Positions 1 to 59,653 of a stretch of DNA of 59,653 nt are shown piece after piece (the first letter of the stretch is position 1; each line of letters starts with the position of its first letter). The stretch is from Victivallales bacterium. Its GTDB lineage: Bacteria > Verrucomicrobiota > Lentisphaeria > Oligosphaerales > Oligosphaeraceae. The DNA lies in assembly GCA_017417585.1 (NCBI GenBank), contig JAFPYX010000018.1, positions 1-59,653 on the forward strand, written 5' to 3'. Below the pieces are notes generated by a model that searched no databases, was not told the DNA's origin, and saw only the letters and a list, made by a program, of their open reading frames with translations. The position numbers and the translations under genes are program-made.

Positions 1-37
1 AGGTTAGTTTCTAACCTCTAACCTCTAATCTCTAAAC
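1..37. repeat. Degenerate heptanucleotide array before rnpB
   Basis: The first bases form a small perfect hairpin (AGGTTAG, TTT, CTAACCT) that runs into further CTCTAAC-type 7-bp units. It ends eight bases before the RNase P RNA. The same 7-bp family recurs next to genes near 7.6, 18.6, 34.5 and 35.8 kb. The array may extend left of the window. Its function is unknown. Confidence 0.6.
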
Positions 38-44
38 TTGATTT

Positions 45-403
45 GAGCTGGTCCGGACGGCCGCTCCGCCTCTGCGGGGAGGAAAGTCCAGACACCACAG
101 GGCAGGATGCCCGTCTGAAAGGGCGGGTATCGCGGGGAAATCCCGCGGTCAGGACAGTGCCACAGAAAACATACCGCCAGTTTCGACTGGTAAGGGTGAA
201 ATGGCGAGGCAAGAGCTCACCGCGGCGGCTGGCAACGGCCGCCGGCATGGCAAACCCCATCCGGTGCAAGACCAAATAGGGGACGAGGCGTCGCCTGCGC
301 CGCCAACCTCCTTCGGGAGGCAGTCCCGGGTATCGGTCGCGCAGATGAATGGTCGTCGCGCCCCTCGCGGGGCGGCACAGAATCTGGCTTACAGGGCCGG
401 CTC
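45..403 (+). ncRNA. rnpB: RNase P RNA, bacterial class A
   Basis: This is the catalytic RNA of ribonuclease P, which removes the 5' leader of tRNA precursors. The universally conserved core is readable in order: GAGGAAAGTCC at 79-89, GGTAAGGGTGAAA at 189-201, GCAAGACCAAATAGGGG at 266-282, and CAGAATCTGGCTTACAG at 378-394. The ends are set by helix P1, in which GAGCTGGTCC (45-54) pairs with GGGCCGGCTC (394-403) using two wobble pairs. A TTTTT run follows at 404-408 and may be the termination site. Length and helix order fit the ancestral A type. Open reading frames on either strand across this region are shadows. Confidence 0.97.
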
Positions 404-486
404 TTTTTCAGTTTAAAGGGTAAAGTCTCAAGTCCTAGAATAATAATCAAATAACCTGTTTGCAACAAATATATTAAACATAATAT

Positions 487-2802
487 ATGTGCGCAAAGCC
501 CGCCAGTAGATTGACCGTCGTCTCCGAGTGCTGCAAATTGCTCAGCCAGGCCTCGGACCCCACAAAGACGCTTCAATTGGTCTGCAAGACGCTGGTCGAG
601 ACCTTCTGCACGCAGTTCTGCGCAGTGACCTCCTATGACCTGACGGAACAGCGCCTGGTCATCCGTGCCAGCCACGGCCTCTACGTGGAGGAACTTCAGA
701 GCATCGCTCCGGAACACTCGATCTCCGCAATTGCCTTCCACAAGCAGCAAATCCTCAACCGCGCCCTGGACGCCCGGAAGACTCCGCCGGAACACTCCAC
801 CTGCGAGCAGCTCTCCAAGCGCTGCCACAGCCTGCTGGCGGTGCCGCTGGTGACCCAGGGACGCTCCGTTGGCATCCTCACGCTGGGGCGTTCCTCCAAG
901 CTGCCCTTCCCCCAGAGCATCGTCGATATCTGCAATGTGCTGGCCACGCCGATTGCCTCCTTCCTCCAGAACATCGAACTTCTCAAACAGACCGCCCAGC
1001 CTGTCCGTGAGGAAAAGCCCGCGCTCCCCGTGCCCGCCGACGCCAACCATTTCTTCAGCGGGAAGTCCATCGTCCCAGGAGTCTGCCTGGGGAGGTGCCT
1101 GGTGCTGGCCAGCGACGACGCGCTGCGCACGATCGTCCCCACGAAGGCTCGCGACATCGCCGCCGAGCGTGCCCGGCTCCGCCAGGCCTACGAGCTGGCT
1201 CGCAAGAGCCTCGCTCAGACCCGACCGGAAGTCGCCGAGGTCCTCGCCGAGGCCGACCTCTCCATCTTCGACATCTATGAAATCCTTCTGGAAGACCCGA
1301 CGCTCCAGGAACGCATCGAGAGCAAGCTCGCCCAGGGCTACGAACTCAACTCCGCACTTTCGCTCACCCTCCAGGAGGTCGAGGCCGACCTAAACCACCT
1401 CGCAGACGAATACCTCCGCGAACGCATCCGAGACATCGAGGATGTCCTACTGCGACTCCTGAACGCCGCCAACAACCAGGCGGCGACCGCCCGCAAGACC
1501 AGCCAGGCGCCTGACAACCCCATCGTGCTGGTCGCCCGCGAGCTCTTCCCCTCGCAGCTGCTCGCCTCGCCCCTCAAGCATGTCTGCGGAATCGTCTGCG
1601 AAAGCGGCGGCGCCACCAGCCATGCGACCATTTTGGCGCGAGCGCTCCGAATTCCGATGGTCATCGGAATCAAGGACATCCAGAATATCATGCAGCCCGG
1701 CGACCAGCTCCTGGTGGACGGCGGAACCGGACTCTGCTTCCCCTCCCCCTCACAGGAACTCCTCAAGCAGTATAAATTCGCGCTGAACAATGCCAAAAAA
1801 CTGCGCGAGGCCAATGCCGGCAGGGAATCCACCCCGCCACCGCTGAACGACACGCCCTGCACCCAGGACGGCACGCCCGTCCATCTCTGCGGAAACATCA
1901 CCCTCTTCGCCGAAATGGCCGCGCTCCACGCCGCCGGCGCACGCGAGGTCGGACTCTACCGCACCGAGTTCATGTTCATGATCCGCAACGCCATGCCCGA
2001 CGAGGAGACGCAGTACCATGTGATTTCCCGGCTGGTCCAGGCCGCCAACGGCGCTCCCGTTGCCATCCGTGCCCTCGACATCGGCGGGGACAAGCCGCTG
2101 CCATACCTCAAGTGGGACGAAGAGCTCAACCCCTCCCTGGGCCTGCGCGGACTGCGGTTCCTCCTCTCCAACCCGGACATCCTACGCACCCAGCTGCGGG
2201 CAATCCTTCGCGCCAGCGTGGATGCCGATGTCACCCTGACCTTCCCCATGGTCGCCGACCGCACTGACCTGATGGACGCCAAGGCCGCCGTCGTGGAGGC
2301 GAAGCGCTCGCTGCGACTCGACCAGGTACCCTACGGCCATCCGAAAATCGGGATGATGCTGGAGCTGCCTTCCGCCGTGGTCTGCCTGGAGTCCCTGCTG
2401 CCGGAGGTGGACAGCGTGAGCATCGGCACCAACGACCTGGTGCAATACCTCTTTGGCGTGGACCGCGGCAACAGCCATGTCACCCAGTGGTTCCGCCACA
2501 ACCACCCGATTGTCTTCCGACTATTGGGGGAAATCTGCTCGACGGTCGCAAAATATCCCGACAAGACCGTCCAGCTCTGCGGAGAACTCGCCGGCTCGCG
2601 CCTCTGCACACCGCTCCTGCTGGGCGCCGGACTGCGGCGGCTCTCCATGAACCCCTCCATCCTCCCCTCCATCCGCGACCGTATCTGCGGATTGAATATC
2701 CAGGAGTGCGAGAAACTCTATGCCAACGCCTGCAAGATGCACAGCGCCAGGGAAGTATATGACCTAGCCAAGGACTTCGTGCGCCAGCATCACGGATTGT
2801 AA
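487..2802 (+). CDS. ptsP: Phosphoenolpyruvate-protein phosphotransferase with GAF domain (PtsP-like enzyme I)
   Basis: The 771-residue protein is an enzyme I paralogue that takes phosphate from phosphoenolpyruvate and passes it to an HPr-type carrier. A GAF sensor domain fills roughly residues 10-165. The enzyme I N-domain starts near 190 (SGKSIVPGVCLGRCLVLAS). The swivelling phosphohistidine domain carries GGATSHATILARALRIP with the active-site His at residue 379. The PEP-binding barrel shows LYRTEFMF, ALDIGGDKPLPYLKWD, SIGTNDLVQYLFGVDRGN and LCGELAG, so it should be active. GAF-enzyme I proteins usually work in regulatory (nitrogen-type) phosphorelays; no HPr or EIIA gene lies nearby. The ATG at 487 lacks a clear Shine-Dalgarno and follows an A+T-rich leader, so the exact start is less certain than the gene. 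Confidence 0.95.
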   Translation: MCAKPASRLTVVSECCKLLSQASDPTKTLQLVCKTLVETFCTQFCAVTSYDLTEQRLVIRASHGLYVEELQSIAPEHSISAIAFHKQQILNRALDARKTPPEHSTCEQLSKRCHSLLAVPLVTQGRSVGILTLGRSSKLPFPQSIVDICNVLATPIASFLQNIELLKQTAQPVREEKPALPVPADANHFFSGKSIVPGVCLGRCLVLASDDALRTIVPTKARDIAAERARLRQAYELARKSLAQTRPEVAEVLAEADLSIFDIYEILLEDPTLQERIESKLAQGYELNSALSLTLQEVEADLNHLADEYLRERIRDIEDVLLRLLNAANNQAATARKTSQAPDNPIVLVARELFPSQLLASPLKHVCGIVCESGGATSHATILARALRIPMVIGIKDIQNIMQPGDQLLVDGGTGLCFPSPSQELLKQYKFALNNAKKLREANAGRESTPPPLNDTPCTQDGTPVHLCGNITLFAEMAALHAAGAREVGLYRTEFMFMIRNAMPDEETQYHVISRLVQAANGAPVAIRALDIGGDKPLPYLKWDEELNPSLGLRGLRFLLSNPDILRTQLRAILRASVDADVTLTFPMVADRTDLMDAKAAVVEAKRSLRLDQVPYGHPKIGMMLELPSAVVCLESLLPEVDSVSIGTNDLVQYLFGVDRGNSHVTQWFRHNHPIVFRLLGEICSTVAKYPDKTVQLCGELAGSRLCTPLLLGAGLRRLSMNPSILPSIRDRICGLNIQECEKLYANACKMHSAREVYDLAKDFVRQHHGL

Positions 2803-2830
2803 AACCACCGGATATTCCGGGCCTTCCGGA

Positions 2831-3667
2831 TTATTCCGGCTGCCAGCCCGGTTCGACCATGATGCGTACCAGGCGTTTGCCGTCCGGCGCATCCGGGTCG
2901 GCAATCATTATGTTGTTCGTCCCGCGAAGTGCTTGCGGGCTTTCAGGCTGCACGCCCATTGGGCACTGATCTTTCAGCGCAACGGCACGCTGGCACGTCA
3001 CGAAATGCTCCGAGCCGCCGCAAGATGCCCAGTCGGCGGCCATCGCCAAATCCACGGCATGGCCTTCAAGAAGCCAGCGTTGGAGCTGGTTGTACGAGCG
3101 CCTTCCATTCTGATAATACAGCCCTGGACCGACCTTGCCTTCGAGCAGCATATCCTCCTCTTCGGCGACCTGTTTCATGACCGCCAGCAAGGTCTGACGT
3201 TCCTCGTCGGTCAACACGCTGAGATCCAGCCGTGCCAGATATTCCTCCCGCAAGCGTTTCTTCGCCGCCGCAAAACGCAAAAGATGCGCCAGCGACTTCT
3301 TCATCGCCTCGTATTCCTCTGGCTGCGTCTCGCGGAACTCCTCCAGCGTCGGCTCTTCCGGCGGATAGTAAAGTGCCTCGGCACTCGCCAGTTGCTTTTG
3401 CTGGATTCCCTTCTTCTCGGTCAGATGTTGTACTGCGGTCCGCGACTCTTCCAGTTTCTCGAGGAGTTCCCCAAGTTCCCGATAGCCAGCTTGCTTGGCA
3501 GACTGCATTTGCCCGCCCAGTTGCCCCGTAGCGTCGGCACCGCCCCCCGACTGCTTTTCCAGCGCCGTGAGCAATTCGCTGTGCCGATGCGCCAGCCAAG
3601 CCGTCAGTACGACACCTGCGGCCAACAGCACAACCAAAATCAGCCAAAGCACATTTCGTCTGTTCAT
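2831..3667 (-). CDS. Membrane-anchored coiled-coil protein, family A copy 1
   Basis: Not a family I can name. The 278-residue product has a positively charged start and one N-terminal membrane segment (VLWLILVVLLAAGVVLTAW), then a probable coiled coil (about 35-90), a helical region with EFRETQPEEYEAMKKSLAHL and LREEYLARLDLSVLTDEE, and a C-terminal segment ending in VEPGWQPE. The ATG at 3667 is chosen because it overlaps the upstream stop as ATGA and begins the signal-anchor. The protein is paralogous to the gene at 4563-5381, which shares the same central block and the VEPGWQP ending. It is the last gene of a four-gene overlapping set and ends 28 bp from the convergent ptsP. A periplasmic location is inferred. 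Confidence 0.85.
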   Translation of the reverse strand: MNRRNVLWLILVVLLAAGVVLTAWLAHRHSELLTALEKQSGGGADATGQLGGQMQSAKQAGYRELGELLEKLEESRTAVQHLTEKKGIQQKQLASAEALYYPPEEPTLEEFRETQPEEYEAMKKSLAHLLRFAAAKKRLREEYLARLDLSVLTDEERQTLLAVMKQVAEEEDMLLEGKVGPGLYYQNGRRSYNQLQRWLLEGHAVDLAMAADWASCGGSEHFVTCQRAVALKDQCPMGVQPESPQALRGTNNIMIADPDAPDGKRLVRIMVEPGWQPE

Positions 3668-4548
3668 GGGCGTTCCCTCCGATAGGACATCCATTCCTCC
3701 AATTGCCGCACCTCCGCATCCGTTTCGTCTGGAGCCAGACCGTAGTCCAGCGGCGGACAATCCCGTTCCAGCATTTCACGCGCCAGACGATTTTGCAAGA
3801 CCCGCGAGTAAAACCATACTCTGGTCATTGCAAATTCACAGGCCAATGTATGAGGGAACTGCATTTCGCGCTCCGCCTCCTCCCAGGTCGCCACTCCCAA
3901 CGACTTGACATAGATCTGTGCTAAATTTTCTACAAAAAACCTCCCGTATCCTTCTTTATACATCTTCTCCAGTTGACGGAAACGCTCCTCGGCCTCCTCT
4001 TCCGACCAGATGCCATCCAGAACCCCATTCACATATTCCTGATAGCTCGACAGATATTCCTCGCACATCTGACGTTCGAACGGCTTCATCCGAAGCAGCC
4101 CCGCATCCTCCAGCACTTTCAGTGCCGCCCGATGGCATTGTACATGCTCGCCCTCGCGCAACCCTGCATAAACCTCTTTCAGTTCCGCCGCAAATTTCGC
4201 ATATTCATCGGGCGACAGTTCTTCCAGTTCCGACATGCTGATGGTGTTCGCTTCCTGAAGTCCCTTGCGAGTATCCTCCAAATCCGCGACCTCCTGTTCC
4301 AGTCGCTGGCGTTCCGCTTCGGACTCCGCCAACTCGGTCCTGCTTTCCTCCAATTGCGACTCCAGCGATAGAGATGGCTCCAACGTCATTCTGGACAGCA
4401 CCTGCATAGTCTCCGCCTCAGTCCCTTTGCCCTCCGCCAACAGTACCTCGAGATTACGGCAGTCCAGATGCAGATAGCACGCCACCCCGAGGAGCAGTAT
4501 CACCGCAACCAGTAACACCACCATCCATTTTGTGTCTTTCTTTTTCAT
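3664..4548 (-). CDS. Membrane-anchored helical protein, family B copy 1
   Basis: Unrecognised 294-residue protein. One N-terminal membrane helix (WMVVLLVAVILLLGVACYLH) is followed by a signature, LHLDCRNLEVLLAEGKG, a coiled-coil stretch (about 50-95), and a helical domain containing LSPDEYAKFAAEL and YLSSYQEYVNGVLDGIWS. It is paralogous to the gene at 5378-6259: both share YLHLDCRNLE, the EYV/IDGVL motif and a C-terminus with a DYG motif and MSYRRERP or MNWRRP. The start at 4548 is the first ATG that leaves the hydrophobic anchor N-terminal, and GGGAG lies about 10 bases upstream. Its stop overlaps the next gene by four bases, implying translational coupling with family A. Confidence 0.85.
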   Translation of the reverse strand: MKKKDTKWMVVLLVAVILLLGVACYLHLDCRNLEVLLAEGKGTEAETMQVLSRMTLEPSLSLESQLEESRTELAESEAERQRLEQEVADLEDTRKGLQEANTISMSELEELSPDEYAKFAAELKEVYAGLREGEHVQCHRAALKVLEDAGLLRMKPFERQMCEEYLSSYQEYVNGVLDGIWSEEEAEERFRQLEKMYKEGYGRFFVENLAQIYVKSLGVATWEEAEREMQFPHTLACEFAMTRVWFYSRVLQNRLAREMLERDCPPLDYGLAPDETDAEVRQLEEWMSYRRERP

Positions 4549-4562
4549 AAGCCATCTTCTCC

Positions 4563-5381
4563 CTAAGGCTGCCAGCCAGGTTCGACCTTGACATACACGG
4601 TTCGGATTCCATTCGATGCCTCTGGATCGATAATGTTCACCCAGAAAGTCCCCCGAAGTTTCTGGGGCGACGGCACGTATTTCACCAGATTGCCAAAAAA
4701 CAACTTTTGGGTGCGCATGATCTCGACATAGCGGTCGTCTCGACCGAGAAATGCACCAGACGCCATCTGCGCCAACTCGCAAATCTCCGTACTTTCCATC
4801 AGCCATCGTTCGCTGGTGTTCACCCCCGCAGCATCTATGAAATGGACCAGTTCGGCTTCGGAACACCCATAGAGAAAGGCCTCGTCGCGCTGCTGGATCA
4901 TGGCAAGGCCCTCCCGAAATCGCTGAAGTTCCTCGGCTGTCAAAACGTTCAGGTCCAGTCGGTCGAGGTATTCTTGACGCAGTTGGATCCGCAGTCTCGC
5001 ATAGCGTTTGGTCGCGGCGATTTTCCTTTTCAATTCTTCATACGCATCGGGTTGTGTCTCACGATACTCCTCCAGCGACAACTTGGGCACGAAGGCTTCT
5101 TCCTGCTTGTCGCGGCAACGCTTCTGCTCTCTCAGGCGCTCCACCTCCGCAAGCACGCCATCATATTGCGCCTGGAGTTCCGAAGTGTCTTCCCGTTTTT
5201 CCAGAACGGACGATAGCTTCACGGTCGGCATCATCGGCTCGCGCTTCTCGGACACCGCCAGTTCCGCCAGCCTCGCCAACAAACCACTCCGACGGTGCCA
5301 CTGGACGACTGTCCAAACAGACACAAGCACAAGCGCAAGTGCCAGTGTGCCTGCCAGCCAGACTTGATGCTTCGATTTCAT
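4563..5381 (-). CDS. Membrane-anchored coiled-coil protein, family A copy 2
   Basis: A 272-residue paralogue of the protein at 2831-3667. It has an N-terminal anchor (VWLAGTLALALVLVSVWTVV), a coiled coil rich in charged residues, then SLEEYRETQPDAYEELKRKI and LRQEYLDRLDLNVLTAEEL, which align with copy 1, and the same C-terminal ending, VEPGWQP. The start codon overlaps the stop of the upstream family B gene as ATGA, while only 14 bases separate its stop from the next family B gene. The gene order B-A-B-A with identical junctions shows that a coupled B-A pair was duplicated as a unit. Function is unknown; a fixed 1:1 partnership of A with B is the simplest inference. Confidence 0.85.
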   Translation of the reverse strand: MKSKHQVWLAGTLALALVLVSVWTVVQWHRRSGLLARLAELAVSEKREPMMPTVKLSSVLEKREDTSELQAQYDGVLAEVERLREQKRCRDKQEEAFVPKLSLEEYRETQPDAYEELKRKIAATKRYARLRIQLRQEYLDRLDLNVLTAEELQRFREGLAMIQQRDEAFLYGCSEAELVHFIDAAGVNTSERWLMESTEICELAQMASGAFLGRDDRYVEIMRTQKLFFGNLVKYVPSPQKLRGTFWVNIIDPEASNGIRTVYVKVEPGWQP

Positions 5382-6259
5382 GGGCGCCTCCAGTTCATCA
5401 GTTCCCTGATATGATATCCATCCAACTCAAGGTAAGGATGTTCTGGATCAAAACCATAGTCTTCCGAGGGGGAGTCCGTTGCCCAAATCTCCCGAGCATA
5501 GGCGTTCCACCAAATGCGGTCGTTATAAACCCACCCTGACATGAAAAGCGCACTGAGAATGCCAGACTCTTTCTCCAGAATCTCTCCCAGTTCCTCCTCC
5601 GTCTTCACGCCCAGCGCAATGTGCAGACTGCGCATCCGTCCAGAATAAATCTCGTCATCGATTTCATCGGCCGTCCCCTTCAGTTGCTCGTAACGCTCCT
5701 GTGCCTCAACATCGCTCCACCGCTCCGCGAGCACCCCATCGATATATTCATCGCGTAATCGCATGTATTCCTCGGCGCGTTCCCGCTCCGCTGGAGAAAT
5801 GTCGCTCACCCCAAGTTCATCCAGCAGACGAATTGCTTCCCGAAAATCTTGTGAGCCATGCCGATACCGATTGCGGTATTTCACCAAATCATCGACTATC
5901 CGCATATATTGGTCTTCTGGAAGCAATTCTGCCAATTCCTCCATGTTGACCACTTCCAGCAACCGATCTTCGCCCCACGGTTCTTTCTCCGCATCCTCTC
6001 CAAGCTCCTCAAGCAACTGCTCACGTTCGGTCTCCAAGGCGGCCAGGCCTTCCTGAAGTTGAGCGACCTTGTCCATGGACGATGAGGCGGGCAATATTAC
6101 AGCCACAGGCGATTCCGCCGATTCACTCCCGTCCAGCCTGCCATCCGCCAACATCGCCTCGAGGTTCCGGCAGTCCAGATGCAGATAGCGCGCCACCCCG
6201 AGGAGCGCCACGACTATCAAGGCCAAAACTGCATTGATGTAGCCAATCCTCAAAGTCAC
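5378..6259 (-). CDS. Membrane-anchored helical protein, family B copy 2
   Basis: A 293-residue paralogue of the protein at 3664-4548 and the first gene of the four-gene set. The start is GTG at 6259, with GGGAG nine bases upstream. It has an N-terminal membrane helix (AVLALIVVALLGVARYLH), the family signature LHLDCRNLEAMLADGR, a coiled coil near residues 50-85 (LAALETEREQLLEELGED), and a domain with LPEDQYMRIVDDL and RLRDEYIDGVLAERWS. The predicted soluble part is acidic. No enzyme motif is seen. The leader upstream (6260-6490) contains A+T-rich sequence suited to a promoter, and a run of nine G at 6399-6407. Confidence 0.85.
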   Translation of the reverse strand: MTLRIGYINAVLALIVVALLGVARYLHLDCRNLEAMLADGRLDGSESAESPVAVILPASSSMDKVAQLQEGLAALETEREQLLEELGEDAEKEPWGEDRLLEVVNMEELAELLPEDQYMRIVDDLVKYRNRYRHGSQDFREAIRLLDELGVSDISPAERERAEEYMRLRDEYIDGVLAERWSDVEAQERYEQLKGTADEIDDEIYSGRMRSLHIALGVKTEEELGEILEKESGILSALFMSGWVYNDRIWWNAYAREIWATDSPSEDYGFDPEHPYLELDGYHIRELMNWRRP

Positions 6260-6491
6260 CGCTGATTTCTCCCAAACCTCATCTGTATCGGAATTTCACC
6301 GCCAGACCAGCCACCAAGACAACCACCGCCCTGCGAAACAGGGATCAGTTGTTATAACTAATTAAAAATAGGCAAGTAATAGCAATAATATAGCACCTGG
6401 GGGGGGGTAAAATCAAGTTGAAAATGCAAAAAAACACACAAAATGGTTACTTTTCTCCACCTGCGACAAATAGTTTTTTTCTTTTATAAAA

Positions 6492-6536
6492 TAAAAAAAA
6501 CGGGAGAGAATTTTTTTCAAAAAAAATCTCTCCCGT
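6492..6536 (-). terminator. Intrinsic terminator of lpxD
   Basis: A perfect 10-bp stem (ACGGGAGAGA pairing with TCTCTCCCGT) continues as a T7/A7 stem around a one-base loop. On the minus strand it is followed by eight T. It lies 14 bases after the lpxD stop. Confidence 0.9.
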
Positions 6537-6549
6537 CTCAAAGAACAGC

Positions 6550-7581
6550 CTACTCTTCCTTGGCTTTCTTGATGAGTGCCTTGAGGTCGGCCTCCATTGC
6601 CTCGAGTTTCTTGAGGAGAAGTCGTTCGCGGGCAAAGGCCTTGCGGTCCTGCGCGGGCGACCCCATCAGGACGGCTCCGGGCATCGCATCCTTGGAGACG
6701 CCAGCCTGCGCCATCACGATGGCGCCGTCGCCCACACGCAGATGACCGACCACGCCGGCCTGCCCCGCCAGAATCACGCCGTTGCCCAGATGCGTGCTGC
6801 CCGCCACGCCGCACTGCGCGACCAGGATGCACCCGCGCCCGATTTCGACATTGTGGGCGACCTGCACCAAGTTGTCGATTTTGGTTCCCGCCTGAATCCA
6901 CGTGCGCCCGAAGCGCGCGCGGTCGATGGTGGAATTCGCGCCGACCTCCACATCGTCGTCCAGCTGGACAATGCCGACCTGCGGGATCTTCTCGTGTCCG
7001 GCGGCGCTGGACTTGTAGCCGAAGCCGTCCGAGCCCACGACTACGCCGGCGTGGAGGATCACGCGGTTGCCCAGGATGCAGCGTTCGCGGATGGTCACAT
7101 TGGAATAGACGAGGCAGTTCGCGCCGATGTGCGCCTCCTGTCCGACATAGACATTCGGAAGCAGGACCGTGCCCTCGCCGATGGTCGCGCCCGCCTCGAT
7201 GACCACGTTTGCGCCGATGTGGCAGGACATCGGGATTTCCACGGAGGCGTCGATGACCGCCGTGGGATGCACGCCGGGCTTGTATTCGACGGGCGGAGGC
7301 GTGAAGGCCATCACGACCTTCGTGAAGGCGTCCGAAGGATCGGCGCAGACCACCCACGCGCGGCCGGCCGGCGGCTCGACGGTGTAGTTCTCCGGCACCA
7401 GCACCACTCCCGCGCGGGAGTTGGGTACCTGCTCGCGGTACTTGTCATTGCCCAGGAACGCCACGTCCGCCTCGGTGGACTCCGCCAGGGACGCCACGCC
7501 GTGCAGCGGATGGGGGCATTCGCCCACAATCCGCCCCTGGACCATCGCCGCAATCTCTTCCGCTGTCTTGGAAATCAACAT
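6550..7581 (-). CDS. lpxD: UDP-3-O-acylglucosamine N-acyltransferase
   Basis: This enzyme of lipid A synthesis transfers a hydroxyacyl chain from ACP to the 2-amino group of UDP-3-O-acylglucosamine in the cytoplasm. The 343-residue protein has the N-terminal uridine-binding domain (about 1-100; VAFLGNDKYREQVPNSRAGV) and a long left-handed beta helix of hexapeptide repeats (about 105-300), with the NLVQVAHNVEIGRGC stretch carrying the conserved His. A C-terminal helix (LLLKKLEAMEADLKALIKK) completes the family plan. The start at 7581 fits the family's N-terminus; codons upstream read through a low-complexity array and are not family sequence. It follows skp on the same strand, a gene order common in Gram-negative bacteria, and ends at a strong terminator. 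Confidence 0.96.
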   Translation of the reverse strand: MLISKTAEEIAAMVQGRIVGECPHPLHGVASLAESTEADVAFLGNDKYREQVPNSRAGVVLVPENYTVEPPAGRAWVVCADPSDAFTKVVMAFTPPPVEYKPGVHPTAVIDASVEIPMSCHIGANVVIEAGATIGEGTVLLPNVYVGQEAHIGANCLVYSNVTIRERCILGNRVILHAGVVVGSDGFGYKSSAAGHEKIPQVGIVQLDDDVEVGANSTIDRARFGRTWIQAGTKIDNLVQVAHNVEIGRGCILVAQCGVAGSTHLGNGVILAGQAGVVGHLRVGDGAIVMAQAGVSKDAMPGAVLMGSPAQDRKAFARERLLLKKLEAMEADLKALIKKAKEE

Positions 7582-7587
7582 AATATC

Positions 7588-7670
7588 AAAGGTGAGAGGT
7601 GAGAGGTGAGAGGTGAGAAGTGAGAAGTGAGTGGTAAAAGGTGAGAGGTTAGAGTCCAAGGTCCAAGTCC
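7588..7670. repeat. Heptanucleotide array between skp and lpxD
   Basis: About nine 7-bp units of type AGGTGAG, with AAGTGAG, AGGTTAG and GGTCCAA variants, fill the spacer and end about seven bases from the lpxD start codon. On the coding strand the unit reads CTCACCT. No Shine-Dalgarno is evident between array and ATG, so unit number would change the spacing between any upstream signal and lpxD. Confidence 0.8.
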
Positions 7671-7683
7671 ATTGAACCCGAGA

Positions 7684-8328
7684 TCACTGCTGTTGTGCGG
7701 CGGCCTCCTGGGCGGCACGCGCTTTCGCACGCACTTCCGCCAGCTTTTTCTCGGCCTCGGCCTTCTCGGCCTCGTGGCCGGCGTTCACCAGCTTTACGAT
7801 CGCCTCAGTGATCTCCTGATCCAGCGGATACGCAATCACCATCGGCACGCGGTTGAGAGACTTCCCAGAGACCTCCAGGACCGTGGTGTATCCCTGCGAC
7901 TCCGCGTATTTCCGCACCTGCCCCGTAAGTTCCTCCGCCAACTTCTCCACGATCATCTGCTGGCGATTCTCGATTTCGCCCAAGCCGTCCTGGCGATAGC
8001 GCATGATCTCATCCTGTTTCTGCTGAAGACGGTTCTCCAGGAGCTGCGCCTTTGAACGCGCAGTCGCACGAACCTCTTCTGAAAGCAGCTCGTTGTCCGC
8101 ATCCGCGACCGCCTTCTGGTATTCCGTCAAGCTGGCCTGGAATTCATCGCGGAGCAGATTGAAGCCGTCCAGATACTGCTTACGCAGATTCTCGATGTTG
8201 ATGTTCTCGTTCACGGTCTTGTAGTATTCGTTGAAGACCGTCTCCATGTTCACGTAGGCAAAGCGCTCCTGAGCAAAGGCCGCGACACAGGCGCACAGCG
8301 CCATAAAGAGGGCGATTTTCTTCAGCAT
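7684..8328 (-). CDS. skp: Periplasmic chaperone Skp/OmpH family
   Basis: Skp trimers hold unfolded outer-membrane proteins in the periplasm. The 214-residue product has a cleavable signal peptide (MLKKIALFMALCACVAAFA, cleavage near residue 19-20), then the family's N-terminal strand RFAYVNMETVFNEYYKT and a long charged coiled coil (about 45-130) forming the tentacles, followed by the returning segment VSGKSLNRVPMVIAYP. A further helix and an Ala/Gln-rich tail (AQEAAAQQQ) make it slightly longer than usual. The start at 8328 is supported by AAGGAG nine bases upstream. It precedes lpxD, the order seen in many Gram-negative genomes. Confidence 0.93.
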   Translation of the reverse strand: MLKKIALFMALCACVAAFAQERFAYVNMETVFNEYYKTVNENINIENLRKQYLDGFNLLRDEFQASLTEYQKAVADADNELLSEEVRATARSKAQLLENRLQQKQDEIMRYRQDGLGEIENRQQMIVEKLAEELTGQVRKYAESQGYTTVLEVSGKSLNRVPMVIAYPLDQEITEAIVKLVNAGHEAEKAEAEKKLAEVRAKARAAQEAAAQQQ

Positions 8329-8403
8329 TGTAATCTCCTTAGTAGATGAATGAAGCAACTTTTGCATACTTTAACCCCTCCCCTGCCGTTTGTCCTCCAA
8401 TCC

Positions 8404-8451
8404 TAAAAAAAGAATGCCGGACGGGAAAGCCATCCGACTTCGCCGCCCGGC
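8404..8451 (-). terminator. Intrinsic terminator after prepilin-like gene
   Basis: On the minus strand GCCGGGCGG pairs with CCGTCCGGC (one wobble pair) across an 18-base loop and is followed by ATTCTTTTTTT. It lies just after the stop of the 8474-9268 gene. Confidence 0.8.
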
Positions 8452-8473
8452 AGGAAACGTGGCACAACCGGCC

Positions 8474-9268
8474 TTATTCGTCCTTGACTGAGGCCATATC
8501 GGAAGGGAGGCGGAACACCTTGTCCACGCCGTCCACCCAGATGTCATACTGATTGTAGCCATCGCCGAAGCAGCGTGAGAAATACCCCACCGCCGCCATG
8601 GGTTCCTGCGCAGATGCATGACCATCGCAGAAGAGGAAATTCGCCTTGCCGGCGTGACGCGCGGCAATTGCACCCTCGCCGCCGGAGGCACGGGAGACCG
8701 CATAGTAGCATCCGTTCTTGTAGTTGCGGCTGTCACCAGACATGCGCCAGCCGGAGTCGCCGGACAGGAAGATCTTGCTGGCGCTGGTCCGGCACTTGTC
8801 CGGTTTGTAGCAGATGAAGCCATCGCCCTTGGCGACGACGCCGTTGTTCAAGGCACCATACCAGGGGTTGTCGCGCACCAGCGCATAGGTGTACCACGGT
8901 TGAACGCTGACCTTGATTTTCGCAGTGTCCGGGCAGGACATTACGCCTTCGGGAATCAGGCCGTTGCTGAAGCAGCCGCCGTTGATTTCGCGCGTGCGGG
9001 CATATACACCATCCAATGTGTAGATGTATGACCAAGGGGCATACCAATCCAAGTGGGCGGCCTGGTCGGCACACGCAGTGAGAATGTATCCCTCCTGGTC
9101 ATTGGCATACATGATGAAGCCCAGACCGCATTGCTTCAGGTTATTGAGACAGGAGACTGCACGAGCCTTCGCACGGGCCTTCGAGAGAGCGGGCAGGAGC
9201 ATTGAGGCCAGGATCGCGATAATCGCAATGACCACCAGAAGTTCAATCAGGGTAAAGGACTTTTTCAT
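8474..9268 (-). CDS. Prepilin-like protein with type IV methylation signal and H-X9-DG motif
   Basis: The 264-residue protein begins with a type IV prepilin signature, [19 protein letters not shown], so a prepilin peptidase would cut before the Phe and methylate it. The hydrophobic helix is followed by [19 protein letters not shown]. The C-terminal domain holds [14 protein letters not shown], the H-X9-DG motif typical of the expanded DUF1559-like prepilin families of Planctomycetes, Lentisphaerota and Verrucomicrobia. The start at 9268 removes a poorly supported upstream extension. No pilus or type II secretion machinery is nearby. A second member lies at 14194-14970. The precise role (pseudopilus tip, surface protein or glycan binding) is unknown. 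Confidence 0.9.
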
Positions 9269-9494
9269 GGTGCAGAATTTTATTGGAACAAAACTGAAAA
9301 ACCAATTAACCACCTTGCCAAAGACTAAACTGTTGTAAATTATAGGAAAAAACAAGTCTTTTCTCAAAGGATTTCCGCATCCCCCCTTGTCGCCGGAAAG
9401 ATGGCACGTTCACATGCATTGTTCTCAACTGGTGCGCCGAAATTGCCGCGACCCCGGACGTGGCGTTCTGAATTCATTCCATTTATCTTCCCGT
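9269..9494. other. Divergent intergenic region between prepilin-like gene and symporter
   Basis: This A+T-rich spacer separates two divergent genes. On the minus strand, a CTTGTTTTTTCCTATAATTT stretch about 80 bases before the prepilin-like start could be its promoter. No further gene or RNA is recognised. The right part of the spacer carries the conserved promoter block described separately. Confidence 0.5.
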
Positions 9495-9544
9495 GCAACT
9501 TGATTTTTTGATTAAATCTATCATATTTTATATATATTGGCAAG
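9495..9544 (+). promoter_or_regulatory. Promoter of symporter, conserved with the GntR regulator promoter
   Basis: A candidate sigma-70 promoter with TTGATT, a 17-base spacer and TATATA lies about 70 bases before the symporter ATG. The whole block, from CAACTTG through TTTTTTGATTAAATCTATC to the ATATATATTGGCAA end, is nearly identical to minus-strand sequence at 16207-16259 in front of the GntR-type regulator. Identity extends through the spacer and flanks, more than a core promoter needs, so an operator is likely. Confidence 0.7.
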
Positions 9545-9606
9545 AATCCAAACACTTAGGAAAAGCCACAAACTTCACGATGACTCGCCTGTAATCTCCA
9601 AGTACC

Positions 9607-11898
9607 ATGCACTGGATTGACGCACTGATTGTTCTAGTACCCCTTTCCCTCGTCATGTATCTCGCCTTCCGCAGCAAGCGCTATGCCCGCGGGGTGGTGG
9701 ACTACCTGGCCGCGGGGCGTGTCGGAGGGCGCTATGTCATCGGTGTCGGCAATCTGGCGAGCGCCTTGTCCGTGATCACCTTGGTGGCCGGCGCGGAACA
9801 GCAATTCGAGACGGGTTTTGGCGTGGGCTGGTGGAACAACATTGGGGCTCCGCTGGGCATCGTGCTGGGGCTGACGGGCTACTGCGCAGTCCGCTGGCGC
9901 CAGAGCCGCTGCCTCTCCAAAGGCCAGTTCATCGAGTTGCGCTACGGCAGCAAGGTCTTCCGCTTCGTGACCGGACTCATCAGCACGCTTGCGGAGATGG
10001 TGACGAACTCCATCGGTCCCGCCGTCGCCGCGAATTTCTTCATCTACTATCTTGGTCTGCCCCACCGAGTGATGTTCTTCGGCGTGCCGTTGCCTTGTTA
10101 TATCATCTTGGTCGCCTTGAGCCTGATTGTCGCCACACTGATCATCTGGCCGGGCGGGCGCGTGTCGCTACTGATCACCGACAGCATCCAGGCGCTTCTC
10201 TCCTATCCCATCTTCGTCATCATCGTGGGATTCATCCTCCTGAATTTCGGCTGGGACACGGACATCTCGCCGGTGCTCTGGAACCGCGTGCCCAAAGAGA
10301 GCTTCCTGAACCCCTACGACGTACAGAACTTCCGGGACTTCAACGTCTTCGCGATTATGGTAAGCCTCTTCATGAACATGTTCAATGTCCCGGCCTTCTA
10401 CGGCAACGACACCACGAACTCCGGGCGAACCCCGCATGAGCAGAAGATGGCCGGCGTGATCGGCGCCTGGCGCAACGGCTATGCCTTTCTGATGATCACG
10501 ATGGTCGCCATCATCACCGTCGTCTTCATGAACGGGCCGCAATTCGCCGGAAAGAACCGCTTCGGCGTCAGCAACAACGAAATCCGTCGCGAATTGGCCC
10601 AGCGAGTGCTCACGGATGCCAATCTAAAGATGGACGAAGGAGTGCGCGCCCGCGCCCTGCAGGCCATGGCGGAGATGCCGGACATCCAGCGAATGCCAGG
10701 CGTGGACCCGCCGCTCTCGCAAGACGACAACCTCAACACCGCATATTTCGACCGCGCGCGCGAAGAGCTGGGCGAGACGCCCGAGGGGCGTGAGCAGTTC
10801 CAGAAGTTCCGTGCGCTCTACCGCCAGCAGATGATGCCCGTGATGATGGGAAAGCTGCTGCCGGTCGGCATGTTCGGTCTGTTCGCCCTGCTGATGGTGA
10901 TGCTGCTTGTCTCCACCGACGACACGCGAATCTTCAACGCCGCCGGTTGCATTGTGCAGGACATCGTATTGCCTTTCCTCAAGAAGGGCTCGCTTTCGCC
11001 TCAGGCACATCTGAAGCTCCTGCGTTTCGTCACTCTAGGCGTCTCCATCTTCTTCTTCGTAGTTGCCTTCTTCTTCAAGCAGATGGACTACATCAACATG
11101 TTCACGCAAATCATGACCGGCTTCTGGCTGGCCAGCGCGGGACCCATCATGGTTTTCGGACTCTACACGCGCTTCGGCAACCTGGCCGGCGGCTGGTGCG
11201 CGCTGATCTTCGGCTCCGGAACCACCCTGCTGGGCATGCTGGGCCAGCGCAACTGGGCGAAGCACATCTATCCCTTCCTGGAGAGCCACGGCTGGGTTGA
11301 TGGGCTGGACCGTTTCCTGCGCGCCGTCAGCTCGCCCTTCCATCCATGGATTGAATGGAAGACGGACCCCGTGAACTTCCCCATCAACTCCTACGAGCTG
11401 CTCTTCATCGCGACCTTCCTCGCGATCGCCAGCTACATCATCGCCTCGTTCATCCGATACAAGCCATACGACCTGGACAAGCTGCTGCACCGCGGGAAAT
11501 ACGCCCCGCCTGAGGAACAGGCACGCCTGGCGGCCGCCGCAAGCGCCGCGCGACGCACCCCCCGCTGGAAGCTCCCGCTGGTCTGGTGCAAGATGCTCCT
11601 GGGCATCGACCCCAACTATACGCGCGGCGACAAAATCATCGCCTGGTCGGTTTTCCTGTATTCGTTCGTCTATGCCTTCCTGCTGGCCTTCGTGGGCGTC
11701 TGCGCCTGGAACGCCATCCGCCCCTGGACGCAGGAGGGCTGGAACACCTTCTTCTTCTACAACGAACTGGTCATTCCCGCCATCCTCGGCATCGTCTCGA
11801 CGGTCTGGATGGGCATCGGCGGCTTCATGGACATGAAGGCGCTCTTCCGCGATCTTGCCAAACGGGTGGACGACCCCGAAGACAATGGTATGGTGTAG
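9607..11898 (+). CDS. Sodium/solute symporter (SSS family)
   Basis: An inner-membrane transporter that couples uptake of a solute to sodium. The 763-residue protein shows the family N-terminus (SKRYARGVVDYLAAGRVGGR, then VGNLASALSVITLVAGAEQQ) and many hydrophobic helices across its length. It is longer than the usual 500-600 residues because of a hydrophilic insertion at about 310-415 and C-terminal additional helices (about 600-763). The solute cannot be read from sequence; the next gene is a sialate O-acetylesterase 51 bp downstream, which suggests a sugar, possibly sialic acid. Its promoter block is shared with the GntR-type regulator at 15021-16112, so joint control is likely. Confidence 0.9.
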   Translation: MHWIDALIVLVPLSLVMYLAFRSKRYARGVVDYLAAGRVGGRYVIGVGNLASALSVITLVAGAEQQFETGFGVGWWNNIGAPLGIVLGLTGYCAVRWRQSRCLSKGQFIELRYGSKVFRFVTGLISTLAEMVTNSIGPAVAANFFIYYLGLPHRVMFFGVPLPCYIILVALSLIVATLIIWPGGRVSLLITDSIQALLSYPIFVIIVGFILLNFGWDTDISPVLWNRVPKESFLNPYDVQNFRDFNVFAIMVSLFMNMFNVPAFYGNDTTNSGRTPHEQKMAGVIGAWRNGYAFLMITMVAIITVVFMNGPQFAGKNRFGVSNNEIRRELAQRVLTDANLKMDEGVRARALQAMAEMPDIQRMPGVDPPLSQDDNLNTAYFDRAREELGETPEGREQFQKFRALYRQQMMPVMMGKLLPVGMFGLFALLMVMLLVSTDDTRIFNAAGCIVQDIVLPFLKKGSLSPQAHLKLLRFVTLGVSIFFFVVAFFFKQMDYINMFTQIMTGFWLASAGPIMVFGLYTRFGNLAGGWCALIFGSGTTLLGMLGQRNWAKHIYPFLESHGWVDGLDRFLRAVSSPFHPWIEWKTDPVNFPINSYELLFIATFLAIASYIIASFIRYKPYDLDKLLHRGKYAPPEEQARLAAAASAARRTPRWKLPLVWCKMLLGIDPNYTRGDKIIAWSVFLYSFVYAFLLAFVGVCAWNAIRPWTQEGWNTFFFYNELVIPAILGIVSTVWMGIGGFMDMKALFRDLAKRVDDPEDNGMV

Positions 11899-11949
11899 CC
11901 ATGCCCTCGCCATGTTGTATCCAGCCCCCAACTCAAGGAGCCAATTCCC

Positions 11950-14052
11950 ATGCGCTTGCTTCTCCTGCTCTCATTGCTTTCCCTGACAACCGTCGGCGCC
12001 GCCGACTTCGCCTTCCACCGGAATTTCCAGGACCACGCGGTGCTCCAGCGCGACCGCCCCGTCGAGATCAGCGGCCTGGCCGAGCCGGGTGCCGAAGTGC
12101 GGCTCAGCATCGCCCCGGAAGACGGCAAATATCCCGTCACGCTGGCGCTGGACACCCGGGCGGACGAGGCGGGCGAGTGGAAGTTCTCCGTGACACTGCC
12201 GGCGGGCGGACCCATTTCCCTTTCCGCGCAATGCGGCGGCCAGGAGATTGTGCTGCATGACATCCTGGTCGGCGAGGTCTGGATCCTGACCGGGCAGTCG
12301 AACATGGAACTGCCGCTCTGGGGAGATATTCCGTTCGTGCGCGTCGATGACGGCGAGTATGTCCGCAGCCAGCTTTCCAAGCTGCCGCACATCCGCTACT
12401 TCGAGACAACGAATTCCCTATCTCTGGAAAGCGAGCAGAACGAGCCAAATGGCCGCTGGGTGGCCTTCCATGCGGACGAGCCGACGACCATCAGCGCGGT
12501 GGGATATTTCTTCGCGCGCCAGCTCTACCATGACCTCCAGGTGCCCGTGGGAATCATCAAGGGACACTGGGGGGGGATGCTCATCCGTTCCTTCATGTCC
12601 CGCGACACCCTCTTGAAATGCCGTCCGGAGCTGGTGGATTACGCCGATTCCATGGTCAAGAGCTACCAGGCGGCCGAAGCGAAGGGCCAGCCGATTGAGG
12701 AATGGGCGGCCGAGATGAAACAGTATTGGGAGAAGCTGTTCCTGGACTCCGGCAATCCCGCCGACCGCGAGGCCGCGCGAGGATGGGAGTCGCCGGACTA
12801 CGATGATTCGAAGTGGACGCTCCTGGCGCCCATGGCTGCTGCGACTTTCCGCAAGCCCGACCGCGCGGTCGCGGGCGTCGAGTGGTTCCGCACCACCGTC
12901 CAGATTCCCCCCGAATGGGCGGGCAGGCCGCTTGTCCTCAACCTGGGGACCATCGACGATGTGGACTTCACCTATTTCAACGGCGTTCCGGTGGGCTCGA
13001 TCGGCTATGGCACAAAGGAGTACTGGGCGGTTCCGCGCATCTACCCCATCCCCGCCGAGCTGGTGAAGGCCGGCAAGGCGGTGATCGCCATCCGCGTGCC
13101 CAATTACGACGGCGGCTCCGGCCTCTTCGGCCCCGCGGCGGCCTGGCATCTCGCGCCGGAAGGCAAGCCGGACAAGCGCCTGCCCCTCGCGAACGGCTGG
13201 CGACATCGCCGCGAGGGCTCCCTGAGCGTGCAAGTCGGTTCGCTGATCCTGACGGTCCTGAATCCCCAGAATCCTTTCCACTGTCCGTTCCTGCCCATGA
13301 CCATCTACAACGCAATGATCGCGCCATGGAAACGCTACGGACTGCGCGGCGAACTCTGGTACCAGGGGGAAAGCGACTGCGGCGGCGAACAGGACTACTA
13401 TCAGTTCCAAAACGCCATGGCGGCCGACCGACGCGCCATCTGGGGCGACGACTATGCGTTCCTGTGGTGCCAGCTCTCCGGCTACGAAAACCATTGCCCG
13501 GACAACCGCGGACCGGAGGACTTCTGGAAGGCCAACGACCCCAACCGCAACCACCCCTGGATCCGCTTCCGCGACATGCAGCGGTTGTTGCTGGAGGTCA
13601 TCCCCAATTCCGGCATGGCGGTGACCATCGACCACGGCGATGCGTATGACATCCACCCGCACCGCAAGGAGGAGGTCGGCTTCCGCCTCGCCAGGGAGGC
13701 GGAGCGAATCTGCTATGGCTATCAAGGCGTTTCCGCAGGGCCACTTTACAAATCCTGTGAAGTCGTCGGAAGCCAGATGGTCCTGCACTTCGACAACGTC
13801 GGGGCGGGACTGGCCTCGCTGGACGGAAGGCCGCTGGGGTGCTTCGCCATCGCGGGCGAAGACGGGAAATATGTCTGGGCGGACGCGAAGATCGTCGGGG
13901 ATACGGTCGTCCTCTCCTCCCCTGAGGTTCCGCAGCCCTGCAAGGCATCCTACGGCGCAGTCACCTACGATGAACGGCTGAACTTCGGCAACGCCAACGG
14001 CTTCCCCGCCAGCCCGTTCTTCACCGAACGGCCGGAGTGGCTCCAGCGGTAG
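11950..14052 (+). CDS. Secreted sialate O-acetylesterase (SASA domain)
   Basis: A predicted exported esterase that removes O-acetyl groups from sialic acids or other acetylated glycans. The 700-residue protein has a signal peptide (MRLLLLLSLLSLTTVGAADF), a beta-sandwich N-domain, and the SGNH nucleophile block LTGQSNMELPLWGD with Ser at residue 117. A galactose-binding-like jelly roll is inserted at about 270-400 (WFRTTVQIPPEWAGRPLVLN). The second half of the catalytic fold has GELWYQGESDCGGEQDYYQF and the Asp/His block HGDAYDIHPHRKEEVGFRLA. All catalytic elements are present. An AAGGAG sits 10 bases before the ATG. It is probably cotranscribed with the symporter. A run of eight G near 12569-12576 lies within the gene. 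Confidence 0.93.
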   Translation: MRLLLLLSLLSLTTVGAADFAFHRNFQDHAVLQRDRPVEISGLAEPGAEVRLSIAPEDGKYPVTLALDTRADEAGEWKFSVTLPAGGPISLSAQCGGQEIVLHDILVGEVWILTGQSNMELPLWGDIPFVRVDDGEYVRSQLSKLPHIRYFETTNSLSLESEQNEPNGRWVAFHADEPTTISAVGYFFARQLYHDLQVPVGIIKGHWGGMLIRSFMSRDTLLKCRPELVDYADSMVKSYQAAEAKGQPIEEWAAEMKQYWEKLFLDSGNPADREAARGWESPDYDDSKWTLLAPMAAATFRKPDRAVAGVEWFRTTVQIPPEWAGRPLVLNLGTIDDVDFTYFNGVPVGSIGYGTKEYWAVPRIYPIPAELVKAGKAVIAIRVPNYDGGSGLFGPAAAWHLAPEGKPDKRLPLANGWRHRREGSLSVQVGSLILTVLNPQNPFHCPFLPMTIYNAMIAPWKRYGLRGELWYQGESDCGGEQDYYQFQNAMAADRRAIWGDDYAFLWCQLSGYENHCPDNRGPEDFWKANDPNRNHPWIRFRDMQRLLLEVIPNSGMAVTIDHGDAYDIHPHRKEEVGFRLAREAERICYGYQGVSAGPLYKSCEVVGSQMVLHFDNVGAGLASLDGRPLGCFAIAGEDGKYVWADAKIVGDTVVLSSPEVPQPCKASYGAVTYDERLNFGNANGFPASPFFTERPEWLQR

Positions 14053-14090
14053 CCCGGCTCGCGTGCACACGGTCGAGAACCCATAATTGG

Positions 14091-14124
14091 AGACTAGCCG
14101 ATCTAGCCAAACTAGCCGGACTAG
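14091..14124. repeat. Short CTAGCC-type tandem repeat
   Basis: Three to four copies of a 9-10-bp unit (CTAGCCGAT, CTAGCCAAA, CTAGCCGGA, CTAG) lie in the convergent spacer. Period and sequence differ from the heptanucleotide arrays but share the CTAGCC core found at 18.6 kb. Confidence 0.6.
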
Positions 14125-14133
14125 TAACAAAAT

Positions 14134-14164
14134 TGCCTGCCAAAACCTATGGTTCCGGCAGGCA
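14134..14164. terminator. Bidirectional terminator-like hairpin
   Basis: TGCCTGCC (14134-14141) and GGCAGGCA (14157-14164) form a perfect 8-bp stem with a 15-base loop. T-rich tracts follow on both strands (TTTGATTT on plus, ATTTTGTT on minus), fitting its place between the convergent esterase and prepilin-like genes. Confidence 0.7.
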
Positions 14165-14193
14165 TTTGATTTATGAGATTGTCTCCGCAGGCG

Positions 14194-14970
14194 TTACAGG
14201 TCCTGAGCCTCGGGGACGATGGGGTAGAGCTTCTGGGCACCGCCAGGGAACAATGCCATATGGCTCCACCCGGAGCCAAAGGCACGGGCGAAGTATCCCA
14301 GTCCCTGGAGTGGCTCCAGAGAAACCGCATGGCCGTCCGCGAAGAGCATGTTCGTCTTGCCGGAATGGCGCATGGCAAGCTTGCCTTCGCCGCCGATATT
14401 AATCGAGAGAATGTGGTAGCATCCCTTGCTGTAGTCGGCGACGCGAGCGGAGTCAGCCATCAGGTAGATTTTGCTGTTGCTGGTCTGGCAGCGGTCCGGC
14501 GAATAGGAGGAATATCCGTCGGCGACGGAGGAGCCAGTGATGATGCCGCCATAGTAGCCGTTGTCACGGATCGGCGTGGCGTAGGTCTGCCAAACGCGGT
14601 TGTTGTCCGCCGCCGGCTTCGTGTCCGGGCAGAACATCTGCTTGTCGTTGATCAGCGCCTGGGAGAAGGCCCCCTGGTGCGCGGTGATGGACCAGGTTCG
14701 CCAGATCGTGTCATGGGAATAGATTGGCATCCAGGGCCAGTAGCTCGTATCGTCGCCATAGGGGGAGGCTTCGGTGAGGATTTCGCCATTGTTGTCGTCG
14801 GCATATATCAGGAAGCCCAGACCGCACTGCTTCTGGTTGTTGAGGCAGGAGACCGCACGGGCCTTCTCTCGCGCTTTCGAGAGCGCGGGAAGCAGCATCG
14901 AGGCCAGGATGGCGATAATGGCGATGACGACAAGCAACTCAATCAATGTAAATGATTTGATGTTTTTCAT
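14194..14970 (-). CDS. Prepilin-like protein with type IV methylation signal and H-X9-DG motif, second copy
   Basis: A 258-residue relative of the protein at 8474-9268. It starts [20 protein letters not shown], the prepilin peptidase signal, continues with [20 protein letters not shown], almost the same as copy 1, and ends with [20 protein letters not shown] (H-X9-DG). The middle region differs, with Trp, Tyr and Asp residues suited to a variable beta-rich head. The start at 14970 is the ATG directly before the signal. It lies 50 bases downstream of the GntR-type regulator gene on the same strand, so the two may share a transcript. Function of the head domain is unknown. Confidence 0.9.
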
Positions 14971-15020
14971 GTCAGTTTGCTCCAGGGTTGGAATTCTTAT
15001 GTTTATAAAAAAAGCAAAAA

Positions 15021-16112
15021 TCAAAAGGAACTATCCAAGATGTGCAGTTCCGGCTGGAAGGTGAAGAGCCGCTGTGGAGTGCGTTGCCCCTGGAGACGGC
15101 TTTCCAGCACTTGGAGTGCAAGTGCCAGGTGGCGTCTCATGCTGTTGTCGATGTAGGAGATTGCAGGTTGGGGCTGGTTCGGCGCCTCAGCTTCCCCCAG
15201 GGTCACGATGGCAAGGTCTTGCGGAATGCGGATGCCGTGTTCCTGGCAGAGTCGCGCTAAAACGATGGCGTGCTTGGGGATGGGAATGAAGAGCGAGTCG
15301 ATTCCGGCGAAGAAATTGCACTCTTGAAGGCGGAAGAAGGACTCGCGCATCCACTTGGTGCGAGTGTCGCCCCACGTGAGGTCGCACAGGAAAAGATGGT
15401 CGTTGCACCACTGTAAACTGGCACCGTGCGCCATCAGTTCGCTGCTCCAGGCGGTGATGCGCTGCATCTCGGTCACGTTGTCCAGGTGGTACTGGAAGAT
15501 GCCGGTACGGGTGCGACCATGGGCGCGGAAGTGTTCCAGGATGGCACGCACCGTGGCAGGCTCATCGCAGGTGATGGTGGTCAGGCGCGGGTCCGGGAAA
15601 TACTCGCCCACGTAGATGGCGCGCTCGTAGAAGTGGTCCTGGCTGGCGAGCGTGTTCCGGAAGATGGTGTGGAGGTCGAAGAAGAGCGAATAGGCGTCCG
15701 GCGAATTGACCGCCAGAAGCACGTCGTCCGGCAAGGTTTCCCCTTCCAGGCGCACACGGTAGGTCTTGATTTCCCAACCGGCCTCGGAAAAAAGCCTCTG
15801 TCCTTCGATGAGGAAATTCTGGATGAGAGGGTGGCTGGAGGTGCTGGTAATCAGGTTCAGAGACCTGCAACGCGGCAGCGGCGCGTCCTGGATGTAGCTT
15901 ACCGTGCTACCAACATGCTTCTTCAGCGTGATGTAGCCCTCGCCTGCCAATTGCGCAAGGGCTTTGTACGCCGTGACGAAACTGACATCGTAAAGAGTGG
16001 TGAGTTCCTTGCACGTCGGCAACCGGCTCCCCCTGGGATACTCCCCGGAGACAATTCGCCTGCGCAGATCGGAAACCAGTTGCCTGCTCTTGAAGCCGAT
16101 GGCCTGTTTCAT
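15021..16112 (-). CDS. GntR-type transcriptional regulator with LacI-like sensor domain
   Basis: A 363-residue one-component regulator. Residues about 1-75 are a GntR winged helix ([40 protein letters not shown], then a wing ending [11 protein letters not shown]). The rest resembles the periplasmic-binding-protein fold of LacI/GalR regulators ([56 protein letters not shown]), which usually bind a sugar or sugar phosphate. The AraR group has the same architecture. The start at 16112 puts the winged helix at the N-terminus. Its own promoter block matches that of the symporter gene, so it probably regulates both, and the effector is likely a sugar handled by this locus. Confidence 0.92.
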
Positions 16113-16206
16113 GATAGCTCTACGGAAGGAGAAAAAATGGACAAACACAACAAACGAGGCCGTTCGTGAAGGCTCTCCACGAATACTGCCCTGGCGAAGT
16201 GCCGTC

Positions 16207-16259
16207 ATTGCCATATATATAGTATAAGATAAATTTAATCAAAAAACAAGTTGGAAGCA
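16207..16259 (-). promoter_or_regulatory. Promoter of the GntR-type regulator, conserved with the symporter promoter
   Basis: Read on the minus strand, CCAACTTG, TTTTTTGATTAAATTTATC, TTATACTATATATATGGCAA reproduce the symporter promoter block at 9495-9544 with few changes and two single-base gaps. It contains TTGATT and TATATA spaced 17 bases apart, about 100 bases before the regulator start codon. Confidence 0.7.
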
Positions 16260-16261
16260 AA

Positions 16262-16301
16262 AATCCCCGCGCCATGCTAATCGTTTCACGGCACGGGGAT
16301 T
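16262..16301 (-). terminator. Intrinsic terminator of the phosphatase/CBM9 gene
   Basis: On the minus strand AATCCCCGTGCC pairs with GGCGCGGGGATT (12 bp, one wobble pair) and is followed by TTTTTGC. It separates the 16327-18483 gene from the regulator promoter. Confidence 0.8.
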
Positions 16302-16326
16302 GTCGGGTGGATGTCGGATTCGAATT

Positions 16327-18483
16327 TTATTTCATCAGCACGGGCCCGAGGGCGGCGCGGTTGTGGAAGGAACCCTGGGTGACAAAGAGGTTGTAATGCG
16401 CCTCGCCGGGCTGGTCGGTAGTGCAGATGTTGATTTCCAGCGGCGCATCGAAGTTGAACTGCGCCAAGGGGATGGCGGCCTCGACCGTCCAGCCCTCGTC
16501 ATCCTGGCTGGTGGCGGAGTCATAGTTCTCCATATTCCAGGAGGAGTCCTGCCGTTTGCCGTCGAAGATGTCGTTGAAGCGGTTGAAGACAATCTGGTAG
16601 TAGGTGGTGTGCCCGCCGGCGGCGAGGAAGATCTCGACCTCGTCCTCGGCCCAGATAGCCGCGTCGCGCACATCGTGGCGGGCACCATAGGAGGTGGTGT
16701 CGAGGAGACGCACGGCGATGAAGAGGGTGTCGTGCGCCGCATCGGTGGCCAGGTAAGCGGTCGGGGCGCTCTTCTTGGGGTTCCCCTCGATGTCCGTGAG
16801 GGCCAGCGGGGTGGCAGCCTGCCAGATGGCATCGTCCAGCTTGCCGTCGAGAACAGGCGTCTCTCCGGCGAAGGCGGTGACATAGTCGACCGGCACTTCC
16901 GGCAGCAGCGGCAGGGACTGGAGCGCATACCCCTCAGGCACCGCGCCAGGCGCGATGACCAGCAGGATGGCCTCGCCGACTGGTAGATTCATCTTGAATT
17001 CATTGAAGTCCAAGCGACGCCACTCGGCCGAACCATCTGCCTTCGCATAGGCGATTTTGGTTATGGGATTGTAGATGGCGTAAGCCTCGTCGGTCATCGC
17101 GGAACGCGGGCGAAGGCCGAGGAACTGCAGACGCCCGGTGCGGTTGTTGAGCAGGAACGCCGCGCTGCCCTTGTCATCACCAAGGGCTTTCAGGACGGGA
17201 CTCTCGGACCAGGTTGGCACCCCGAAAGTCATCTCACGGCCGGCAAGCGTCATCTGCTCGCTGGTGGTAAAATACGGCACCGTGCGCACAATCTTTGCTT
17301 CGCCGGTGAAGCCGGCGAAAACCTCGTCCATCGCCATCTTCTCCTGAAGCACTTCGGACGGCTGGAGGCCGGGGCCCAGCACGATGGTGCGGAAGGAAAG
17401 AATCTCTTCCGGAGTGATGCCAGCCTCCATGAAATAGCGCTCCGCCTTGACGGAGAGGGGCTCCTCCGGCTTGCCGAAGTGGTCCAGCCCGTTGAGCAGG
17501 ATGTCGCCGTTGGCGTGGGGGCGCGTGGTGAAGAAGCTGGTCAGCACATAGTCGCGCATGATTTCGTCACGATCCACGCCAAGCAGTGCCTCCAGGAGGA
17601 CGGCCAGGGAGCCGGTGCGGTCGGCGCCGGCGATGCAGTGGAAGGCGATGGGGTAGTTCTCCGGCTTGGTGAAGACGCGGAAGTTCTGCGCCATGATGTC
17701 CATGCCGTTCTTGGTGAAAGTGGGGGCATAGCAGACGGTGGAGATGTTCACGTAGTTGACGTCCTCGCCGAGCGGGGAGGTTGTCATGCGCGCGGTCTCG
17801 CCGTGGGAGCGCAGGTCGAGGTCAGTCTTGATCTTGAGTTCCTCGCGGATGATGCGCAGGCCTTCCTCGGTGAAGCGCGGGCCGCCGGGGGTCTTTCCGC
17901 CGTCGGAGGAATTGTTGTTGAAGCCGGAGCAGCGGAAGATGAGCCCCTGCGGAATCAGGCGGCCTTCCAGGCCGCGTCGACCGCCCAGGTCGCGGAAGTT
18001 GTCCACCTTGGGCACATTGAGCACGCGCGGCGTAAGGGCGTCCACGGTGAACGAACGTGTCTCGCTCTCAATGGAGGTGCCGTCCTCGTTGTTGACGGCC
18101 GCGACCTTCCAGTAGTAGGTCTTGCCAATCTCCAGGTTGCAGAGGTTGTAACGGCTGTGCGGAGCCTGAATGACCTTCTCGTCGCGGAAATGCGAGTTCT
18201 CCGCCACATGCAGTTCGTAGTGGATCTTGCCACGCTCCCCGCTGAACGCCCACTGCATCGGAATGCCGGGAGCAAACGAACGGACCTCGTTGCACAGACG
18301 GCTTGCCAGACCGGCGTCCTTCAGCGCCTCACGCGCGGCGGCCTCCGGCATCATCAGGAAGAGTTTCATCGAGGGAGCCAGGGGACTGACCACCTCCCCG
18401 TTGTTCGGGGCGACGGATTTGATGGTGTCTGCAAACACCGCCACGCTCGCCATGAGCGCCAGCAACCAAGTCAGTTTTTTCAT
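16327..18483 (-). CDS. Secreted tyrosine-type phosphatase fused to a CBM9-like domain
   Basis: The 718-residue product starts with a signal peptide (MKKLTWLLALMASVAVFA). A fibronectin-III-like domain follows (about 20-150; GKTYYWKVAAVNNEDGTS). The central domain is a dual-specificity/tyrosine phosphatase of the bacterial Y_phosphatase3 type: NFRDLGGRRGLEGR at its start and the P-loop HCIAGADRTGS, a complete C-X5-R with Cys at residue 283. After a linker region, residues about 560-718 resemble family 9 carbohydrate-binding modules (PVLDGKLDDAIWQAATPLAL and DTLFIAVRLLDT). AAGGAAG precedes the ATG. A phosphatase exported together with a sugar-binding module suggests action on phosphorylated glycans or inositol phosphates rather than proteins; this is inference. 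Confidence 0.88.
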   Translation of the reverse strand: MKKLTWLLALMASVAVFADTIKSVAPNNGEVVSPLAPSMKLFLMMPEAAAREALKDAGLASRLCNEVRSFAPGIPMQWAFSGERGKIHYELHVAENSHFRDEKVIQAPHSRYNLCNLEIGKTYYWKVAAVNNEDGTSIESETRSFTVDALTPRVLNVPKVDNFRDLGGRRGLEGRLIPQGLIFRCSGFNNNSSDGGKTPGGPRFTEEGLRIIREELKIKTDLDLRSHGETARMTTSPLGEDVNYVNISTVCYAPTFTKNGMDIMAQNFRVFTKPENYPIAFHCIAGADRTGSLAVLLEALLGVDRDEIMRDYVLTSFFTTRPHANGDILLNGLDHFGKPEEPLSVKAERYFMEAGITPEEILSFRTIVLGPGLQPSEVLQEKMAMDEVFAGFTGEAKIVRTVPYFTTSEQMTLAGREMTFGVPTWSESPVLKALGDDKGSAAFLLNNRTGRLQFLGLRPRSAMTDEAYAIYNPITKIAYAKADGSAEWRRLDFNEFKMNLPVGEAILLVIAPGAVPEGYALQSLPLLPEVPVDYVTAFAGETPVLDGKLDDAIWQAATPLALTDIEGNPKKSAPTAYLATDAAHDTLFIAVRLLDTTSYGARHDVRDAAIWAEDEVEIFLAAGGHTTYYQIVFNRFNDIFDGKRQDSSWNMENYDSATSQDDEGWTVEAAIPLAQFNFDAPLEINICTTDQPGEAHYNLFVTQGSFHNRAALGPVLMK

Positions 18484-18615
18484 GGAGAACTTCCTTTATT
18501 AATGAATTAATTTACTAAAACAGAAGATGTTATGTTAATTTTTATGATTTCCGATTTAAATGCTGGGCCAACTCAAGGGACTTGGACCGCAGATCGCGGC
18601 TCTCAGACTCAAGGG

Positions 18616-18695
18616 CCTCTAGCCTCTAGCCTTTAGCCTTTAGCCTCTAGCCTCTAGCCTCAAGCCTCTAGCCTCTAACCTCTAACCTCTAACCT
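18616..18695. repeat. Heptanucleotide array, eleven units
   Basis: Eleven consecutive 7-bp units (CCTCTAG, CCTTTAG, CCTCAAG, then CCTCTAA three times) directly abut the stop codon of the 18694-20724 gene. This is the longest and most regular array in the window. The bases just before it (18484-18615) are A+T-rich leader for the phosphatase gene and contain no other feature I recognise. Confidence 0.9.
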
Positions 18696-20724
18696 ATTCC
18701 ATGGCAAGTGCGGCGATGCCGCGCGGCGGGATAGTCGGCACAGTTACTATAACCTCCGCCGCGCCTTTCGGGAAGTGTACCAATTCAAGTGGCTCGCATT
18801 CCGGCGCGAGAAAGCGCACCGTGGTTCCACGGGGCTTCCGGATGGCAACCTGCAGTCCATCAGTTTCCTCCAGAAAGTCGTTGAGAAGCACCGCCAGGGC
18901 TGCACGTCCCTCGGCGTCCACGCGTGCGACGGTGGAGAAGGGTTGCGCAGAGAGCATCTTGACGGGCAGCGGCGCGGCCGCGGTGGCGTCGATGGCCTCG
19001 CGGAGCATCGCGGTTCGTGCACCGGTGGCATATTCCCAAAGGCCCACGCCGCCGACCACGAGGACGAATCCGCCGAAACGCGTGGGTACCCGCACCACGG
19101 CGGGCCTACCCAGACCAACGGGTTCCGCATCCGCCTGGACCGAGTTGAAATGCCGTCCAATGCGGCTGAAGACCTGTACGCCCGGAACGGTCTCGTCCTG
19201 GACATCAATGGCCTGCATCGGAGTAAAGTTCCAGCACGTCATGCCATTCGGCAGTTCCTCCAGGATGCCCGCACCGGGTTCCATTGGACGCACTGGAGTC
19301 ACCGCCCAGTCGGGCAGGCGCTCGTTGAGGCGTTCCAGCACCAGCGTGTCCACCACCACGCGCCCGGCGAGCATCACCTGAAGCTCCGCGTCGGTATAAC
19401 CGCCAATCTGGCGCTCGGTGAGAACGCCGATGCGCACATCGGTCGCGCCGTCAGGTGCGGTCACGGGGATGCCCATCCGCCAGAGCTGCGCGAGCTGGTT
19501 CCACATTCCGTAGCACCGCCAGTCGTCGGTAGTGCGTCCGCAATTCGGCATATTCGCCTGGCTGGGACCGAGCAGCTGGGTGAAGCCGGAATTCACGGTT
19601 CCGGGCAGACGGTCGGCCAACGCCTCGAAGAATGGCCGCCAGGTTGCGCAGGCTGCCGCGAAGTGCTCGTAGTTCTCCTGCGGCTCGGGGTTCTCGGGGT
19701 CCTGCCAATAGAAGGTCAGAGAATTGCAGCCGCAGCCCAGCATCAACGCACACTCTGTCATCATCTGGCGCGCGGACTTGAGCTGGCCGGTGTGCGGATA
19801 GTTCTCCGCTTCGTAGCAGATCTGTTCCATCTTCGGATACTGCACCGCGCGGGCACTGGCCACCAGACTCTCAAAAGCCTTGCCCAGAAGATGTTTGACT
19901 TCGACATCCTCGAAATAATAGCCGCCGCCGGGACGGATGTGGACCCCACATCCACGCGGACCGGACATCGCCTCGTAAACCGGCGAGTAGTCCAGCCCGT
20001 TGTAGGTATGGGTCTGCATCGTGGTCTGCCAGCCCAGCCGACACTCCGGCATCACCTCGTCCACTGCACGGCGGTATTCTTTCATCACCAACGCGTTGTT
20101 GTAGGCATGGAACTGGCACCACTTGGCGCGGACCGGTTCGAAGTCGCCAGTCTGGTCATAGAGGTGGTGCGCCAATTCCTCGCGTGTCCAGTTCCCTCCG
20201 CAGTACTCGTTGAAGAGCCTGAGGCATCGCGGGCAGAAACACCCCTCTGGCTTGCAGACGCCCATCCGCAAATCGTCGTCCACCCAGAAGGAGGATGGCT
20301 TCATCGCGATCAGCGTGGCCTTGGTGCGCTCGTAGGTGTATTTCAGCACATTCGGCGAAGTCGGGCAGAGGAGTCCCTCCATCGGCCTGCCCTGCGCGTC
20401 AACCTGCCAGTCGTCCTTGGTCAGCGTCGGCTCGGTCTCCGGCGAGAGCGGCCCGACGCAATGCCCAAGCGTTGGGCACCGCTGGAAGCCCATCTGGATG
20501 CCGGCGGCCTCACATTCCCTGCGGAACTCATCGTATTCGGCATTCAGCGGTGCCTCGGCCTCCAGCGAAGGGAAGGCGGCGGGAGCCACCAGGTCCATCC
20601 AAAATTCATCGCAGGAGCCGGGGTGTTTCTTGCAGGCGACCAATACCCTGCGCATGAACGGCAGGTGCGGACCATGAACTCCGCACATCTGGCGGAGAAT
20701 CAGAAAGGGGTAGTCGCGTTTCAT
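18694..20724 (-). CDS. Glycoside hydrolase-like protein of unknown specificity
   Basis: A 676-residue protein without signal peptide. I cannot assign a family. The N-terminal 370 residues look like a TIM barrel of glycosidase type: MDLVAPAAFPS, PSSFWVDDDLRMG with three consecutive Asp at a probable strand end, and YDQTGDFEPVRAKW. A Cys cluster (CKPEGCFCPRC) follows the acidic strand and may bind zinc, as in some GH42-like enzymes. Residues about 400-560 could be a beta-galactosidase-like middle domain, and the C-terminus is beta-rich. Its ATG overlaps the stop of the CCA-adding enzyme gene (ATGA), so the two are translationally coupled although unrelated in role. A cytoplasmic location fits processing of imported oligosaccharides. 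Confidence 0.75.
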   Translation of the reverse strand: MKRDYPFLILRQMCGVHGPHLPFMRRVLVACKKHPGSCDEFWMDLVAPAAFPSLEAEAPLNAEYDEFRRECEAAGIQMGFQRCPTLGHCVGPLSPETEPTLTKDDWQVDAQGRPMEGLLCPTSPNVLKYTYERTKATLIAMKPSSFWVDDDLRMGVCKPEGCFCPRCLRLFNEYCGGNWTREELAHHLYDQTGDFEPVRAKWCQFHAYNNALVMKEYRRAVDEVMPECRLGWQTTMQTHTYNGLDYSPVYEAMSGPRGCGVHIRPGGGYYFEDVEVKHLLGKAFESLVASARAVQYPKMEQICYEAENYPHTGQLKSARQMMTECALMLGCGCNSLTFYWQDPENPEPQENYEHFAAACATWRPFFEALADRLPGTVNSGFTQLLGPSQANMPNCGRTTDDWRCYGMWNQLAQLWRMGIPVTAPDGATDVRIGVLTERQIGGYTDAELQVMLAGRVVVDTLVLERLNERLPDWAVTPVRPMEPGAGILEELPNGMTCWNFTPMQAIDVQDETVPGVQVFSRIGRHFNSVQADAEPVGLGRPAVVRVPTRFGGFVLVVGGVGLWEYATGARTAMLREAIDATAAAPLPVKMLSAQPFSTVARVDAEGRAALAVLLNDFLEETDGLQVAIRKPRGTTVRFLAPECEPLELVHFPKGAAEVIVTVPTIPPRGIAALAME

Positions 20725-22169
20725 TTCAGTAACTCAGGATAATTGGCTTGAACAAAGTCCCTCAGCCACGCCAGGGCGGCAGCGTGGTCGGCGAAGGGCT
20801 CCTCCAATTCGCGGTCGAAGGCACTCTGCAGGATCGGCTTGAAGGCAGGACATGGCGCAATGCCCAGCGCAATGAGGTCGCGTCCCTGTATGGTCGGAGT
20901 AGGCTGCGGAGGACGCGCCATCTCCTCCTCCCACAGTTCGTGGAGCCAGCCGTGAAGCGAGAGGTCCCCGAAGGAGGCCAGGCTGTCCAGTCGCACGAGC
21001 TCCAGGAGCAACGGGAAGCGCGGCTCCTGAAGGCGCTTTCTCCGCGTGGCGATTCGTGCCTCGCGCATCGCGGTGAGACTCATGTGCTGACGGACCAGGA
21101 AGACCGCCGTCACGGTGACTTCGTTGGGCAGCCGCAGTCTCCGCAGGATGGTCTCGGCCAGCTCCGCGCCAACCACGTCATGCCCGTTGAAGCGCCAGCG
21201 GCCCTTGTCGAAACGGCAGACGGGCGGCTTGCCGACATCGTGCAGCAACGCACCCCAGGCCAGCCCACGCAACTCCTGCGCCGAGGCGCGCTGGAGTTCG
21301 CCCGCCGAATTGAAGCGCGGGGCATCGGCGGGGCATGACTGGCAACGGCGTACCGTCTCGTCCAGGAAGCCCTGCAATTTCAGCTGGTGATTCCAGACAT
21401 CGCCCTCCGGATGGAACTGCGGCGGCTGCTGCACGCCGTGAAAGGCGGCCAGCTCTGGCAGGATGCTCGCCAGAAGCCCGGACGCATCCAGCAATTCCAG
21501 CGCGCGACCGCCCTGTCCGCACAAAAGCATCTTCTCCAGTTCGCCGGCGATGCGCTCCACGGAGACAACGCCCGCAACCCGTCCGGAATACGCCTTCACG
21601 GCCGCCCAGGTCGCCGATTCGATCTCGAAGCCCAACACCGCCGCGAAGCGCACCGCCCGCAGCACGCGAAGCTTGTCCTCCTCGAAACGCCGTTCGGGTT
21701 CACCGACCGCACGCAACACGCCGGCCTTCAAGTCCTCCACGCCGCCCACGAAGTCGTGGACGACACCCGCAATCGGGTCGCCGAGCAACGCATTGCAGGT
21801 GAAGTCCCGCCTTCGGACATCCTCGGCCATATCGACGAAGCGGATCGCGTCCGGATGCCGACCGTCGCTGTAAGCGACATCGCCGCGGAAAGTCGCGACC
21901 TCGTAGTTCTCATGGTCTTCGCCGACCACGGTGATGATTCCGAACTGCTTGCCAACCGCATAGGTATGGGGGAAAATCTCTTCGACCTGCTCCGGCCGCG
22001 CGGAGGTCGCGACATCCCAGTCGTGCGGCTTGCGTCCCAAAAGCGTGTCACGCACGCAGCCCCCTGCGAATACCGCCTGAAATCCATGTTCTTGAAGCAC
22101 TTGTGTAATTCTAAGTGCCTCCGGTGGCGATGAAAACACCTGGGAATAATTGGTGCATCCTTGTAACAT
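20721..22169 (-). CDS. cca: CCA-adding tRNA nucleotidyltransferase with HD domain
   Basis: Adds or repairs the 3' CCA of tRNA, or is the related poly(A) polymerase. The 482-residue protein has the class II nucleotidyltransferase head: AGGCVRDTLLGRKPHDWDVA with the two catalytic Asp, then RRDFTCNALLGDP and the RNA-binding EEDKLRVLRAVRFAAVLGFE. A C-terminal HD phosphohydrolase region includes LLHDVGKPPVC and FNGHDVVGAELAE. Sequence alone does not separate CCA-adding enzyme from poly(A) polymerase, but the HD domain favours tRNA repair. The gene follows the YycJ-like gene on the same strand after 73 bases and overlaps the downstream glycosidase-like gene by four. Confidence 0.92.
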   Translation of the reverse strand: MLQGCTNYSQVFSSPPEALRITQVLQEHGFQAVFAGGCVRDTLLGRKPHDWDVATSARPEQVEEIFPHTYAVGKQFGIITVVGEDHENYEVATFRGDVAYSDGRHPDAIRFVDMAEDVRRRDFTCNALLGDPIAGVVHDFVGGVEDLKAGVLRAVGEPERRFEEDKLRVLRAVRFAAVLGFEIESATWAAVKAYSGRVAGVVSVERIAGELEKMLLCGQGGRALELLDASGLLASILPELAAFHGVQQPPQFHPEGDVWNHQLKLQGFLDETVRRCQSCPADAPRFNSAGELQRASAQELRGLAWGALLHDVGKPPVCRFDKGRWRFNGHDVVGAELAETILRRLRLPNEVTVTAVFLVRQHMSLTAMREARIATRRKRLQEPRFPLLLELVRLDSLASFGDLSLHGWLHELWEEEMARPPQPTPTIQGRDLIALGIAPCPAFKPILQSAFDRELEEPFADHAAALAWLRDFVQANYPELLK

Positions 22170-22180
22170 TTTCGGGAAAT

Positions 22181-22222
22181 GCTAGCCAGGCTAGAGGGGC
22201 TAGCAGGGAGGACCAGGGGCTA
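22181..22222. repeat. Degenerate GCTAG-rich spacer
   Basis: The spacer before cca contains GCTAGCC, GGCTAGAGG, GGCTAGCAGG and GGGCTAGG at irregular spacing. It resembles a decayed version of the CTAG-containing arrays but has no clean period. Confidence 0.35.
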
Positions 22223-22242
22223 GGCACAGTTCATGGTCTGAT

Positions 22243-23022
22243 TCAGCACCACACGGTGGGGATAGGCGCGTCGCGGCGGCCGCAGGTCAGGAAGATGTCG
22301 TCGCGGGCAAGGTCTCGCAGAGCCGTCCGGGCAGTCCGTTCGGCGATGTCGTAGGTGTTACAGTCTCCGCTGATGTGCGCCAGCACGACATTTCGGGTGT
22401 TGCGCGTGACCACGGCGGGCAGGAATTTCGCATTGTCGGCATTGGAGAGATGCCCGGCCGGACCGAGGATTCGCGTCTTCAACATCCAGGGTCGCGAACT
22501 GGCGGCCAGCATGTTGATGTCGTAGTTGCTTTCAAGGACAAGCGTATTGCAGTCCCGCAGCTGGAAGTGGGTCATCTGGTTGGTCTGGCCCAGGTCGGTC
22601 GCCACGCCGACCTTCACCGACTCGCGCGACAGGAGGTACCCCACGGTGTCCACGGCGTCATGGGAGACGGGAAACGCGCGGACATTGAAGCCGGAGAGCG
22701 CGAAGTCGCTGCACGCCGTGATCATGGTCATCACGCCGAAGTCGAATTTGTTCCGCAGCACCTCGGCGCATTTCGCCGTGGCGTAGATGGGGACTCCGAG
22801 ATGCTCCGCCGCCGTGCGAGCCCCCTGGATGTGGTCGGTGTGCTCGTGGGTGATGAGGATCGCCTTGACCCAAGACTCCTCCAGCGCCTCCTCCTTCATG
22901 CGCCGCCGAAGCGTCCGCAGGCTGATGCCGCAGTCAATCATGACCGCCTGCTCGCCGCAATGGACGACCGTGCAGTTCCCATTGCTGCCGCTGGCTAAAA
23001 CTGTGACGCCGATTTTTGACAT
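22243..23022 (-). CDS. MBL-fold metallohydrolase, YycJ/WalJ-like
   Basis: A 259-residue metallo-beta-lactamase-fold hydrolase. It opens with KIGVTVLASGSNGNCTVV, the hallmark of the YycJ (WalJ) group, followed by MIDCGISLRTLRRRM and the metal-binding ITHEHTDHIQGARTAAEHL (H-X-H-X-D-H). Later metal ligands lie in FPVSHDAVDT, GVATDLGQ and the C-terminal LAHISGDCNT. Bacillus YycJ is a nuclease implicated in mismatch repair or cell wall control; the activity here is inferred from family only. The ATG at 23022 is chosen because the family sequence starts there. It overlaps the 3' end of lpxB by 28 bases, indicating coupling. Confidence 0.88.
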   Translation of the reverse strand: MSKIGVTVLASGSNGNCTVVHCGEQAVMIDCGISLRTLRRRMKEEALEESWVKAILITHEHTDHIQGARTAAEHLGVPIYATAKCAEVLRNKFDFGVMTMITACSDFALSGFNVRAFPVSHDAVDTVGYLLSRESVKVGVATDLGQTNQMTHFQLRDCNTLVLESNYDINMLAASSRPWMLKTRILGPAGHLSNADNAKFLPAVVTRNTRNVVLAHISGDCNTYDIAERTARTALRDLARDDIFLTCGRRDAPIPTVWC

Positions 23023-24167
23023 TCTTCCAAGACAATTTTCGCGACCTTTGGGGAGACGGCCTCGGCGCTTCCAAGCCGCCGTGTAAATTCGTCCAGCAAC
23101 CGCAGGCATTCGCCGCGCCGTGCGCCGCCGGGGAGGATTCTCTCCGCGGCGTCCGCGAGATGCACGGGGGTGCAGTCATCCTGAAGGAATTCCTCGAAGA
23201 CCGTGGTCTCGCAGACAAGGTTGGCGATGGTTATGGAGGGCAGTTTCACCAGTCGGCGTCCAATCCACCAGGAAAGAGCGCCCAGCCGGTAGGCGACCAC
23301 GACGGGTAGCCCGAGCATCGCGGCCTCCACCGTGACGGTCCCGCTGGCCGCGACGGCCGCGTTGGCCGCCAGCATCCGTTCGCGCGTCTGTCCGCATCGC
23401 CAGGAGAACTCCGGGGCGTCTTCAGGCAAATTCATTTTTGCGAGCATCGCCTGCGCATACTCCTGGATGGCGGGCCGAGGCGTGGCGAATTCAAAGCGAA
23501 GTGCGGGGTTTCTGCGGTGCAGCAGGCATGCTGCATTCACGAAGTCCGGCAGTAGCCGCTGGATTTCCTGGCGACGGCTTCCGGGCAGCAGAAGCACAAG
23601 GTTTTCCTCCCGCTGGATGCCCAGGCCCTTCATCGGATTGAGCTGCTCGAAAAGCGGATGCCCGATGAATTCGGCAGAAAGCGTGGTTGGCGCGTAGCAT
23701 TGGGGTTCAAACGGGAAGATGCAGAGCATCCGGCTGCAATACTTCGCCAGCTTCCAGATCCGGCCGCGCTTCCACGCCCACACCTGTGGGCTGATATACC
23801 ACACCACCCGGATGCCAAGCGCATGGAGTTTCTTCGCCAGACGCAGATTGAAACCAGGATAGTCGATCAGCACCACGGCCGACGGCAGTTCGGCGGCGGC
23901 ACGTCGCACCAGCTCCCGAAACAGCCGCAAGAACATCGGAAGATGCTTGATGACCTCCACAAAGCCGACGATGCCCAGTTCGGTGGAGTCGATATAGGTC
24001 TCCACGCCGGCCGCACGCATCTTCCCGGCGCCCATGCCCGCCAACCGGATGCCTGGCCGAGCCGTCTGCAACGCCGTCGCCAGAGCCGCGCCATACGCGT
24101 CGCCGGAGGCCTCCCCGGCGACAATCCAGCAGGTCAGAGGCTTCGACTGGGCGGGGACTTCACTCAT
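22995..24167 (-). CDS. lpxB: Lipid-A-disaccharide synthase
   Basis: This peripheral inner-membrane glycosyltransferase (GT19) joins UDP-2,3-diacylglucosamine to lipid X to make the lipid A disaccharide. The 390-residue protein has the family's CWIVAGEASGDAYGAALA at the N-terminus, GMGAGKMRAAGVE, IDYPGFNLRLAKKLHALGI, YISPQVWAWKRGRIWKLAK and GSRRQEIQRLLPDF, and ends with AASGTVTVEAAMLGLPVVVA and YRLGALSWWIGRRLVKLPSI. All signature blocks are present and the length is normal. With lpxD and skp at 6.5-8.3 kb it shows a lipid A outer membrane. Downstream overlap with the YycJ-like gene suggests a common transcript. Confidence 0.97.
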   Translation of the reverse strand: MSEVPAQSKPLTCWIVAGEASGDAYGAALATALQTARPGIRLAGMGAGKMRAAGVETYIDSTELGIVGFVEVIKHLPMFLRLFRELVRRAAAELPSAVVLIDYPGFNLRLAKKLHALGIRVVWYISPQVWAWKRGRIWKLAKYCSRMLCIFPFEPQCYAPTTLSAEFIGHPLFEQLNPMKGLGIQREENLVLLLPGSRRQEIQRLLPDFVNAACLLHRRNPALRFEFATPRPAIQEYAQAMLAKMNLPEDAPEFSWRCGQTRERMLAANAAVAASGTVTVEAAMLGLPVVVAYRLGALSWWIGRRLVKLPSITIANLVCETTVFEEFLQDDCTPVHLADAAERILPGGARRGECLRLLDEFTRRLGSAEAVSPKVAKIVLEECQKSASQF

Positions 24168-24206
24168 TTGGCTTATTGCTTCACGGTTCTTTTCCGGAGG
24201 CCATTG

Positions 24207-25445
24207 TCATTGGATGGCGCCGAAACGCCGGTTGATACCAGGGGCAAGCAGGTAGGCTCGCAGAAGGCGCGAGACCGGTTCGGTGTCTACCAGGAAGGCA
24301 TCGTGTCCGGAGTCGCTTTCGATTTCCACGTAGGTCACCGGCTTGCGCTCGGCGATGAAGGCGTTCACAAATTCACGGCAGGCCGACGGCGGATAGAGCC
24401 AGTCGCTGGAGAAGGATACCACCATCAGCTCCGCGTGGAGGCGAGAGCACGCCTTGCGCAAATCGCCGTCGCCCCAGGCCGCCGCCGCATCGTAGTAGTC
24501 CATCGCGCGGGTGATGTAGAGGTAGCTGTCCGCGTCAAAGCGTTCCACGAAGGTCTTGCTCTGATGGTTGAGGTAGCTCTCCACGGAGAATTCCGGATCG
24601 AAGCCCTGGTCGGCATCCGACTTGACCAGACGTTCGCGCCCGAACTTGTAGTCCATCCCCTTCCCGGAAAGATAAGTGATGTGCCCGAGCATCCGCGCCA
24701 CGGCGAGGCCGTTGGCGGGGGAGTCGCCGTGCGCCAAGTAGTCGCCGGCCTCGAAATTCTCGTCGTGCATGATGGCATGGCGGGCGACCGCGTTGAAGCC
24801 CAGCCCCTGGGCAGAAAGCTTGGGCCCGCATGCCATGATGATGCATTTGCCCAGCATCCGCGGATAGCGCAGCGCCCATTCGAGCGCCTGCTGGCCGCCC
24901 AGCGAACCGCCGACCACTGCATATAGGCGCTTCACGCCCAAATGTTCGATGAGCATCTTCTCCATGTTCACCCAGTCCGCGATTGTCACCATCGGAAAAT
25001 GAAGCCCATAGGGCTTGCCGGTACGCGGGTCGATGCTCGTCGGCCCCGTCGTCCCGTAGCAGCTTCCAAGGACATTGGCGCAGACGACGTAGAATCGATT
25101 CGTGTCAATCGCCTTCCCCGGGCCGATTACCGAATCCCACCAGCCCGGATGCGTCAGACGCCAGGCGCGGGCGGGATCGTTCTTGGCCTGCGAATCCCAG
25201 CCGGCGACATGTGCGTCGCCTGACAACGCATGACAGACCAGAACAACATTGTCCCCCGTCTCCGACAATTCGCCGTAGGTCTCGTATTCAACGACAACCT
25301 CCGGCAATACGCCGCCAAGTTCCAGTTTGAAGGGATGCTCCGCATCCGCAAGGGTGACGTGTCGCGCGGTGGTCATCCCGACACTCGTCAGGGAATCCGG
25401 CGGGTCGTATTTTTTATTGACTGATTGTTCCTTTGTCGTATCCAT
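24207..25445 (-). CDS. metX: Homoserine O-acetyltransferase
   Basis: First committed step of methionine synthesis by direct sulfhydrylation: acetyl (or succinyl) transfer from CoA to homoserine in the cytoplasm. The 412-residue alpha/beta hydrolase shows NVVLVCHALSGDAHVAG, the nucleophile elbow AVVGGSLGGQQALEWALRYP, a substrate-binding CGPKLSAQGLGFNAVARHAI, and the catalytic Asp (FSSDWLYPP) and His (ESDSGHDAFLVD). The ATG at 25445 is preferred over an in-frame one further upstream because the family begins near here. MetX proteins cannot be assigned acetyl versus succinyl donors by these motifs. No metW partner or SAM riboswitch is present. Confidence 0.95.
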   Translation of the reverse strand: MDTTKEQSVNKKYDPPDSLTSVGMTTARHVTLADAEHPFKLELGGVLPEVVVEYETYGELSETGDNVVLVCHALSGDAHVAGWDSQAKNDPARAWRLTHPGWWDSVIGPGKAIDTNRFYVVCANVLGSCYGTTGPTSIDPRTGKPYGLHFPMVTIADWVNMEKMLIEHLGVKRLYAVVGGSLGGQQALEWALRYPRMLGKCIIMACGPKLSAQGLGFNAVARHAIMHDENFEAGDYLAHGDSPANGLAVARMLGHITYLSGKGMDYKFGRERLVKSDADQGFDPEFSVESYLNHQSKTFVERFDADSYLYITRAMDYYDAAAAWGDGDLRKACSRLHAELMVVSFSSDWLYPPSACREFVNAFIAERKPVTYVEIESDSGHDAFLVDTEPVSRLLRAYLLAPGINRRFGAIQ

Positions 25446-25492
25446 CCTATTTTCTTTGGACGCACGCACGCATGCGGGCGAGAACCATGAGC

Positions 25493-26716
25493 CTAGTCAA
25501 TGCAGGTCTTCTGGTAGCCGCTGGCAGCCGCCAGTTCCTTCGCCCTCTCGGCAAGGGCATGACCGGCCTGACGGCATTGCTCCAGAACTTCAGCGGCGGG
25601 TTCGAACTTCGCCAGGACAAGCGGGCAGACACGCGTCCACTTCAACTCGTCGATTTTGGCGTCAAGCAGTTCGGGGCCGCCCTTGCCCCATCCATGGGAA
25701 CCGAACGCGCAGGCCGTGCGGCCGGGGAAATTCAGTCCCTGGATATAGCAGAGACGTGCCGCCATCATGGGCATCATCTGCTGGTTGAGGGTTGAGGACC
25801 CCAGGGCGACCGCCGCCGTGTCCAGCATCTCGGTGGCCAGGGTGTTCTCGGTGATGGGTCGTGCCGGTAGCACCTTGCAGACCACGCCGGGAACCTCGGC
25901 CACGCCCTCCATGATGGCGTCCGCCATCGTTGCGGTGCGGTGCCACATCGAATCATAGAGCACCAAGACCTTCGGCTGCACGCGCTGATTCGCCCAGTTC
26001 TGGTAGGCGCCCAGAATCGCGTCCAGATGCTTTCGCCAGATCACGCCGTGGCTCGGGCAAATCATCTTCAGCGGCACATTCGCCAGTTGCGCCAGCACCG
26101 CCGCCACTCGCTTGCTGTAGGGGTTCACGATGTTCGCATAGTAGCTCTTCGCCTCGGAAATCAACGTCGGGAGCGGATTCTCGTCGTCGAAGCGCAAGTT
26201 GGTGGCGTAGTGCTGGCCGAAGGCGTCGTTGCAGAAGAGAAGCTGCTCCTCGGCGAGGTAGCTGGCCATGGAGTCCGGCCAGTGCACCAGCGGAATCTCG
26301 ATGAATTTCAGAGTCTTGTCCGCCCCCAACGCAAGCGTGTCGCCGGTCTTGACCAGCTGGAAATTCCACGCGGAGGTATCGTAGTAGCCCGCAAGGAAAT
26401 CCTGCGTCTTCTTGTTGCAGACCACCGTCGCCTGAGGTGCGGCGGCAACCAACGCGGGCAACGCTCCGGAGTGGTCGGGTTCGGCATGGTTCACTACGAT
26501 GTAGTCGATTTGGTCCAGAGCGGTCTGCTTCTGCAGAGTTGCCATCCACTCCGACGCAAAGGGTGCCTTCACTCCGTCAACCACTGCAGTCTTCTCAAAT
26601 TGAAGAAGGTATGAGTTGTAGGTGGTACCCCGGTCGGTCTCGTAGCCGTGGAAGTCCCGTGCGGCCCAGTCAATGTAGCCGACGGCGTAAGCGCCTGTGG
26701 AAATCTGGGTTAACAT
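25493..26716 (-). CDS. Class A flavodiiron protein (FprA-like)
   Basis: Soluble oxygen or nitric oxide reductase that protects anaerobes. The 407-residue protein has a metallo-beta-lactamase-like domain (about 1-250) with the diiron ligands in VVNHAEPDHSGALPALVAA, FCNDAFGQHYA and CPSHGVIWRKH, so the iron site appears complete. The C-terminal flavodoxin domain (about 260-400) binds FMN: LVLYDSMWHRTATMADAI, LGSSTLNQQMMPMMAA and FGSHGWGKGGPE. The start at 26716 matches the family N-terminus; longer frames read through promoter-like sequence. No rubredoxin gene is adjacent. It supports an anaerobic or microaerobic host. Confidence 0.95.
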   Translation of the reverse strand: MLTQISTGAYAVGYIDWAARDFHGYETDRGTTYNSYLLQFEKTAVVDGVKAPFASEWMATLQKQTALDQIDYIVVNHAEPDHSGALPALVAAAPQATVVCNKKTQDFLAGYYDTSAWNFQLVKTGDTLALGADKTLKFIEIPLVHWPDSMASYLAEEQLLFCNDAFGQHYATNLRFDDENPLPTLISEAKSYYANIVNPYSKRVAAVLAQLANVPLKMICPSHGVIWRKHLDAILGAYQNWANQRVQPKVLVLYDSMWHRTATMADAIMEGVAEVPGVVCKVLPARPITENTLATEMLDTAAVALGSSTLNQQMMPMMAARLCYIQGLNFPGRTACAFGSHGWGKGGPELLDAKIDELKWTRVCPLVLAKFEPAAEVLEQCRQAGHALAERAKELAAASGYQKTCID

Positions 26717-26854
26717 GAAAATCGTTTCCTGTGCAGATGGTGAGGTCAGATTGTACAAATTCGTAATATAAGGGATGAATTTCAAACGGCGGGATAGTCC
26801 GGCAACCTTTCGGTCTTCGTACAAACCTCAAGCAATGCATTAAATTATGCAAGT

Positions 26855-27388
26855 ATGACCATTTACCGTCTATTGTCCATTCTGATGGCGTTGCTCTGCC
26901 TGGCTTCGGCTGCCGTTGCAACGTTGCTCTGCCCGAAATCCGCGAAATATCCAGGAAAGATCTCGCGTCATCGACTTGGCGGCCTGGGGCTGGGGTTGGT
27001 GGTGCTCTGCTGGAGCGCCAAGGAGGGCGCCTCGATGCTCCCCGAGCGTTTCACCACTCCCGTCTGGCTGCTGGTGCCCGTCGTGGCGGTTGCAGCGTGG
27101 TTCCTGCTGGACTTTCTCTTCGCACGGGCCTTCGGCGGCTTTCTGGTGCTGCTGGCCAACCATCTCATCCAGCACGCATTCGCCTACTACTGCGGCCTCC
27201 GCGGCGTCTATTGCATCCTGGCTCTCGTCTGGGGAGTGGCCGGCATGGCGCTGATCGCCTGGCCCTGGCTGCTTCGCGATTTTCTGGAGACCTTGAACAA
27301 ACATCCACGCTGGCGGCCGGGCGTCTGGGCTTTCGCCGTCATCTGCGCCCTGGCATTTGCCATCCTGCCCTTCTGTGGATACTGTTGA
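26855..27388 (+). CDS. Small integral membrane protein of unknown function
   Basis: A 177-residue, strongly hydrophobic protein with five or six likely helices (ILMALLCLASAAVATLL; GLGLGLVVLCWSAKEGA; VWLLVPVVAVAAWFLLDFLF; LVWGVAGMALIAWPWLL; WAFAVICALAFAILPF). Short basic loops lie between them. No family is recognised. It is divergent from the flavodiiron gene and sits 25 bases before the Na-Pi cotransporter fusion, so it may be the first gene of that transcript. The ATG at 26855 is the first in frame. Confidence 0.7.
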   Translation: MTIYRLLSILMALLCLASAAVATLLCPKSAKYPGKISRHRLGGLGLGLVVLCWSAKEGASMLPERFTTPVWLLVPVVAVAAWFLLDFLFARAFGGFLVLLANHLIQHAFAYYCGLRGVYCILALVWGVAGMALIAWPWLLRDFLETLNKHPRWRPGVWAFAVICALAFAILPFCGYC

Positions 27389-27413
27389 ATATTCCGCTGA
27401 CTGCACCGCTTCC

Positions 27414-29894
27414 ATGAACGCTTCCGCCAACGTCCAAGAACCCACATCCCGCCGCACTGCGGGCCTTGAGGCCATCCGCAGTGCCATCTTATCCGCCGTC
27501 GCCATTCTGGGCATCCTGTTTCTGGCGGGGTGTTCGGAATCCGTCGAGAAATACCCCGAAGTCATTCAGTTGCACGGCGGTGGCTCCCAGACCGGTTCGA
27601 AGGGCGGCTTGACTGAGCGGCCCGTCGAACTCCAGGTGCTGGGACCGGAACGCATGTCCTCTGGCGGCCGCCGGCCCGTCCCCAGTATCGGTCTGCGAAT
27701 CATTCCCCTGAAGAGCGACGGCCTCCCGGCCTCCCCCGAGGAGATTCTGGAAGGCACCACGGACACGCAGGGCATCTGCAGCATCCACGTGCCGTATGGC
27801 GACGACTTCGGGGACCGGTATTATAAGGTCGATTGCCCGGCCTTCGAGAATGTCCGCCCCATCGAGTTCCATGTCACCGCCGGACTCCAGCTGCATGGCT
27901 CCGGCCAGGAGACGGTGGCCGGCAACGAACTGCCCGAACCATTGCAGATCCAGGTGGATGACGCGAAGAAGGGCGTGCCAGTCTTCTTCAAGATCGTCTC
28001 CGGCTCCCCCAAGGCGCAGCTGACCAACGCGCAGACCACGACCGACAGCAACGGCGTCGCCTCCACCCAGCTCATCACCGCCCCTGACTACTCGGGGAAG
28101 TATGAGGTGATCGCCGAAATCGGCGGCCAGGACAAGGTCACCCGCGGCGTCTATTTGACCGCACTGGCGCTCAACCGCTGGAAGCTGGCCATCGCCATCC
28201 TGGGCGGACTGGGCTTCTTCATCTACGGCATGACCCTGATGAGCCAGGGGCTCCAGATGCTCGCCGGCGCCCGCCTCAAGAACATCCTCCAGCTCTTCAC
28301 CGGCAACCGCGTGAAGGCGATGCTGGCAGGCATGGGCGTGACCGCGCTGATCCAGTCCTCCGGAGCCACCTCGGTGATGGTGGTGGGCTTCGTGAACGCC
28401 GGGCTTCTGAGCCTGAAGCAGGGCCTGGGAGTCATCATGGGAAGCGCCATCGGTACCACCGTGACCGGCCAGATGGTCTCCTTCAACCTGGAGGCACTGG
28501 CCCTGCCGGCAGTCGTGTTGGGCGTGGCGCTGATGCTCTTCGCCAAGAAAAGCGTCTTCCGCGGCGTTGCGCAGACCATCCTGGGCTTCGGGCTGCTCTT
28601 CTTCGGCATGATGATGATGGGCGACGCCTCCCATGTGGTCGGTGAGTTCCCGACTTTCCGGAATTTCTTCGCGCTATTTGACTGCACGCCCGCCATCGGC
28701 CATGCCGTACCGCCGCTGCTGCCAGTGCTCGGCGCGACCCTCATCGGACTGCTTGCGACCGTTGTCGTCCAGTCCAGCTCGGTGACGGTTTCCATGGCCA
28801 TTGCCATCGCCGTCAGCGGACTCCTCAACTTCTGGACGGCATTCGCACTGGTGCTGGGCGCCAACATCGGCTCCACCCTGACCGGTCTGCTGGCCTCCAT
28901 CGGCACCGGCCGCACCGCACGCCAGACGGCGCTGGCCTCCGTGGTCTTCAAGGTCTTCGGCGTCCTGGCGATGCTCCTGCTGCTCTATGTCCCCTGGAAT
29001 GGCGTGCCCTGCTTCCTGCGGCTGGTGGACGTGCTCACCCCCGGCGACGTCTTTGCCGAGACTCCTCAGAACATCGGCCGACATATCGCCAACGCCCACT
29101 CGCTTTTCAGCATCTTCTGCGTGGCGCTCTTCCTGCCGTTCCTCTCCTTCCTGGCTTGGGTCGCCACCAAGCTGGTTCCTGAGCGCAAGGAAGCCGAATC
29201 CAACCAGATCTGCAAGCTCGAACCGCATCTGCTCAACTCCCCCTCAGCAGCCATGGACCAGGTGCTCGTCGCCCTCCTCGACATGACACGGTGCTCCATG
29301 GCGCTCACCGAGGGCGCCGTCCGAGCCTTCGTCAAGCAGGACCATTCCACCGACGAGGCGCTCCAGGAGCAGGAGGACGCCATCGACCGCGCACAGCACG
29401 ACATCATGGACTACTTGGTTCAACTGCTGCGCCGCAACCTCACCGAGGCGCAGTCCGCCGTGATCCCCACCTTCATGCATTGCGTAAACGATGTGGAGCG
29501 AATCGGCGACCGCGCGATGAACGTCGTGAAGCTCATCGCCCGCATGGACAACGCCGAGCAGAAGTTCTCCACCTCATCCCTGCATGAGACACTGGAGATC
29601 GGGGCGAAGCTCCAGGAGACTGGCGCGGCGCTCATCCAGGCCATCTCGCGCAATGACCAGGAACACATCGAGAAGGCCCTCAAGCACTGCGGCGAAATCA
29701 AGGCTCTCACCGCACGCTTCGAGAGCAACCACGAAGCACGACTCAACAGCCAGGATTGCAATCTGGAGAACGGCATGATCTACGTCGAACTGCTCTCCAA
29801 CCTCGAGCGAATCGCCGCGCACCTGGCAAACCTCGCCGAACGCGCCCACTTGATGCTCAGCCACCATGTGAAATTCGACTCCGAGGCTGAATAA
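27414..29894 (+). CDS. Lipoprotein/Ig-like domain fused to Na/Pi cotransporter and PhoU-like domain
   Basis: The 826-residue product has three parts. Residues 1-40 are a lipoprotein signal ending ILFLAGC, with Cys 40 as probable lipid anchor. Residues about 45-260 look like two beta-sandwich modules, the second resembling an Ig-like repeat (NGVASTQLITAPDYSGKYEV). From about 262 comes the Na/Pi cotransporter core (LAIAILGGLGFFIYGMTLMS; MGVTALIQSSGATSVMVVGF; a second VVVQSSSVTVSMAIAIAVSG), the two inverted QSS repeats of NptA/YjbB. Residues about 620-826 are a PhoU-like helical domain. Phosphate uptake or efflux is inferred. The lipobox before a polytopic protein is unusual. The ATG at 27414 is chosen as the first Met before the signal. 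Confidence 0.88.
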   Translation: MNASANVQEPTSRRTAGLEAIRSAILSAVAILGILFLAGCSESVEKYPEVIQLHGGGSQTGSKGGLTERPVELQVLGPERMSSGGRRPVPSIGLRIIPLKSDGLPASPEEILEGTTDTQGICSIHVPYGDDFGDRYYKVDCPAFENVRPIEFHVTAGLQLHGSGQETVAGNELPEPLQIQVDDAKKGVPVFFKIVSGSPKAQLTNAQTTTDSNGVASTQLITAPDYSGKYEVIAEIGGQDKVTRGVYLTALALNRWKLAIAILGGLGFFIYGMTLMSQGLQMLAGARLKNILQLFTGNRVKAMLAGMGVTALIQSSGATSVMVVGFVNAGLLSLKQGLGVIMGSAIGTTVTGQMVSFNLEALALPAVVLGVALMLFAKKSVFRGVAQTILGFGLLFFGMMMMGDASHVVGEFPTFRNFFALFDCTPAIGHAVPPLLPVLGATLIGLLATVVVQSSSVTVSMAIAIAVSGLLNFWTAFALVLGANIGSTLTGLLASIGTGRTARQTALASVVFKVFGVLAMLLLLYVPWNGVPCFLRLVDVLTPGDVFAETPQNIGRHIANAHSLFSIFCVALFLPFLSFLAWVATKLVPERKEAESNQICKLEPHLLNSPSAAMDQVLVALLDMTRCSMALTEGAVRAFVKQDHSTDEALQEQEDAIDRAQHDIMDYLVQLLRRNLTEAQSAVIPTFMHCVNDVERIGDRAMNVVKLIARMDNAEQKFSTSSLHETLEIGAKLQETGAALIQAISRNDQEHIEKALKHCGEIKALTARFESNHEARLNSQDCNLENGMIYVELLSNLERIAAHLANLAERAHLMLSHHVKFDSEAE

Positions 29895-29926
29895 TAGACT
29901 ATATAGTTAATTTTTAGGAGATTAAA

Positions 29927-31555
29927 TTGAGTTTTTCTCTACTAGGATGGCTCCGCAGCCTCTTCCGTGGACCAGTCAAGGCGCCGAAGGAGGCCCCTGA
30001 AGCCACTGGAAGCGCCGTGAAAAACGGCGAGGAATCCGCCGACAAGAAACGCCGCAAGCGCCATCGTGCCAAGAAGGCGGCCACAAGCGCCGCCACGCCT
30101 GTTCAGCCCAGTGCGCCGCCGCACCCTGCGAAAGACGACTTTGTCGAAGGTGCGGGCGAGAAGGCGGCACGGCAGATACTCGACAAGAAGAAGGTCGGAA
30201 AGTGGCAGGCGCCCCCCTGCCCCGCCCCAGAAGAAGGAGTTCGTTTCTTCCAGGAGTTCCCGCTGGAGCGCGAAATCCTGCGTGCCGCGCTGGACGACCT
30301 GGGTTTCGTGAAATGCACGCCCATCCAAGGGCTTGCCCTGCCCGTGGCGATGGAAGGCAAGGACTTGGCCGGTCGCGCCCAGACCGGCACCGGCAAGACC
30401 GCGGTCTTCCTGATGTCGATGCTCCACCAGTTCCTGAACTCCAAAACCGAGCGCAAGCTCAACCAGCCCTTCGCGCTGGCGCTGGCGCCCACCCGCGAAC
30501 TCGCCATCCAGATCGCCAAGGACGCCGAGAACCTCAGCATCTACACCAGCCTGCGAACCGTCGCGGTCTTCGGCGGCATGGACTACGAGCGACAGAGACG
30601 GCTACTCCAGGCGGGCTGCGACCTCATCGTCGCCACGCCGGGACGGCTCATCGACTTCCTGCAGAAGCAGGTCATCGACACTTCGGAACTCAAGGTGCTG
30701 ATCATCGACGAGGCGGACCGAATGCTCGACATGGGATTCATCCCCGACGTCAAGCGCATCATCTCGCGTCTGCCCGCCTGTGAGAATCGCCAGACGATGC
30801 TCTTTAGCGCCACGCTCTCCCATGACATCATGGAGCTGGCCAGCCGCTGGATGCGGCCCGACCCCGCCGTGCTGGAGGTCGAGCCGGAGAAGGTTGTCGC
30901 CGAAGGTGTCAACGAGACTGTCTATGCCTGCACGACGCAGGAGAAGCTCGCCATCATGATCTACATCCTCAACCACGAGGACTGCCACCGGACGCTCATC
31001 TTCCGCAACCGCAAGCGCGACGTCGAGGAGCTGGCCGAGATCCTCAGAAGCTACGGCGTGAAATGCGAGATGCTCTCCGGCGACGTGACCCAGAACCGCC
31101 GCCTGAACATCCTGGAGGACTTCCGCACCGGAAAAACCAGGGTCGTCGTCGCCACCGACGTCGCCGGACGCGGCATCCAGGTGGACGACATCACTCACGT
31201 CTTCAACTACGACCTCCCCTACGAGGCCGAGGACTACGTCCACCGTGTCGGCCGAACCGCACGCGCCGGCCACCAGGGCCGCGCCATCTCCTTCGCCAGC
31301 GAAGACAACGCATTCGTGATCCCGGACATTGAGGCCTACATCGGGCGCGACCTGCCCATCACCCAGCCGGAGGACGAGATGCTGAAGCTTCCGCCGCCCG
31401 TGGCGCCCGTCCAGTACCGCGAGCAACCGAACCGTCCGCGCTCCGGCGGCTCCTTCGACGGCGGACGCTCTTCCCATGGCGGTGGCTTCCGCCATTCTGG
31501 CTCGCCTCGCCCCAACCACCCTCGTATTGGTGGAGGCTTTCGCGGCAAACGATAA
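29927..31555 (+). CDS. DEAD-box RNA helicase (RhlE-like) with basic N-terminal and RG-rich C-terminal tails
   Basis: ATP-dependent RNA helicase for ribosome assembly or RNA turnover. The 542-residue protein starts at TTG (29927) with AGGAG six bases upstream. A basic N-terminal extension (about 1-105; KKRRKRHRAKKAA) precedes the helicase core: FVKCTPIQGLALP (Q motif), RAQTGTGKTAVF (motif I), PTRELAIQ (Ia), TPGRLID (Ib), IIDEADRMLDMGF (II), LFSATL (III), then FRNRKRDVEELAEIL, VVVATDVAGRGIQVDD (V) and HRVGRTARAG (VI). The C-terminal tail is Gly/Arg/Ser-rich and probably binds RNA without specificity. All motifs are intact. Extended tails are common in cold-responsive helicases, but regulation is not visible here. 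Confidence 0.96.
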   Translation: MSFSLLGWLRSLFRGPVKAPKEAPEATGSAVKNGEESADKKRRKRHRAKKAATSAATPVQPSAPPHPAKDDFVEGAGEKAARQILDKKKVGKWQAPPCPAPEEGVRFFQEFPLEREILRAALDDLGFVKCTPIQGLALPVAMEGKDLAGRAQTGTGKTAVFLMSMLHQFLNSKTERKLNQPFALALAPTRELAIQIAKDAENLSIYTSLRTVAVFGGMDYERQRRLLQAGCDLIVATPGRLIDFLQKQVIDTSELKVLIIDEADRMLDMGFIPDVKRIISRLPACENRQTMLFSATLSHDIMELASRWMRPDPAVLEVEPEKVVAEGVNETVYACTTQEKLAIMIYILNHEDCHRTLIFRNRKRDVEELAEILRSYGVKCEMLSGDVTQNRRLNILEDFRTGKTRVVVATDVAGRGIQVDDITHVFNYDLPYEAEDYVHRVGRTARAGHQGRAISFASEDNAFVIPDIEAYIGRDLPITQPEDEMLKLPPPVAPVQYREQPNRPRSGGSFDGGRSSHGGGFRHSGSPRPNHPRIGGGFRGKR

Positions 31556-31608
31556 GGCACCAGCCCATTCCTCAGTTTCTCGCTCGACGGAGCGGGCGGT
31601 TGCAAAAC

Positions 31609-31703
31609 CATTCCTCATTCCGTGAATTACCCCCCCCGTGGCAACGAGGCGTAACCACAACGCATTCCGTCGGCGGGGCGCCGATGCTACATCATTCCTC
31701 ATT
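31609..31703 (-). repeat. Dispersed hairpin element, copy 3 (partly decayed)
   Basis: In reverse orientation this spacer matches the elements at 37254-37354 and 52018-52116. Shared segments on the plus strand include ATTCCGTGAATTAC, ACGAGGCGTAACCACAACG, ATTCCGTCGGCGGGGCG and GCTACATC. The central hairpin is imperfect (GTGGCAACG with CGTAACCAC) and the distal inverted terminus is not recognisable. An 11-base direct repeat, CATTCCTCATT, lies at both edges (31609-31619 and 31693-31703). It ends six bases before the trmH-like start codon. Confidence 0.75.
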
Positions 31704-31709
31704 TTTAAG

Positions 31710-32222
31710 ATGCCAGAACTCCGCCTAGGCGATCAACCCACTCCGCGGGAAGCCACCACCCTCCCCGCGATCATCGTGCTGGACCGCCTGCGCAGCGCCT
31801 ACAACACCGGAAACATCTTCCGGCTGGCGGACGCCGTGCAGGCGGAAGGTGTCTACGCCTGCGGATACACCCCCTCCCCCCCCCAAGACCGCCTCGCCAA
31901 GACCGCCATGGGATGCGACCGCACCGTCCCCTGCCGGCACTTCGACGAAACCCGGCAGGCCCTGGCCGAATTGCGCGCCAAGAACTACTGCATCTACGCG
32001 GTGGACACCGTGGTCGGCGCGCAATGCTACTCGGATTGCCAGCTCCAGTTCCCCTGCGCATTCGTCTTCGGGAACGAGGCGCTGGGCATCTCCTCGGAGG
32101 CATTGTCACTCTGCGACGGCTACATTCAGCTTCCCGCCGTCGGACGCAAGAACTCCATCAACGTCGGCAACTGCGCCGCTGTCATCCTCTTCGAGGCATT
32201 CCGGCAGTTCAGAATTGCATAA
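31710..32222 (+). CDS. TrmH/SpoU family RNA 2'-O-methyltransferase
   Basis: A 170-residue SPOUT methyltransferase that should transfer a methyl group from S-adenosylmethionine to a ribose of tRNA or rRNA. It contains motif 1 (LDRLRSAYNTGNIFRLADA), motif 2 (FVFGNEALGISSEALSLCD) and motif 3 (IQLPAVGRKNSINVGNCAAV), the trefoil-knot cofactor site. It is short, with no N-terminal RNA-binding domain, like the TrmL-like subgroup, so its target cannot be named. The ATG at 31710 is used; the frame runs further upstream through the repeat element but without family sequence. A run of nine C at 31876-31884 lies inside the gene. Confidence 0.92.
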   Translation: MPELRLGDQPTPREATTLPAIIVLDRLRSAYNTGNIFRLADAVQAEGVYACGYTPSPPQDRLAKTAMGCDRTVPCRHFDETRQALAELRAKNYCIYAVDTVVGAQCYSDCQLQFPCAFVFGNEALGISSEALSLCDGYIQLPAVGRKNSINVGNCAAVILFEAFRQFRIA

Positions 32223-32255
32223 CTAACTTTAAATAAAATACTTATAAATATAACT

Positions 32256-34304
32256 ATGATCCATGCAATCATCATCGGCTTCCTCTGGCTCTGCGCGCAG
32301 ATCGCGGTTCGCATCCGCTATCGCGTGAAATTGGTGGGGCTGGAGGAAATCATCCGGAAGCACGGGCGCAATGGCCTGCTCTTCTGCCCGAACCACCCCG
32401 CGCTCATCGACCCGCTGATCATGACCACGATGCTCTGGAGCCGTTTCCATCCGCGGGCGCTGGTCATCGAGAAGCAGATCAAGGAACCGCCGCTGAAATA
32501 CATCTGGCGGCGCATCCGGCTTTTGCCGTTGCCGGACATCGGCGCGACCGGGATGAAGGGGCACGACATGCTCAAGGATCAGATCGGCCGATGTGTCGAT
32601 GCGCTGAAGGCCGGCGACAATCTCCTCTTCTATCCCGCCGGGCGCATCTACCGTTCCTGCCGCGAGAGCCTGCGCGGCAACGGCGGGCTGGCAGCCATCC
32701 TCCACGAATACCCCGAGGCAAAACTGGTGCTGGTGCGAACCACCGGCCTCTGGGGAAGCGACTTCGGACGCGCCAAGGGCTACCAGACACCACTGGGCAA
32801 GACCATGCTGGCGCACCTCAAGCACGTGCTTCTCGGCGGACTCTTCTTCATGCCGCGACGCCACGTCACCATCGAATTCGTCGAGAAGCCCGCAGATTTC
32901 CCTGCGCCGGACGACAAGCGTGTCCTGAACCGCTATCTGGAGGAATTCTACAACCAGGCGATGCGCCAGAACACCTACGTGCGCTATACCTGGAAAGAGG
33001 AAGTTCACGAACGTCTCCTCCCCGAAGCCGAATGGTACAATGTCCCCGAAGACACCACGCAGGTGCCGGACGACGTGCGCCAAAAAGTCAAAGGACGCCT
33101 CCACGAACTCACCGGAAAGCGCTTCATCCGGGACACCGACACTCTGGTCACCGACCTGGCGCTGTCCGACGAGCAGATCCAGGGGATGTATGTCTGGATG
33201 CAACGTGAATTCCACCATCGCCTTCCCGCGTTGCCGAAGCTTCGCACAGTCGCCAGCCTGATGATCGCGGCTTCCGGCATTGAGGGCGAGGAGCCCTTCG
33301 CACCCATCCCGCCGGCGTGGTTCCGAAAGGTCAAGAAGATGAAGACCTCCCATGCCAAGTCGCTCACCGTCGCATTCCTCCACGCCGCGCGACGGCACTC
33401 CGGCTTCCCGATGTGTGCCGACCAGGAGTCTGGCGTCTTCACCGGACGGAGGATGATCCAGCAGGTCGTGGACTTCTATCCGACCATCAAGCGAATGCCG
33501 GGGAAGTACATCGCGCTGATGATGCCGCCGTCAGCCAAGGCCCTGCTCACCTACCTGGCCTGCGCCTTTGCCGGCAAAGTCCCCGTGATGCTCAATTGGA
33601 GTCTGGGCAACGCCGGAATGAAGGCCTGCCTGGCCACCACGAACGCCCACCAGATCCTCACCACGGAGACCTTCGCCAATTCGCTCAAGGCACAGGGCGT
33701 GGACTTCAGCGGAATCGTCCAGAAATTCGTGGATGTGGACAAGCTCCTGGACGAGACCTCGCGGATGCATCGCATCTGGGCGCGGATCTCCAGCCATCTG
33801 GGCGGACTCATCATCCGATACCGTGCCTTGCTGGTGCCCAGGGAGGCCGCCGTTTACTTCGTGCCTGCGCCGGACGGCGGGACGCCGCACAAAGTCGTCC
33901 TGACCCAGCGGTCGGTCATCGACGATGTCCGGGATGTCCTCAACCGGGTGTCCGTCACCACCAACGGATGTGTCTTGGCAATGCAGCCGCTCTACCAGAT
34001 CTCCGGGCTGCTCACGAATCTCTTCCTGCCCTGCATCTCCAACCTCCGCGTCGTGTTCCATCCGAATCCCGACGACGCCGCGATGCTCGCCCGCATCGTG
34101 GCAGGATACGCAGTGACCCATCTTTCGGGTTCGCCCGCATACCTCAATGGCATTCTCAAGGCCGGGACGCCAGACCAGCTCCATACGCTCCAGGCGGTCA
34201 TCTGCAATGCCGAGACCTGTCCGGCTTCTATTCGCGACCTGCTAAGCGAAAAAGTCCCCGACGCCACCGCCATGGCGGTGATGACCACCGGCATGGGACA
34301 ATGA
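32256..34304 (+). CDS. Acyltransferase/ACP-like/AMP-binding fusion, C-terminally truncated
   Basis: The 682-residue protein resembles Aas-type lipid remodelling enzymes. Residues about 1-245 form a PlsC acyltransferase: N-terminal membrane helix, FCPNHPALIDPL (H-X4-D) and LLFYPAGRIYRS. Residues about 265-345 look like an acyl-carrier fold (LVTDLALSDEQIQGMYVWM; LPKLRTVASLMI), but the phosphopantetheine Ser motif is not a clean DSL. Residues about 350-682 match only the N-terminal two-thirds of an AMP-binding domain. The usual nucleotide P-loop is replaced by FVPAPDGGTPHKVVLTQ, and the protein stops before the YGxTE and C-terminal subdomain. No other frame continues the homology downstream. The acyltransferase may work; adenylation probably does not. 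Confidence 0.8.
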   Translation: MIHAIIIGFLWLCAQIAVRIRYRVKLVGLEEIIRKHGRNGLLFCPNHPALIDPLIMTTMLWSRFHPRALVIEKQIKEPPLKYIWRRIRLLPLPDIGATGMKGHDMLKDQIGRCVDALKAGDNLLFYPAGRIYRSCRESLRGNGGLAAILHEYPEAKLVLVRTTGLWGSDFGRAKGYQTPLGKTMLAHLKHVLLGGLFFMPRRHVTIEFVEKPADFPAPDDKRVLNRYLEEFYNQAMRQNTYVRYTWKEEVHERLLPEAEWYNVPEDTTQVPDDVRQKVKGRLHELTGKRFIRDTDTLVTDLALSDEQIQGMYVWMQREFHHRLPALPKLRTVASLMIAASGIEGEEPFAPIPPAWFRKVKKMKTSHAKSLTVAFLHAARRHSGFPMCADQESGVFTGRRMIQQVVDFYPTIKRMPGKYIALMMPPSAKALLTYLACAFAGKVPVMLNWSLGNAGMKACLATTNAHQILTTETFANSLKAQGVDFSGIVQKFVDVDKLLDETSRMHRIWARISSHLGGLIIRYRALLVPREAAVYFVPAPDGGTPHKVVLTQRSVIDDVRDVLNRVSVTTNGCVLAMQPLYQISGLLTNLFLPCISNLRVVFHPNPDDAAMLARIVAGYAVTHLSGSPAYLNGILKAGTPDQLHTLQAVICNAETCPASIRDLLSEKVPDATAMAVMTTGMGQ

Positions 34305-34395
34305 TTATTGGGAATTATACAGTTGACTTGCCTTTGTTGACGGCGGAGCGGGGGAGTAGGCCAGGCCCCAGTCATGCGGACGCGGAGCGGGGGGA

Positions 34396-34416
34396 CCGAC
34401 GGCGTTTCGCCGTCGG
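34396..34416. terminator. Perfect hairpin downstream of truncated acyltransferase
   Basis: CCGACGGCG, TTT, CGCCGTCGG forms a 9-bp stem with a 3-base loop, about 90 bases after the stop. There is no T-run behind it on either strand, so factor-independent termination is not certain. Confidence 0.5.
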
Positions 34417-34462
34417 GTGACAAGATCAGAGTCCTGGAACCTGAAACCTGAGTCCAGCGACC

Positions 34463-34506
34463 TGACTTTAACCTTTAACCTCTGACCTTTAACCTTTAAC
34501 CTCTAC
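34463..34506. repeat. Heptanucleotide array next to the stop of the 34503-35654 gene
   Basis: Six units of type CCTTTAA/CCTCTGA/CCTCTAC run into the stop codon of the minus-strand gene. The preceding bases (34435-34462) contain looser ACCTGA copies. Confidence 0.8.
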
Positions 34507-35654
34507 TTAAGGAACTCCCAGTCCACCCTGGCGGTGGCCTTCAAACCCTGGACATCGGTGAAGACGACCGCCCCCGGCTGGAAATCCGCCTGGGTGACTT
34601 TCGTGAATCCCGCGGGAATGGCGGCGACCCCCTGGATGAGATGGACCGCCTTCGTCTCGTTCGCATGGAATTCCCCGCAGGTACGCCAGCCTTTCCGGGT
34701 CAGGGCGTTCTCCTCGATGGAGGGTTTCCAGCCATCCGCGAAATAGCTGCAGGTCTCCTCGATGGCGAAATTGCTGGAAATGCCGTTCCAGGGTTCCTCA
34801 TAGCGTCCGGAATTTGCCACCCAGATGGTTGTGGAGGGCAATTCCGCCGCATTCTTCAAGGAATAGAAGAGATAACCGGCATCCGTGTATGCCGCCGCCG
34901 CCCAGGCTGGCGTGTCCGTTGGCTTCTTGAGCAGGGCGAACAGGTCGGTGTAGCCGACCGGCGAAGGATAGACGCTGTAGTCCCAGACGGCGGGCTTCTT
35001 GAAGAGCGTGGGCAACGCCTCCAGGCTGGAGAACTCTTCGCCCGATGCCAAGTACTGGTATTCCCAGTTGGCCGGGTCGGAGAAGATGCTCGTGGGAGTC
35101 ATGCCCAAGTCGAATTTCCCGCAGGAGAAATACATCCGCTCCTTGCCGGAAGGCATCTTCAGGATGGCGTGGTGCCCGTATGGCATCCTCCCTTCCAGCC
35201 CGGCGACCTCATGGGTGAGATACAGTGCGCTCTGTCCGTCCCGCATCTCTACCTGCTTGCGCACATGAGTGGGGAGGATTTGACCGTCCTGCGTGAATTC
35301 GAAAATGGTCGCGGAGTCTTTCCGCGCCGCGCCGGACAGCTTCCAGGCACACGCGCTGGTCTCGCCATGGCATTGATACTGATGGCCATCCACAGGCTCG
35401 GCATTGCCGCCGAAGGGCAGGCAGAAGAAATCGCCGCGCAGATACTGCAGCAGCGGTATGGCGGAGAGGTCCGGTTTGCGCTCCTGCCACGGGCTAAGGT
35501 AGAAGGGCTGGACGACTGCCCCGTTGTCAAGACGGAAATTGACAGGGGCGTGCTGCCCCCCCTGTTCCGTGAGGAAAAGTTCGACATTGGCGCCTTTCAG
35601 CCACCAGCCCGTCGCGCCCAGATTCTCCGCTGCAAGGTAAAGGTTCTCGCTCAT
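34503..35654 (-). CDS. Conserved-looking protein of unknown function, possibly mutarotase-like
   Basis: I do not recognise this 383-residue protein. It has no signal peptide or membrane helix and is rich in aromatic residues and beta-prone segments, for example VELFLTEQGGQHAPVNFRLD, ALYLTHEVAGLEGRMPYGHH and ILKMPSGKERMYFSCG. The pattern of a beta-rich protein with conserved His (YGHHAIL) and Glu recalls galactose mutarotase-like folds that act on sugars, but this is a guess. The ATG at 35654 is preferred because GGGAG lies eight bases upstream; an in-frame extension to 35717 has no support. It is divergent from the cupin-type gene, which is also sugar-isomerase-like. Confidence 0.7.
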   Translation of the reverse strand: MSENLYLAAENLGATGWWLKGANVELFLTEQGGQHAPVNFRLDNGAVVQPFYLSPWQERKPDLSAIPLLQYLRGDFFCLPFGGNAEPVDGHQYQCHGETSACAWKLSGAARKDSATIFEFTQDGQILPTHVRKQVEMRDGQSALYLTHEVAGLEGRMPYGHHAILKMPSGKERMYFSCGKFDLGMTPTSIFSDPANWEYQYLASGEEFSSLEALPTLFKKPAVWDYSVYPSPVGYTDLFALLKKPTDTPAWAAAAYTDAGYLFYSLKNAAELPSTTIWVANSGRYEEPWNGISSNFAIEETCSYFADGWKPSIEENALTRKGWRTCGEFHANETKAVHLIQGVAAIPAGFTKVTQADFQPGAVVFTDVQGLKATARVDWEFLK

Positions 35655-35824
35655 TGGATTTCTCCCATGGAAGTTTTTCGGCAATTGAACTATCCCCCAA
35701 TATAAGCCGTATTGCAAAAGACGTGCTACATTACTGGAGAATTGTCATCCCGGACTGTTCAGTACTTCAGGACCTCAGGCTTCCCGGCCGCCAGGACTGA
35801 CTGCGAAAACTTTCCCTGTGTTGC

Positions 35825-35863
35825 TTTAACCTTTAACCTCTAACCTTTTACCTCTAACCTTCC
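35825..35863. repeat. Heptanucleotide array in front of the cupin-type gene
   Basis: Five units (CTTTAAC, CTTTAAC, CTCTAAC, CTTTTAC, CTCTAAC) fill the space where a ribosome binding site would be expected and stop a few bases before the ATG at 35865. Confidence 0.85.
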
Positions 35864-35864
35864 A

Positions 35865-37085
35865 ATGACGACGCAAGCCCAAATCCGCTCGACCTTCGCC
35901 AACGGCGATGGTGTCTTCCGCCTTGCCCCCAACTGGGTCCCGCGCGCATTCTGCATCCCCGGACGCCGCATCAAGCTCCATCCAGACGACTACTACGCGC
36001 TCGGCTCCGCCCGCGGCGGCATTGACGAACGTTGGCTGGGCTGCACCACCCCCGCCGACAATGGTCCCCTCACCGCCAAGAACGAAGGCATCAGCCATCT
36101 CGTCGCGGACGACGGCACGCTCATCCCGCTCACCGAGGCCGTGCAGGAACTCGGTGCCGAACTGCTGGGCGAGCGCCTCTGGAACGAATACCACTGCTGG
36201 CCAGTCTACTCCAAGTTCTTCGACAACCTCGGCCCGCTGCCCCACCACATCCACCACCGCGACCAGCATGCCAAACTCGTCGGTCAGCGTGGCAAGCCCG
36301 AATGCTACTACTTCCCGCCGCAGCTCAACAACCACGGCGGGCATTTCCCCTTCACCTTCTTCGGGCTGGAACCTGGAACCACCAAAGAACAGGTCAAGCA
36401 GTGCCTCGTCAACTTCACCAAGGGCGACAACAAGCTCACGAATCTCTCCAAGGCATATCGACTGGAACCCGGCACCGGATGGGACGTGCCACCCGGAGTC
36501 CTCCATGCGCCCGGCAGCCTCTGCACCTACGAGCCGCAGGTCGCCAGCGATGTCTATGCGATGTACCAGAGTCTCGTGGACGACCAGCTGATCTCCGAGG
36601 AACTCCTCTGGAAGGACTGCCCCAAGGAGAAGCGCGGTAATTTCGACTATCTCGTGGAAGTCATCGACTGGGAGCTCAATGTGGACCCCGACTTCGCGAA
36701 GCACCGCTTCATGCGGCCCACCTTCGCCGGCGACGAAGCGACCATGCGCGCAGCCGGCTACCTCGACCGCTGGGTCTGCTACAAGTCCAGCGCTGTCTCC
36801 GCCAAGGAGCTCACCGTCCTCCCCGGCGCCAAAGTCACCATCCAGGATGCCGCCGCCTACGGCCTCATCATGATGCAGGGCTTCGGACGCATGAATGGTC
36901 GTCCTCTGGAGACTCCAGCGCTCATCCGCTACGGCCAGCTCACCAACGATGAATATTTCGTCTCCGAGGCGGCCGCCAGGAAAGGCGTCGTCATCGAGAA
37001 CCTCTCCTCCACCGACCCGATTGTGATGCTCAAGCACTTCGGTCCTGCCAACCCCGACTGGACCGCCCAGTTCGCCGGCAAATAA
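35865..37085 (+). CDS. Cupin-type protein resembling class I mannose-6-phosphate isomerase
   Basis: A 406-residue cytoplasmic protein. The segment LGPLPHHIHHRDQHAKLVGQ followed by KPECYYFPPQ matches the metal-binding cupin motif of phosphomannose isomerases (clustered His, then Glu). A further LEPGTGWDVPPGVLHAPGSL supplies the second cupin motif with its His. The C-terminal half has another beta-barrel-like region (ELTVLPGAKVTIQDAAAYGL). Activity on mannose-6-phosphate or another hexose or pentose phosphate is possible; the exact substrate is unknown. The start codon at 35865 directly follows a heptanucleotide array and lacks a Shine-Dalgarno. Confidence 0.75.
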   Translation: MTTQAQIRSTFANGDGVFRLAPNWVPRAFCIPGRRIKLHPDDYYALGSARGGIDERWLGCTTPADNGPLTAKNEGISHLVADDGTLIPLTEAVQELGAELLGERLWNEYHCWPVYSKFFDNLGPLPHHIHHRDQHAKLVGQRGKPECYYFPPQLNNHGGHFPFTFFGLEPGTTKEQVKQCLVNFTKGDNKLTNLSKAYRLEPGTGWDVPPGVLHAPGSLCTYEPQVASDVYAMYQSLVDDQLISEELLWKDCPKEKRGNFDYLVEVIDWELNVDPDFAKHRFMRPTFAGDEATMRAAGYLDRWVCYKSSAVSAKELTVLPGAKVTIQDAAAYGLIMMQGFGRMNGRPLETPALIRYGQLTNDEYFVSEAAARKGVVIENLSSTDPIVMLKHFGPANPDWTAQFAGK

Positions 37086-37106
37086 CAGGGTGCCAGTGAT
37101 ATGCAA

Positions 37107-37133
37107 GGTGTTCCCGCACGATGCGGGAGCACC
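37107..37133 (+). terminator. Hairpin after cupin-type gene
   Basis: GGTGTTCCCGCA and TGCGGGAGCACC pair over 12 bp (one wobble) around a CGA loop, 22 bases after the stop codon. No T-run follows, so it may act as a 3' stability element instead. Confidence 0.5.
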
Positions 37134-37202
37134 TGCCCGACCATTATTCCCCATAGGGATAGCCATAAACAGCAGGAAGCAGTACTCCACAGCATATAAT
37201 AT

Positions 37203-37243
37203 TTCTGGTTTTACAATAAATTCTTTAGATAACTAAACCAGAA
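37203..37243. repeat. Inverted repeat in 37.1-37.5 kb spacer
   Basis: TTCTGGTTT (37203-37211) and AAACCAGAA (37235-37243) form a perfect 9-bp stem with a 23-base A+T-rich loop. It lies 10 bases before the dispersed element copy 1. Role unknown. Confidence 0.6.
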
Positions 37244-37253
37244 AGGGATATAC

Positions 37254-37354
37254 CTGAATCCGTGAATTTGCGTAAAGGATGCAGCGGAAGCGCCTCGCCG
37301 ACGGAATATGTTGTGGTGACGCCTCGTCACCACGGTGTTAACTCACGGATTCAG
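37254..37354 (+). repeat. Dispersed hairpin element, copy 1
   Basis: A 101-bp intergenic element. Its ends are inverted repeats, CTGAATCCGTGAATT at the left and AACTCACGGATTCAG at the right. In the centre GTGGTGACG, CCT, CGTCACCAC makes a perfect 9-bp hairpin. About three quarters of its positions match the element at 52018-52116, and a third, decayed copy lies inverted at 31609-31703. It encodes no protein of note and fits a miniature mobile or REP-like element. Confidence 0.85.
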
Positions 37355-37434
37355 GCATTTGATAAATAATCATAAAATCAAGAAGTTATATTGCCGAAGT
37401 GGAATAGTTCTTCTGCATGCTCTACATCAGGCCA

Positions 37435-37481
37435 CCCTCCCGACGGGACCTAACCTAACCGACAGGAGGGTTTGTTTTTCC
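37435..37481 (+). terminator. Terminator facing the ADP-ribosylglycohydrolase gene
   Basis: ACCCTCC (37435-37441) and GGAGGGT (37466-37472) form a 7-bp stem followed by TTGTTTTT. The strand suits transcripts coming from the left. The loop contains two CTAACC units like those of the heptanucleotide arrays. Confidence 0.65.
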
Positions 37482-37486
37482 TCCTA

Positions 37487-38329
37487 TCAGCGGCGAAGTA
37501 CGGCGAGGAAGTCGTCGATCCATTGCCGGACAAGCCGCACCTCATGGATGGCATCCACCCACTCTTGCGGGATGGCATCGTAGCCATAGAAGGCACCGGC
37601 CAGCTGACCATAGACCGCCCCAATGGAGTCGGCATCCCCGCCTAGATTTACCGCCGCCAGCATCCCGTCGCGAAAACTGTCCGTGGTCTGGAATGCCCAG
37701 AGCGCGGCATCAAGCGTGCTCACGCACCAACCGGAGTTGTTCACCTCTTCGCGGCATCCGTATGGCGACTTCTCTGTCGCCCGCACGCCGTTCAAATGTG
37801 CATCGAGTATTCGGGCAAATTTCGCCACTGTCGCCCGCACCGCAGCACTGTCGTGAGTTAAATCGCTGATTTCGTCAAGCACTTCCGGTCGTCCCAGCGC
37901 CATAGCAATAAGATATGATGGTGCCAGCCGCATGATGCTTCCATTCCCCTGTGAACTTTCCAAGCCGTTCTTCAGGCGACCTTGCTTGATTCCATGAATG
38001 GCCGACGAGGTGGCACGACCGATGTCGAAAGCGTAGGCCGTGCTGGAACGGAAACCATTGTCATACCATTTCACGAAGGTATCGGCGATATCCCGGAGGT
38101 CATAGCCCTTTTCTCTGACAAAGCTATCCATTACGCAGAAGGCCATTGAGGAGTCATCCGTCCAATACCCTGGCGGCAAATTGAAAACGGGACACGGCTC
38201 CATCTTTTCGATGTAGGGGTGCTGGTCTTTTTCGGCAAACTGGATGGGCGAGCCGAGGCAGTCACCGACCACCAGTCCCATCAGCATGCCAAGATATCGA
38301 TTGAAGATATCCTTTTTCGCAGAATCCAT
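37487..38329 (-). CDS. ADP-ribosylglycohydrolase family protein
   Basis: A 280-residue all-alpha hydrolase of the ARH/DraG type that removes ADP-ribose from modified molecules using a magnesium pair. The metal and substrate blocks are present: MGLVVGDCLGSPIQFAE, GYWTDDSSMAFCVMDS, SSQGNGSIMRLAPSYLI, THDSAAVRATVAKFARILD and LGGDADSIGAVYGQLAGAFY. No ADP-ribosyltransferase or DarT/DraT partner lies in the window, so the substrate (protein, nucleic acid or free ADP-ribose derivative) is open. It follows the secreted unknown gene by 39 bases on the same strand, but the functional link is not obvious. Confidence 0.93.
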   Translation of the reverse strand: MDSAKKDIFNRYLGMLMGLVVGDCLGSPIQFAEKDQHPYIEKMEPCPVFNLPPGYWTDDSSMAFCVMDSFVREKGYDLRDIADTFVKWYDNGFRSSTAYAFDIGRATSSAIHGIKQGRLKNGLESSQGNGSIMRLAPSYLIAMALGRPEVLDEISDLTHDSAAVRATVAKFARILDAHLNGVRATEKSPYGCREEVNNSGWCVSTLDAALWAFQTTDSFRDGMLAAVNLGGDADSIGAVYGQLAGAFYGYDAIPQEWVDAIHEVRLVRQWIDDFLAVLRR

Positions 38330-38368
38330 GTTTATGGCGTTTCAGGAGTATCAGGAAAACTACTATAA

Positions 38369-39034
38369 CTACTTTACCTGGAAGTCGTAGAAGCAATTGA
38401 CTCCCTCGCAGGCGGTGAGGCCGACGCGATAGGTGCGTGGAAGTGTGGGAAGCATGCAGCCGAAGGTCTGCCCGTCGCAGGAGACGGTAAGCAGCGGCAC
38501 TTTGGCGGTGAAGGCGACCTTGGCCTCCAGGCGGTATTTCACCTGCGAGGAAAAGTCGTGCTTGAACCACGCGGCCAGACGCCAGAAGGGCTTGCCGTCC
38601 CGGAACTCATGGTGCCAGACATTGATGCCGTCGGCATAAAGCACGATCTCCCAGTGTTCCCGGTACTCGGCCATGTCGTCAGCCGAGGGATTCGTGGCAA
38701 GCTCGCCGGCCAGAACGATGCTCGGGGCATAGCGATCCGAAAAAGACATCGTGGACGAGACGGCCGCATCGCCCACCAGCGGCTCCTTCAACAGCATGCT
38801 GACGTATGCCTCATGGCAACTGGCCAGCTGATCCGCCGTAAGCCCATCCGGAACGCGGTTCTCGATGTGGTCGGCGGCCTGGATCCACGCGCCCAATTCG
38901 TCCCAGCGAGGAGTCTTGACCTGGAGCCAGTCGTCGCGCTTCCAGCCATCCGGAGTGAACACACAGGTGTACTCCATGGCGGGAAGCGCCAGAGAAATCA
39001 ATATCAAGTTAATTATAACTAATTGTTTATTCAT
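38369..39034 (-). CDS. Secreted protein of unknown function
   Basis: A 221-residue protein with a short signal-peptide-like N-terminus (MNKQLVIINLILISLALPAM). The rest is soluble, beta-prone and Trp/Tyr-rich (WEIVLYADGINVWHHEFRDG; FKHDFSSQVKYRLEAKVAFT; YRVGLTACEGVNCFYDFQVK). The pattern recalls concanavalin-like or LamG-type sandwich domains, but no family is certain. It begins eight bases after the M28 peptidase stop on the same strand, which implies one operon; both act on, or respond to, extracellular material only if the peptidase is exported, which is not evident. Confidence 0.75.
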   Translation of the reverse strand: MNKQLVIINLILISLALPAMEYTCVFTPDGWKRDDWLQVKTPRWDELGAWIQAADHIENRVPDGLTADQLASCHEAYVSMLLKEPLVGDAAVSSTMSFSDRYAPSIVLAGELATNPSADDMAEYREHWEIVLYADGINVWHHEFRDGKPFWRLAAWFKHDFSSQVKYRLEAKVAFTAKVPLLTVSCDGQTFGCMLPTLPRTYRVGLTACEGVNCFYDFQVK

Positions 39035-39042
39035 ATTATAAT

Positions 39043-39996
39043 TTATAATCGCCCTCTTTCGTCCAATTCCAGGACTGTTGCCAGTACGACTTGTGCGGAG
39101 GCCCGGAGATTCTCCAGGTCCACGCGTTCCGGGATGTCTCCTCGCAGATGGTACTGCGAATCCGCATAGGGGAAGGACCCTTGGTTAACGACGGCGCACC
39201 GGAAGCCCGCGTTGATGAAGCTCCCCTCGTCGTCGGAGATGCCGCCGCTGGCCCCCACAAAGGCCTCGATAGGAATTTTGTACTTATCGGCAAGCGAGAC
39301 GACCAGTTCGGCAAGGGGCTTTCCCTCCGGCGTCGAATAGACGCTCCAGAGCGTCTTTCGCCCGGCTTCCTGGTCGGTGTCGCTTTTGCCGCAGAAGGAG
39401 TCTGAGTTGAGGACGGCGATGATGTCGTCCTTGCGGTTTTTGGCCTCCTGGGCCATCGCCATGGAGTGCCAGGGGAAGTGCTCCTCGTTGCAGAAGAGGA
39501 ATCGCATGGTTCGGCGGTGCGGCATGGCGGCGAGAAGCCTGACAAGTTCCAGGTTCACCACCGTTCCGGTCGCGTTGTCCTGCGCGCCGGCGCTGTTGAT
39601 CCAGCTCTGGGAATCCTTGTGGGCAATCAACTGGATGATTTCGCCAGGGTACTCGTTCCCCTTGAGAGTGACCTCGATGCTCCGCGCCTCGTAGGTGGGG
39701 TCGGTCGTGTAGGGGAACGAATACCACCGATGGATGTCCTTCCGCTCGTTGCAGCGGTATGGCCGTACGCGGTTTGGAATCGCCCGCGGCGCGGTGCCGA
39801 GCGCTCGCAGGCGTTCCATTAGGAAATCGTCGGTCTCGTCCAGCGAATTCTTGGTATGCCAAGGCGCGGTGTAGGAGACCGTGCGAAAGCTGAATGGGTC
39901 GCGGCAGAGGTGGAAGAGGTCGCTCCGGAGCTTCTCCAGGCTGACTTGGTTGAGCATTTCGGCAATCATGTTTTGTTGAATGGGGTTACTGGTCAT
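39043..39996 (-). CDS. M28 family metallopeptidase
   Basis: A 317-residue zinc aminopeptidase-like protein without an export signal. The co-catalytic metal ligands are visible in order: His in IIQLIAHKDSQSW, bridging Asp in SAGAQDNATGTVVNLELV, the Glu pair in MRFLFCNEEHFPWHS, Asp in VLNSDSFCGKSD, and His in DSQYHLRGDIPERVD. The first ligand segment reads AHKDS where many relatives have HYDS, a mild variation. The substrate is unknown. It sits between rsmD (52 bases upstream) and the secreted unknown protein, all on the minus strand. Confidence 0.9.
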   Translation of the reverse strand: MTSNPIQQNMIAEMLNQVSLEKLRSDLFHLCRDPFSFRTVSYTAPWHTKNSLDETDDFLMERLRALGTAPRAIPNRVRPYRCNERKDIHRWYSFPYTTDPTYEARSIEVTLKGNEYPGEIIQLIAHKDSQSWINSAGAQDNATGTVVNLELVRLLAAMPHRRTMRFLFCNEEHFPWHSMAMAQEAKNRKDDIIAVLNSDSFCGKSDTDQEAGRKTLWSVYSTPEGKPLAELVVSLADKYKIPIEAFVGASGGISDDEGSFINAGFRCAVVNQGSFPYADSQYHLRGDIPERVDLENLRASAQVVLATVLELDERGRL

Positions 39997-40048
39997 CCAG
40001 CCTTAGGCTTTAAGCTCAATTAGGCGTCAGCATGGGGAAGATAGCTTT

Positions 40049-40672
40049 TTAGACAAACTCCTCTGTTTCCATGACGGCGGGATTATCGCTTCGCTTGGCA
40101 AAGGAGACAGAGCGGATGCCGAAGGAGCGCTTGCGCAGGAGGCGCCAAGGCGAGCGCGGACTCCATGGGAGGTCCAGCGTGTCGGTGGAATGCTCCAGGG
40201 CGAGCAACGTCCGGTCACCGCAGAAATTCATCCACCTTTCGTCCAGCAGGAGTTCTCGCCCGCCATACTCTCCATCTGCGGGATGGTACGGCGGGTCGGC
40301 GAGGATGAAGTCAAATTTGACCGACGGGAGCTGTTCCGGGACACGTGCGACCTCGGCGACCAGCAACAGTGCCTCGCCAGGCAGTCGCCCCCTCGCCTGG
40401 ATAGCTTGTCGCACCGCCGCAAGATTCCTCCGAATGACTTCCGCATGCCGCGCGTCGCGCTCGACCATCGTCACGCGTGCGGCTCCGCGGGAAAGCGCCT
40501 CCAGCCCCAACGCCCCGGTGCCGGAGAAGAGATCCAGCACGGCGGTGTCGGTAAAATCCCCCAGGGTCGAGAACAGCGACTCTTTGACTCGGTCCTCGGT
40601 CGGACGAATATCCTCGCCCTCTTCCGGCACGGTCAGCCGAATCCCCCGGGCATCTCCTGAAACAATCCGCAT
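40049..40672 (-). CDS. rsmD: 16S rRNA (guanine(966)-N2)-methyltransferase
   Basis: Rossmann-fold methyltransferase that makes m2G966 in 16S rRNA during 30S assembly. The 207-residue protein starts MRIVSGDARGIRLTVP, typical of RsmD, then RPTEDRVKESLFSTLGDF, the S-adenosylmethionine-binding VLDLFSGTGALGLEALSRGA, and the catalytic FDFILADPPYHPADGEYG. The NPPY-type motif is DPPY, as usual in RsmD. Length is normal. It is 34 bases after a small zinc-ribbon gene. rsmD is often next to coaD; that gene is not present here. Confidence 0.95.
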   Translation of the reverse strand: MRIVSGDARGIRLTVPEEGEDIRPTEDRVKESLFSTLGDFTDTAVLDLFSGTGALGLEALSRGAARVTMVERDARHAEVIRRNLAAVRQAIQARGRLPGEALLLVAEVARVPEQLPSVKFDFILADPPYHPADGEYGGRELLLDERWMNFCGDRTLLALEHSTDTLDLPWSPRSPWRLLRKRSFGIRSVSFAKRSDNPAVMETEEFV

Positions 40673-40706
40673 GATTCGGAATTCCCTTAAAACAGCCCTG
40701 CAAGAA

Positions 40707-40985
40707 CTACTGCTTCAGATTCCTGGCACGCCGCTTCACGGTTTCATGGACACCGGTATAGGGCATACGGAAGTTGGCCGCCCGGGCACCGCAGACGGGG
40801 CAGTGGCGGTCGGTCTGCTGGCGTTCCAGCAAAAAGACATGTTCGCACTTGGGGCATCGAAGCAGTCGCGACTTGGAGAGTTCCCACTGGTGGTTTCCAT
40901 ACCAGAGCATGTTCCACACCAGCACGGAAAACCCCAGTCCCACCAGGAGAATCGTGCAGAAAACCAGGCTATCGACAAGCAACAT
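40707..40985 (-). CDS. Small membrane protein with zinc ribbon
   Basis: A 92-residue protein with one N-terminal membrane helix (LVDSLVFCTILLVGLGFSVLV) and a C-terminal zinc ribbon, CPKCEHVF then HCPVCGARAANF, giving two CPxC knuckles. The tail is basic (HETVKRRARNLKQ). Such single-pass zinc-ribbon proteins are common, usually without assigned function. It lies between the TonB-like gene and rsmD on the same strand and is probably cotranscribed with both. Confidence 0.8.
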   Translation of the reverse strand: MLLVDSLVFCTILLVGLGFSVLVWNMLWYGNHQWELSKSRLLRCPKCEHVFLLERQQTDRHCPVCGARAANFRMPYTGVHETVKRRARNLKQ

Positions 40986-41054
40986 GGAAGAAAAGTCTAG
41001 ACAAAATGATTTATTCCTGCAGGGCGAAATGCCTTCCGGAGAGAGACGGTTCGC

Positions 41055-42158
41055 CTACCAGCAGCTCCAGTCCACGGAAAGAAAATGGCTTCCGGGTTTC
41101 GCGGTCTGCACCGCCGTCGAACGACGCCCCAGCAACACTCGCAAAGCCTCAATTGCCGCCTGGTCTAAACGGCCATCACCGCAACTCCGGCGAAGCACGA
41201 CGCGTGGCACCACAAGAGGTGCTTCCAAGCTGTCAGAACTCGTCGCCGTCACGCGTGGCAACTTGACCCCCGGCGGAATCTGGAGTTCCAGTAGTGTCCG
41301 ACCAATCGTGCCGTCTGCGGCATCTCGCATGCGTTCCCCAAGCCGTTTTCGCGTCTCGGGGGCCCGCCAATAGTTCAGTGCCTCCGCACTCAAGACAGGC
41401 GCTTCGTCCTCGGCGATTGGCAAGCCATCGGAAAACTGCCAGACCGGCCGATGAACGCTTGGTTTCAGCTTCAACGGGATGGCATTCTGCATCAGAGAAT
41501 TCTGCCTTTGCCACAGTAGATTGACCTGCTCGTTGGCCAGTGTCTTGGGAGACTGCGGGGAAATCAAGGCAAAAAGTTCATGATAAAGAGGCTGCCTGGC
41601 CGTCTTGGAAGACTGATATTTGGGAAACCCCTCGGCGGCATACTGTGGCTGAAACTGGTTGAACCGAGAAAACCCCGCGCGCCAATCCGGCAACAGGCAT
41701 TGCCGGGGGTCGGCCAGGCGCACCCAGTTATACCACGACAAGTTTTTTCCGGATGCTACAGCCTCCTCATACTCCGGCAACGAATAAACCCAAGAATGAT
41801 CCAGCTCCTCGGAGGTGACAATAACTCCCGCATTCGTCTTACGATAGAAGAATGGGAGCAGCATAAGCGCACACAATGGAGGCAAAATGCAAATCAATAC
41901 CGCCGCAGACAAAAAACGGCGTAGCAATTCTCCCCGGGGCCTGGCAACCTCCGAAACATTCAGGACATGCCATTCTGAGTCGCCGCCGGCCGGCACATGC
42001 TCCTCTTTCGTCAACGGCACGTCGGGAAGCGCCGACACTTTCCCCTGTCCATCGCGCGTCCCGCCCGGCGCCTGGGGGCGGCTAACTTCCACCGGAGATT
42101 TGGGAGGACGGCCAGCTGCCGTACTAGTCGATTTTGTTTTCGATTTTCGGCGTGACAT
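41055..42158 (-). CDS. TonB-like energy-transducer protein
   Basis: A 367-residue protein with an unusual layout. A Pro/Lys-rich cytoplasmic segment of about 75 residues precedes the single membrane helix (FLSAAVLICILPPLCALMLL). The periplasmic part ends in a TonB-C-type domain: RVVLRRSCGDGRLDQAAIEA and LSVDWSCW, matching the SSG-x-LDxAA pattern and terminal strand of TonB. The central 150 residues are unrecognised. It is encoded directly after exbB and exbD, overlapping exbD by 35 bases, so it is probably their partner. TonB proteins normally begin with the membrane helix; the long cytoplasmic arm is atypical. Confidence 0.75.
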   Translation of the reverse strand: MSRRKSKTKSTSTAAGRPPKSPVEVSRPQAPGGTRDGQGKVSALPDVPLTKEEHVPAGGDSEWHVLNVSEVARPRGELLRRFLSAAVLICILPPLCALMLLPFFYRKTNAGVIVTSEELDHSWVYSLPEYEEAVASGKNLSWYNWVRLADPRQCLLPDWRAGFSRFNQFQPQYAAEGFPKYQSSKTARQPLYHELFALISPQSPKTLANEQVNLLWQRQNSLMQNAIPLKLKPSVHRPVWQFSDGLPIAEDEAPVLSAEALNYWRAPETRKRLGERMRDAADGTIGRTLLELQIPPGVKLPRVTATSSDSLEAPLVVPRVVLRRSCGDGRLDQAAIEALRVLLGRRSTAVQTAKPGSHFLSVDWSCW

Positions 42159-42654
42159 TGACCGCAGGGGCTTCAGACTGTGGCTGAGTCGCCAGGTAAA
42201 TATCCAGACCTAGTTCACGGGCACTTTGAGCCAGCTCCAGCCAAGTCTGCAAGGAAATATTCCGGTCGGCGCATACGACAATCAAATCCCGCCGAGGCGA
42301 AAGCTCATTCTCCGCCATGCCCCCCCCCTCCGCGTTATTGCCGACGTGGGCGCTGAGCTCCTGACGAAAACTATTCCAATTGTTGCCTTGCGACAACTCC
42401 TCTTGGGTTGCCGTAAAACGCTTCCCGTTGAAGAACAATTCCGAATCGCTGGTAACGGTCACAATCAGCTTCTTCGCATGGGTATGCATGGGAATCTGCT
42501 CCATCTTCGGAAGCTGAACTGTCGTTCCAGGCATTGACACCTGAGTACTGCTGAGATAGAAAATCAGCAGTAGCACCAAGATGACGGCCACCAGTCCGAC
42601 CTGCATCGGAAAGGCATTCGGCTCATAATTGACATTGGAGCGCCAGACAAACAA
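42124..42654 (-). CDS. exbD: ExbD/TolR family protein lacking the conserved membrane aspartate
   Basis: A 176-residue ExbD/TolR-type protein: one membrane helix (MQVGLVAVILVLLLIFYLSS), then STQVSMPGTTVQLPKM and a periplasmic alpha/beta domain (KLIVTVTSDSELFFNGKRFT; RRDLIVVCADRNISLQTWLE). In ExbD, TolR and MotB a helix Asp carries protons. Aligning VILVLLLIF with the corresponding ExbD helix puts Ala (or Val) at that position, and no acidic residue lies in the helix. The only start giving an N-terminal tail is TTG at 42654, without a clear Shine-Dalgarno, so the start is uncertain. A nine-G tract in the coding strand (near 42320-42328) encodes EGGGM. Confidence 0.85.
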   Translation of the reverse strand: MFVWRSNVNYEPNAFPMQVGLVAVILVLLLIFYLSSTQVSMPGTTVQLPKMEQIPMHTHAKKLIVTVTSDSELFFNGKRFTATQEELSQGNNWNSFRQELSAHVGNNAEGGGMAENELSPRRDLIVVCADRNISLQTWLELAQSARELGLDIYLATQPQSEAPAVNVTPKIENKID

Positions 42655-42730
42655 TTTTCAATTTACAATGATTTGGAAGCGGTGGACGGCATGTAATTCA
42701 GGCCTTCTCCGCGCAGGCGAAAGAAGGAGG

Positions 42731-43387
42731 CTACGGCTCGCCAGTCGAATCGCCGGGAGGCGGATTCCGCGTGAGGAAGAAGGTGATTTCAGCCGCTCCC
42801 TTGCTCATTTCGTGGAGCAGCCGGTCAAGCATGCAGGAGAGTACGCCATGGAAGAGCTGGCATACCAGCGCCACCAGCAAACCCAGGGCAGTGCAGACCA
42901 GGTAGGAGGATATGCTCTGCCCAAGCTCCTTCGCCCCCGCGAATTCGTTGCCGGAGATGGTCATGAATGTGCTCACCAGCCCAATCACCGTCCCCAGCAA
43001 CCCCAGAATGGACGAGCAGTTCGCCAGCATCGCCAGCAGCTTCAGCCCCGACTGCAGGCGCTGCAGCAGTATCTGGGCCATTTCCTCAATTGCGTAGCGG
43101 ATGCCGATTTCGCCATCCTGCCAATGCTCGATCGCCGTCCGGAAAATCTCTCCGACGGGTCCAGAGCGCGTGTCACAATTGGTAATCGCCTCTTTGACGC
43201 GGTGGTTGCGGAGCTGGTTCGTAAGACCCCGCAACAACTCCATGGTGTCCACCTGGGCACGCCGATAATAAAGCACCCGCTCAAAGAAGATGAACAACCC
43301 CGTCAGCAGAAAAATACCCAGCACGATGAGCAGCGGGGCGCTTCCGGGAGTAAAGAGCAACTTGGAAAGGTCCTGAAAGTTCGACAT
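42731..43387 (-). CDS. exbB: ExbB/TolQ/MotA family proton-channel protein
   Basis: A 218-residue three-helix inner-membrane protein. N-terminal helix LLIVLGIFLLTGLFIFFERV, a cytoplasmic loop with EEMAQILLQRLQSGLKLLAM, then the channel helices LGLLGTVIGLVSTFMTISGN and SSYLVCTALGLLVALVCQLF. The two conserved Thr are kept (LLGTV and CTALGL), but the Glu that precedes the second Thr in ExbB appears as Ser. The start at 43387 has AGGAG six bases upstream. ExbD follows after 76 bases. It should form the ExbB5-ExbD2-type motor with exbD; energy source is discussed in the findings. Confidence 0.9.
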   Translation of the reverse strand: MSNFQDLSKLLFTPGSAPLLIVLGIFLLTGLFIFFERVLYYRRAQVDTMELLRGLTNQLRNHRVKEAITNCDTRSGPVGEIFRTAIEHWQDGEIGIRYAIEEMAQILLQRLQSGLKLLAMLANCSSILGLLGTVIGLVSTFMTISGNEFAGAKELGQSISSYLVCTALGLLVALVCQLFHGVLSCMLDRLLHEMSKGAAEITFFLTRNPPPGDSTGEP

Positions 43388-43418
43388 CACGAACTCCTAA
43401 GTAAACCCTGTGTGCCAG

Positions 43419-45083
43419 TTATTTGACCTTCGGCGCCTCGATTTCTTCGGCACGCGGGATGAAACGCTCCACGGGGACGTTTTGGAAGCGCGCCAGATTG
43501 TCCGCCAGCTTCATCGTCACTTCATTCTCCCTCAGGCCTCGCTCCACCGTTCCGAGCATCACGCGGCGCATCTCCTCGAAGGGCGGCATTCCTCGGCGCA
43601 GCGCAGTGTCGCCGATGAACTTCATGTAGTGGTCGTAAAGTTGCTTTGCGGTTAGGGTGAGGGATTCGTATGACTTGTACTCGTCCGACTCCTCGTCCGT
43701 GGCATACGCCAGGTAAGTGTAGGCCTGCAAGAGATAACTCTGGATGCCCTTCTGCGCCTGCTGCTGGCTGGCCTCACGCATGTCCTCCGCCAGCTCCTTG
43801 GTCACGAACTCCTCCAGGTCGGAATCCGGCGGGAACCGGGTCGGATTGAACTCCTTGGCCCACTTGAACCAGCGGGCCGCCTTCTTCTTGTAGCCGAAGA
43901 TGTAGAGCTGGACAATCCCGTCCACCAGGAAATTCGAGTATGGGCCGATAATCTGCGAGTCCGGATAGTCCCGTATCGCCTGGCGGTAATAGGCGTCGGC
44001 CGCATCGGCGACCGCGAAATTCGGGGTCATCTGAAGCGTGCGGATATCGCCCTTGAGATAGAGCAGCTTGCCGGTCTGGAAAGCCGCATTGAGCGACTGG
44101 AAGATCATGCGGTCGCAGGAGAGGCGCTTGAAGATTTGGCTCTCCTCGAAGTACTCGCGGCGGCCGCGTTCCGCCCAGTAGATGGCATGGGCCTCCGGAA
44201 GACGCCAGTCCAAATCGCCATACTTTTCGTTGCACTCCATCATGATGACGGGGTCCAGCCGGTATTTGTAGAGCATCCAGCGGTGGCGCATGCACAGTTC
44301 AACTGTCTCCGTGATGCCCAGTTCGTCAAAGGCGGCGCGCAAGTTGAACCCGTTGTACTCCTCGGGGATGACTGCACGTTCTCGGAAGACTATCTCGAAC
44401 TTGTTGAAGTCCAGACCATTCGTGGCCAGAATCTGCCGGAATGCCTCGGCCTTGTCATCCAAGGTGGCATAGAGCTTGGTCTCGTTGAGCGGCGCCTTGT
44501 CGAGCTTCTCCCATTCGGCATTGTAGTCGGCGAAGAGCCGGATCATCTCCTGGGCAAACTGGGTACGGTAGTAGCGGTTCGCGTCGTCCATGTCCTTGCC
44601 CATCTTGTGTTCGTAGATCCAGCCCAGCTGGCGGTATAGTTCCGGGTCGCCGGGGTTGTATTCCATCGCCTCGTCGCGGATCAGCTCAATGCCGCGCTTC
44701 ACCCAGCGCCAGCGGTCTTCGAAACTCGTGAAGGTGACCGAAATGTTATAGGCCATGTTCCAGCCCAGGAAGGCATGCGCGCCGGTATAGCGGGGCTGGA
44801 GCTTCACAATCCAGTCCGCCAGCTGCACCATCTCATAGTACTTCCCCTCGTCTTGCATGCGGTTCACCCGCAACCAAAGGAAGTCCGCCAGCAAGCCGCG
44901 GAAACCGCCCAAGGCAACGCTGGAGAAGGCAACCACCGGCGGCGCGTTTTCCAAAGGCTTGGTGTCCGTCAGGTGGTATTCCGAACGGACGGCGTTCATG
45001 CGCCCCTGCAAATACGAAAGGCAGCACAACAAGGCCACCATGACGCCGAGGATGACGAGGATGCGTGAGAAATTGCTTTTCAT
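43419..45083 (-). CDS. Membrane-anchored helical repeat protein next to ABC permease
   Basis: A 554-residue protein with one N-terminal membrane helix (ILVILGVMVALLCCLSYLQG), then a long alpha-helical region in which LADFLWLRVNRMQDEGKYYE, ADWIVKLQPRYTGAHAFLGW and MEYNPGDPELYRQLGWIYEH look like TPR-type repeats. Aromatic residues are abundant. No catalytic motif is seen. I cannot name a family. It is encoded 60 bases after an ABC permease on the same strand, suggesting a periplasmic partner of that transporter, and 31 bases before exbB, so the whole block could be one transcript. Confidence 0.8.
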   Translation of the reverse strand: MKSNFSRILVILGVMVALLCCLSYLQGRMNAVRSEYHLTDTKPLENAPPVVAFSSVALGGFRGLLADFLWLRVNRMQDEGKYYEMVQLADWIVKLQPRYTGAHAFLGWNMAYNISVTFTSFEDRWRWVKRGIELIRDEAMEYNPGDPELYRQLGWIYEHKMGKDMDDANRYYRTQFAQEMIRLFADYNAEWEKLDKAPLNETKLYATLDDKAEAFRQILATNGLDFNKFEIVFRERAVIPEEYNGFNLRAAFDELGITETVELCMRHRWMLYKYRLDPVIMMECNEKYGDLDWRLPEAHAIYWAERGRREYFEESQIFKRLSCDRMIFQSLNAAFQTGKLLYLKGDIRTLQMTPNFAVADAADAYYRQAIRDYPDSQIIGPYSNFLVDGIVQLYIFGYKKKAARWFKWAKEFNPTRFPPDSDLEEFVTKELAEDMREASQQQAQKGIQSYLLQAYTYLAYATDEESDEYKSYESLTLTAKQLYDHYMKFIGDTALRRGMPPFEEMRRVMLGTVERGLRENEVTMKLADNLARFQNVPVERFIPRAEEIEAPKVK

Positions 45084-45143
45084 TGTAATTCCCGATATTG
45101 AAAATGCAAAGGGGGAAACACCACGTGGCTTTGCAGGTCGCTG

Positions 45144-46712
45144 CTACGCCTTCCGTACCACGAGACCCAGTTCACGACGCTTCAGGATGTAGATGCCGAC
45201 ACCGGCAAGGATTCCCGTGCGCAGAATCAGCACGCGGATGAAGGTCCAGACGATGTCGTCTGTCTCGACCAGGCGCCCGTTGGCCAGGTCGCTCGTGCAG
45301 TCCAGTTCATCCAGAGTGACCACGCACCACTGGACTCCCTGTGCGACATGGTGCAGGATGCGCTCGCCGGCATTCTTGTACATGTAGGAGCCATCGTCGT
45401 TCTTCAGCGGCGCATCCACCGCGGCGGAGGCGGACATGCCGATGATCAAATAGGAGATGGCCACGAAAACCGCCACCGGCGTGGAGAAGACCGCTCCGAC
45501 CGTGCATCCCAGCGCGGCCATGAACGCCAGTTGAATCAACGCCATCGCCATCGTCCGCATGAAGTTGCTGAAGAACCCTGTTACCCTGGAAAGCAGCATC
45601 GGCCCGTCGGCGACCTGGAAAATCGCCGTGTAGGTCTGCTTCATTTTGCGGTAGGCCGCCTGGCTCTCCTCGTCCGCCGGGACATCAGCCTCGTTCGGCA
45701 GGAACAGGTTGCCGAAATTGTGGAAATAAAGCACCACGCGGTCGTCGTCGGCTTCGTTGACCAGCATGCTGGAAACCACCGGGATGTTGACGACGGTATA
45801 ATTCTCGTCCTCCTTGCGGATGGTGGTGAGTTCCTGCCAGGTGCCGCCAGGCATTTGGAATGGCTCCCCTTGCACATCCATATATGTGACGACCGCCTCC
45901 TCCGCATTGGCCGGCAGAGGATTCCCGTCGGCATCCCTGAAGATCTGGAAGCCCCAGTCCACCGGAATCATCCGCTGGTCCGTGTCTGTGATGTCCCCGG
46001 AGTAAAGACGGAAACGCAGGTAGAGCACCGGGTCGTTTTTGGCCAGCCGAACATTTTCAAAATGCCAGACATGCGTCTTGCCCGGCTCGATGGTGACATT
46101 CTTCATGACCTCCTGCATGAGTTCGCTCCGGATCATCTTCTTGACAATCTTCGGATCGTCCTCCGGGTTTACGGTGCCGTTCTTCACACGCTTCTGGTAT
46201 TCACGCTCCACGTCGTCATACAGGTAAACCCGGGCGGGGAAGAAGCTCCGGCGGCCCACCAGCGTCTCCTGCCGAAGCTTATCCATGTCCTGTTCGGTGA
46301 AGAGTCCTGAACGCTGCCCGGCGCCAAGGCGGTAAAATGTAAGGGCGTAGATGATGAACATGGAGATGACCAACAGCAACGCATGCATCAGGAAGACGCC
46401 CAGCGTCTTTCCGGCCCACACCACACAGCGCCGGCAGGGCTTGGAAACCACCAGGTGAATCTGGTAGCCCTCAATCTCCGTGGCCAGCTGGGAACACCCC
46501 AGCCACAAGGTCGAAGCCGACACCAGCGCGATGACGATGTTCAGGGAGTATGTCAGGGACACCTGCACCAGCCCGGATGCGGTATTGTCACCCTTGATGG
46601 TCAACGGGAGGCCAATGACACAGAGCAAAATCAACGCGAACAGGACATGGAAGACCTTGGAGCGCATCGCGGACCGGATGGTCTGCTTGAAGATAGCCAA
46701 GAACGATTTCAC
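45144..46712 (-). CDS. ABC-2 type transporter permease with large extracytoplasmic domain
   Basis: An approximately 522-residue permease of the ABC-2/NosY-like type. The N-terminal helices (VFHVLFALILLCVIGLPLTI; LVQVSLTYSLNIVIALVSAS; LLLVISMFIIYALTFYRLG) are followed by a 240-residue soluble insertion (about 150-390), then more helices (MAMALIQLAFMAALGCTVGA; PVAVFVAISYLIIGMSASAA) and a last helix near the C-terminus. The start is taken at GTG 46712, which begins the family-like VKSFLAIFKQTIRSAMRSKV; a TTG further upstream is possible. No ATP-binding subunit is present in the window, so the ATPase must be elsewhere. The large insertion may contact the helical repeat protein encoded next. Confidence 0.82.
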   Translation of the reverse strand: MKSFLAIFKQTIRSAMRSKVFHVLFALILLCVIGLPLTIKGDNTASGLVQVSLTYSLNIVIALVSASTLWLGCSQLATEIEGYQIHLVVSKPCRRCVVWAGKTLGVFLMHALLLVISMFIIYALTFYRLGAGQRSGLFTEQDMDKLRQETLVGRRSFFPARVYLYDDVEREYQKRVKNGTVNPEDDPKIVKKMIRSELMQEVMKNVTIEPGKTHVWHFENVRLAKNDPVLYLRFRLYSGDITDTDQRMIPVDWGFQIFRDADGNPLPANAEEAVVTYMDVQGEPFQMPGGTWQELTTIRKEDENYTVVNIPVVSSMLVNEADDDRVVLYFHNFGNLFLPNEADVPADEESQAAYRKMKQTYTAIFQVADGPMLLSRVTGFFSNFMRTMAMALIQLAFMAALGCTVGAVFSTPVAVFVAISYLIIGMSASAAVDAPLKNDDGSYMYKNAGERILHHVAQGVQWCVVTLDELDCTSDLANGRLVETDDIVWTFIRVLILRTGILAGVGIYILKRRELGLVVRKA

Positions 46713-46782
46713 GGTGTGGTCTCGAAAATAGTGGAAGTGAAATGGAAAGGGCAAGGACCCGCCCGGACGGCAGGCAAAAAAC

Positions 46783-47346
46783 TCAGCGCCGGAGTTGCAT
46801 CCCTTCGGCCAGCGAGCCGGCCATGGCCCCCAGCCCGATGAAGCGCAGGATCTCCAGCGAAAAATCCACGGCGGCGCCCGGGCCGCAGGCCGTCAGCACG
46901 GAACCGCTCTTCTGGATGAACTTCCCCGTGTAGTTGCCGGCCTTGATGTGGCGTTCGAAGCCAGGATAGCAGGTGTATTCCACGCCATCCAGCAGCCCCG
47001 CCGCGTCCAGCGCAATCGGCGCCGCGCAGATTGCGCAGACCGTCCCCGCCGCACGGATTGTCCGGACGGCCTCCAGAACGGCCGCCGAGGCGGCCAGGTT
47101 CGTCGCCCCGGGCATGCCTCCGGGCAAGTATGCCAGCTGGAAATCCGCCGGCACGAGTTCTTCGATGCGGACATCGCCCTGGACACGAACGCCATGTGCG
47201 CCCGGCACCATCAGCGAGGAGTCCCCGGAAGGCAACACCGCGCACAGGACAACGTTCAAACCCGCCCGGCGAAAGACGTCCGCCGGTGCCAGGGCCTCAA
47301 GCTCCTCGAAGCCCGGAGCCAGAAAAATCACTGCGTTCCGTGTCAT
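46783..47346 (-). CDS. DJ-1/PfpI family protein
   Basis: A 187-residue protein of the DJ-1/ThiJ/PfpI superfamily. Acidic residue in FLAPGFEELEALAPADVFRR and the nucleophile elbow in VCAICAAPIALDAAGLLDG (Cys followed by Ala-Ala-Pro) match the DJ-1 subgroup, as does YLPGGMPGATNLAASAAVLE. The family contains glyoxalases/deglycases and redox sensors; which applies is unknown. The gene is the first of the long minus-strand run, 70 bases before the ABC permease start. Confidence 0.92.
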   Translation of the reverse strand: MTRNAVIFLAPGFEELEALAPADVFRRAGLNVVLCAVLPSGDSSLMVPGAHGVRVQGDVRIEELVPADFQLAYLPGGMPGATNLAASAAVLEAVRTIRAAGTVCAICAAPIALDAAGLLDGVEYTCYPGFERHIKAGNYTGKFIQKSGSVLTACGPGAAVDFSLEILRFIGLGAMAGSLAEGMQLRR

Positions 47347-47488
47347 TTAGGTTTGGGTTAGAGGGCTATATTTAGTCCGTTGACCAAAAAAAGCCGGCCT
47401 CGGTGCGTTCCGGGCGCCCGCAAAAGAATGCTCGCAGTCAGTAAATATATCACTCTTTTTAAAAAAAGGTGGTAATTGCAGGAAAACG

Positions 47489-48910
47489 ATGATGGGAATT
47501 TCTTTGGATTCTTCACATTACATCAGCACCCGGGGGGGAATCGCCCCTGTGGATTTCGCCGATGCGGTCATGATGGGGCTGGCCACCGACGGCGGCCTGC
47601 TGGTCCCCGGAAGCTTTCCCCAAGTGGACGCCTCGACATTGGACGGCTGGCGAAGGCTCACCTATCCGGAACTGGCCTTCGAGGTCATGCGCCCCTTTGT
47701 CGGCGACTCGCTCCCCGCCGAGACGCTCCGACGGCTGGTCCAGGACAGCTATGCGACTTTCGACACCCCCGACGTGGTGCCGATCCGTCCGCTGGACAAC
47801 AAGAGCCTCTTCATCGCAGAACTCTACCATGGACCGACCTTGGCCTTCAAGGATGTCGCCCTGCAGTTCCTCGGGAACCTCTTCGCTGAGCTTCTCCGGC
47901 AGCGCGGCGGACGCCTGAACATCCTCGGAGCGACCTCCGGCGACACCGGCTCCGCCGCCATCCACGGCGTGCGCGGCAAGGCCGGCATCGAGATCTTCAT
48001 CCTCTACCCGGAAGGCCGCGTCAGCCCGCTCCAGGAGCGGCAGATGGCCACGGTGCCGGACGCCAATGTCCACTGCATCGCCATCGAAGGCACCTTCGAC
48101 GACGGGCAGCGCGTGATGAAGCAGGTCTTCAACGACCTGCCCTTCAAGGAGAAGAACCACCTTGGCGCGGTGAACTCGGTGAACTGGGCGCGCATCCTGG
48201 CGCAGGTGGTGTATTACTTCTGGGGCGCCTTCCGCGTGCAGGAGCTCTCCGGCTCAGCCACGCCCATCCAGGTCTGCGTCCCCACCGGAAACTTCGGGGA
48301 CATCTTCGCGGGATATGTCGCCCGCCGGATGGGCGCTCCAATCGCAAGGCTGCTCCTGGCCACCAACGAGAACGACATCCTCTCCCGGTTCTTCAACACC
48401 GGCACCTACGCCAAAGGCACCGTCCACCCCACTCTCTCTCCCTCGATGGACATCCAGGTCGCCAGCAACTTCGAGCGGTATCTCTACTACCGCCTGGGCG
48501 AGGACGCGGCACGAACCAAGGCCATGATGATGGAATTCGAGCAGAACGGCTCCATCACCCTGGAAGACGCGGATCCGACTTTCGCGGCCGGCCGCGGCGA
48601 CACCGCGAGCACCCTGGCCACCATCCGAAAGCATTATGAGCAGTACGGCGTGCTCCTGGACCCCCATGGGGCCGTCGGCGTCACCGTGGCCGAGGCGAAT
48701 CCCCTGCCCGGCCTCAAGACGCTCTGCCTGGAGACCGCCCACCCCGGCAAATTCCCCGCCGCCGTGGAACAGGCGCTGGGGGACGGCACGCCCGCCCGGC
48801 ACGAGTCGCTGGAGAAGCTCAAGAAACTCCCCTTGCGCAAGGCGCTGCTTCAGCCGACCGTCCCCGTGATTGAGGAATATATCATCCAGACGCTAGCCGG
48901 GAAAGCATGA
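47489..48910 (+). CDS. thrC: Threonine synthase
   Basis: PLP enzyme that converts O-phosphohomoserine to threonine. The 473-residue protein is of the longer, yeast/E. coli-like type: YISTRGGIAPVDFADAVMMG at the N-terminus, GPTLAFKDVALQFLGNLFAE with the PLP Lys at residue 121, ILGATSGDTGSAAIHGVRGK binding the cofactor phosphate, and SVNWARILAQVVYYFWG. The ATG at 47489 has AGGA six bases upstream, and a second ATG follows immediately. With metX at 24.2 kb it shares the homoserine branch, though the genes are apart. Its stop overlaps the rarA start (ATGA). A seven-G run at 47532-47538 lies in the first codons. Confidence 0.96.
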   Translation: MMGISLDSSHYISTRGGIAPVDFADAVMMGLATDGGLLVPGSFPQVDASTLDGWRRLTYPELAFEVMRPFVGDSLPAETLRRLVQDSYATFDTPDVVPIRPLDNKSLFIAELYHGPTLAFKDVALQFLGNLFAELLRQRGGRLNILGATSGDTGSAAIHGVRGKAGIEIFILYPEGRVSPLQERQMATVPDANVHCIAIEGTFDDGQRVMKQVFNDLPFKEKNHLGAVNSVNWARILAQVVYYFWGAFRVQELSGSATPIQVCVPTGNFGDIFAGYVARRMGAPIARLLLATNENDILSRFFNTGTYAKGTVHPTLSPSMDIQVASNFERYLYYRLGEDAARTKAMMMEFEQNGSITLEDADPTFAAGRGDTASTLATIRKHYEQYGVLLDPHGAVGVTVAEANPLPGLKTLCLETAHPGKFPAAVEQALGDGTPARHESLEKLKKLPLRKALLQPTVPVIEEYIIQTLAGKA

Positions 48911-51129
48911 AGTCCACCAATCCTCCATCGTTGTTTGAGCACGCGCGGCAGGAGCGTCTCCGCAAGGAGTCTCCGCTGGCCGCGCGGATGCGCCCGCGCA
49001 CGCTGGAGGAATACATCGGTCAGAAGCATATCCTTGCGCCAGGGCGGCTCCTTCGACGCGCCATCCAGGCCGACCAGCTCGCCTCGCTCATCTTCTACGG
49101 CCCCCCCGGCACTGGGAAGACCACGCTCGCCAGCGTGATAGCGAACACCACGAAATCCGCCTTCGTGACTCTGAATGCGGTGATGGCGGGCATCGCGGAT
49201 CTCAAGGCCGTCACCGCCGAGGCGCAGCGCCGCTTGGGTGAATATGGCCAGCGCACCATCCTTTTCATCGACGAGGTCCATCGCTGGAACAAGGCGCAGC
49301 AGGATGCGCTGCTGCCGTGGGTCGAGAATGGCACGGTCATCCTCATTGGAGCCACCACTGAGAACCCCTACTTCACCGTCAACCGCGCGCTGGTCTCCCG
49401 CAGCCGCATCTTCCAGCTCAAGCCGCTCACCGACGAGGACATCCGCCAAGTCATCCGCCAGGCCATCGAAGATCCCGCCCGCGGCTTCGGAAAACTCCAT
49501 ATCCGTTTGGATGACGAGGCGCTAGCGCATCTGGCCAACGTCGCCAACGGCGACGCCCGCGCCGCGCTGAACGCGCTGGAACTGGCCGTCGAGACCACTG
49601 CGCCCGACGAGGACGGCGCCATCCACCTCACGCTGTCGGTCGCGGAGGAGTCCATCCAGCACCGTGCGGTACTCTACGACCGCGAGGGCGACTACCACTT
49701 CGACACCATCTCCGCCTTCATCAAGTCGATGCGCGGCTCCGACCCCGACGCAGTATTCTACTGGCTGGCCAAGATGGTCTATGCCGGCGAGGACCCGCGC
49801 TTCATCTTCCGGCGCATGATCATCTTCGCATCGGAGGACATCGGCATGGCCGACCCGCATGCCGTGCCATTCGTCACCGCCTGTGCCGAAGCCTTCGACC
49901 GCGTCGGCCTCCCCGAGGGGCACTTCCCCCTCGCCCATGCCGCGCTCTACTGCGCCACCGCCCCCAAGTCCAACTCGGTGCTGGGATTCTTCGACGCGCT
50001 CAAGTTGGTCGAGAAGGAACGCGAAGGCGAGGTCCCCAATCACCTGCGGGACGCATCGCGGGACAAGGAGGGCTTCGGCCACGGCGTGGGCTACCAGTAC
50101 CCCCACGACTACCGCGAACATTGGGTCGCCCAGCAGTATCTTCCGTCTTCCCTTCAGGGACGCATCTTCTACGAACCCGGCGAACTCGGCTACGAGGCAC
50201 AGCTGGCATCCCAGATCCGCGAACGTCGCGAACTCCAGCTGGCCGCACTCCGCGAAAACGAGTCCGCGCTCTCGCCACCCGAAATCCTCAGCTTCTCACC
50301 CGCCGACCGAACCACCGAACAGTGGCTCGCACGCGCCGTGGACTCGCTCTCCGGTACCCTCGCCCAGATCCGCACGGAGCTCTTCCGAACGCGAACGCTC
50401 CAGCGCCACGAGCTGGTTCTCGACCTCACCGCCGACACCGGACTCTTCACTTGGGAGGCCGTGCGCCAGACGCCAGAGGGCGGTATCTGGGCGCTCGTGC
50501 GCTCCGAGCAGGCCGCGCAGGTCCTCCGCGAACAGGCCGCGAACCTCCCGGGACTCCGTCAGCCGCAGATTCTTGTCGGTTCCCCCGAAGAACTCCCCGC
50601 GCTACTCGCTGATACGCCAGATTTGCGCTTCGATTTTATTATTGGACGCAACTTGTTTATTAACAACGATTTATATAATAACTATATACATTTGTTCCAA
50701 ACTCTGCTGGCACCAGGCGGAACGCTCGCCTTCGCCGAGAACCTCCCGCGACATGGACAGCGCCTCTCCCGACTCGTCGAGACTCCCCTGCCACCCGAAA
50801 TCGCCGAGGCCGAGGAGAAAATCTATACGAATCCCGACGATCCGCTGGTCAACTGGGATGCCTCAGACCTGTGCCGCCTCCTGCAGGAGGCGGGCCTTGC
50901 CACCGCAAATCCAACAATATTGGATTTGCACCGCACGCAGGTGCTCCCCCTTGCCACTCTGAACCGCTGGATGGACACTTCAGATGCAAACAGCTATGCC
51001 TCGCGGCTGCTCGCTACGGGACTCAAGCCAGAATATCTCGCCCAGCTCGCCGCCGCACTGCGCCCGCTGGCAAACCGCTCCGTCGCCTTCGCCAGCCAGA
51101 CCGCCATCCTCAGTGCGACGAACCAATAG
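48907..51129 (+). CDS. rarA: RarA/MgsA AAA ATPase with C-terminal methyltransferase-like domain
   Basis: Replication-associated recombination protein; clamp-loader-like ATPase acting at stalled forks. Residues about 1-430 are Rar[21 protein letters not shown], Walker [14 protein letters not shown] (Lys 71), Walker [21 protein letters not shown], sensor 1 [20 protein letters not shown], then the tetramerisation part ([48 protein letters not shown]) and [16 protein letters not shown]. Usual RarA stops near 440; here some 300 residues follow. Within them [20 protein letters not shown] and [14 protein letters not shown] resemble a Rossmann methyltransferase fold, lacking a clear GxGxG. Similar fusions are annotated in cyanobacteria. 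Translationally coupled to thrC. Confidence 0.92.
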
Positions 51130-51333
51130 CACTTTATGGCTAGAGATGTCGTCTATGGCAAACCCGTTGCCTGTCTTCCTACTGGCCGGCCAATTCACGC
51201 AGAACCAACTCAAGCTTGACATGCAATGGATCGTAAAGCAGTCTTTGTCGGTATTTCGTGATTAAAAAACGGTAGAGAGATTTTTCTGCAGAGTGCGTTA
51301 TATTTCCCCCCAACGGCTAAGTTGTTGTCCTAA
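51130..51333. other. Intergenic region after rarA
   Basis: No gene is supported here. A short frame from about 51148 reads LPVFLLAGQFTQNQLKLDMQ, faintly like the nucleophile region of sialate esterases, but stops after 39 codons. The right end leads into a promoter. Confidence 0.4.
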
Positions 51334-51362
51334 TTGTATCTGCTTTGGCGAGCTGATATAAT
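51334..51362 (+). promoter_or_regulatory. Sigma-70-type promoter of the lipoprotein gene
   Basis: TTGTAT (51334-51339), a 17-base spacer and a consensus TATAAT (51357-51362) lie 55 bases before the lipoprotein start codon. An AGAGAAAACCAG stretch just before the ATG is a weak ribosome-binding region. Confidence 0.7.
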
Positions 51363-51416
51363 GTGCTATTCCTGGTAGTTCTGTTTAACTCTCAAACATC
51401 AAAAAGAGAAAACCAG

Positions 51417-51904
51417 ATGAAAAAAGCCTTTCTCTGCTTGGCACCGGCTATCCTGTTGGCATCATCCCTCATCCTGACAAGCTGTGGTTCCAACTCGTCT
51501 GCAAGCAACGAAGAATCTGCCATCTCACCTGCGGGCGTTACTATGAAATCCGATTCACCTTTGAGCGTTGCAAAAGCATTTATGGATGCTCTCTCCAACT
51601 TTGAATTAGACAAAGCGTCAGAATGTTTAACAGGTGACGCGAATGCGGTGTTTGAACGCGAACTATTTGAAAAATACACCAAAGCCTCTGAGGAAGAAAA
51701 GGAAAAACTGAGGGCGAGGAGTAAGTTACGGAATATGACTATAGCCTGGGGGGAGAAACGATTGACGGTGACACGGCTACTGTTAAGTTCACACGTGAAA
51801 GGAAGAGTGACAATAGCGACGAGACATACGGGCTGAAGGAAAGAGAATGGATGTTTGTCAAGATCGATGGCAAGTGGAAGATAGTGTCCCCTCCGCAGTT
51901 GTGA
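51417..51904 (+). pseudogene. Lipoprotein gene with a frameshift at a G-run (DUF4878-like)
   Basis: The first frame starts MKKAFLCLAPAILLASSLI with lipobox LTSC (Cys 23), then PLSVAKAFMDALSNFELDKA and a helical region, and stops at 51836 with an unrelated ending. The minus-one frame entered at the six-G run (51748-51753) continues as GDTATVKFTRERKS, then EREWMFVKIDGKWKIVSPPQ and stops at 51904. That is the expected last strand and DGKWKIV ending of DUF4878/NTF2-like lipoproteins. One base lost from a seven-G run, a sequencing error, or programmed minus-one slippage would explain it. Intact length would be about 162 residues. An outer- or inner-membrane lipoprotein of unknown function is inferred. 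Confidence 0.75.
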
Positions 51905-51955
51905 AATCGTTCTGGTGAAAACAAGAATTGCGGAAAGAGGAAGAATGCCCCGCAG

Positions 51956-51986
51956 GGAGGATGCCGACGACAGACCGCCGTCGGCA
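51956..51986. repeat. Inverted repeat after lipoprotein gene
   Basis: TGCCGACG and CGTCGGCA pair over 8 bp with a 9-base loop, about 60 bases after the lipoprotein stop. There is no T-run directly behind it. It could be a 3' end hairpin. Confidence 0.45.
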
Positions 51987-52017
51987 CCGCCGTTTCGCGT
52001 CAATAATAACTTTGATT

Positions 52018-52116
52018 CTGAATCCGTGAATTTGTGTAAAGCATATGGCGGCGGTCCTCGTTGACGGACTGCGTTTTGGTGACGCTTGTCACCACAGGGT
52101 TAAATTCACGGATTCA
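52018..52116 (+). repeat. Dispersed hairpin element, copy 2
   Basis: A 99-bp element in the same orientation as copy 1. The ends read CTGAATCCGTGAATTTG and TTAAATTCACGGATTCA. The central hairpin is TGGTGAC, GCTT, GTCACCA. Between the ends it shares TGTAAAG, CCTCG, GACGGA and GGTGACG blocks with copy 1 in the same order. It lies between a lipoprotein gene and a convergent gene, outside any coding sequence. Confidence 0.85.
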
Positions 52117-52145
52117 AGAATGTTACAACCAAAGGTTTGGGATAA

Positions 52146-53978
52146 TCATTTACATTTCAAGGTGATTTCCTGATTTCTCACCTTCACGATGACTTTTTCT
52201 TCTGCTTCAAGTGTTTCCGCTATTGCCCCGAATCCGTTTTTGGGCAGCATCTCGGCACGCAACGTCGCCCCCAGGCTCACTTCCACATTTTCAAAAATAA
52301 CCGCCATCTGTTGACTGTTTTTTGATGCGATTCGCGTGTTGTTTTCATACAGAATATATTCACAGCTGTATTTCCATTCGTCATAAGGAGAATAATACCA
52401 TTTCTCCACCGTCACCGTGACCGGTATTCTGATGTCTCCTATTCTCTTCAGCTTGTCCAGGAACGGCTTGGCGCGTTTTGGATTGAATTCCTCCAATCGA
52501 TGTGCCCGGTCATAAAGTTTTGGCCAATCTTCATTTTTCATTGCCGCCGTGGCTTCCGCAAACAAATCATCCTCCTCGCCCTTGTCAGCACGCGAAAGCA
52601 ATTGCCGAACATCCGCGTTGTCGGGCTGAATCTGCCTGATGCGCGAAAGGCACGTCCGTGCCGTTGCCCAATCGTGCCTGGCGATGGCATTCTTCGCCGC
52701 AGCGGTCAGTTCAGCGATCTCGCCCTTGTCGGCCAGCGCCAGCATTTTCGAGGCCTCTGCGTTGCCGGGTTCGATGGCCGAGATCCGAAGAATGATTTTC
52801 CTGCCCTTTGCCCATTCATGATTGGCAATGGCATCACTCGCCAGTTCAATACAATGGGCAATTTCGGCCTGGTTCACTTCCTTATTCATTGCATCGGCTT
52901 CTTTCGGATAGAGTTCCTTCAGCCGAACGCAGTACTGGCGTGCCCTAGTCCAGTCGTATTGCTGAATCACTTGTTTGATCCAGGCAGTCAATTCATCCGC
53001 CTCGCCGCGATTCGCGCGCTTCTTCAAATCCTTGTAACGCCCCTCGTCAAGATAATACAACAGGTCGGCAAACTGCCGAACAGCCGCCCAGTCGTGACGT
53101 GCGAGCGCGTCCTCCCCCCGGGAATAATGCGCGTCGGATTCCGCCTGGTCGGTTTGGCGAAATAATTCCGCTCCGCGCTCGGAGTCGAATCTTGACATCC
53201 AGGCGGCAATCTCACGAAGCGCCTTCCACTGCTCTTTGGACAACGCCGCCTTGGCATCCCGTTCCAACTTCGCCCGCCCTTCTTCGATGGACTGACGATA
53301 AAGTCGTTCCGCCTCCCCAAACAACTTCGCGGCATTCTGGAAATCGCGGTCTCGATAGGCTTCTCGTCCTTTTTGCCGACTCAGCTGGGCCTGCAAATAT
53401 GTGTCGTGCGAAAGATTCTTCGACATAACCTCTTCAGCACGTTTCATTGCAGCCTCAACGGACTGTCGGGCAACATCCGCCTCATCACGGTCATTGGATG
53501 AATGGTCGTTTAGAGAATCACTATCAGAGGTCTCTGCATCATCAAATGTTGTAGTAAATTTTCGAGCAGAAGATTCTTCCGTCCTATCCATAGGATGGGC
53601 GACATTAGCCTGGCCAAGCAGCCGATTCACTTCTTTTTCACGTAATTGCGCATTCAAGTCGGCGTCAAAACGAGCCTGGAGGTTTTCTGGCAAGTCCGCG
53701 ATAGTCACATAATTCTTTCCGATTTGTATTTTAGTTGGACTGATGACACGATAGGTGCCATGATAGGTGATGCGGGTTCCTTTTCCACTGTCAAAAGAAA
53801 TGACAATATTCTCCCCTGGATGATAAAGTGGGTATTTCGCTTCGGCGGCAGCGATGGCCTGCTGTTCCATCTCGGAAGACGACGCAGTCTGGGCATCGGC
53901 TATAAACGCCAATCCAAGACAAATCACCAAAAAAAAGGGAAAACGCTGGAATAGAGGAGAAAACAAATGCTTAAACAT
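52146..53978 (-). CDS. Secreted protein with helical (TPR/Sel1-like) repeats
   Basis: A 610-residue exported protein. Signal peptide FFLVICLGLAFIADA, then a small beta domain (NIVISFDSGKGTRITYHGTY; YVTIADLPENLQ), a low-complexity Asp/Ser linker (about 130-165), and a coiled coil. From about 210 to 500 there are at least five helical repeats built on a HDW or HEW motif: ALARHDWAAVRQFADLLYYL, VIQQYDWTRARQYCVRLKEL, AIANHEWAKGRKIILRISAI, AIARHDWATARTCLSRIRQI, AMKNEDWPKLYDRAHRLEEF. A C-terminal beta domain (IPVTVTVEKWYYSPYDEWKY) resembles a PEGA-like or Ig-like fold. Role unknown; repeats suggest protein binding. The start at 53978 places the signal peptide correctly. Confidence 0.82.
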   Translation of the reverse strand: MFKHLFSPLFQRFPFFLVICLGLAFIADAQTASSSEMEQQAIAAAEAKYPLYHPGENIVISFDSGKGTRITYHGTYRVISPTKIQIGKNYVTIADLPENLQARFDADLNAQLREKEVNRLLGQANVAHPMDRTEESSARKFTTTFDDAETSDSDSLNDHSSNDRDEADVARQSVEAAMKRAEEVMSKNLSHDTYLQAQLSRQKGREAYRDRDFQNAAKLFGEAERLYRQSIEEGRAKLERDAKAALSKEQWKALREIAAWMSRFDSERGAELFRQTDQAESDAHYSRGEDALARHDWAAVRQFADLLYYLDEGRYKDLKKRANRGEADELTAWIKQVIQQYDWTRARQYCVRLKELYPKEADAMNKEVNQAEIAHCIELASDAIANHEWAKGRKIILRISAIEPGNAEASKMLALADKGEIAELTAAAKNAIARHDWATARTCLSRIRQIQPDNADVRQLLSRADKGEEDDLFAEATAAMKNEDWPKLYDRAHRLEEFNPKRAKPFLDKLKRIGDIRIPVTVTVEKWYYSPYDEWKYSCEYILYENNTRIASKNSQQMAVIFENVEVSLGATLRAEMLPKNGFGAIAETLEAEEKVIVKVRNQEITLKCK

Positions 53979-54178
53979 GGTGGTGGAATTTGTATTACGA
54001 TTTGGGATGATGGAAAACCAGAATGCAAACCGTTGAACGACGTGCGGGATAAAAGGCATGCCGATTCAAAACGTGGCAAAGGGGAGCGCTTGGAACGAGG
54101 CCTTCCCACCTTGGAAGGATGATGTCGAAGGATAGAGGCAAGAGTGACCTCGAGCCTTTGCCCTCCGGCATTTAACCA

Positions 54179-57100
54179 TCATTTGAACAGGCGCCAGATC
54201 CGCGTATGGGGTTCGGCGGAGTCGAAACGGAGGACGGAATCAGGCAAGGGTTCGACGGAAGGCGCCGTCGGCCATAGCAGTTTGGCGCGGACACCCGGCG
54301 GCAAGGTGATGGTGCGTGGACCGGGGAGCTTGCTCGTATGGACGGCCAGGTAGCTGGCGTTCACGTAGATCGCGTCGTCATCCTCGCTGTAGAGGAAAAC
54401 TCCTACCTCGCGGGCGATTTTGCGAAGGAATTCAGGCGTCAGGCCGGCGTAGGCCGAATAGTAGGTTTTCCCCTTGCGGACCACGGCGGGCGTCTTTCCA
54501 TCCGCCTTGTAGGCAAGAACCTCCGTCATCTCATCCACCTGTGGAGTAGCGGCGGGGAGGAAAGAGTATTGCTGTGGCAGATTCAGCGGTTTGCCAGTCT
54601 CGGCCTCCACCATTCCGGCGGCTTCGCGCGTGGCAAAATCCAGAGTGACGGAAATTCCTGTCAACTCCGCGATTTTCGCCGAATCAAGGATCTTGCCGTC
54701 AATCACTCCAGGCGCATAGAACCACAGCGCCGTCGCGTTATCCTCCGCCAGCCGCTTCTGGATGGCCGCACGCTCCTCGTCCGTGAGATAGAAGGTATCC
54801 ATGAAGACATAGAACTTGTAATGCGGGAGTTCGGGGTTCAGGAAATCGTCCGCCAAATAGGCGTCAAAGGGTGCGCCGAGTCGTCGCAAAGCGAGGCGCT
54901 GCCAAACCATGAGAGTCTCCATGATGCCGTCCTGCGTGCGTGGGGCATTCGTGGCGAGCGGCCTGAGGTAGGCCAGCGAACGGTCGCTGAAGACCACGGC
55001 GACCTCTGCAACGGAGCGAAGATCTTGTCGCGGCGCATTCACTGCGATTGGCCATTGGAGCCGTCCTATCGCGTCAGCCGTCTCGGCATCGTCGAACCAG
55101 GCGCGCTGGCCGCCGGCGAGGTTGCAGAGCCAAAGTCCGGCGTTGCTACACAGCGAGAGCGCGAATTCGCGTGCGATCGCCTCATTGGTCTTCTTGGCGG
55201 TATTGACATCGCTGACGTGGTCGGTGGAGTCCAGGAGATGCGTGCGCAAATCCACCTCGTTGATCCAGAATTTGTTGTGGAGTCGCAGCGTGGCGGGCGT
55301 GGGATAGTCGAAGGCGCCGGGGCCACCCATGTCGCGGAATTGCGACCAGTAGCTGATGGGTCCGGCGAAGAAATCCAGATCGGGGCACTCAATCACCTTG
55401 CGCAACTTGAGATAACCGACCTGCTCGGCCATGAAGGTCCCGCCCAGGTCCATGATATGCCCGTAGAGGATGCCTGTGATCATCTTCCCTCCGGAGGCTT
55501 CCTTGACCACGCGGCAATACTCCGCAACACCTTCTGCAACCACGTCCGAGAGCACCTCGGCGTAGTCGATGACCGCCCGGTCGCGCGGGAGTTTTCGGAA
55601 GACGCCCTCCTCCGGATGGCCAACGCGCGCCGCGCGCGAGGGGATTTCGGCGGTCGCCAAGGTGACGCCGGGTTGTCCCCAAGCCGCCTGCAACGCCTCG
55701 TCCGTGCCATACTTCCGTGCAAGCCACTCGCGGAAGTAGTTGAGCATCGCAGGGCTGTAGTCGGTGAGCGTGCCCGGCTGTGCAGGATCATCCCCTCCCC
55801 AATAGTGCATCCACTGGCCCTCTTCGCCCTCACTGGGCAAAATGCCCACCACGCGGTCAACGTATGGTCCCTCCTGGATGTGACGCACCAGAGCCGTGAG
55901 CATCTTCCGGATTTCCTCTCGCCAGACCTTCGAAGCGAGGCTTGGATGGCGCATCCGCGTTCCATCGTCCAGCATGACCAGTTCGTCCGGATGTTCCCAA
56001 TAGAACTCCGGGTTCACGGAGTCCCGGAAGGTGATTCGCAGGACAAGATGCGCCTCGGGATTTCCGCGCAGAGCGGTGTAGATGACATTGTCCACGAAAC
56101 TGAAGTCATAGTTCCCATCGGGGGCGTTGAGCAGCCGTCCATAGACATGGATGAGCTTCAGGCCGGCCTTGCCGCTCTGGCTCGCCTCGGGGTAGTTCAC
56201 CTCCCCCGGATAGAGAATGGAGAGGAAAGGCATGGTGGGTTCGCCTTTGACAAAGAGCGTGGTCTGGCCGAACACCCCCGGGGCGACCTGGCAGTAGGCC
56301 GGCTCATGCCATGAAGCGTTCACGATCTCGATGTCCCGGTCAAAGGGAACGCCGTTCGTGGAAACCTCGCAGCCCGGAACCGAAAGCGCCAGATGGTAGA
56401 TTCCAGGGTAGAGATGGCCTCCCACCCGCCAGTCGCACTCGAAGTGCGCCTCCGTCGCGCCGTCCTCCAGACCACCCAGGGGGATCCGGCGGAAGTCCAC
56501 GCCGCCCTTGCTCAGAACCAGCTCGACGGGGCGGAAACCCTCCAGGGGCTTCTCGCAGCGCAAATCGAACTTCCAGCGGTAGTCTCGCCAGAAATCCAGC
56601 TTTTCCGGCACGCAATCCTCCGCCAGCTCGATGGGAATGCGGCGAGCCTTCATCGTGTAGGGGACGAAGCCCCAGTCGCCCTGCGGCGGCCGGAAGAGCT
56701 CAAGCGCATCCTTCCAGCCTTCCCCGATGAACCCGGATGCTTTCCATGCGTCATCCGCCGGCTTCTCGCGCGTCCATTTCCAGCTGCCGTCGGAGCAGAT
56801 TTTGGTCTCCGTGCCATTCGCGAACCGACAGTCCAGCTCCGCCAATACCCCGGCCGCATAGCGGTTCTGGCTGACCTGAACCGCAAGCACATTCCGTCCC
56901 TTCCGCAGGAACTTCGACACCTCGCGCACCGGCGGGTTCTTCCAGGATCCCGCAAAGCCTGCGGATTCACCGTTGATGAAAATCTCGCCGTTGTCATCTG
57001 CGCAACTCTGGAGCCACGCCTCCGCCGGCGCCTCCGGCAGTTCGAACTCCTTTCTCAACCAACAGCTTACATGATCGACACGTTCGGCGGTGAACCAGAT

Positions 57101-57994
57101 CCAGCGGGCATTCCAGTTCTCCTCCACCGCCTCGCGAACCAAGAACCGGGCGGACTGGATCTGAAGAGGCTGTGGAAAGTGGAGAAGAATCTTGCGGGCT
57201 ATCGGCACCTCCTTGAGGTCCAATGTCATCACATCACCGTCGATTTCCGGTCTGACAATCAGTTTCCGACCATATCTCTGGAAAACATCATCCCAGACTT
57301 CGAGGGTGACGAGCTGCTGGAGCTTCGTCGTGCTCCGGAAAGTCAAGGCGGCGGGATATTTGGGAACCGCCCAGGAGATTTCCAGACTCGAACCTGCCCT
57401 CTCGGCGAACGGACCGTGCTTCCGAACTCCTTGCAAATCAATGTCCCATGTCTTGAAATAGCTCACGTCCGACCAGTCCACGGTGCCTTCCAGGACAGGC
57501 GGACGACCAAATGGACTCAGAAACACATTGCGGAACACCGCGCCGCCGGTCGCCTCGGCCGGACCGGTCGCGGGCTGAAGAAGCAGTTTCGCCTGAACCG
57601 CGCCCGCCGGACGCTCCGCGGCCGTCACTACCTTCTCCAGCAAGACAAAATGGTCCTTGGAATCCGCGTCATTCGCGCCCTCCGTGCCGAAGTGGCCGAC
57701 CTGGTTGCCCTGCGCGTCAAACAGCCGAAGATAGACCTTGCTGTCCGTGGTGACATTTTCGGTGCCACACCAGGCTCCGAACTGAAAGTCTCCCTCCGGC
57801 AACGGGATGAAGTCGCGGGTGATGGCGTAGATCCCGCCAGTGGCGGAGTCGTCAACGACCACCATTCCCCATTCCGAAAATCCCCTCTGCCCCTCCCAGA
57901 CCGACTCCTCCAGCGGGATTTCGGCCGCGAACAATGTCAGTGCGAAAAGGGCTATCAAAAACGCGGTAATGTATTTCCCCATCATGACAATCAT
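54179..57994 (-). CDS. Very large secreted glycoside hydrolase (beta-galactosidase/GH42-like barrel)
   Basis: A 1271-residue exported protein. After the signal peptide (AFLIALFALTLFAA) come beta-sandwich domains. One, near residues 295-400, is like the N-domain of rhamnosidases/GH2 enzymes (SCADDNGEIFINGESAGFAG; LRKGRNVLAVQV). Residues about 590-1000 appear to be a TIM barrel: VDRVVGILPSEGEEGQWMHY gives candidate acid Glu, and YFREWLARKYGTDEALQAAW is typical of GH42-type barrels. The C-terminal part (HYKFYVFMDTFYLTDEERAA; DNATALWFYAPGVID) matches a GH42-like middle domain. Substrate unknown. Three Met codons lie within the first five residues; no Shine-Dalgarno decides among them. A palindrome, GTCATTTTAATGAC, sits at 57997-58010. 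Confidence 0.82.
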   Translation of the reverse strand: MIVMMGKYITAFLIALFALTLFAAEIPLEESVWEGQRGFSEWGMVVVDDSATGGIYAITRDFIPLPEGDFQFGAWCGTENVTTDSKVYLRLFDAQGNQVGHFGTEGANDADSKDHFVLLEKVVTAAERPAGAVQAKLLLQPATGPAEATGGAVFRNVFLSPFGRPPVLEGTVDWSDVSYFKTWDIDLQGVRKHGPFAERAGSSLEISWAVPKYPAALTFRSTTKLQQLVTLEVWDDVFQRYGRKLIVRPEIDGDVMTLDLKEVPIARKILLHFPQPLQIQSARFLVREAVEENWNARWIWFTAERVDHVSCWLRKEFELPEAPAEAWLQSCADDNGEIFINGESAGFAGSWKNPPVREVSKFLRKGRNVLAVQVSQNRYAAGVLAELDCRFANGTETKICSDGSWKWTREKPADDAWKASGFIGEGWKDALELFRPPQGDWGFVPYTMKARRIPIELAEDCVPEKLDFWRDYRWKFDLRCEKPLEGFRPVELVLSKGGVDFRRIPLGGLEDGATEAHFECDWRVGGHLYPGIYHLALSVPGCEVSTNGVPFDRDIEIVNASWHEPAYCQVAPGVFGQTTLFVKGEPTMPFLSILYPGEVNYPEASQSGKAGLKLIHVYGRLLNAPDGNYDFSFVDNVIYTALRGNPEAHLVLRITFRDSVNPEFYWEHPDELVMLDDGTRMRHPSLASKVWREEIRKMLTALVRHIQEGPYVDRVVGILPSEGEEGQWMHYWGGDDPAQPGTLTDYSPAMLNYFREWLARKYGTDEALQAAWGQPGVTLATAEIPSRAARVGHPEEGVFRKLPRDRAVIDYAEVLSDVVAEGVAEYCRVVKEASGGKMITGILYGHIMDLGGTFMAEQVGYLKLRKVIECPDLDFFAGPISYWSQFRDMGGPGAFDYPTPATLRLHNKFWINEVDLRTHLLDSTDHVSDVNTAKKTNEAIAREFALSLCSNAGLWLCNLAGGQRAWFDDAETADAIGRLQWPIAVNAPRQDLRSVAEVAVVFSDRSLAYLRPLATNAPRTQDGIMETLMVWQRLALRRLGAPFDAYLADDFLNPELPHYKFYVFMDTFYLTDEERAAIQKRLAEDNATALWFYAPGVIDGKILDSAKIAELTGISVTLDFATREAAGMVEAETGKPLNLPQQYSFLPAATPQVDEMTEVLAYKADGKTPAVVRKGKTYYSAYAGLTPEFLRKIAREVGVFLYSEDDDAIYVNASYLAVHTSKLPGPRTITLPPGVRAKLLWPTAPSVEPLPDSVLRFDSAEPHTRIWRLFK

Positions 57995-58836
57995 GCGTCA
58001 TTTTAATGACCAGGCAAAACTCGTAAATGAATATACTGTAATCCGTAGGTTATTTCTTGCAAATAATTCGCATTCCATCCACAGGACATTCCATCTTCAT
58101 GGACTGTTTCTCATCCAATGTCTGGGGACATGCGCAAGAAGAGACCTTTTTGTGTTTCCCGTCACCGCTGTCCGGTAAAAGTCCGCCTCCCGCGCCACAC
58201 GCAGGAAAGGCAACGACTGACATTGCGCCTGCCCCCGGCGGGGTGCGTGGCATGGGGCCAGCCTCCCGGCCGGGGAGCCTGTGGCCTTCCGCCGGAAATC
58301 AGCCGGACAGCAGGGATGGATGGTGGGTTGACCCCCCAACCACCCGCCCTTTCAAATTTAACGCACGATGCGGGGGATGCAAGCCCGTTTCCGGAAAGTC
58401 GTGAAAGTCATCCAAAGTACAGGAAAGCATGCGCTTTTTCGGGACGCGCAACTTCGTGTTGCGCCAGGGACTTGATGGCTGTGGCGGACTCGGGAAAACA
58501 AGAGCGTCGCCTCATCCACCACCCGTTGTCTTTTGGGGAGGTGTCGAAATCAGGCAAGTCGGCGGCATTCCGTTTTTTGCCGGGCAGCAGTGGTTTCCCG
58601 TGTGTTTCACGGGAATCAATGATATCATTCGATTTTTCGGGCAGTGGATTTTCCATTTCGGCAGGACAAAATCAAATATTATTGTATATTAAGGCAAATC
58701 TGCAAGAAATACAGCATTATAGGAAAGCATGATTCAGTCGTTAGACAGGGAAGCTGGGTCTTTCTCCGCCGACAACACTAACACCACTAGAATAGTTGCG
58801 AGATCGGTAATGCGTGTTTCGTGGAAAAATGAAGGT
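57995..58836. other. Gene-poor stretch with competing short frames
   Basis: No convincing gene is seen in 840 bases. The left 80 bases are A+T-rich leader of the glycosidase gene with the palindrome GTCATTTTAATGAC beside its start. The middle is G+C-rich with overlapping frames on both strands, none with family sequence. A minus-strand frame (58408-58656) of 82 codons ends with IKSLAQHEVARPEKAHAFLY, and a second frame takes over right after its stop. This looks like decayed or repeated sequence rather than an active gene. The right end (58670-58830) is A+T-rich and could hold a promoter. Confidence 0.5.
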
Positions 58837-59514
58837 TCATTCATTGGGGGCGCCGAGTGACTCTTTCGACGGATTTGGCGTCAATGCATATATCGCCGAC
58901 AGGATTCTGTCAGCGGACTCCTTGGCATCCGTGCGATTCTCGTAACTGCCTCGGAAATCTTTCAGTTGGATGGTGATGGTTTCTGCCAACAGAGTGTCTG
59001 GGACGCCTTCCTCGCGTTTTTGCCTCACGACCTCGTATGCGTGGCGTCGCAACTTATTCTGCTCGGCGATGCCTTCTTCTATCTTTTTCCGTTGCGGGAC
59101 CGAGAATAGCGCGTCAGAGAAAATCAGTCCCAGGCAAACTGGCAGCCAGGTCCACCAGCGCGGTTTTCGACATACAGCGATAAATCCGCCGACAAGCGCC
59201 AGAATGCCAAATGCAGACCAAAGGAGGCCGACTGCGAGAGAAGGCGGAGTCAGCAGTTCCTCGTGGAAGCCGCCTTGGGGCAGTTGTTCCGCCAATTTGG
59301 TGAATAACTGCTCCGTTTGGACAGCGAAAGCATTGTTCACATCGATGAATGTCAGCGCATAGATAAACAAAAAGACGAGCAGATGCGCTGCACCAAGAAT
59401 CAAATACAATACGATTCGCCAGCCGCGTGGCAACACATACAGGCCATACAGGGCGCAGAACATGATGCCGAGGTATAACAGGCCGAAAACGACAATTGCT
59501 TCAAAAGTATTCAT
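58837..59514 (-). CDS. Membrane protein of unknown function
   Basis: A 225-residue protein with four likely membrane helices: two at the start (AIVVFGLLYLGIMFCALYGL; IVLYLILGAAHLLVFLFIYA), then LAVGLLWSAFGILALVGGFI and WTWLPVCLGLIFSDALFSV. The C-terminal 80 residues are charged, partly coiled (QRKKIEEGIAEQNKLRRHAY) and probably cytoplasmic. No family recognised. The ATG at 59514 is taken as start; a GTG one codon before is possible. It follows a partial gene on the same strand after 36 bases. Confidence 0.75.
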   Translation of the reverse strand: MNTFEAIVVFGLLYLGIMFCALYGLYVLPRGWRIVLYLILGAAHLLVFLFIYALTFIDVNNAFAVQTEQLFTKLAEQLPQGGFHEELLTPPSLAVGLLWSAFGILALVGGFIAVCRKPRWWTWLPVCLGLIFSDALFSVPQRKKIEEGIAEQNKLRRHAYEVVRQKREEGVPDTLLAETITIQLKDFRGSYENRTDAKESADRILSAIYALTPNPSKESLGAPNE

Positions 59515-59550
59515 CACTAGTGTCCCGTTAAAATGAGGTGGAAAGCGTTT

Positions 59551-59653
59551 TTAATCGAAGAACCCAGGGAGGAAAGGCGTGCCCTGAGTTTCAGTTGTCG
59601 GCAACTCGCTTCTTTCGAAGAGTTCCCGCATGGGGGTCTTGTCTGTCAGGGAG
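59551..59653 (-). CDS. C-terminal end of a gene entering from the right edge
   Basis: The last 33 codons of a minus-strand frame run from the window edge to a TAA at 59551. The peptide, DKTPMRELFERSELPTTETQ and then GTPFLPGFFD, has a natural-looking C-terminus. Too short to identify. It lies 36 bases before the membrane protein gene, so both may be cotranscribed. Confidence 0.6.
   Translation of the reverse strand, partial: SLTDKTPMRELFERSELPTTETQGTPFLPGFFD

What the first reader, a model, noticed from the sequence alone, without database searches (positions are those of the whole stretch)
37254..52116. A dispersed ~100-bp element with inverted termini and central hairpin, three copies in 60 kb
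Seen: 37254-37354 and 52018-52116 share inverted ends (CTGAATCCGTGAATT / CACGGATTCA) and a central hairpin (GTGGTGACG-CCT-CGTCACCAC in copy 1), with roughly three quarters identity. A third, decayed copy is inverted at 31609-31703. All are intergenic. The stem differs in detail but pairing is kept in copy 2, which suggests selection on structure. Known classes that could fit are MITEs and REP/REPIN elements. Inference: a mobile or regulatory repeat family spread over this genome.
Basis: partly seen in the sequence, partly recalled or inferred. Interest (0 to 1): 0.7.

Follow-up and report, generated by a model that had tools for sequence, protein, structure and literature searches.

The report
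Hairpin-carrying mini-transposon with IS1380 ends
The repeats in this window belong to a family of about 35 short DNA elements in this bacterium's genome that share the ends and the 5-base footprint of IS1380-type jumping genes, so they were likely spread by such a jumping gene's enzyme; this is a new member of a known kind of element, with inner hairpins that look borrowed from another repeat.

Summary
The copies at 37253-37355 and 52017-52118 (79% identical) and a decayed one at 31613-31717 belong to a ~103-bp family with 35 end-to-end model matches at E<=1e-5 in the own genome; two of three other same-genus genomes carry it. Of 81 copies from three genomes, 26 are flanked by a perfect 5-bp direct repeat against 0.58 expected, with no comparable signal at other lengths: the footprint of transposition. 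Intact IS1380-family insertion sequences in the same class carry the same 14-bp terminus CCTGAATCCGTGAA, with 5-bp duplications. These are therefore MITEs of IS1380 type. No IS1380 transposase was found in the four same-genus drafts, so the mobilising enzyme is inferred. The window's own copies show no duplication. Hairpin pairing is kept through double changes between subfamilies. Similar hairpin modules occur without the termini as short tandem arrays across the bacterial family, and elements carry one to at least four hairpins; this modular cargo is the unusual part. RAYT/REP ancestry was tested and not supported.

The parts
37253..37355 (+). MITE copy 1 (subfamily A, 103 bp), between a + strand ORF ending at 37085 and an ADP-ribosylglycohydrolase ORF on the - strand (37487-38329)
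   Evidence: Genome BLAST and covariance model R1 (E=4.9e-25); neighbours
37253..37270 (+). left terminal inverted repeat CCTGAATCCGTGAATTTG
   Evidence: sequence; first 14 bases match termini of IS1380 elements
37285..37303 (+). first internal hairpin; left arm decayed in this copy (CGGAAGCG-CCT-CGCCGACG)
   Evidence: alignment A2 and consensus fold
   Evidence: sequence; covarying helix 3
37338..37355 (+). right terminal inverted repeat TTAACTCACGGATTCAGG
   Evidence: sequence
52017..52118 (+). MITE copy 2, older copy (~79% identical to copy 1), just beyond the 3' end of the - strand ORF 52146-54059; upstream on the + strand are ORF 48907-51129 (MgsA-type AAA domains) and a 157-aa ORF 51363-51836 without a Pfam match
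   Evidence: (E=2.0e-15)
52074..52097 (+). second internal hairpin of copy 2
   Evidence: sequence; alignment A2
31613..31717 (-). decayed and chimeric copy 3: right terminus and both hairpins recognisable, left terminus replaced by AATGAGG-like sequence; lies between a DEAD-box helicase ORF (29927-31555) and an ORF that can start at 31709 (the model match overlaps that start by 9 bases)
   Evidence: (E=1.5e-9)

Best explanation
The repeats belong to a family of ~103-bp non-autonomous elements (MITEs) that has the 14-bp ends and the 5-bp target duplications of IS1380-family insertion sequences, and they were likely moved in trans by an IS1380 transposase. Shown: termini CCTGAATCCGTGAATT in inverted orientation; 5-bp direct repeats around 26 of 81 copies; elements too short to encode a transposase; intact IS1380 elements of the same class with the same 14-bp end and 5-bp duplications; subfamilies with more similar copies keep the duplication far more often than the more diverged one. 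Inferred: a transposase encoded elsewhere in the cell (or formerly present) binds the termini and inserts the element at a 5-bp staggered, mostly A+T-rich site. Also inferred: the interior is a cargo of one to at least four palindromic hairpin modules of a wider, terminus-free tandem-hairpin repeat family, gained or swapped by recombination.
For: Copy number and anatomy. TSD: 5-bp agreement 0.612 against 0.321 in re-dealt pairs, 26 of 81 perfect against 0.58 expected (maximum 4 in 500 shuffles); no comparable signal at lengths 2-4 or 7-11 (length 6: 3 perfect against 0.10 expected). Age gradient, subfamilies assigned by a stem motif in my script: perfect TSD in 17 of 31 B, 3 of 4 C, 6 of 37 A; mean identity B in G001 0.933, C 0.968, A 0.838 and 0.862, B in G000 0.864 with five copies. 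Autonomous relatives in the same class: L206 (1668 bp, 14 of 14 at both ends, TSD TTAAT), L214 (1683 bp, 14 and 13 of 14, TSD ATTCA), L207 (1744 bp, 14 of 14 at both ends, one end identical to the MITE over 17 bases, no TSD); their transposases score 315-352 bits against the NCBIfam IS1380 model, cut-off 180. Among named genomes I checked the ends of 25 of 80 loci, chosen by hand: 13 have both ends within 2 mismatches of CCTGAATCCGTGAA, 6 of those 13 with identical 5-bp flanks; three of the 13 have the sizes of L206, L214 and L207 and are probably the same elements. Of 20 family loci fetched because they hold the terminus, 16 also share end sequence with the IS1380 remnant L158. A published IS1380 member, IS1247, is listed with a 5-bp direct repeat (PMC3281130, table passage).
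Against: No IS1380 transposase in the four same-genus genomes (PF13701 at E<=1e-5; protein query), so the mobiliser in this genus is not seen; these are drafts, 85-95% complete. The three window copies show no 5-bp duplication, and 55 of the 81 tested copies have no perfect one. MITE and IS share only the terminal 14-17 bases, so the MITE is not a simple internal-deletion derivative. No clean empty site: at copy 1, G003 lacks the element and a 25-bp match to the left flank stops 1-2 bp before the element, but about 1 kb to the right is missing there too. The terminus is found in 23 of 29 family genomes with up to 1 mismatch, yet 11 of those 23 have only 1-3 hits while the reversed control gives up to 2, so only the richer genomes are informative.
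Confidence: 0.9

Rival explanations
1. The elements are REP/REPIN-type palindromes moved by a RAYT (Y1) transposase.
For: Internal modules carry GTAG before the stem (recalled as a REP trait) and occur as short head-to-tail arrays without termini. Y1 transposase genes are present in 21 of 29 family genomes.
Against: REPs are not expected to have 16-18 bp terminal inverted repeats or 5-bp target duplications (recalled), and both are present here. None of the 30 Y1 loci scanned (of 51 listed places, about 1.5 kb each side where the contig allows, perfect stems of 8 bp or more only) is bracketed by this module; where hairpins flank them they differ, for example CCCCGCCCTTCAGGGCGGGG.
Confidence: 0.04
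2. The repeats are a structured RNA or regulatory/terminator element family kept by selection on the fold, with spread secondary.
For: Stable fold of one full copy (z -7.0 as RNA). Double changes keep pairs: 132 cells against 54.7 shuffled and at most 17 when slid. The two better window copies lie just beyond the 3' ends of - strand ORFs.
Against: A few pairing switches separate whole subfamilies (for example CG:47 against GC:39), which module exchange would also give; the number of pairs with any double change (10 against 7.8 shuffled) is unexceptional, and the alignment was fitted to the structure. Copies are dispersed, carry TSDs and vary in hairpin number. No Rfam family reached its threshold at the copies.
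Confidence: 0.06
3. The element is mobilised by another transposase family that also makes 5-bp duplications (for example Tn3- or IS1634-type; recalled).
For: No IS1380 gene is seen in the same genus.
Against: The terminus matches intact IS1380 elements in the same class over 14 bases and IS1380 elements of other phyla nearly as well. Only IS1380, Y1 and the IS1380 protein fragment were searched, so other transposases in this genus were not excluded.
Confidence: 0.05

Closest known systems
IS1380-family insertion sequences (e.g. IS1247; here L206, L207, L214)
   Same: 14-bp terminus CCTGAATCCGTGAA in three intact elements of the same class (one base off at one end of L214), inverted orientation, 5-bp target duplication in two of the three
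   Different: no transposase gene; similarity stops after 14-17 bases; interior is hairpin modules
Bacterial MITEs in general (e.g. MITEPye1 of Paracoccus yeei, which its authors link to IS1182-family elements; PMC11578231 passages)
   Same: short, non-coding, TIRs, direct repeats, foldable
   Different: different IS family; here the interior is modular with a variable number of hairpins and paired differences between subfamilies
Modular intergenic repeats such as pneumococcal BOX or enterobacterial ERIC (recalled)
   Same: short, intergenic, foldable, modular or hairpin-rich
   Different: here a transposon family with matching termini is identified and target duplications are shown; no sequence relationship was tested

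Membership tests
MITE | terminal inverted repeats at both ends | tested here: met
   91.8% of terminal-helix cells paired in 91 copies
MITE | short, no transposase gene, multi-copy | tested here: met
   ~103 bp, 35 end-to-end matches at E<=1e-5 in 3.26 Mb
MITE | target site duplication | tested here: met
   26 of 81 perfect 5-bp repeats, 0.58 expected; absent at the three window copies
MITE | termini shared with an autonomous element | tested here: met
   L206, L207, L214 and 13 of 25 inspected loci; not found within the same genus
MITE | mobility demonstrated | not testable with these tools
   needs an assay; the absence of copy 1 at the related G003 site is only suggestive
IS1380 family (as mobiliser) | transposase passes the IS1380 model | tested here: met
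   315-352 bits, cut-off 180, for the three intact elements, none of them in this genus
IS1380 family (as mobiliser) | target duplication of about 5 bp | tested here: met
   TTAAT and ATTCA (2 of 3); 6 of 13 loci; IS1247 5 bp
IS1380 family (as mobiliser) | transposase gene present in the host genome or genus | tested here: not met
   no hit in 4 draft genomes; incomplete assemblies leave this open
REP/REPIN with RAYT | palindromes bracket a RAYT gene in the genome | tested here: not met
   30 of 51 listed Y1 places from the family scanned; none bracketed by this module
Rfam structured RNA | match to a curated family | tested here: not met
   only RNase P in the window at gathering thresholds

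The most novel reading that the evidence does not exclude
IS1380 ends have captured pre-existing REP-like palindromic modules and turned them into a modular transposon: the hairpins are exchangeable cassettes (one to at least four per element, hybrid A/B copies present) that hitchhike on the IS1380 transposase, and whose fold is retained because it aids mobility or shields neighbouring genes.
Probability: 0.3. Interest if true: 0.55.

Novelty: new member of a known kind. Interest (0 to 1): 0.35.

Why it matters
It resolves an unexplained dispersed repeat in an uncultured genus (class Lentisphaeria, by inference) as a MITE family with an identified parent transposon family, and gives an end signature (CCTGAATCCGTGAA plus 5-bp duplication) for annotating IS1380 elements and their MITEs in this class and beyond. 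The hairpin cargo offers a case for testing whether MITE interiors can be assembled from other repeat families.

Tried and rejected
RAYT/REP origin: 30 of 51 listed Y1 transposase places from the family were scanned for the module and none was bracketed by it. L226 contains the module pair only because a MITE copy lies about 1.2 kb away.

An autonomous partner beside the copy C35:14443-14545: the lone terminus at C35:16234 is a solitary right end, and the ORF between does not look like a transposase by reading; no family search was run on it.

The IS1380-like genes L155/L175, L156/L176 and L157/L177 show no such terminus within 2 mismatches in the DNA held; the L175 frame runs to the contig end. 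Of the seven class loci tested de novo, L204 and L205 have a one-mismatch end on one side only, and L208 and L209 one end with 1-2 mismatches.

The matches in G013 (another genus) were dropped: their 400-bp flanks are 100% identical to G000 contigs C74 and C30, which points to cross-binning, or very recent transfer. Those G000 contigs may therefore not belong to this organism.

Clean empty site: attempted for copies 1 and 2. Copy 1 gave only a one-sided match in G003; copy 2 gave no intergenic homology.

Literature, open-licence library only: IS1380 with MITE and miniature inverted-repeat (6 papers), IS1380 with non-autonomous, 'IS1380 family' with MITEs, the terminus string (one unrelated paper), Lentisphaerae with miniature inverted-repeat (one paper, listing only), Lentisphaer with repetitive extragenic palindrom (none), and IS1380 family with repeat and duplication terms (36 papers, 12 listed). 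I read listings for these, and 'find' passages of PMC3542288, PMC9208149, PMC3281130, PMC4133298 and PMC11578231; no whole paper. None of those passages describes an IS1380-derived MITE. ISfinder was not available.
Full report
Check of the observation. The copies are real. BLAST of copy 1 against the own genome (G000, 3.26 Mb, 103 contigs, 95.2% complete, 8.5% contamination) gave 70 matches at E<=10, many of them short or terminus-only. A covariance model built from 23 G000 copies gave 63 matches at E<=1. Of these, 36 are at E<=1e-5; 35 span the model end to end and one (C7:15633-15696) covers the interior only. The weaker ones include opposite-strand duplicates of the same copies. The 23 model copies match by construction. 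The terminus 15-mer with up to 2 mismatches occurs 71 times against 1 for the reversed control.

Anatomy. The majority consensus is CCTGAATCCGTGAATTTGCGTAAAGGATGTAGCGTCGGCGCCTCGCCGACGGAATGTGTTGTGGTGACGCCCCGTCACCACGGTGTTAACTCACGGATTCAGG: an 18-bp imperfect terminal repeat and two internal hairpins. Copy 1 hides the first hairpin because its left arm has decayed. One full copy (L002) folds far better than its shuffles as DNA and as RNA (z -7.65 and -6.97). There are at least three subfamilies by the second stem: A (GTGGTGACG), B (GTGCTGGCG) and C (TGCAGACGC, four copies in G003), visible and counted by motif, where 10 of 83 copies stayed unassigned.

Pairing. On 91 copies from G000, G001 and G003 (84 loci searched, E<=1e-8), 92.4% of cells pair. 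Double changes number 132 cells against 54.7 +/- 14.8 in shuffles and at most 17 when slid. The pairs responsible are CG:47/GC:39/UA:1, GC:42/AU:36, UA:72/AU:4 and UA:46/CG:43. The alignment was fitted to this structure and leans towards it. The number of pairs with any double change (10 against 7.8; 97 of 500 shuffles reach it) is not exceptional, so a few subfamily-level switches carry the signal; the 23-copy alignment behaves alike (15 cells against 5.1, 5 pairs against 4.1). One pair of the first stem (columns 39-92) is unpaired in 44 of 91. I read this as palindromic modules being kept or swapped, with selection possible but not shown.

Footprint. For 83 copies of the three genomes I had DNA around the element; the 81 with at least 20 bp on each side were tested (33 G000, 37 G001, 11 G003). 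Left out: 11 of the 22 G003 matches (not fetched), the contig-end match G001:C53, the compound at G000 C95, interior-only and weaker matches, and G004, G013 and G043. At length 5 the flanks agree at 0.612 of positions against 0.321 when re-dealt between copies; 26 are perfect against 0.58 expected (maximum 4 in 500 shuffles). Lengths 2-4 and 7-11 show no comparable excess; length 6 has 3 perfect against 0.10 expected. By genome: 6 of 33, 16 of 37 and 4 of 11 perfect. By subfamily: 17 of 31 B, 3 of 4 C, 6 of 37 A. Mean pairwise identity: B in G001 0.933 (23 copies), C 0.968 (4), A 0.838 in G000 (19) and 0.862 in G001 (14), B in G000 0.864 (5). Groups of more similar, presumably younger, copies keep the scar. 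The three window copies have none visible. Flanks are A+T-rich: 43% G+C over 40 bp each side, against 59% for the window.

Distribution. Of 98 genomes searched with stricter filters (own included), 13 have a match at E<=1e-3. The carriers are G000, G001 (40 matches, with only 40 candidates scored) and G003 (22, opposite-strand duplicates and interior-only matches included). G002, the fourth genus member, has none there, but does hold one ~100-bp stretch bounded by near-matching termini with a different interior (L178). The G013 full copy is identical over 400 bp on both sides to G000 contig C74 and is treated as cross-binning. The other matches that I displayed (G004, G008, G015, G018, G026, G027 (4 of its 7), G028, G043) are different hairpins, mostly arrays. 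G093 has a different 74-bp element with the same terminus and an AGATA duplication.

Parent family. A PF13701 search of 29 family genomes hit 3, two of them over the cut-off and none in the genus. One hit, in G007, was an IS1380 remnant with near-matching termini on both sides. CCTGARTCCGTGAARY with up to 1 mismatch is found in 23 of 29 family genomes; 12 of the 29 have four or more hits, the reversed control at most 2 in any genome, and G009 has fewer hits (1) than control (2). Of 20 such loci fetched, 16 share further end sequence with the remnant. A 105-aa piece of the remnant found relatives in 11 of 197 class genomes. Of seven class loci tested de novo, three are complete elements: L206 (1668 bp), L214 (1683 bp) and L207 (1744 bp), with 14-bp ends CCTGAATCCGTGAA (13 of 14 at one end of L214), two with 5-bp duplications. 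Their transposases (446, 442 and 457 aa) pass the IS1380 model. A scan of named genomes kept 80 loci. I inspected the ends of 25, chosen by hand: 13 have both ends within 2 mismatches, 6 of those with identical 5-bp flanks, in records titled Lentisphaeria, Victivallaceae, Kiritimatiellae, Verrucomicrobia, Puniceicoccaceae, Spirochaetes or Spirochaetia, Alicyclobacillus and Ferroacidibacillus; three of the 13 have the sizes of L206, L214 and L207 and are probably the same elements. L275 (Victivallaceae) encodes a product 100% identical to the L206 transposase, which places the window's class as Lentisphaeria by inference. IS1247, an IS1380 member, is listed with a 5-bp direct repeat (PMC3281130).

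Interior. Similar hairpin modules, with a linker such as GGAATGATGTTG, occur without termini as tandem arrays at C30 (4918-5040 and 33850-33949; C30 may be cross-binned) and C7 (15633-15696). Related arrays lie in other genera in which I saw no full element (L095, L097-L101, L104, L106, L107, L110, L113). Elements with three hairpins (G001:C104, G001:C348), one (G003:C59:8571) and, by reading, at least four (the compound G000:C95:66515-66784) exist, as do A/B hybrids such as G001:C315:26101 (by reading). Arrays are more widespread than the MITE, so capture by IS1380 ends is the more likely direction; this is inference. A strict stem counter found two hairpins in 45 of 83 copies, three in 2 and fewer in 36; mutations in the stems account for at least some of the losses, copy 1 among them.

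Verdict. IS1380-type MITE family, confidence 0.9. New member of a known kind; the modular hairpin cargo is the part worth following.

Noticed in passing
window 18617-18709, 34466-34502, 35824-35860, 7592-7660: Short tandem repeats of 7-bp units (CTCTAAC/CTTTAAC-like and GTGAGAG) in several places; AATGAGG-like 7-bp repeats also lie by copy 3 and by hairpin modules at C7 and C78.
   Followed up: no
window 45-407: Bacterial class A RNase P RNA (207 bits).
   Followed up: no
L283-L350 (58 of the 80 loci are from WLWN01000001.1): A Kiritimatiellae MAG (isolate MH-Pat) holds 58 of the 80 IS1380-relative loci returned, many matching only part of the query: a large IS1380 expansion in one genome.
   Followed up: partly
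L095, L097-L101, L104, L106, L107, L110, L113: Tandem arrays of ~30-bp GC-rich hairpins (e.g. GTAACGACGGCGTCCCGCCGTCG), several starting at or just after what reads as a stop codon, across genera of this family; a separate repeat family with no mobiliser identified.
   Followed up: partly
L091 versus L077; L105 versus L052: Contigs in two genomes of different genera are 100% identical over the stretches compared (400 bp each side): likely cross-binning in the assemblies.
   Followed up: partly
L096 1501-1574: A different 74-bp MITE-like element with the terminus CCTGAATCCGTGAAA and an AGATA duplication in another family of the class.
   Followed up: no
L178 1020-1120: In G002, a ~100-bp stretch bounded by CCTGAATCCATGAATT and its near-inverse with an interior unlike the MITE's.
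   Followed up: no
L158 2108-2153, L185 2856-2903 and similar: The right end of these IS1380 remnants is a ~48-bp palindrome made of the terminus and a near-inverse copy.
   Followed up: no
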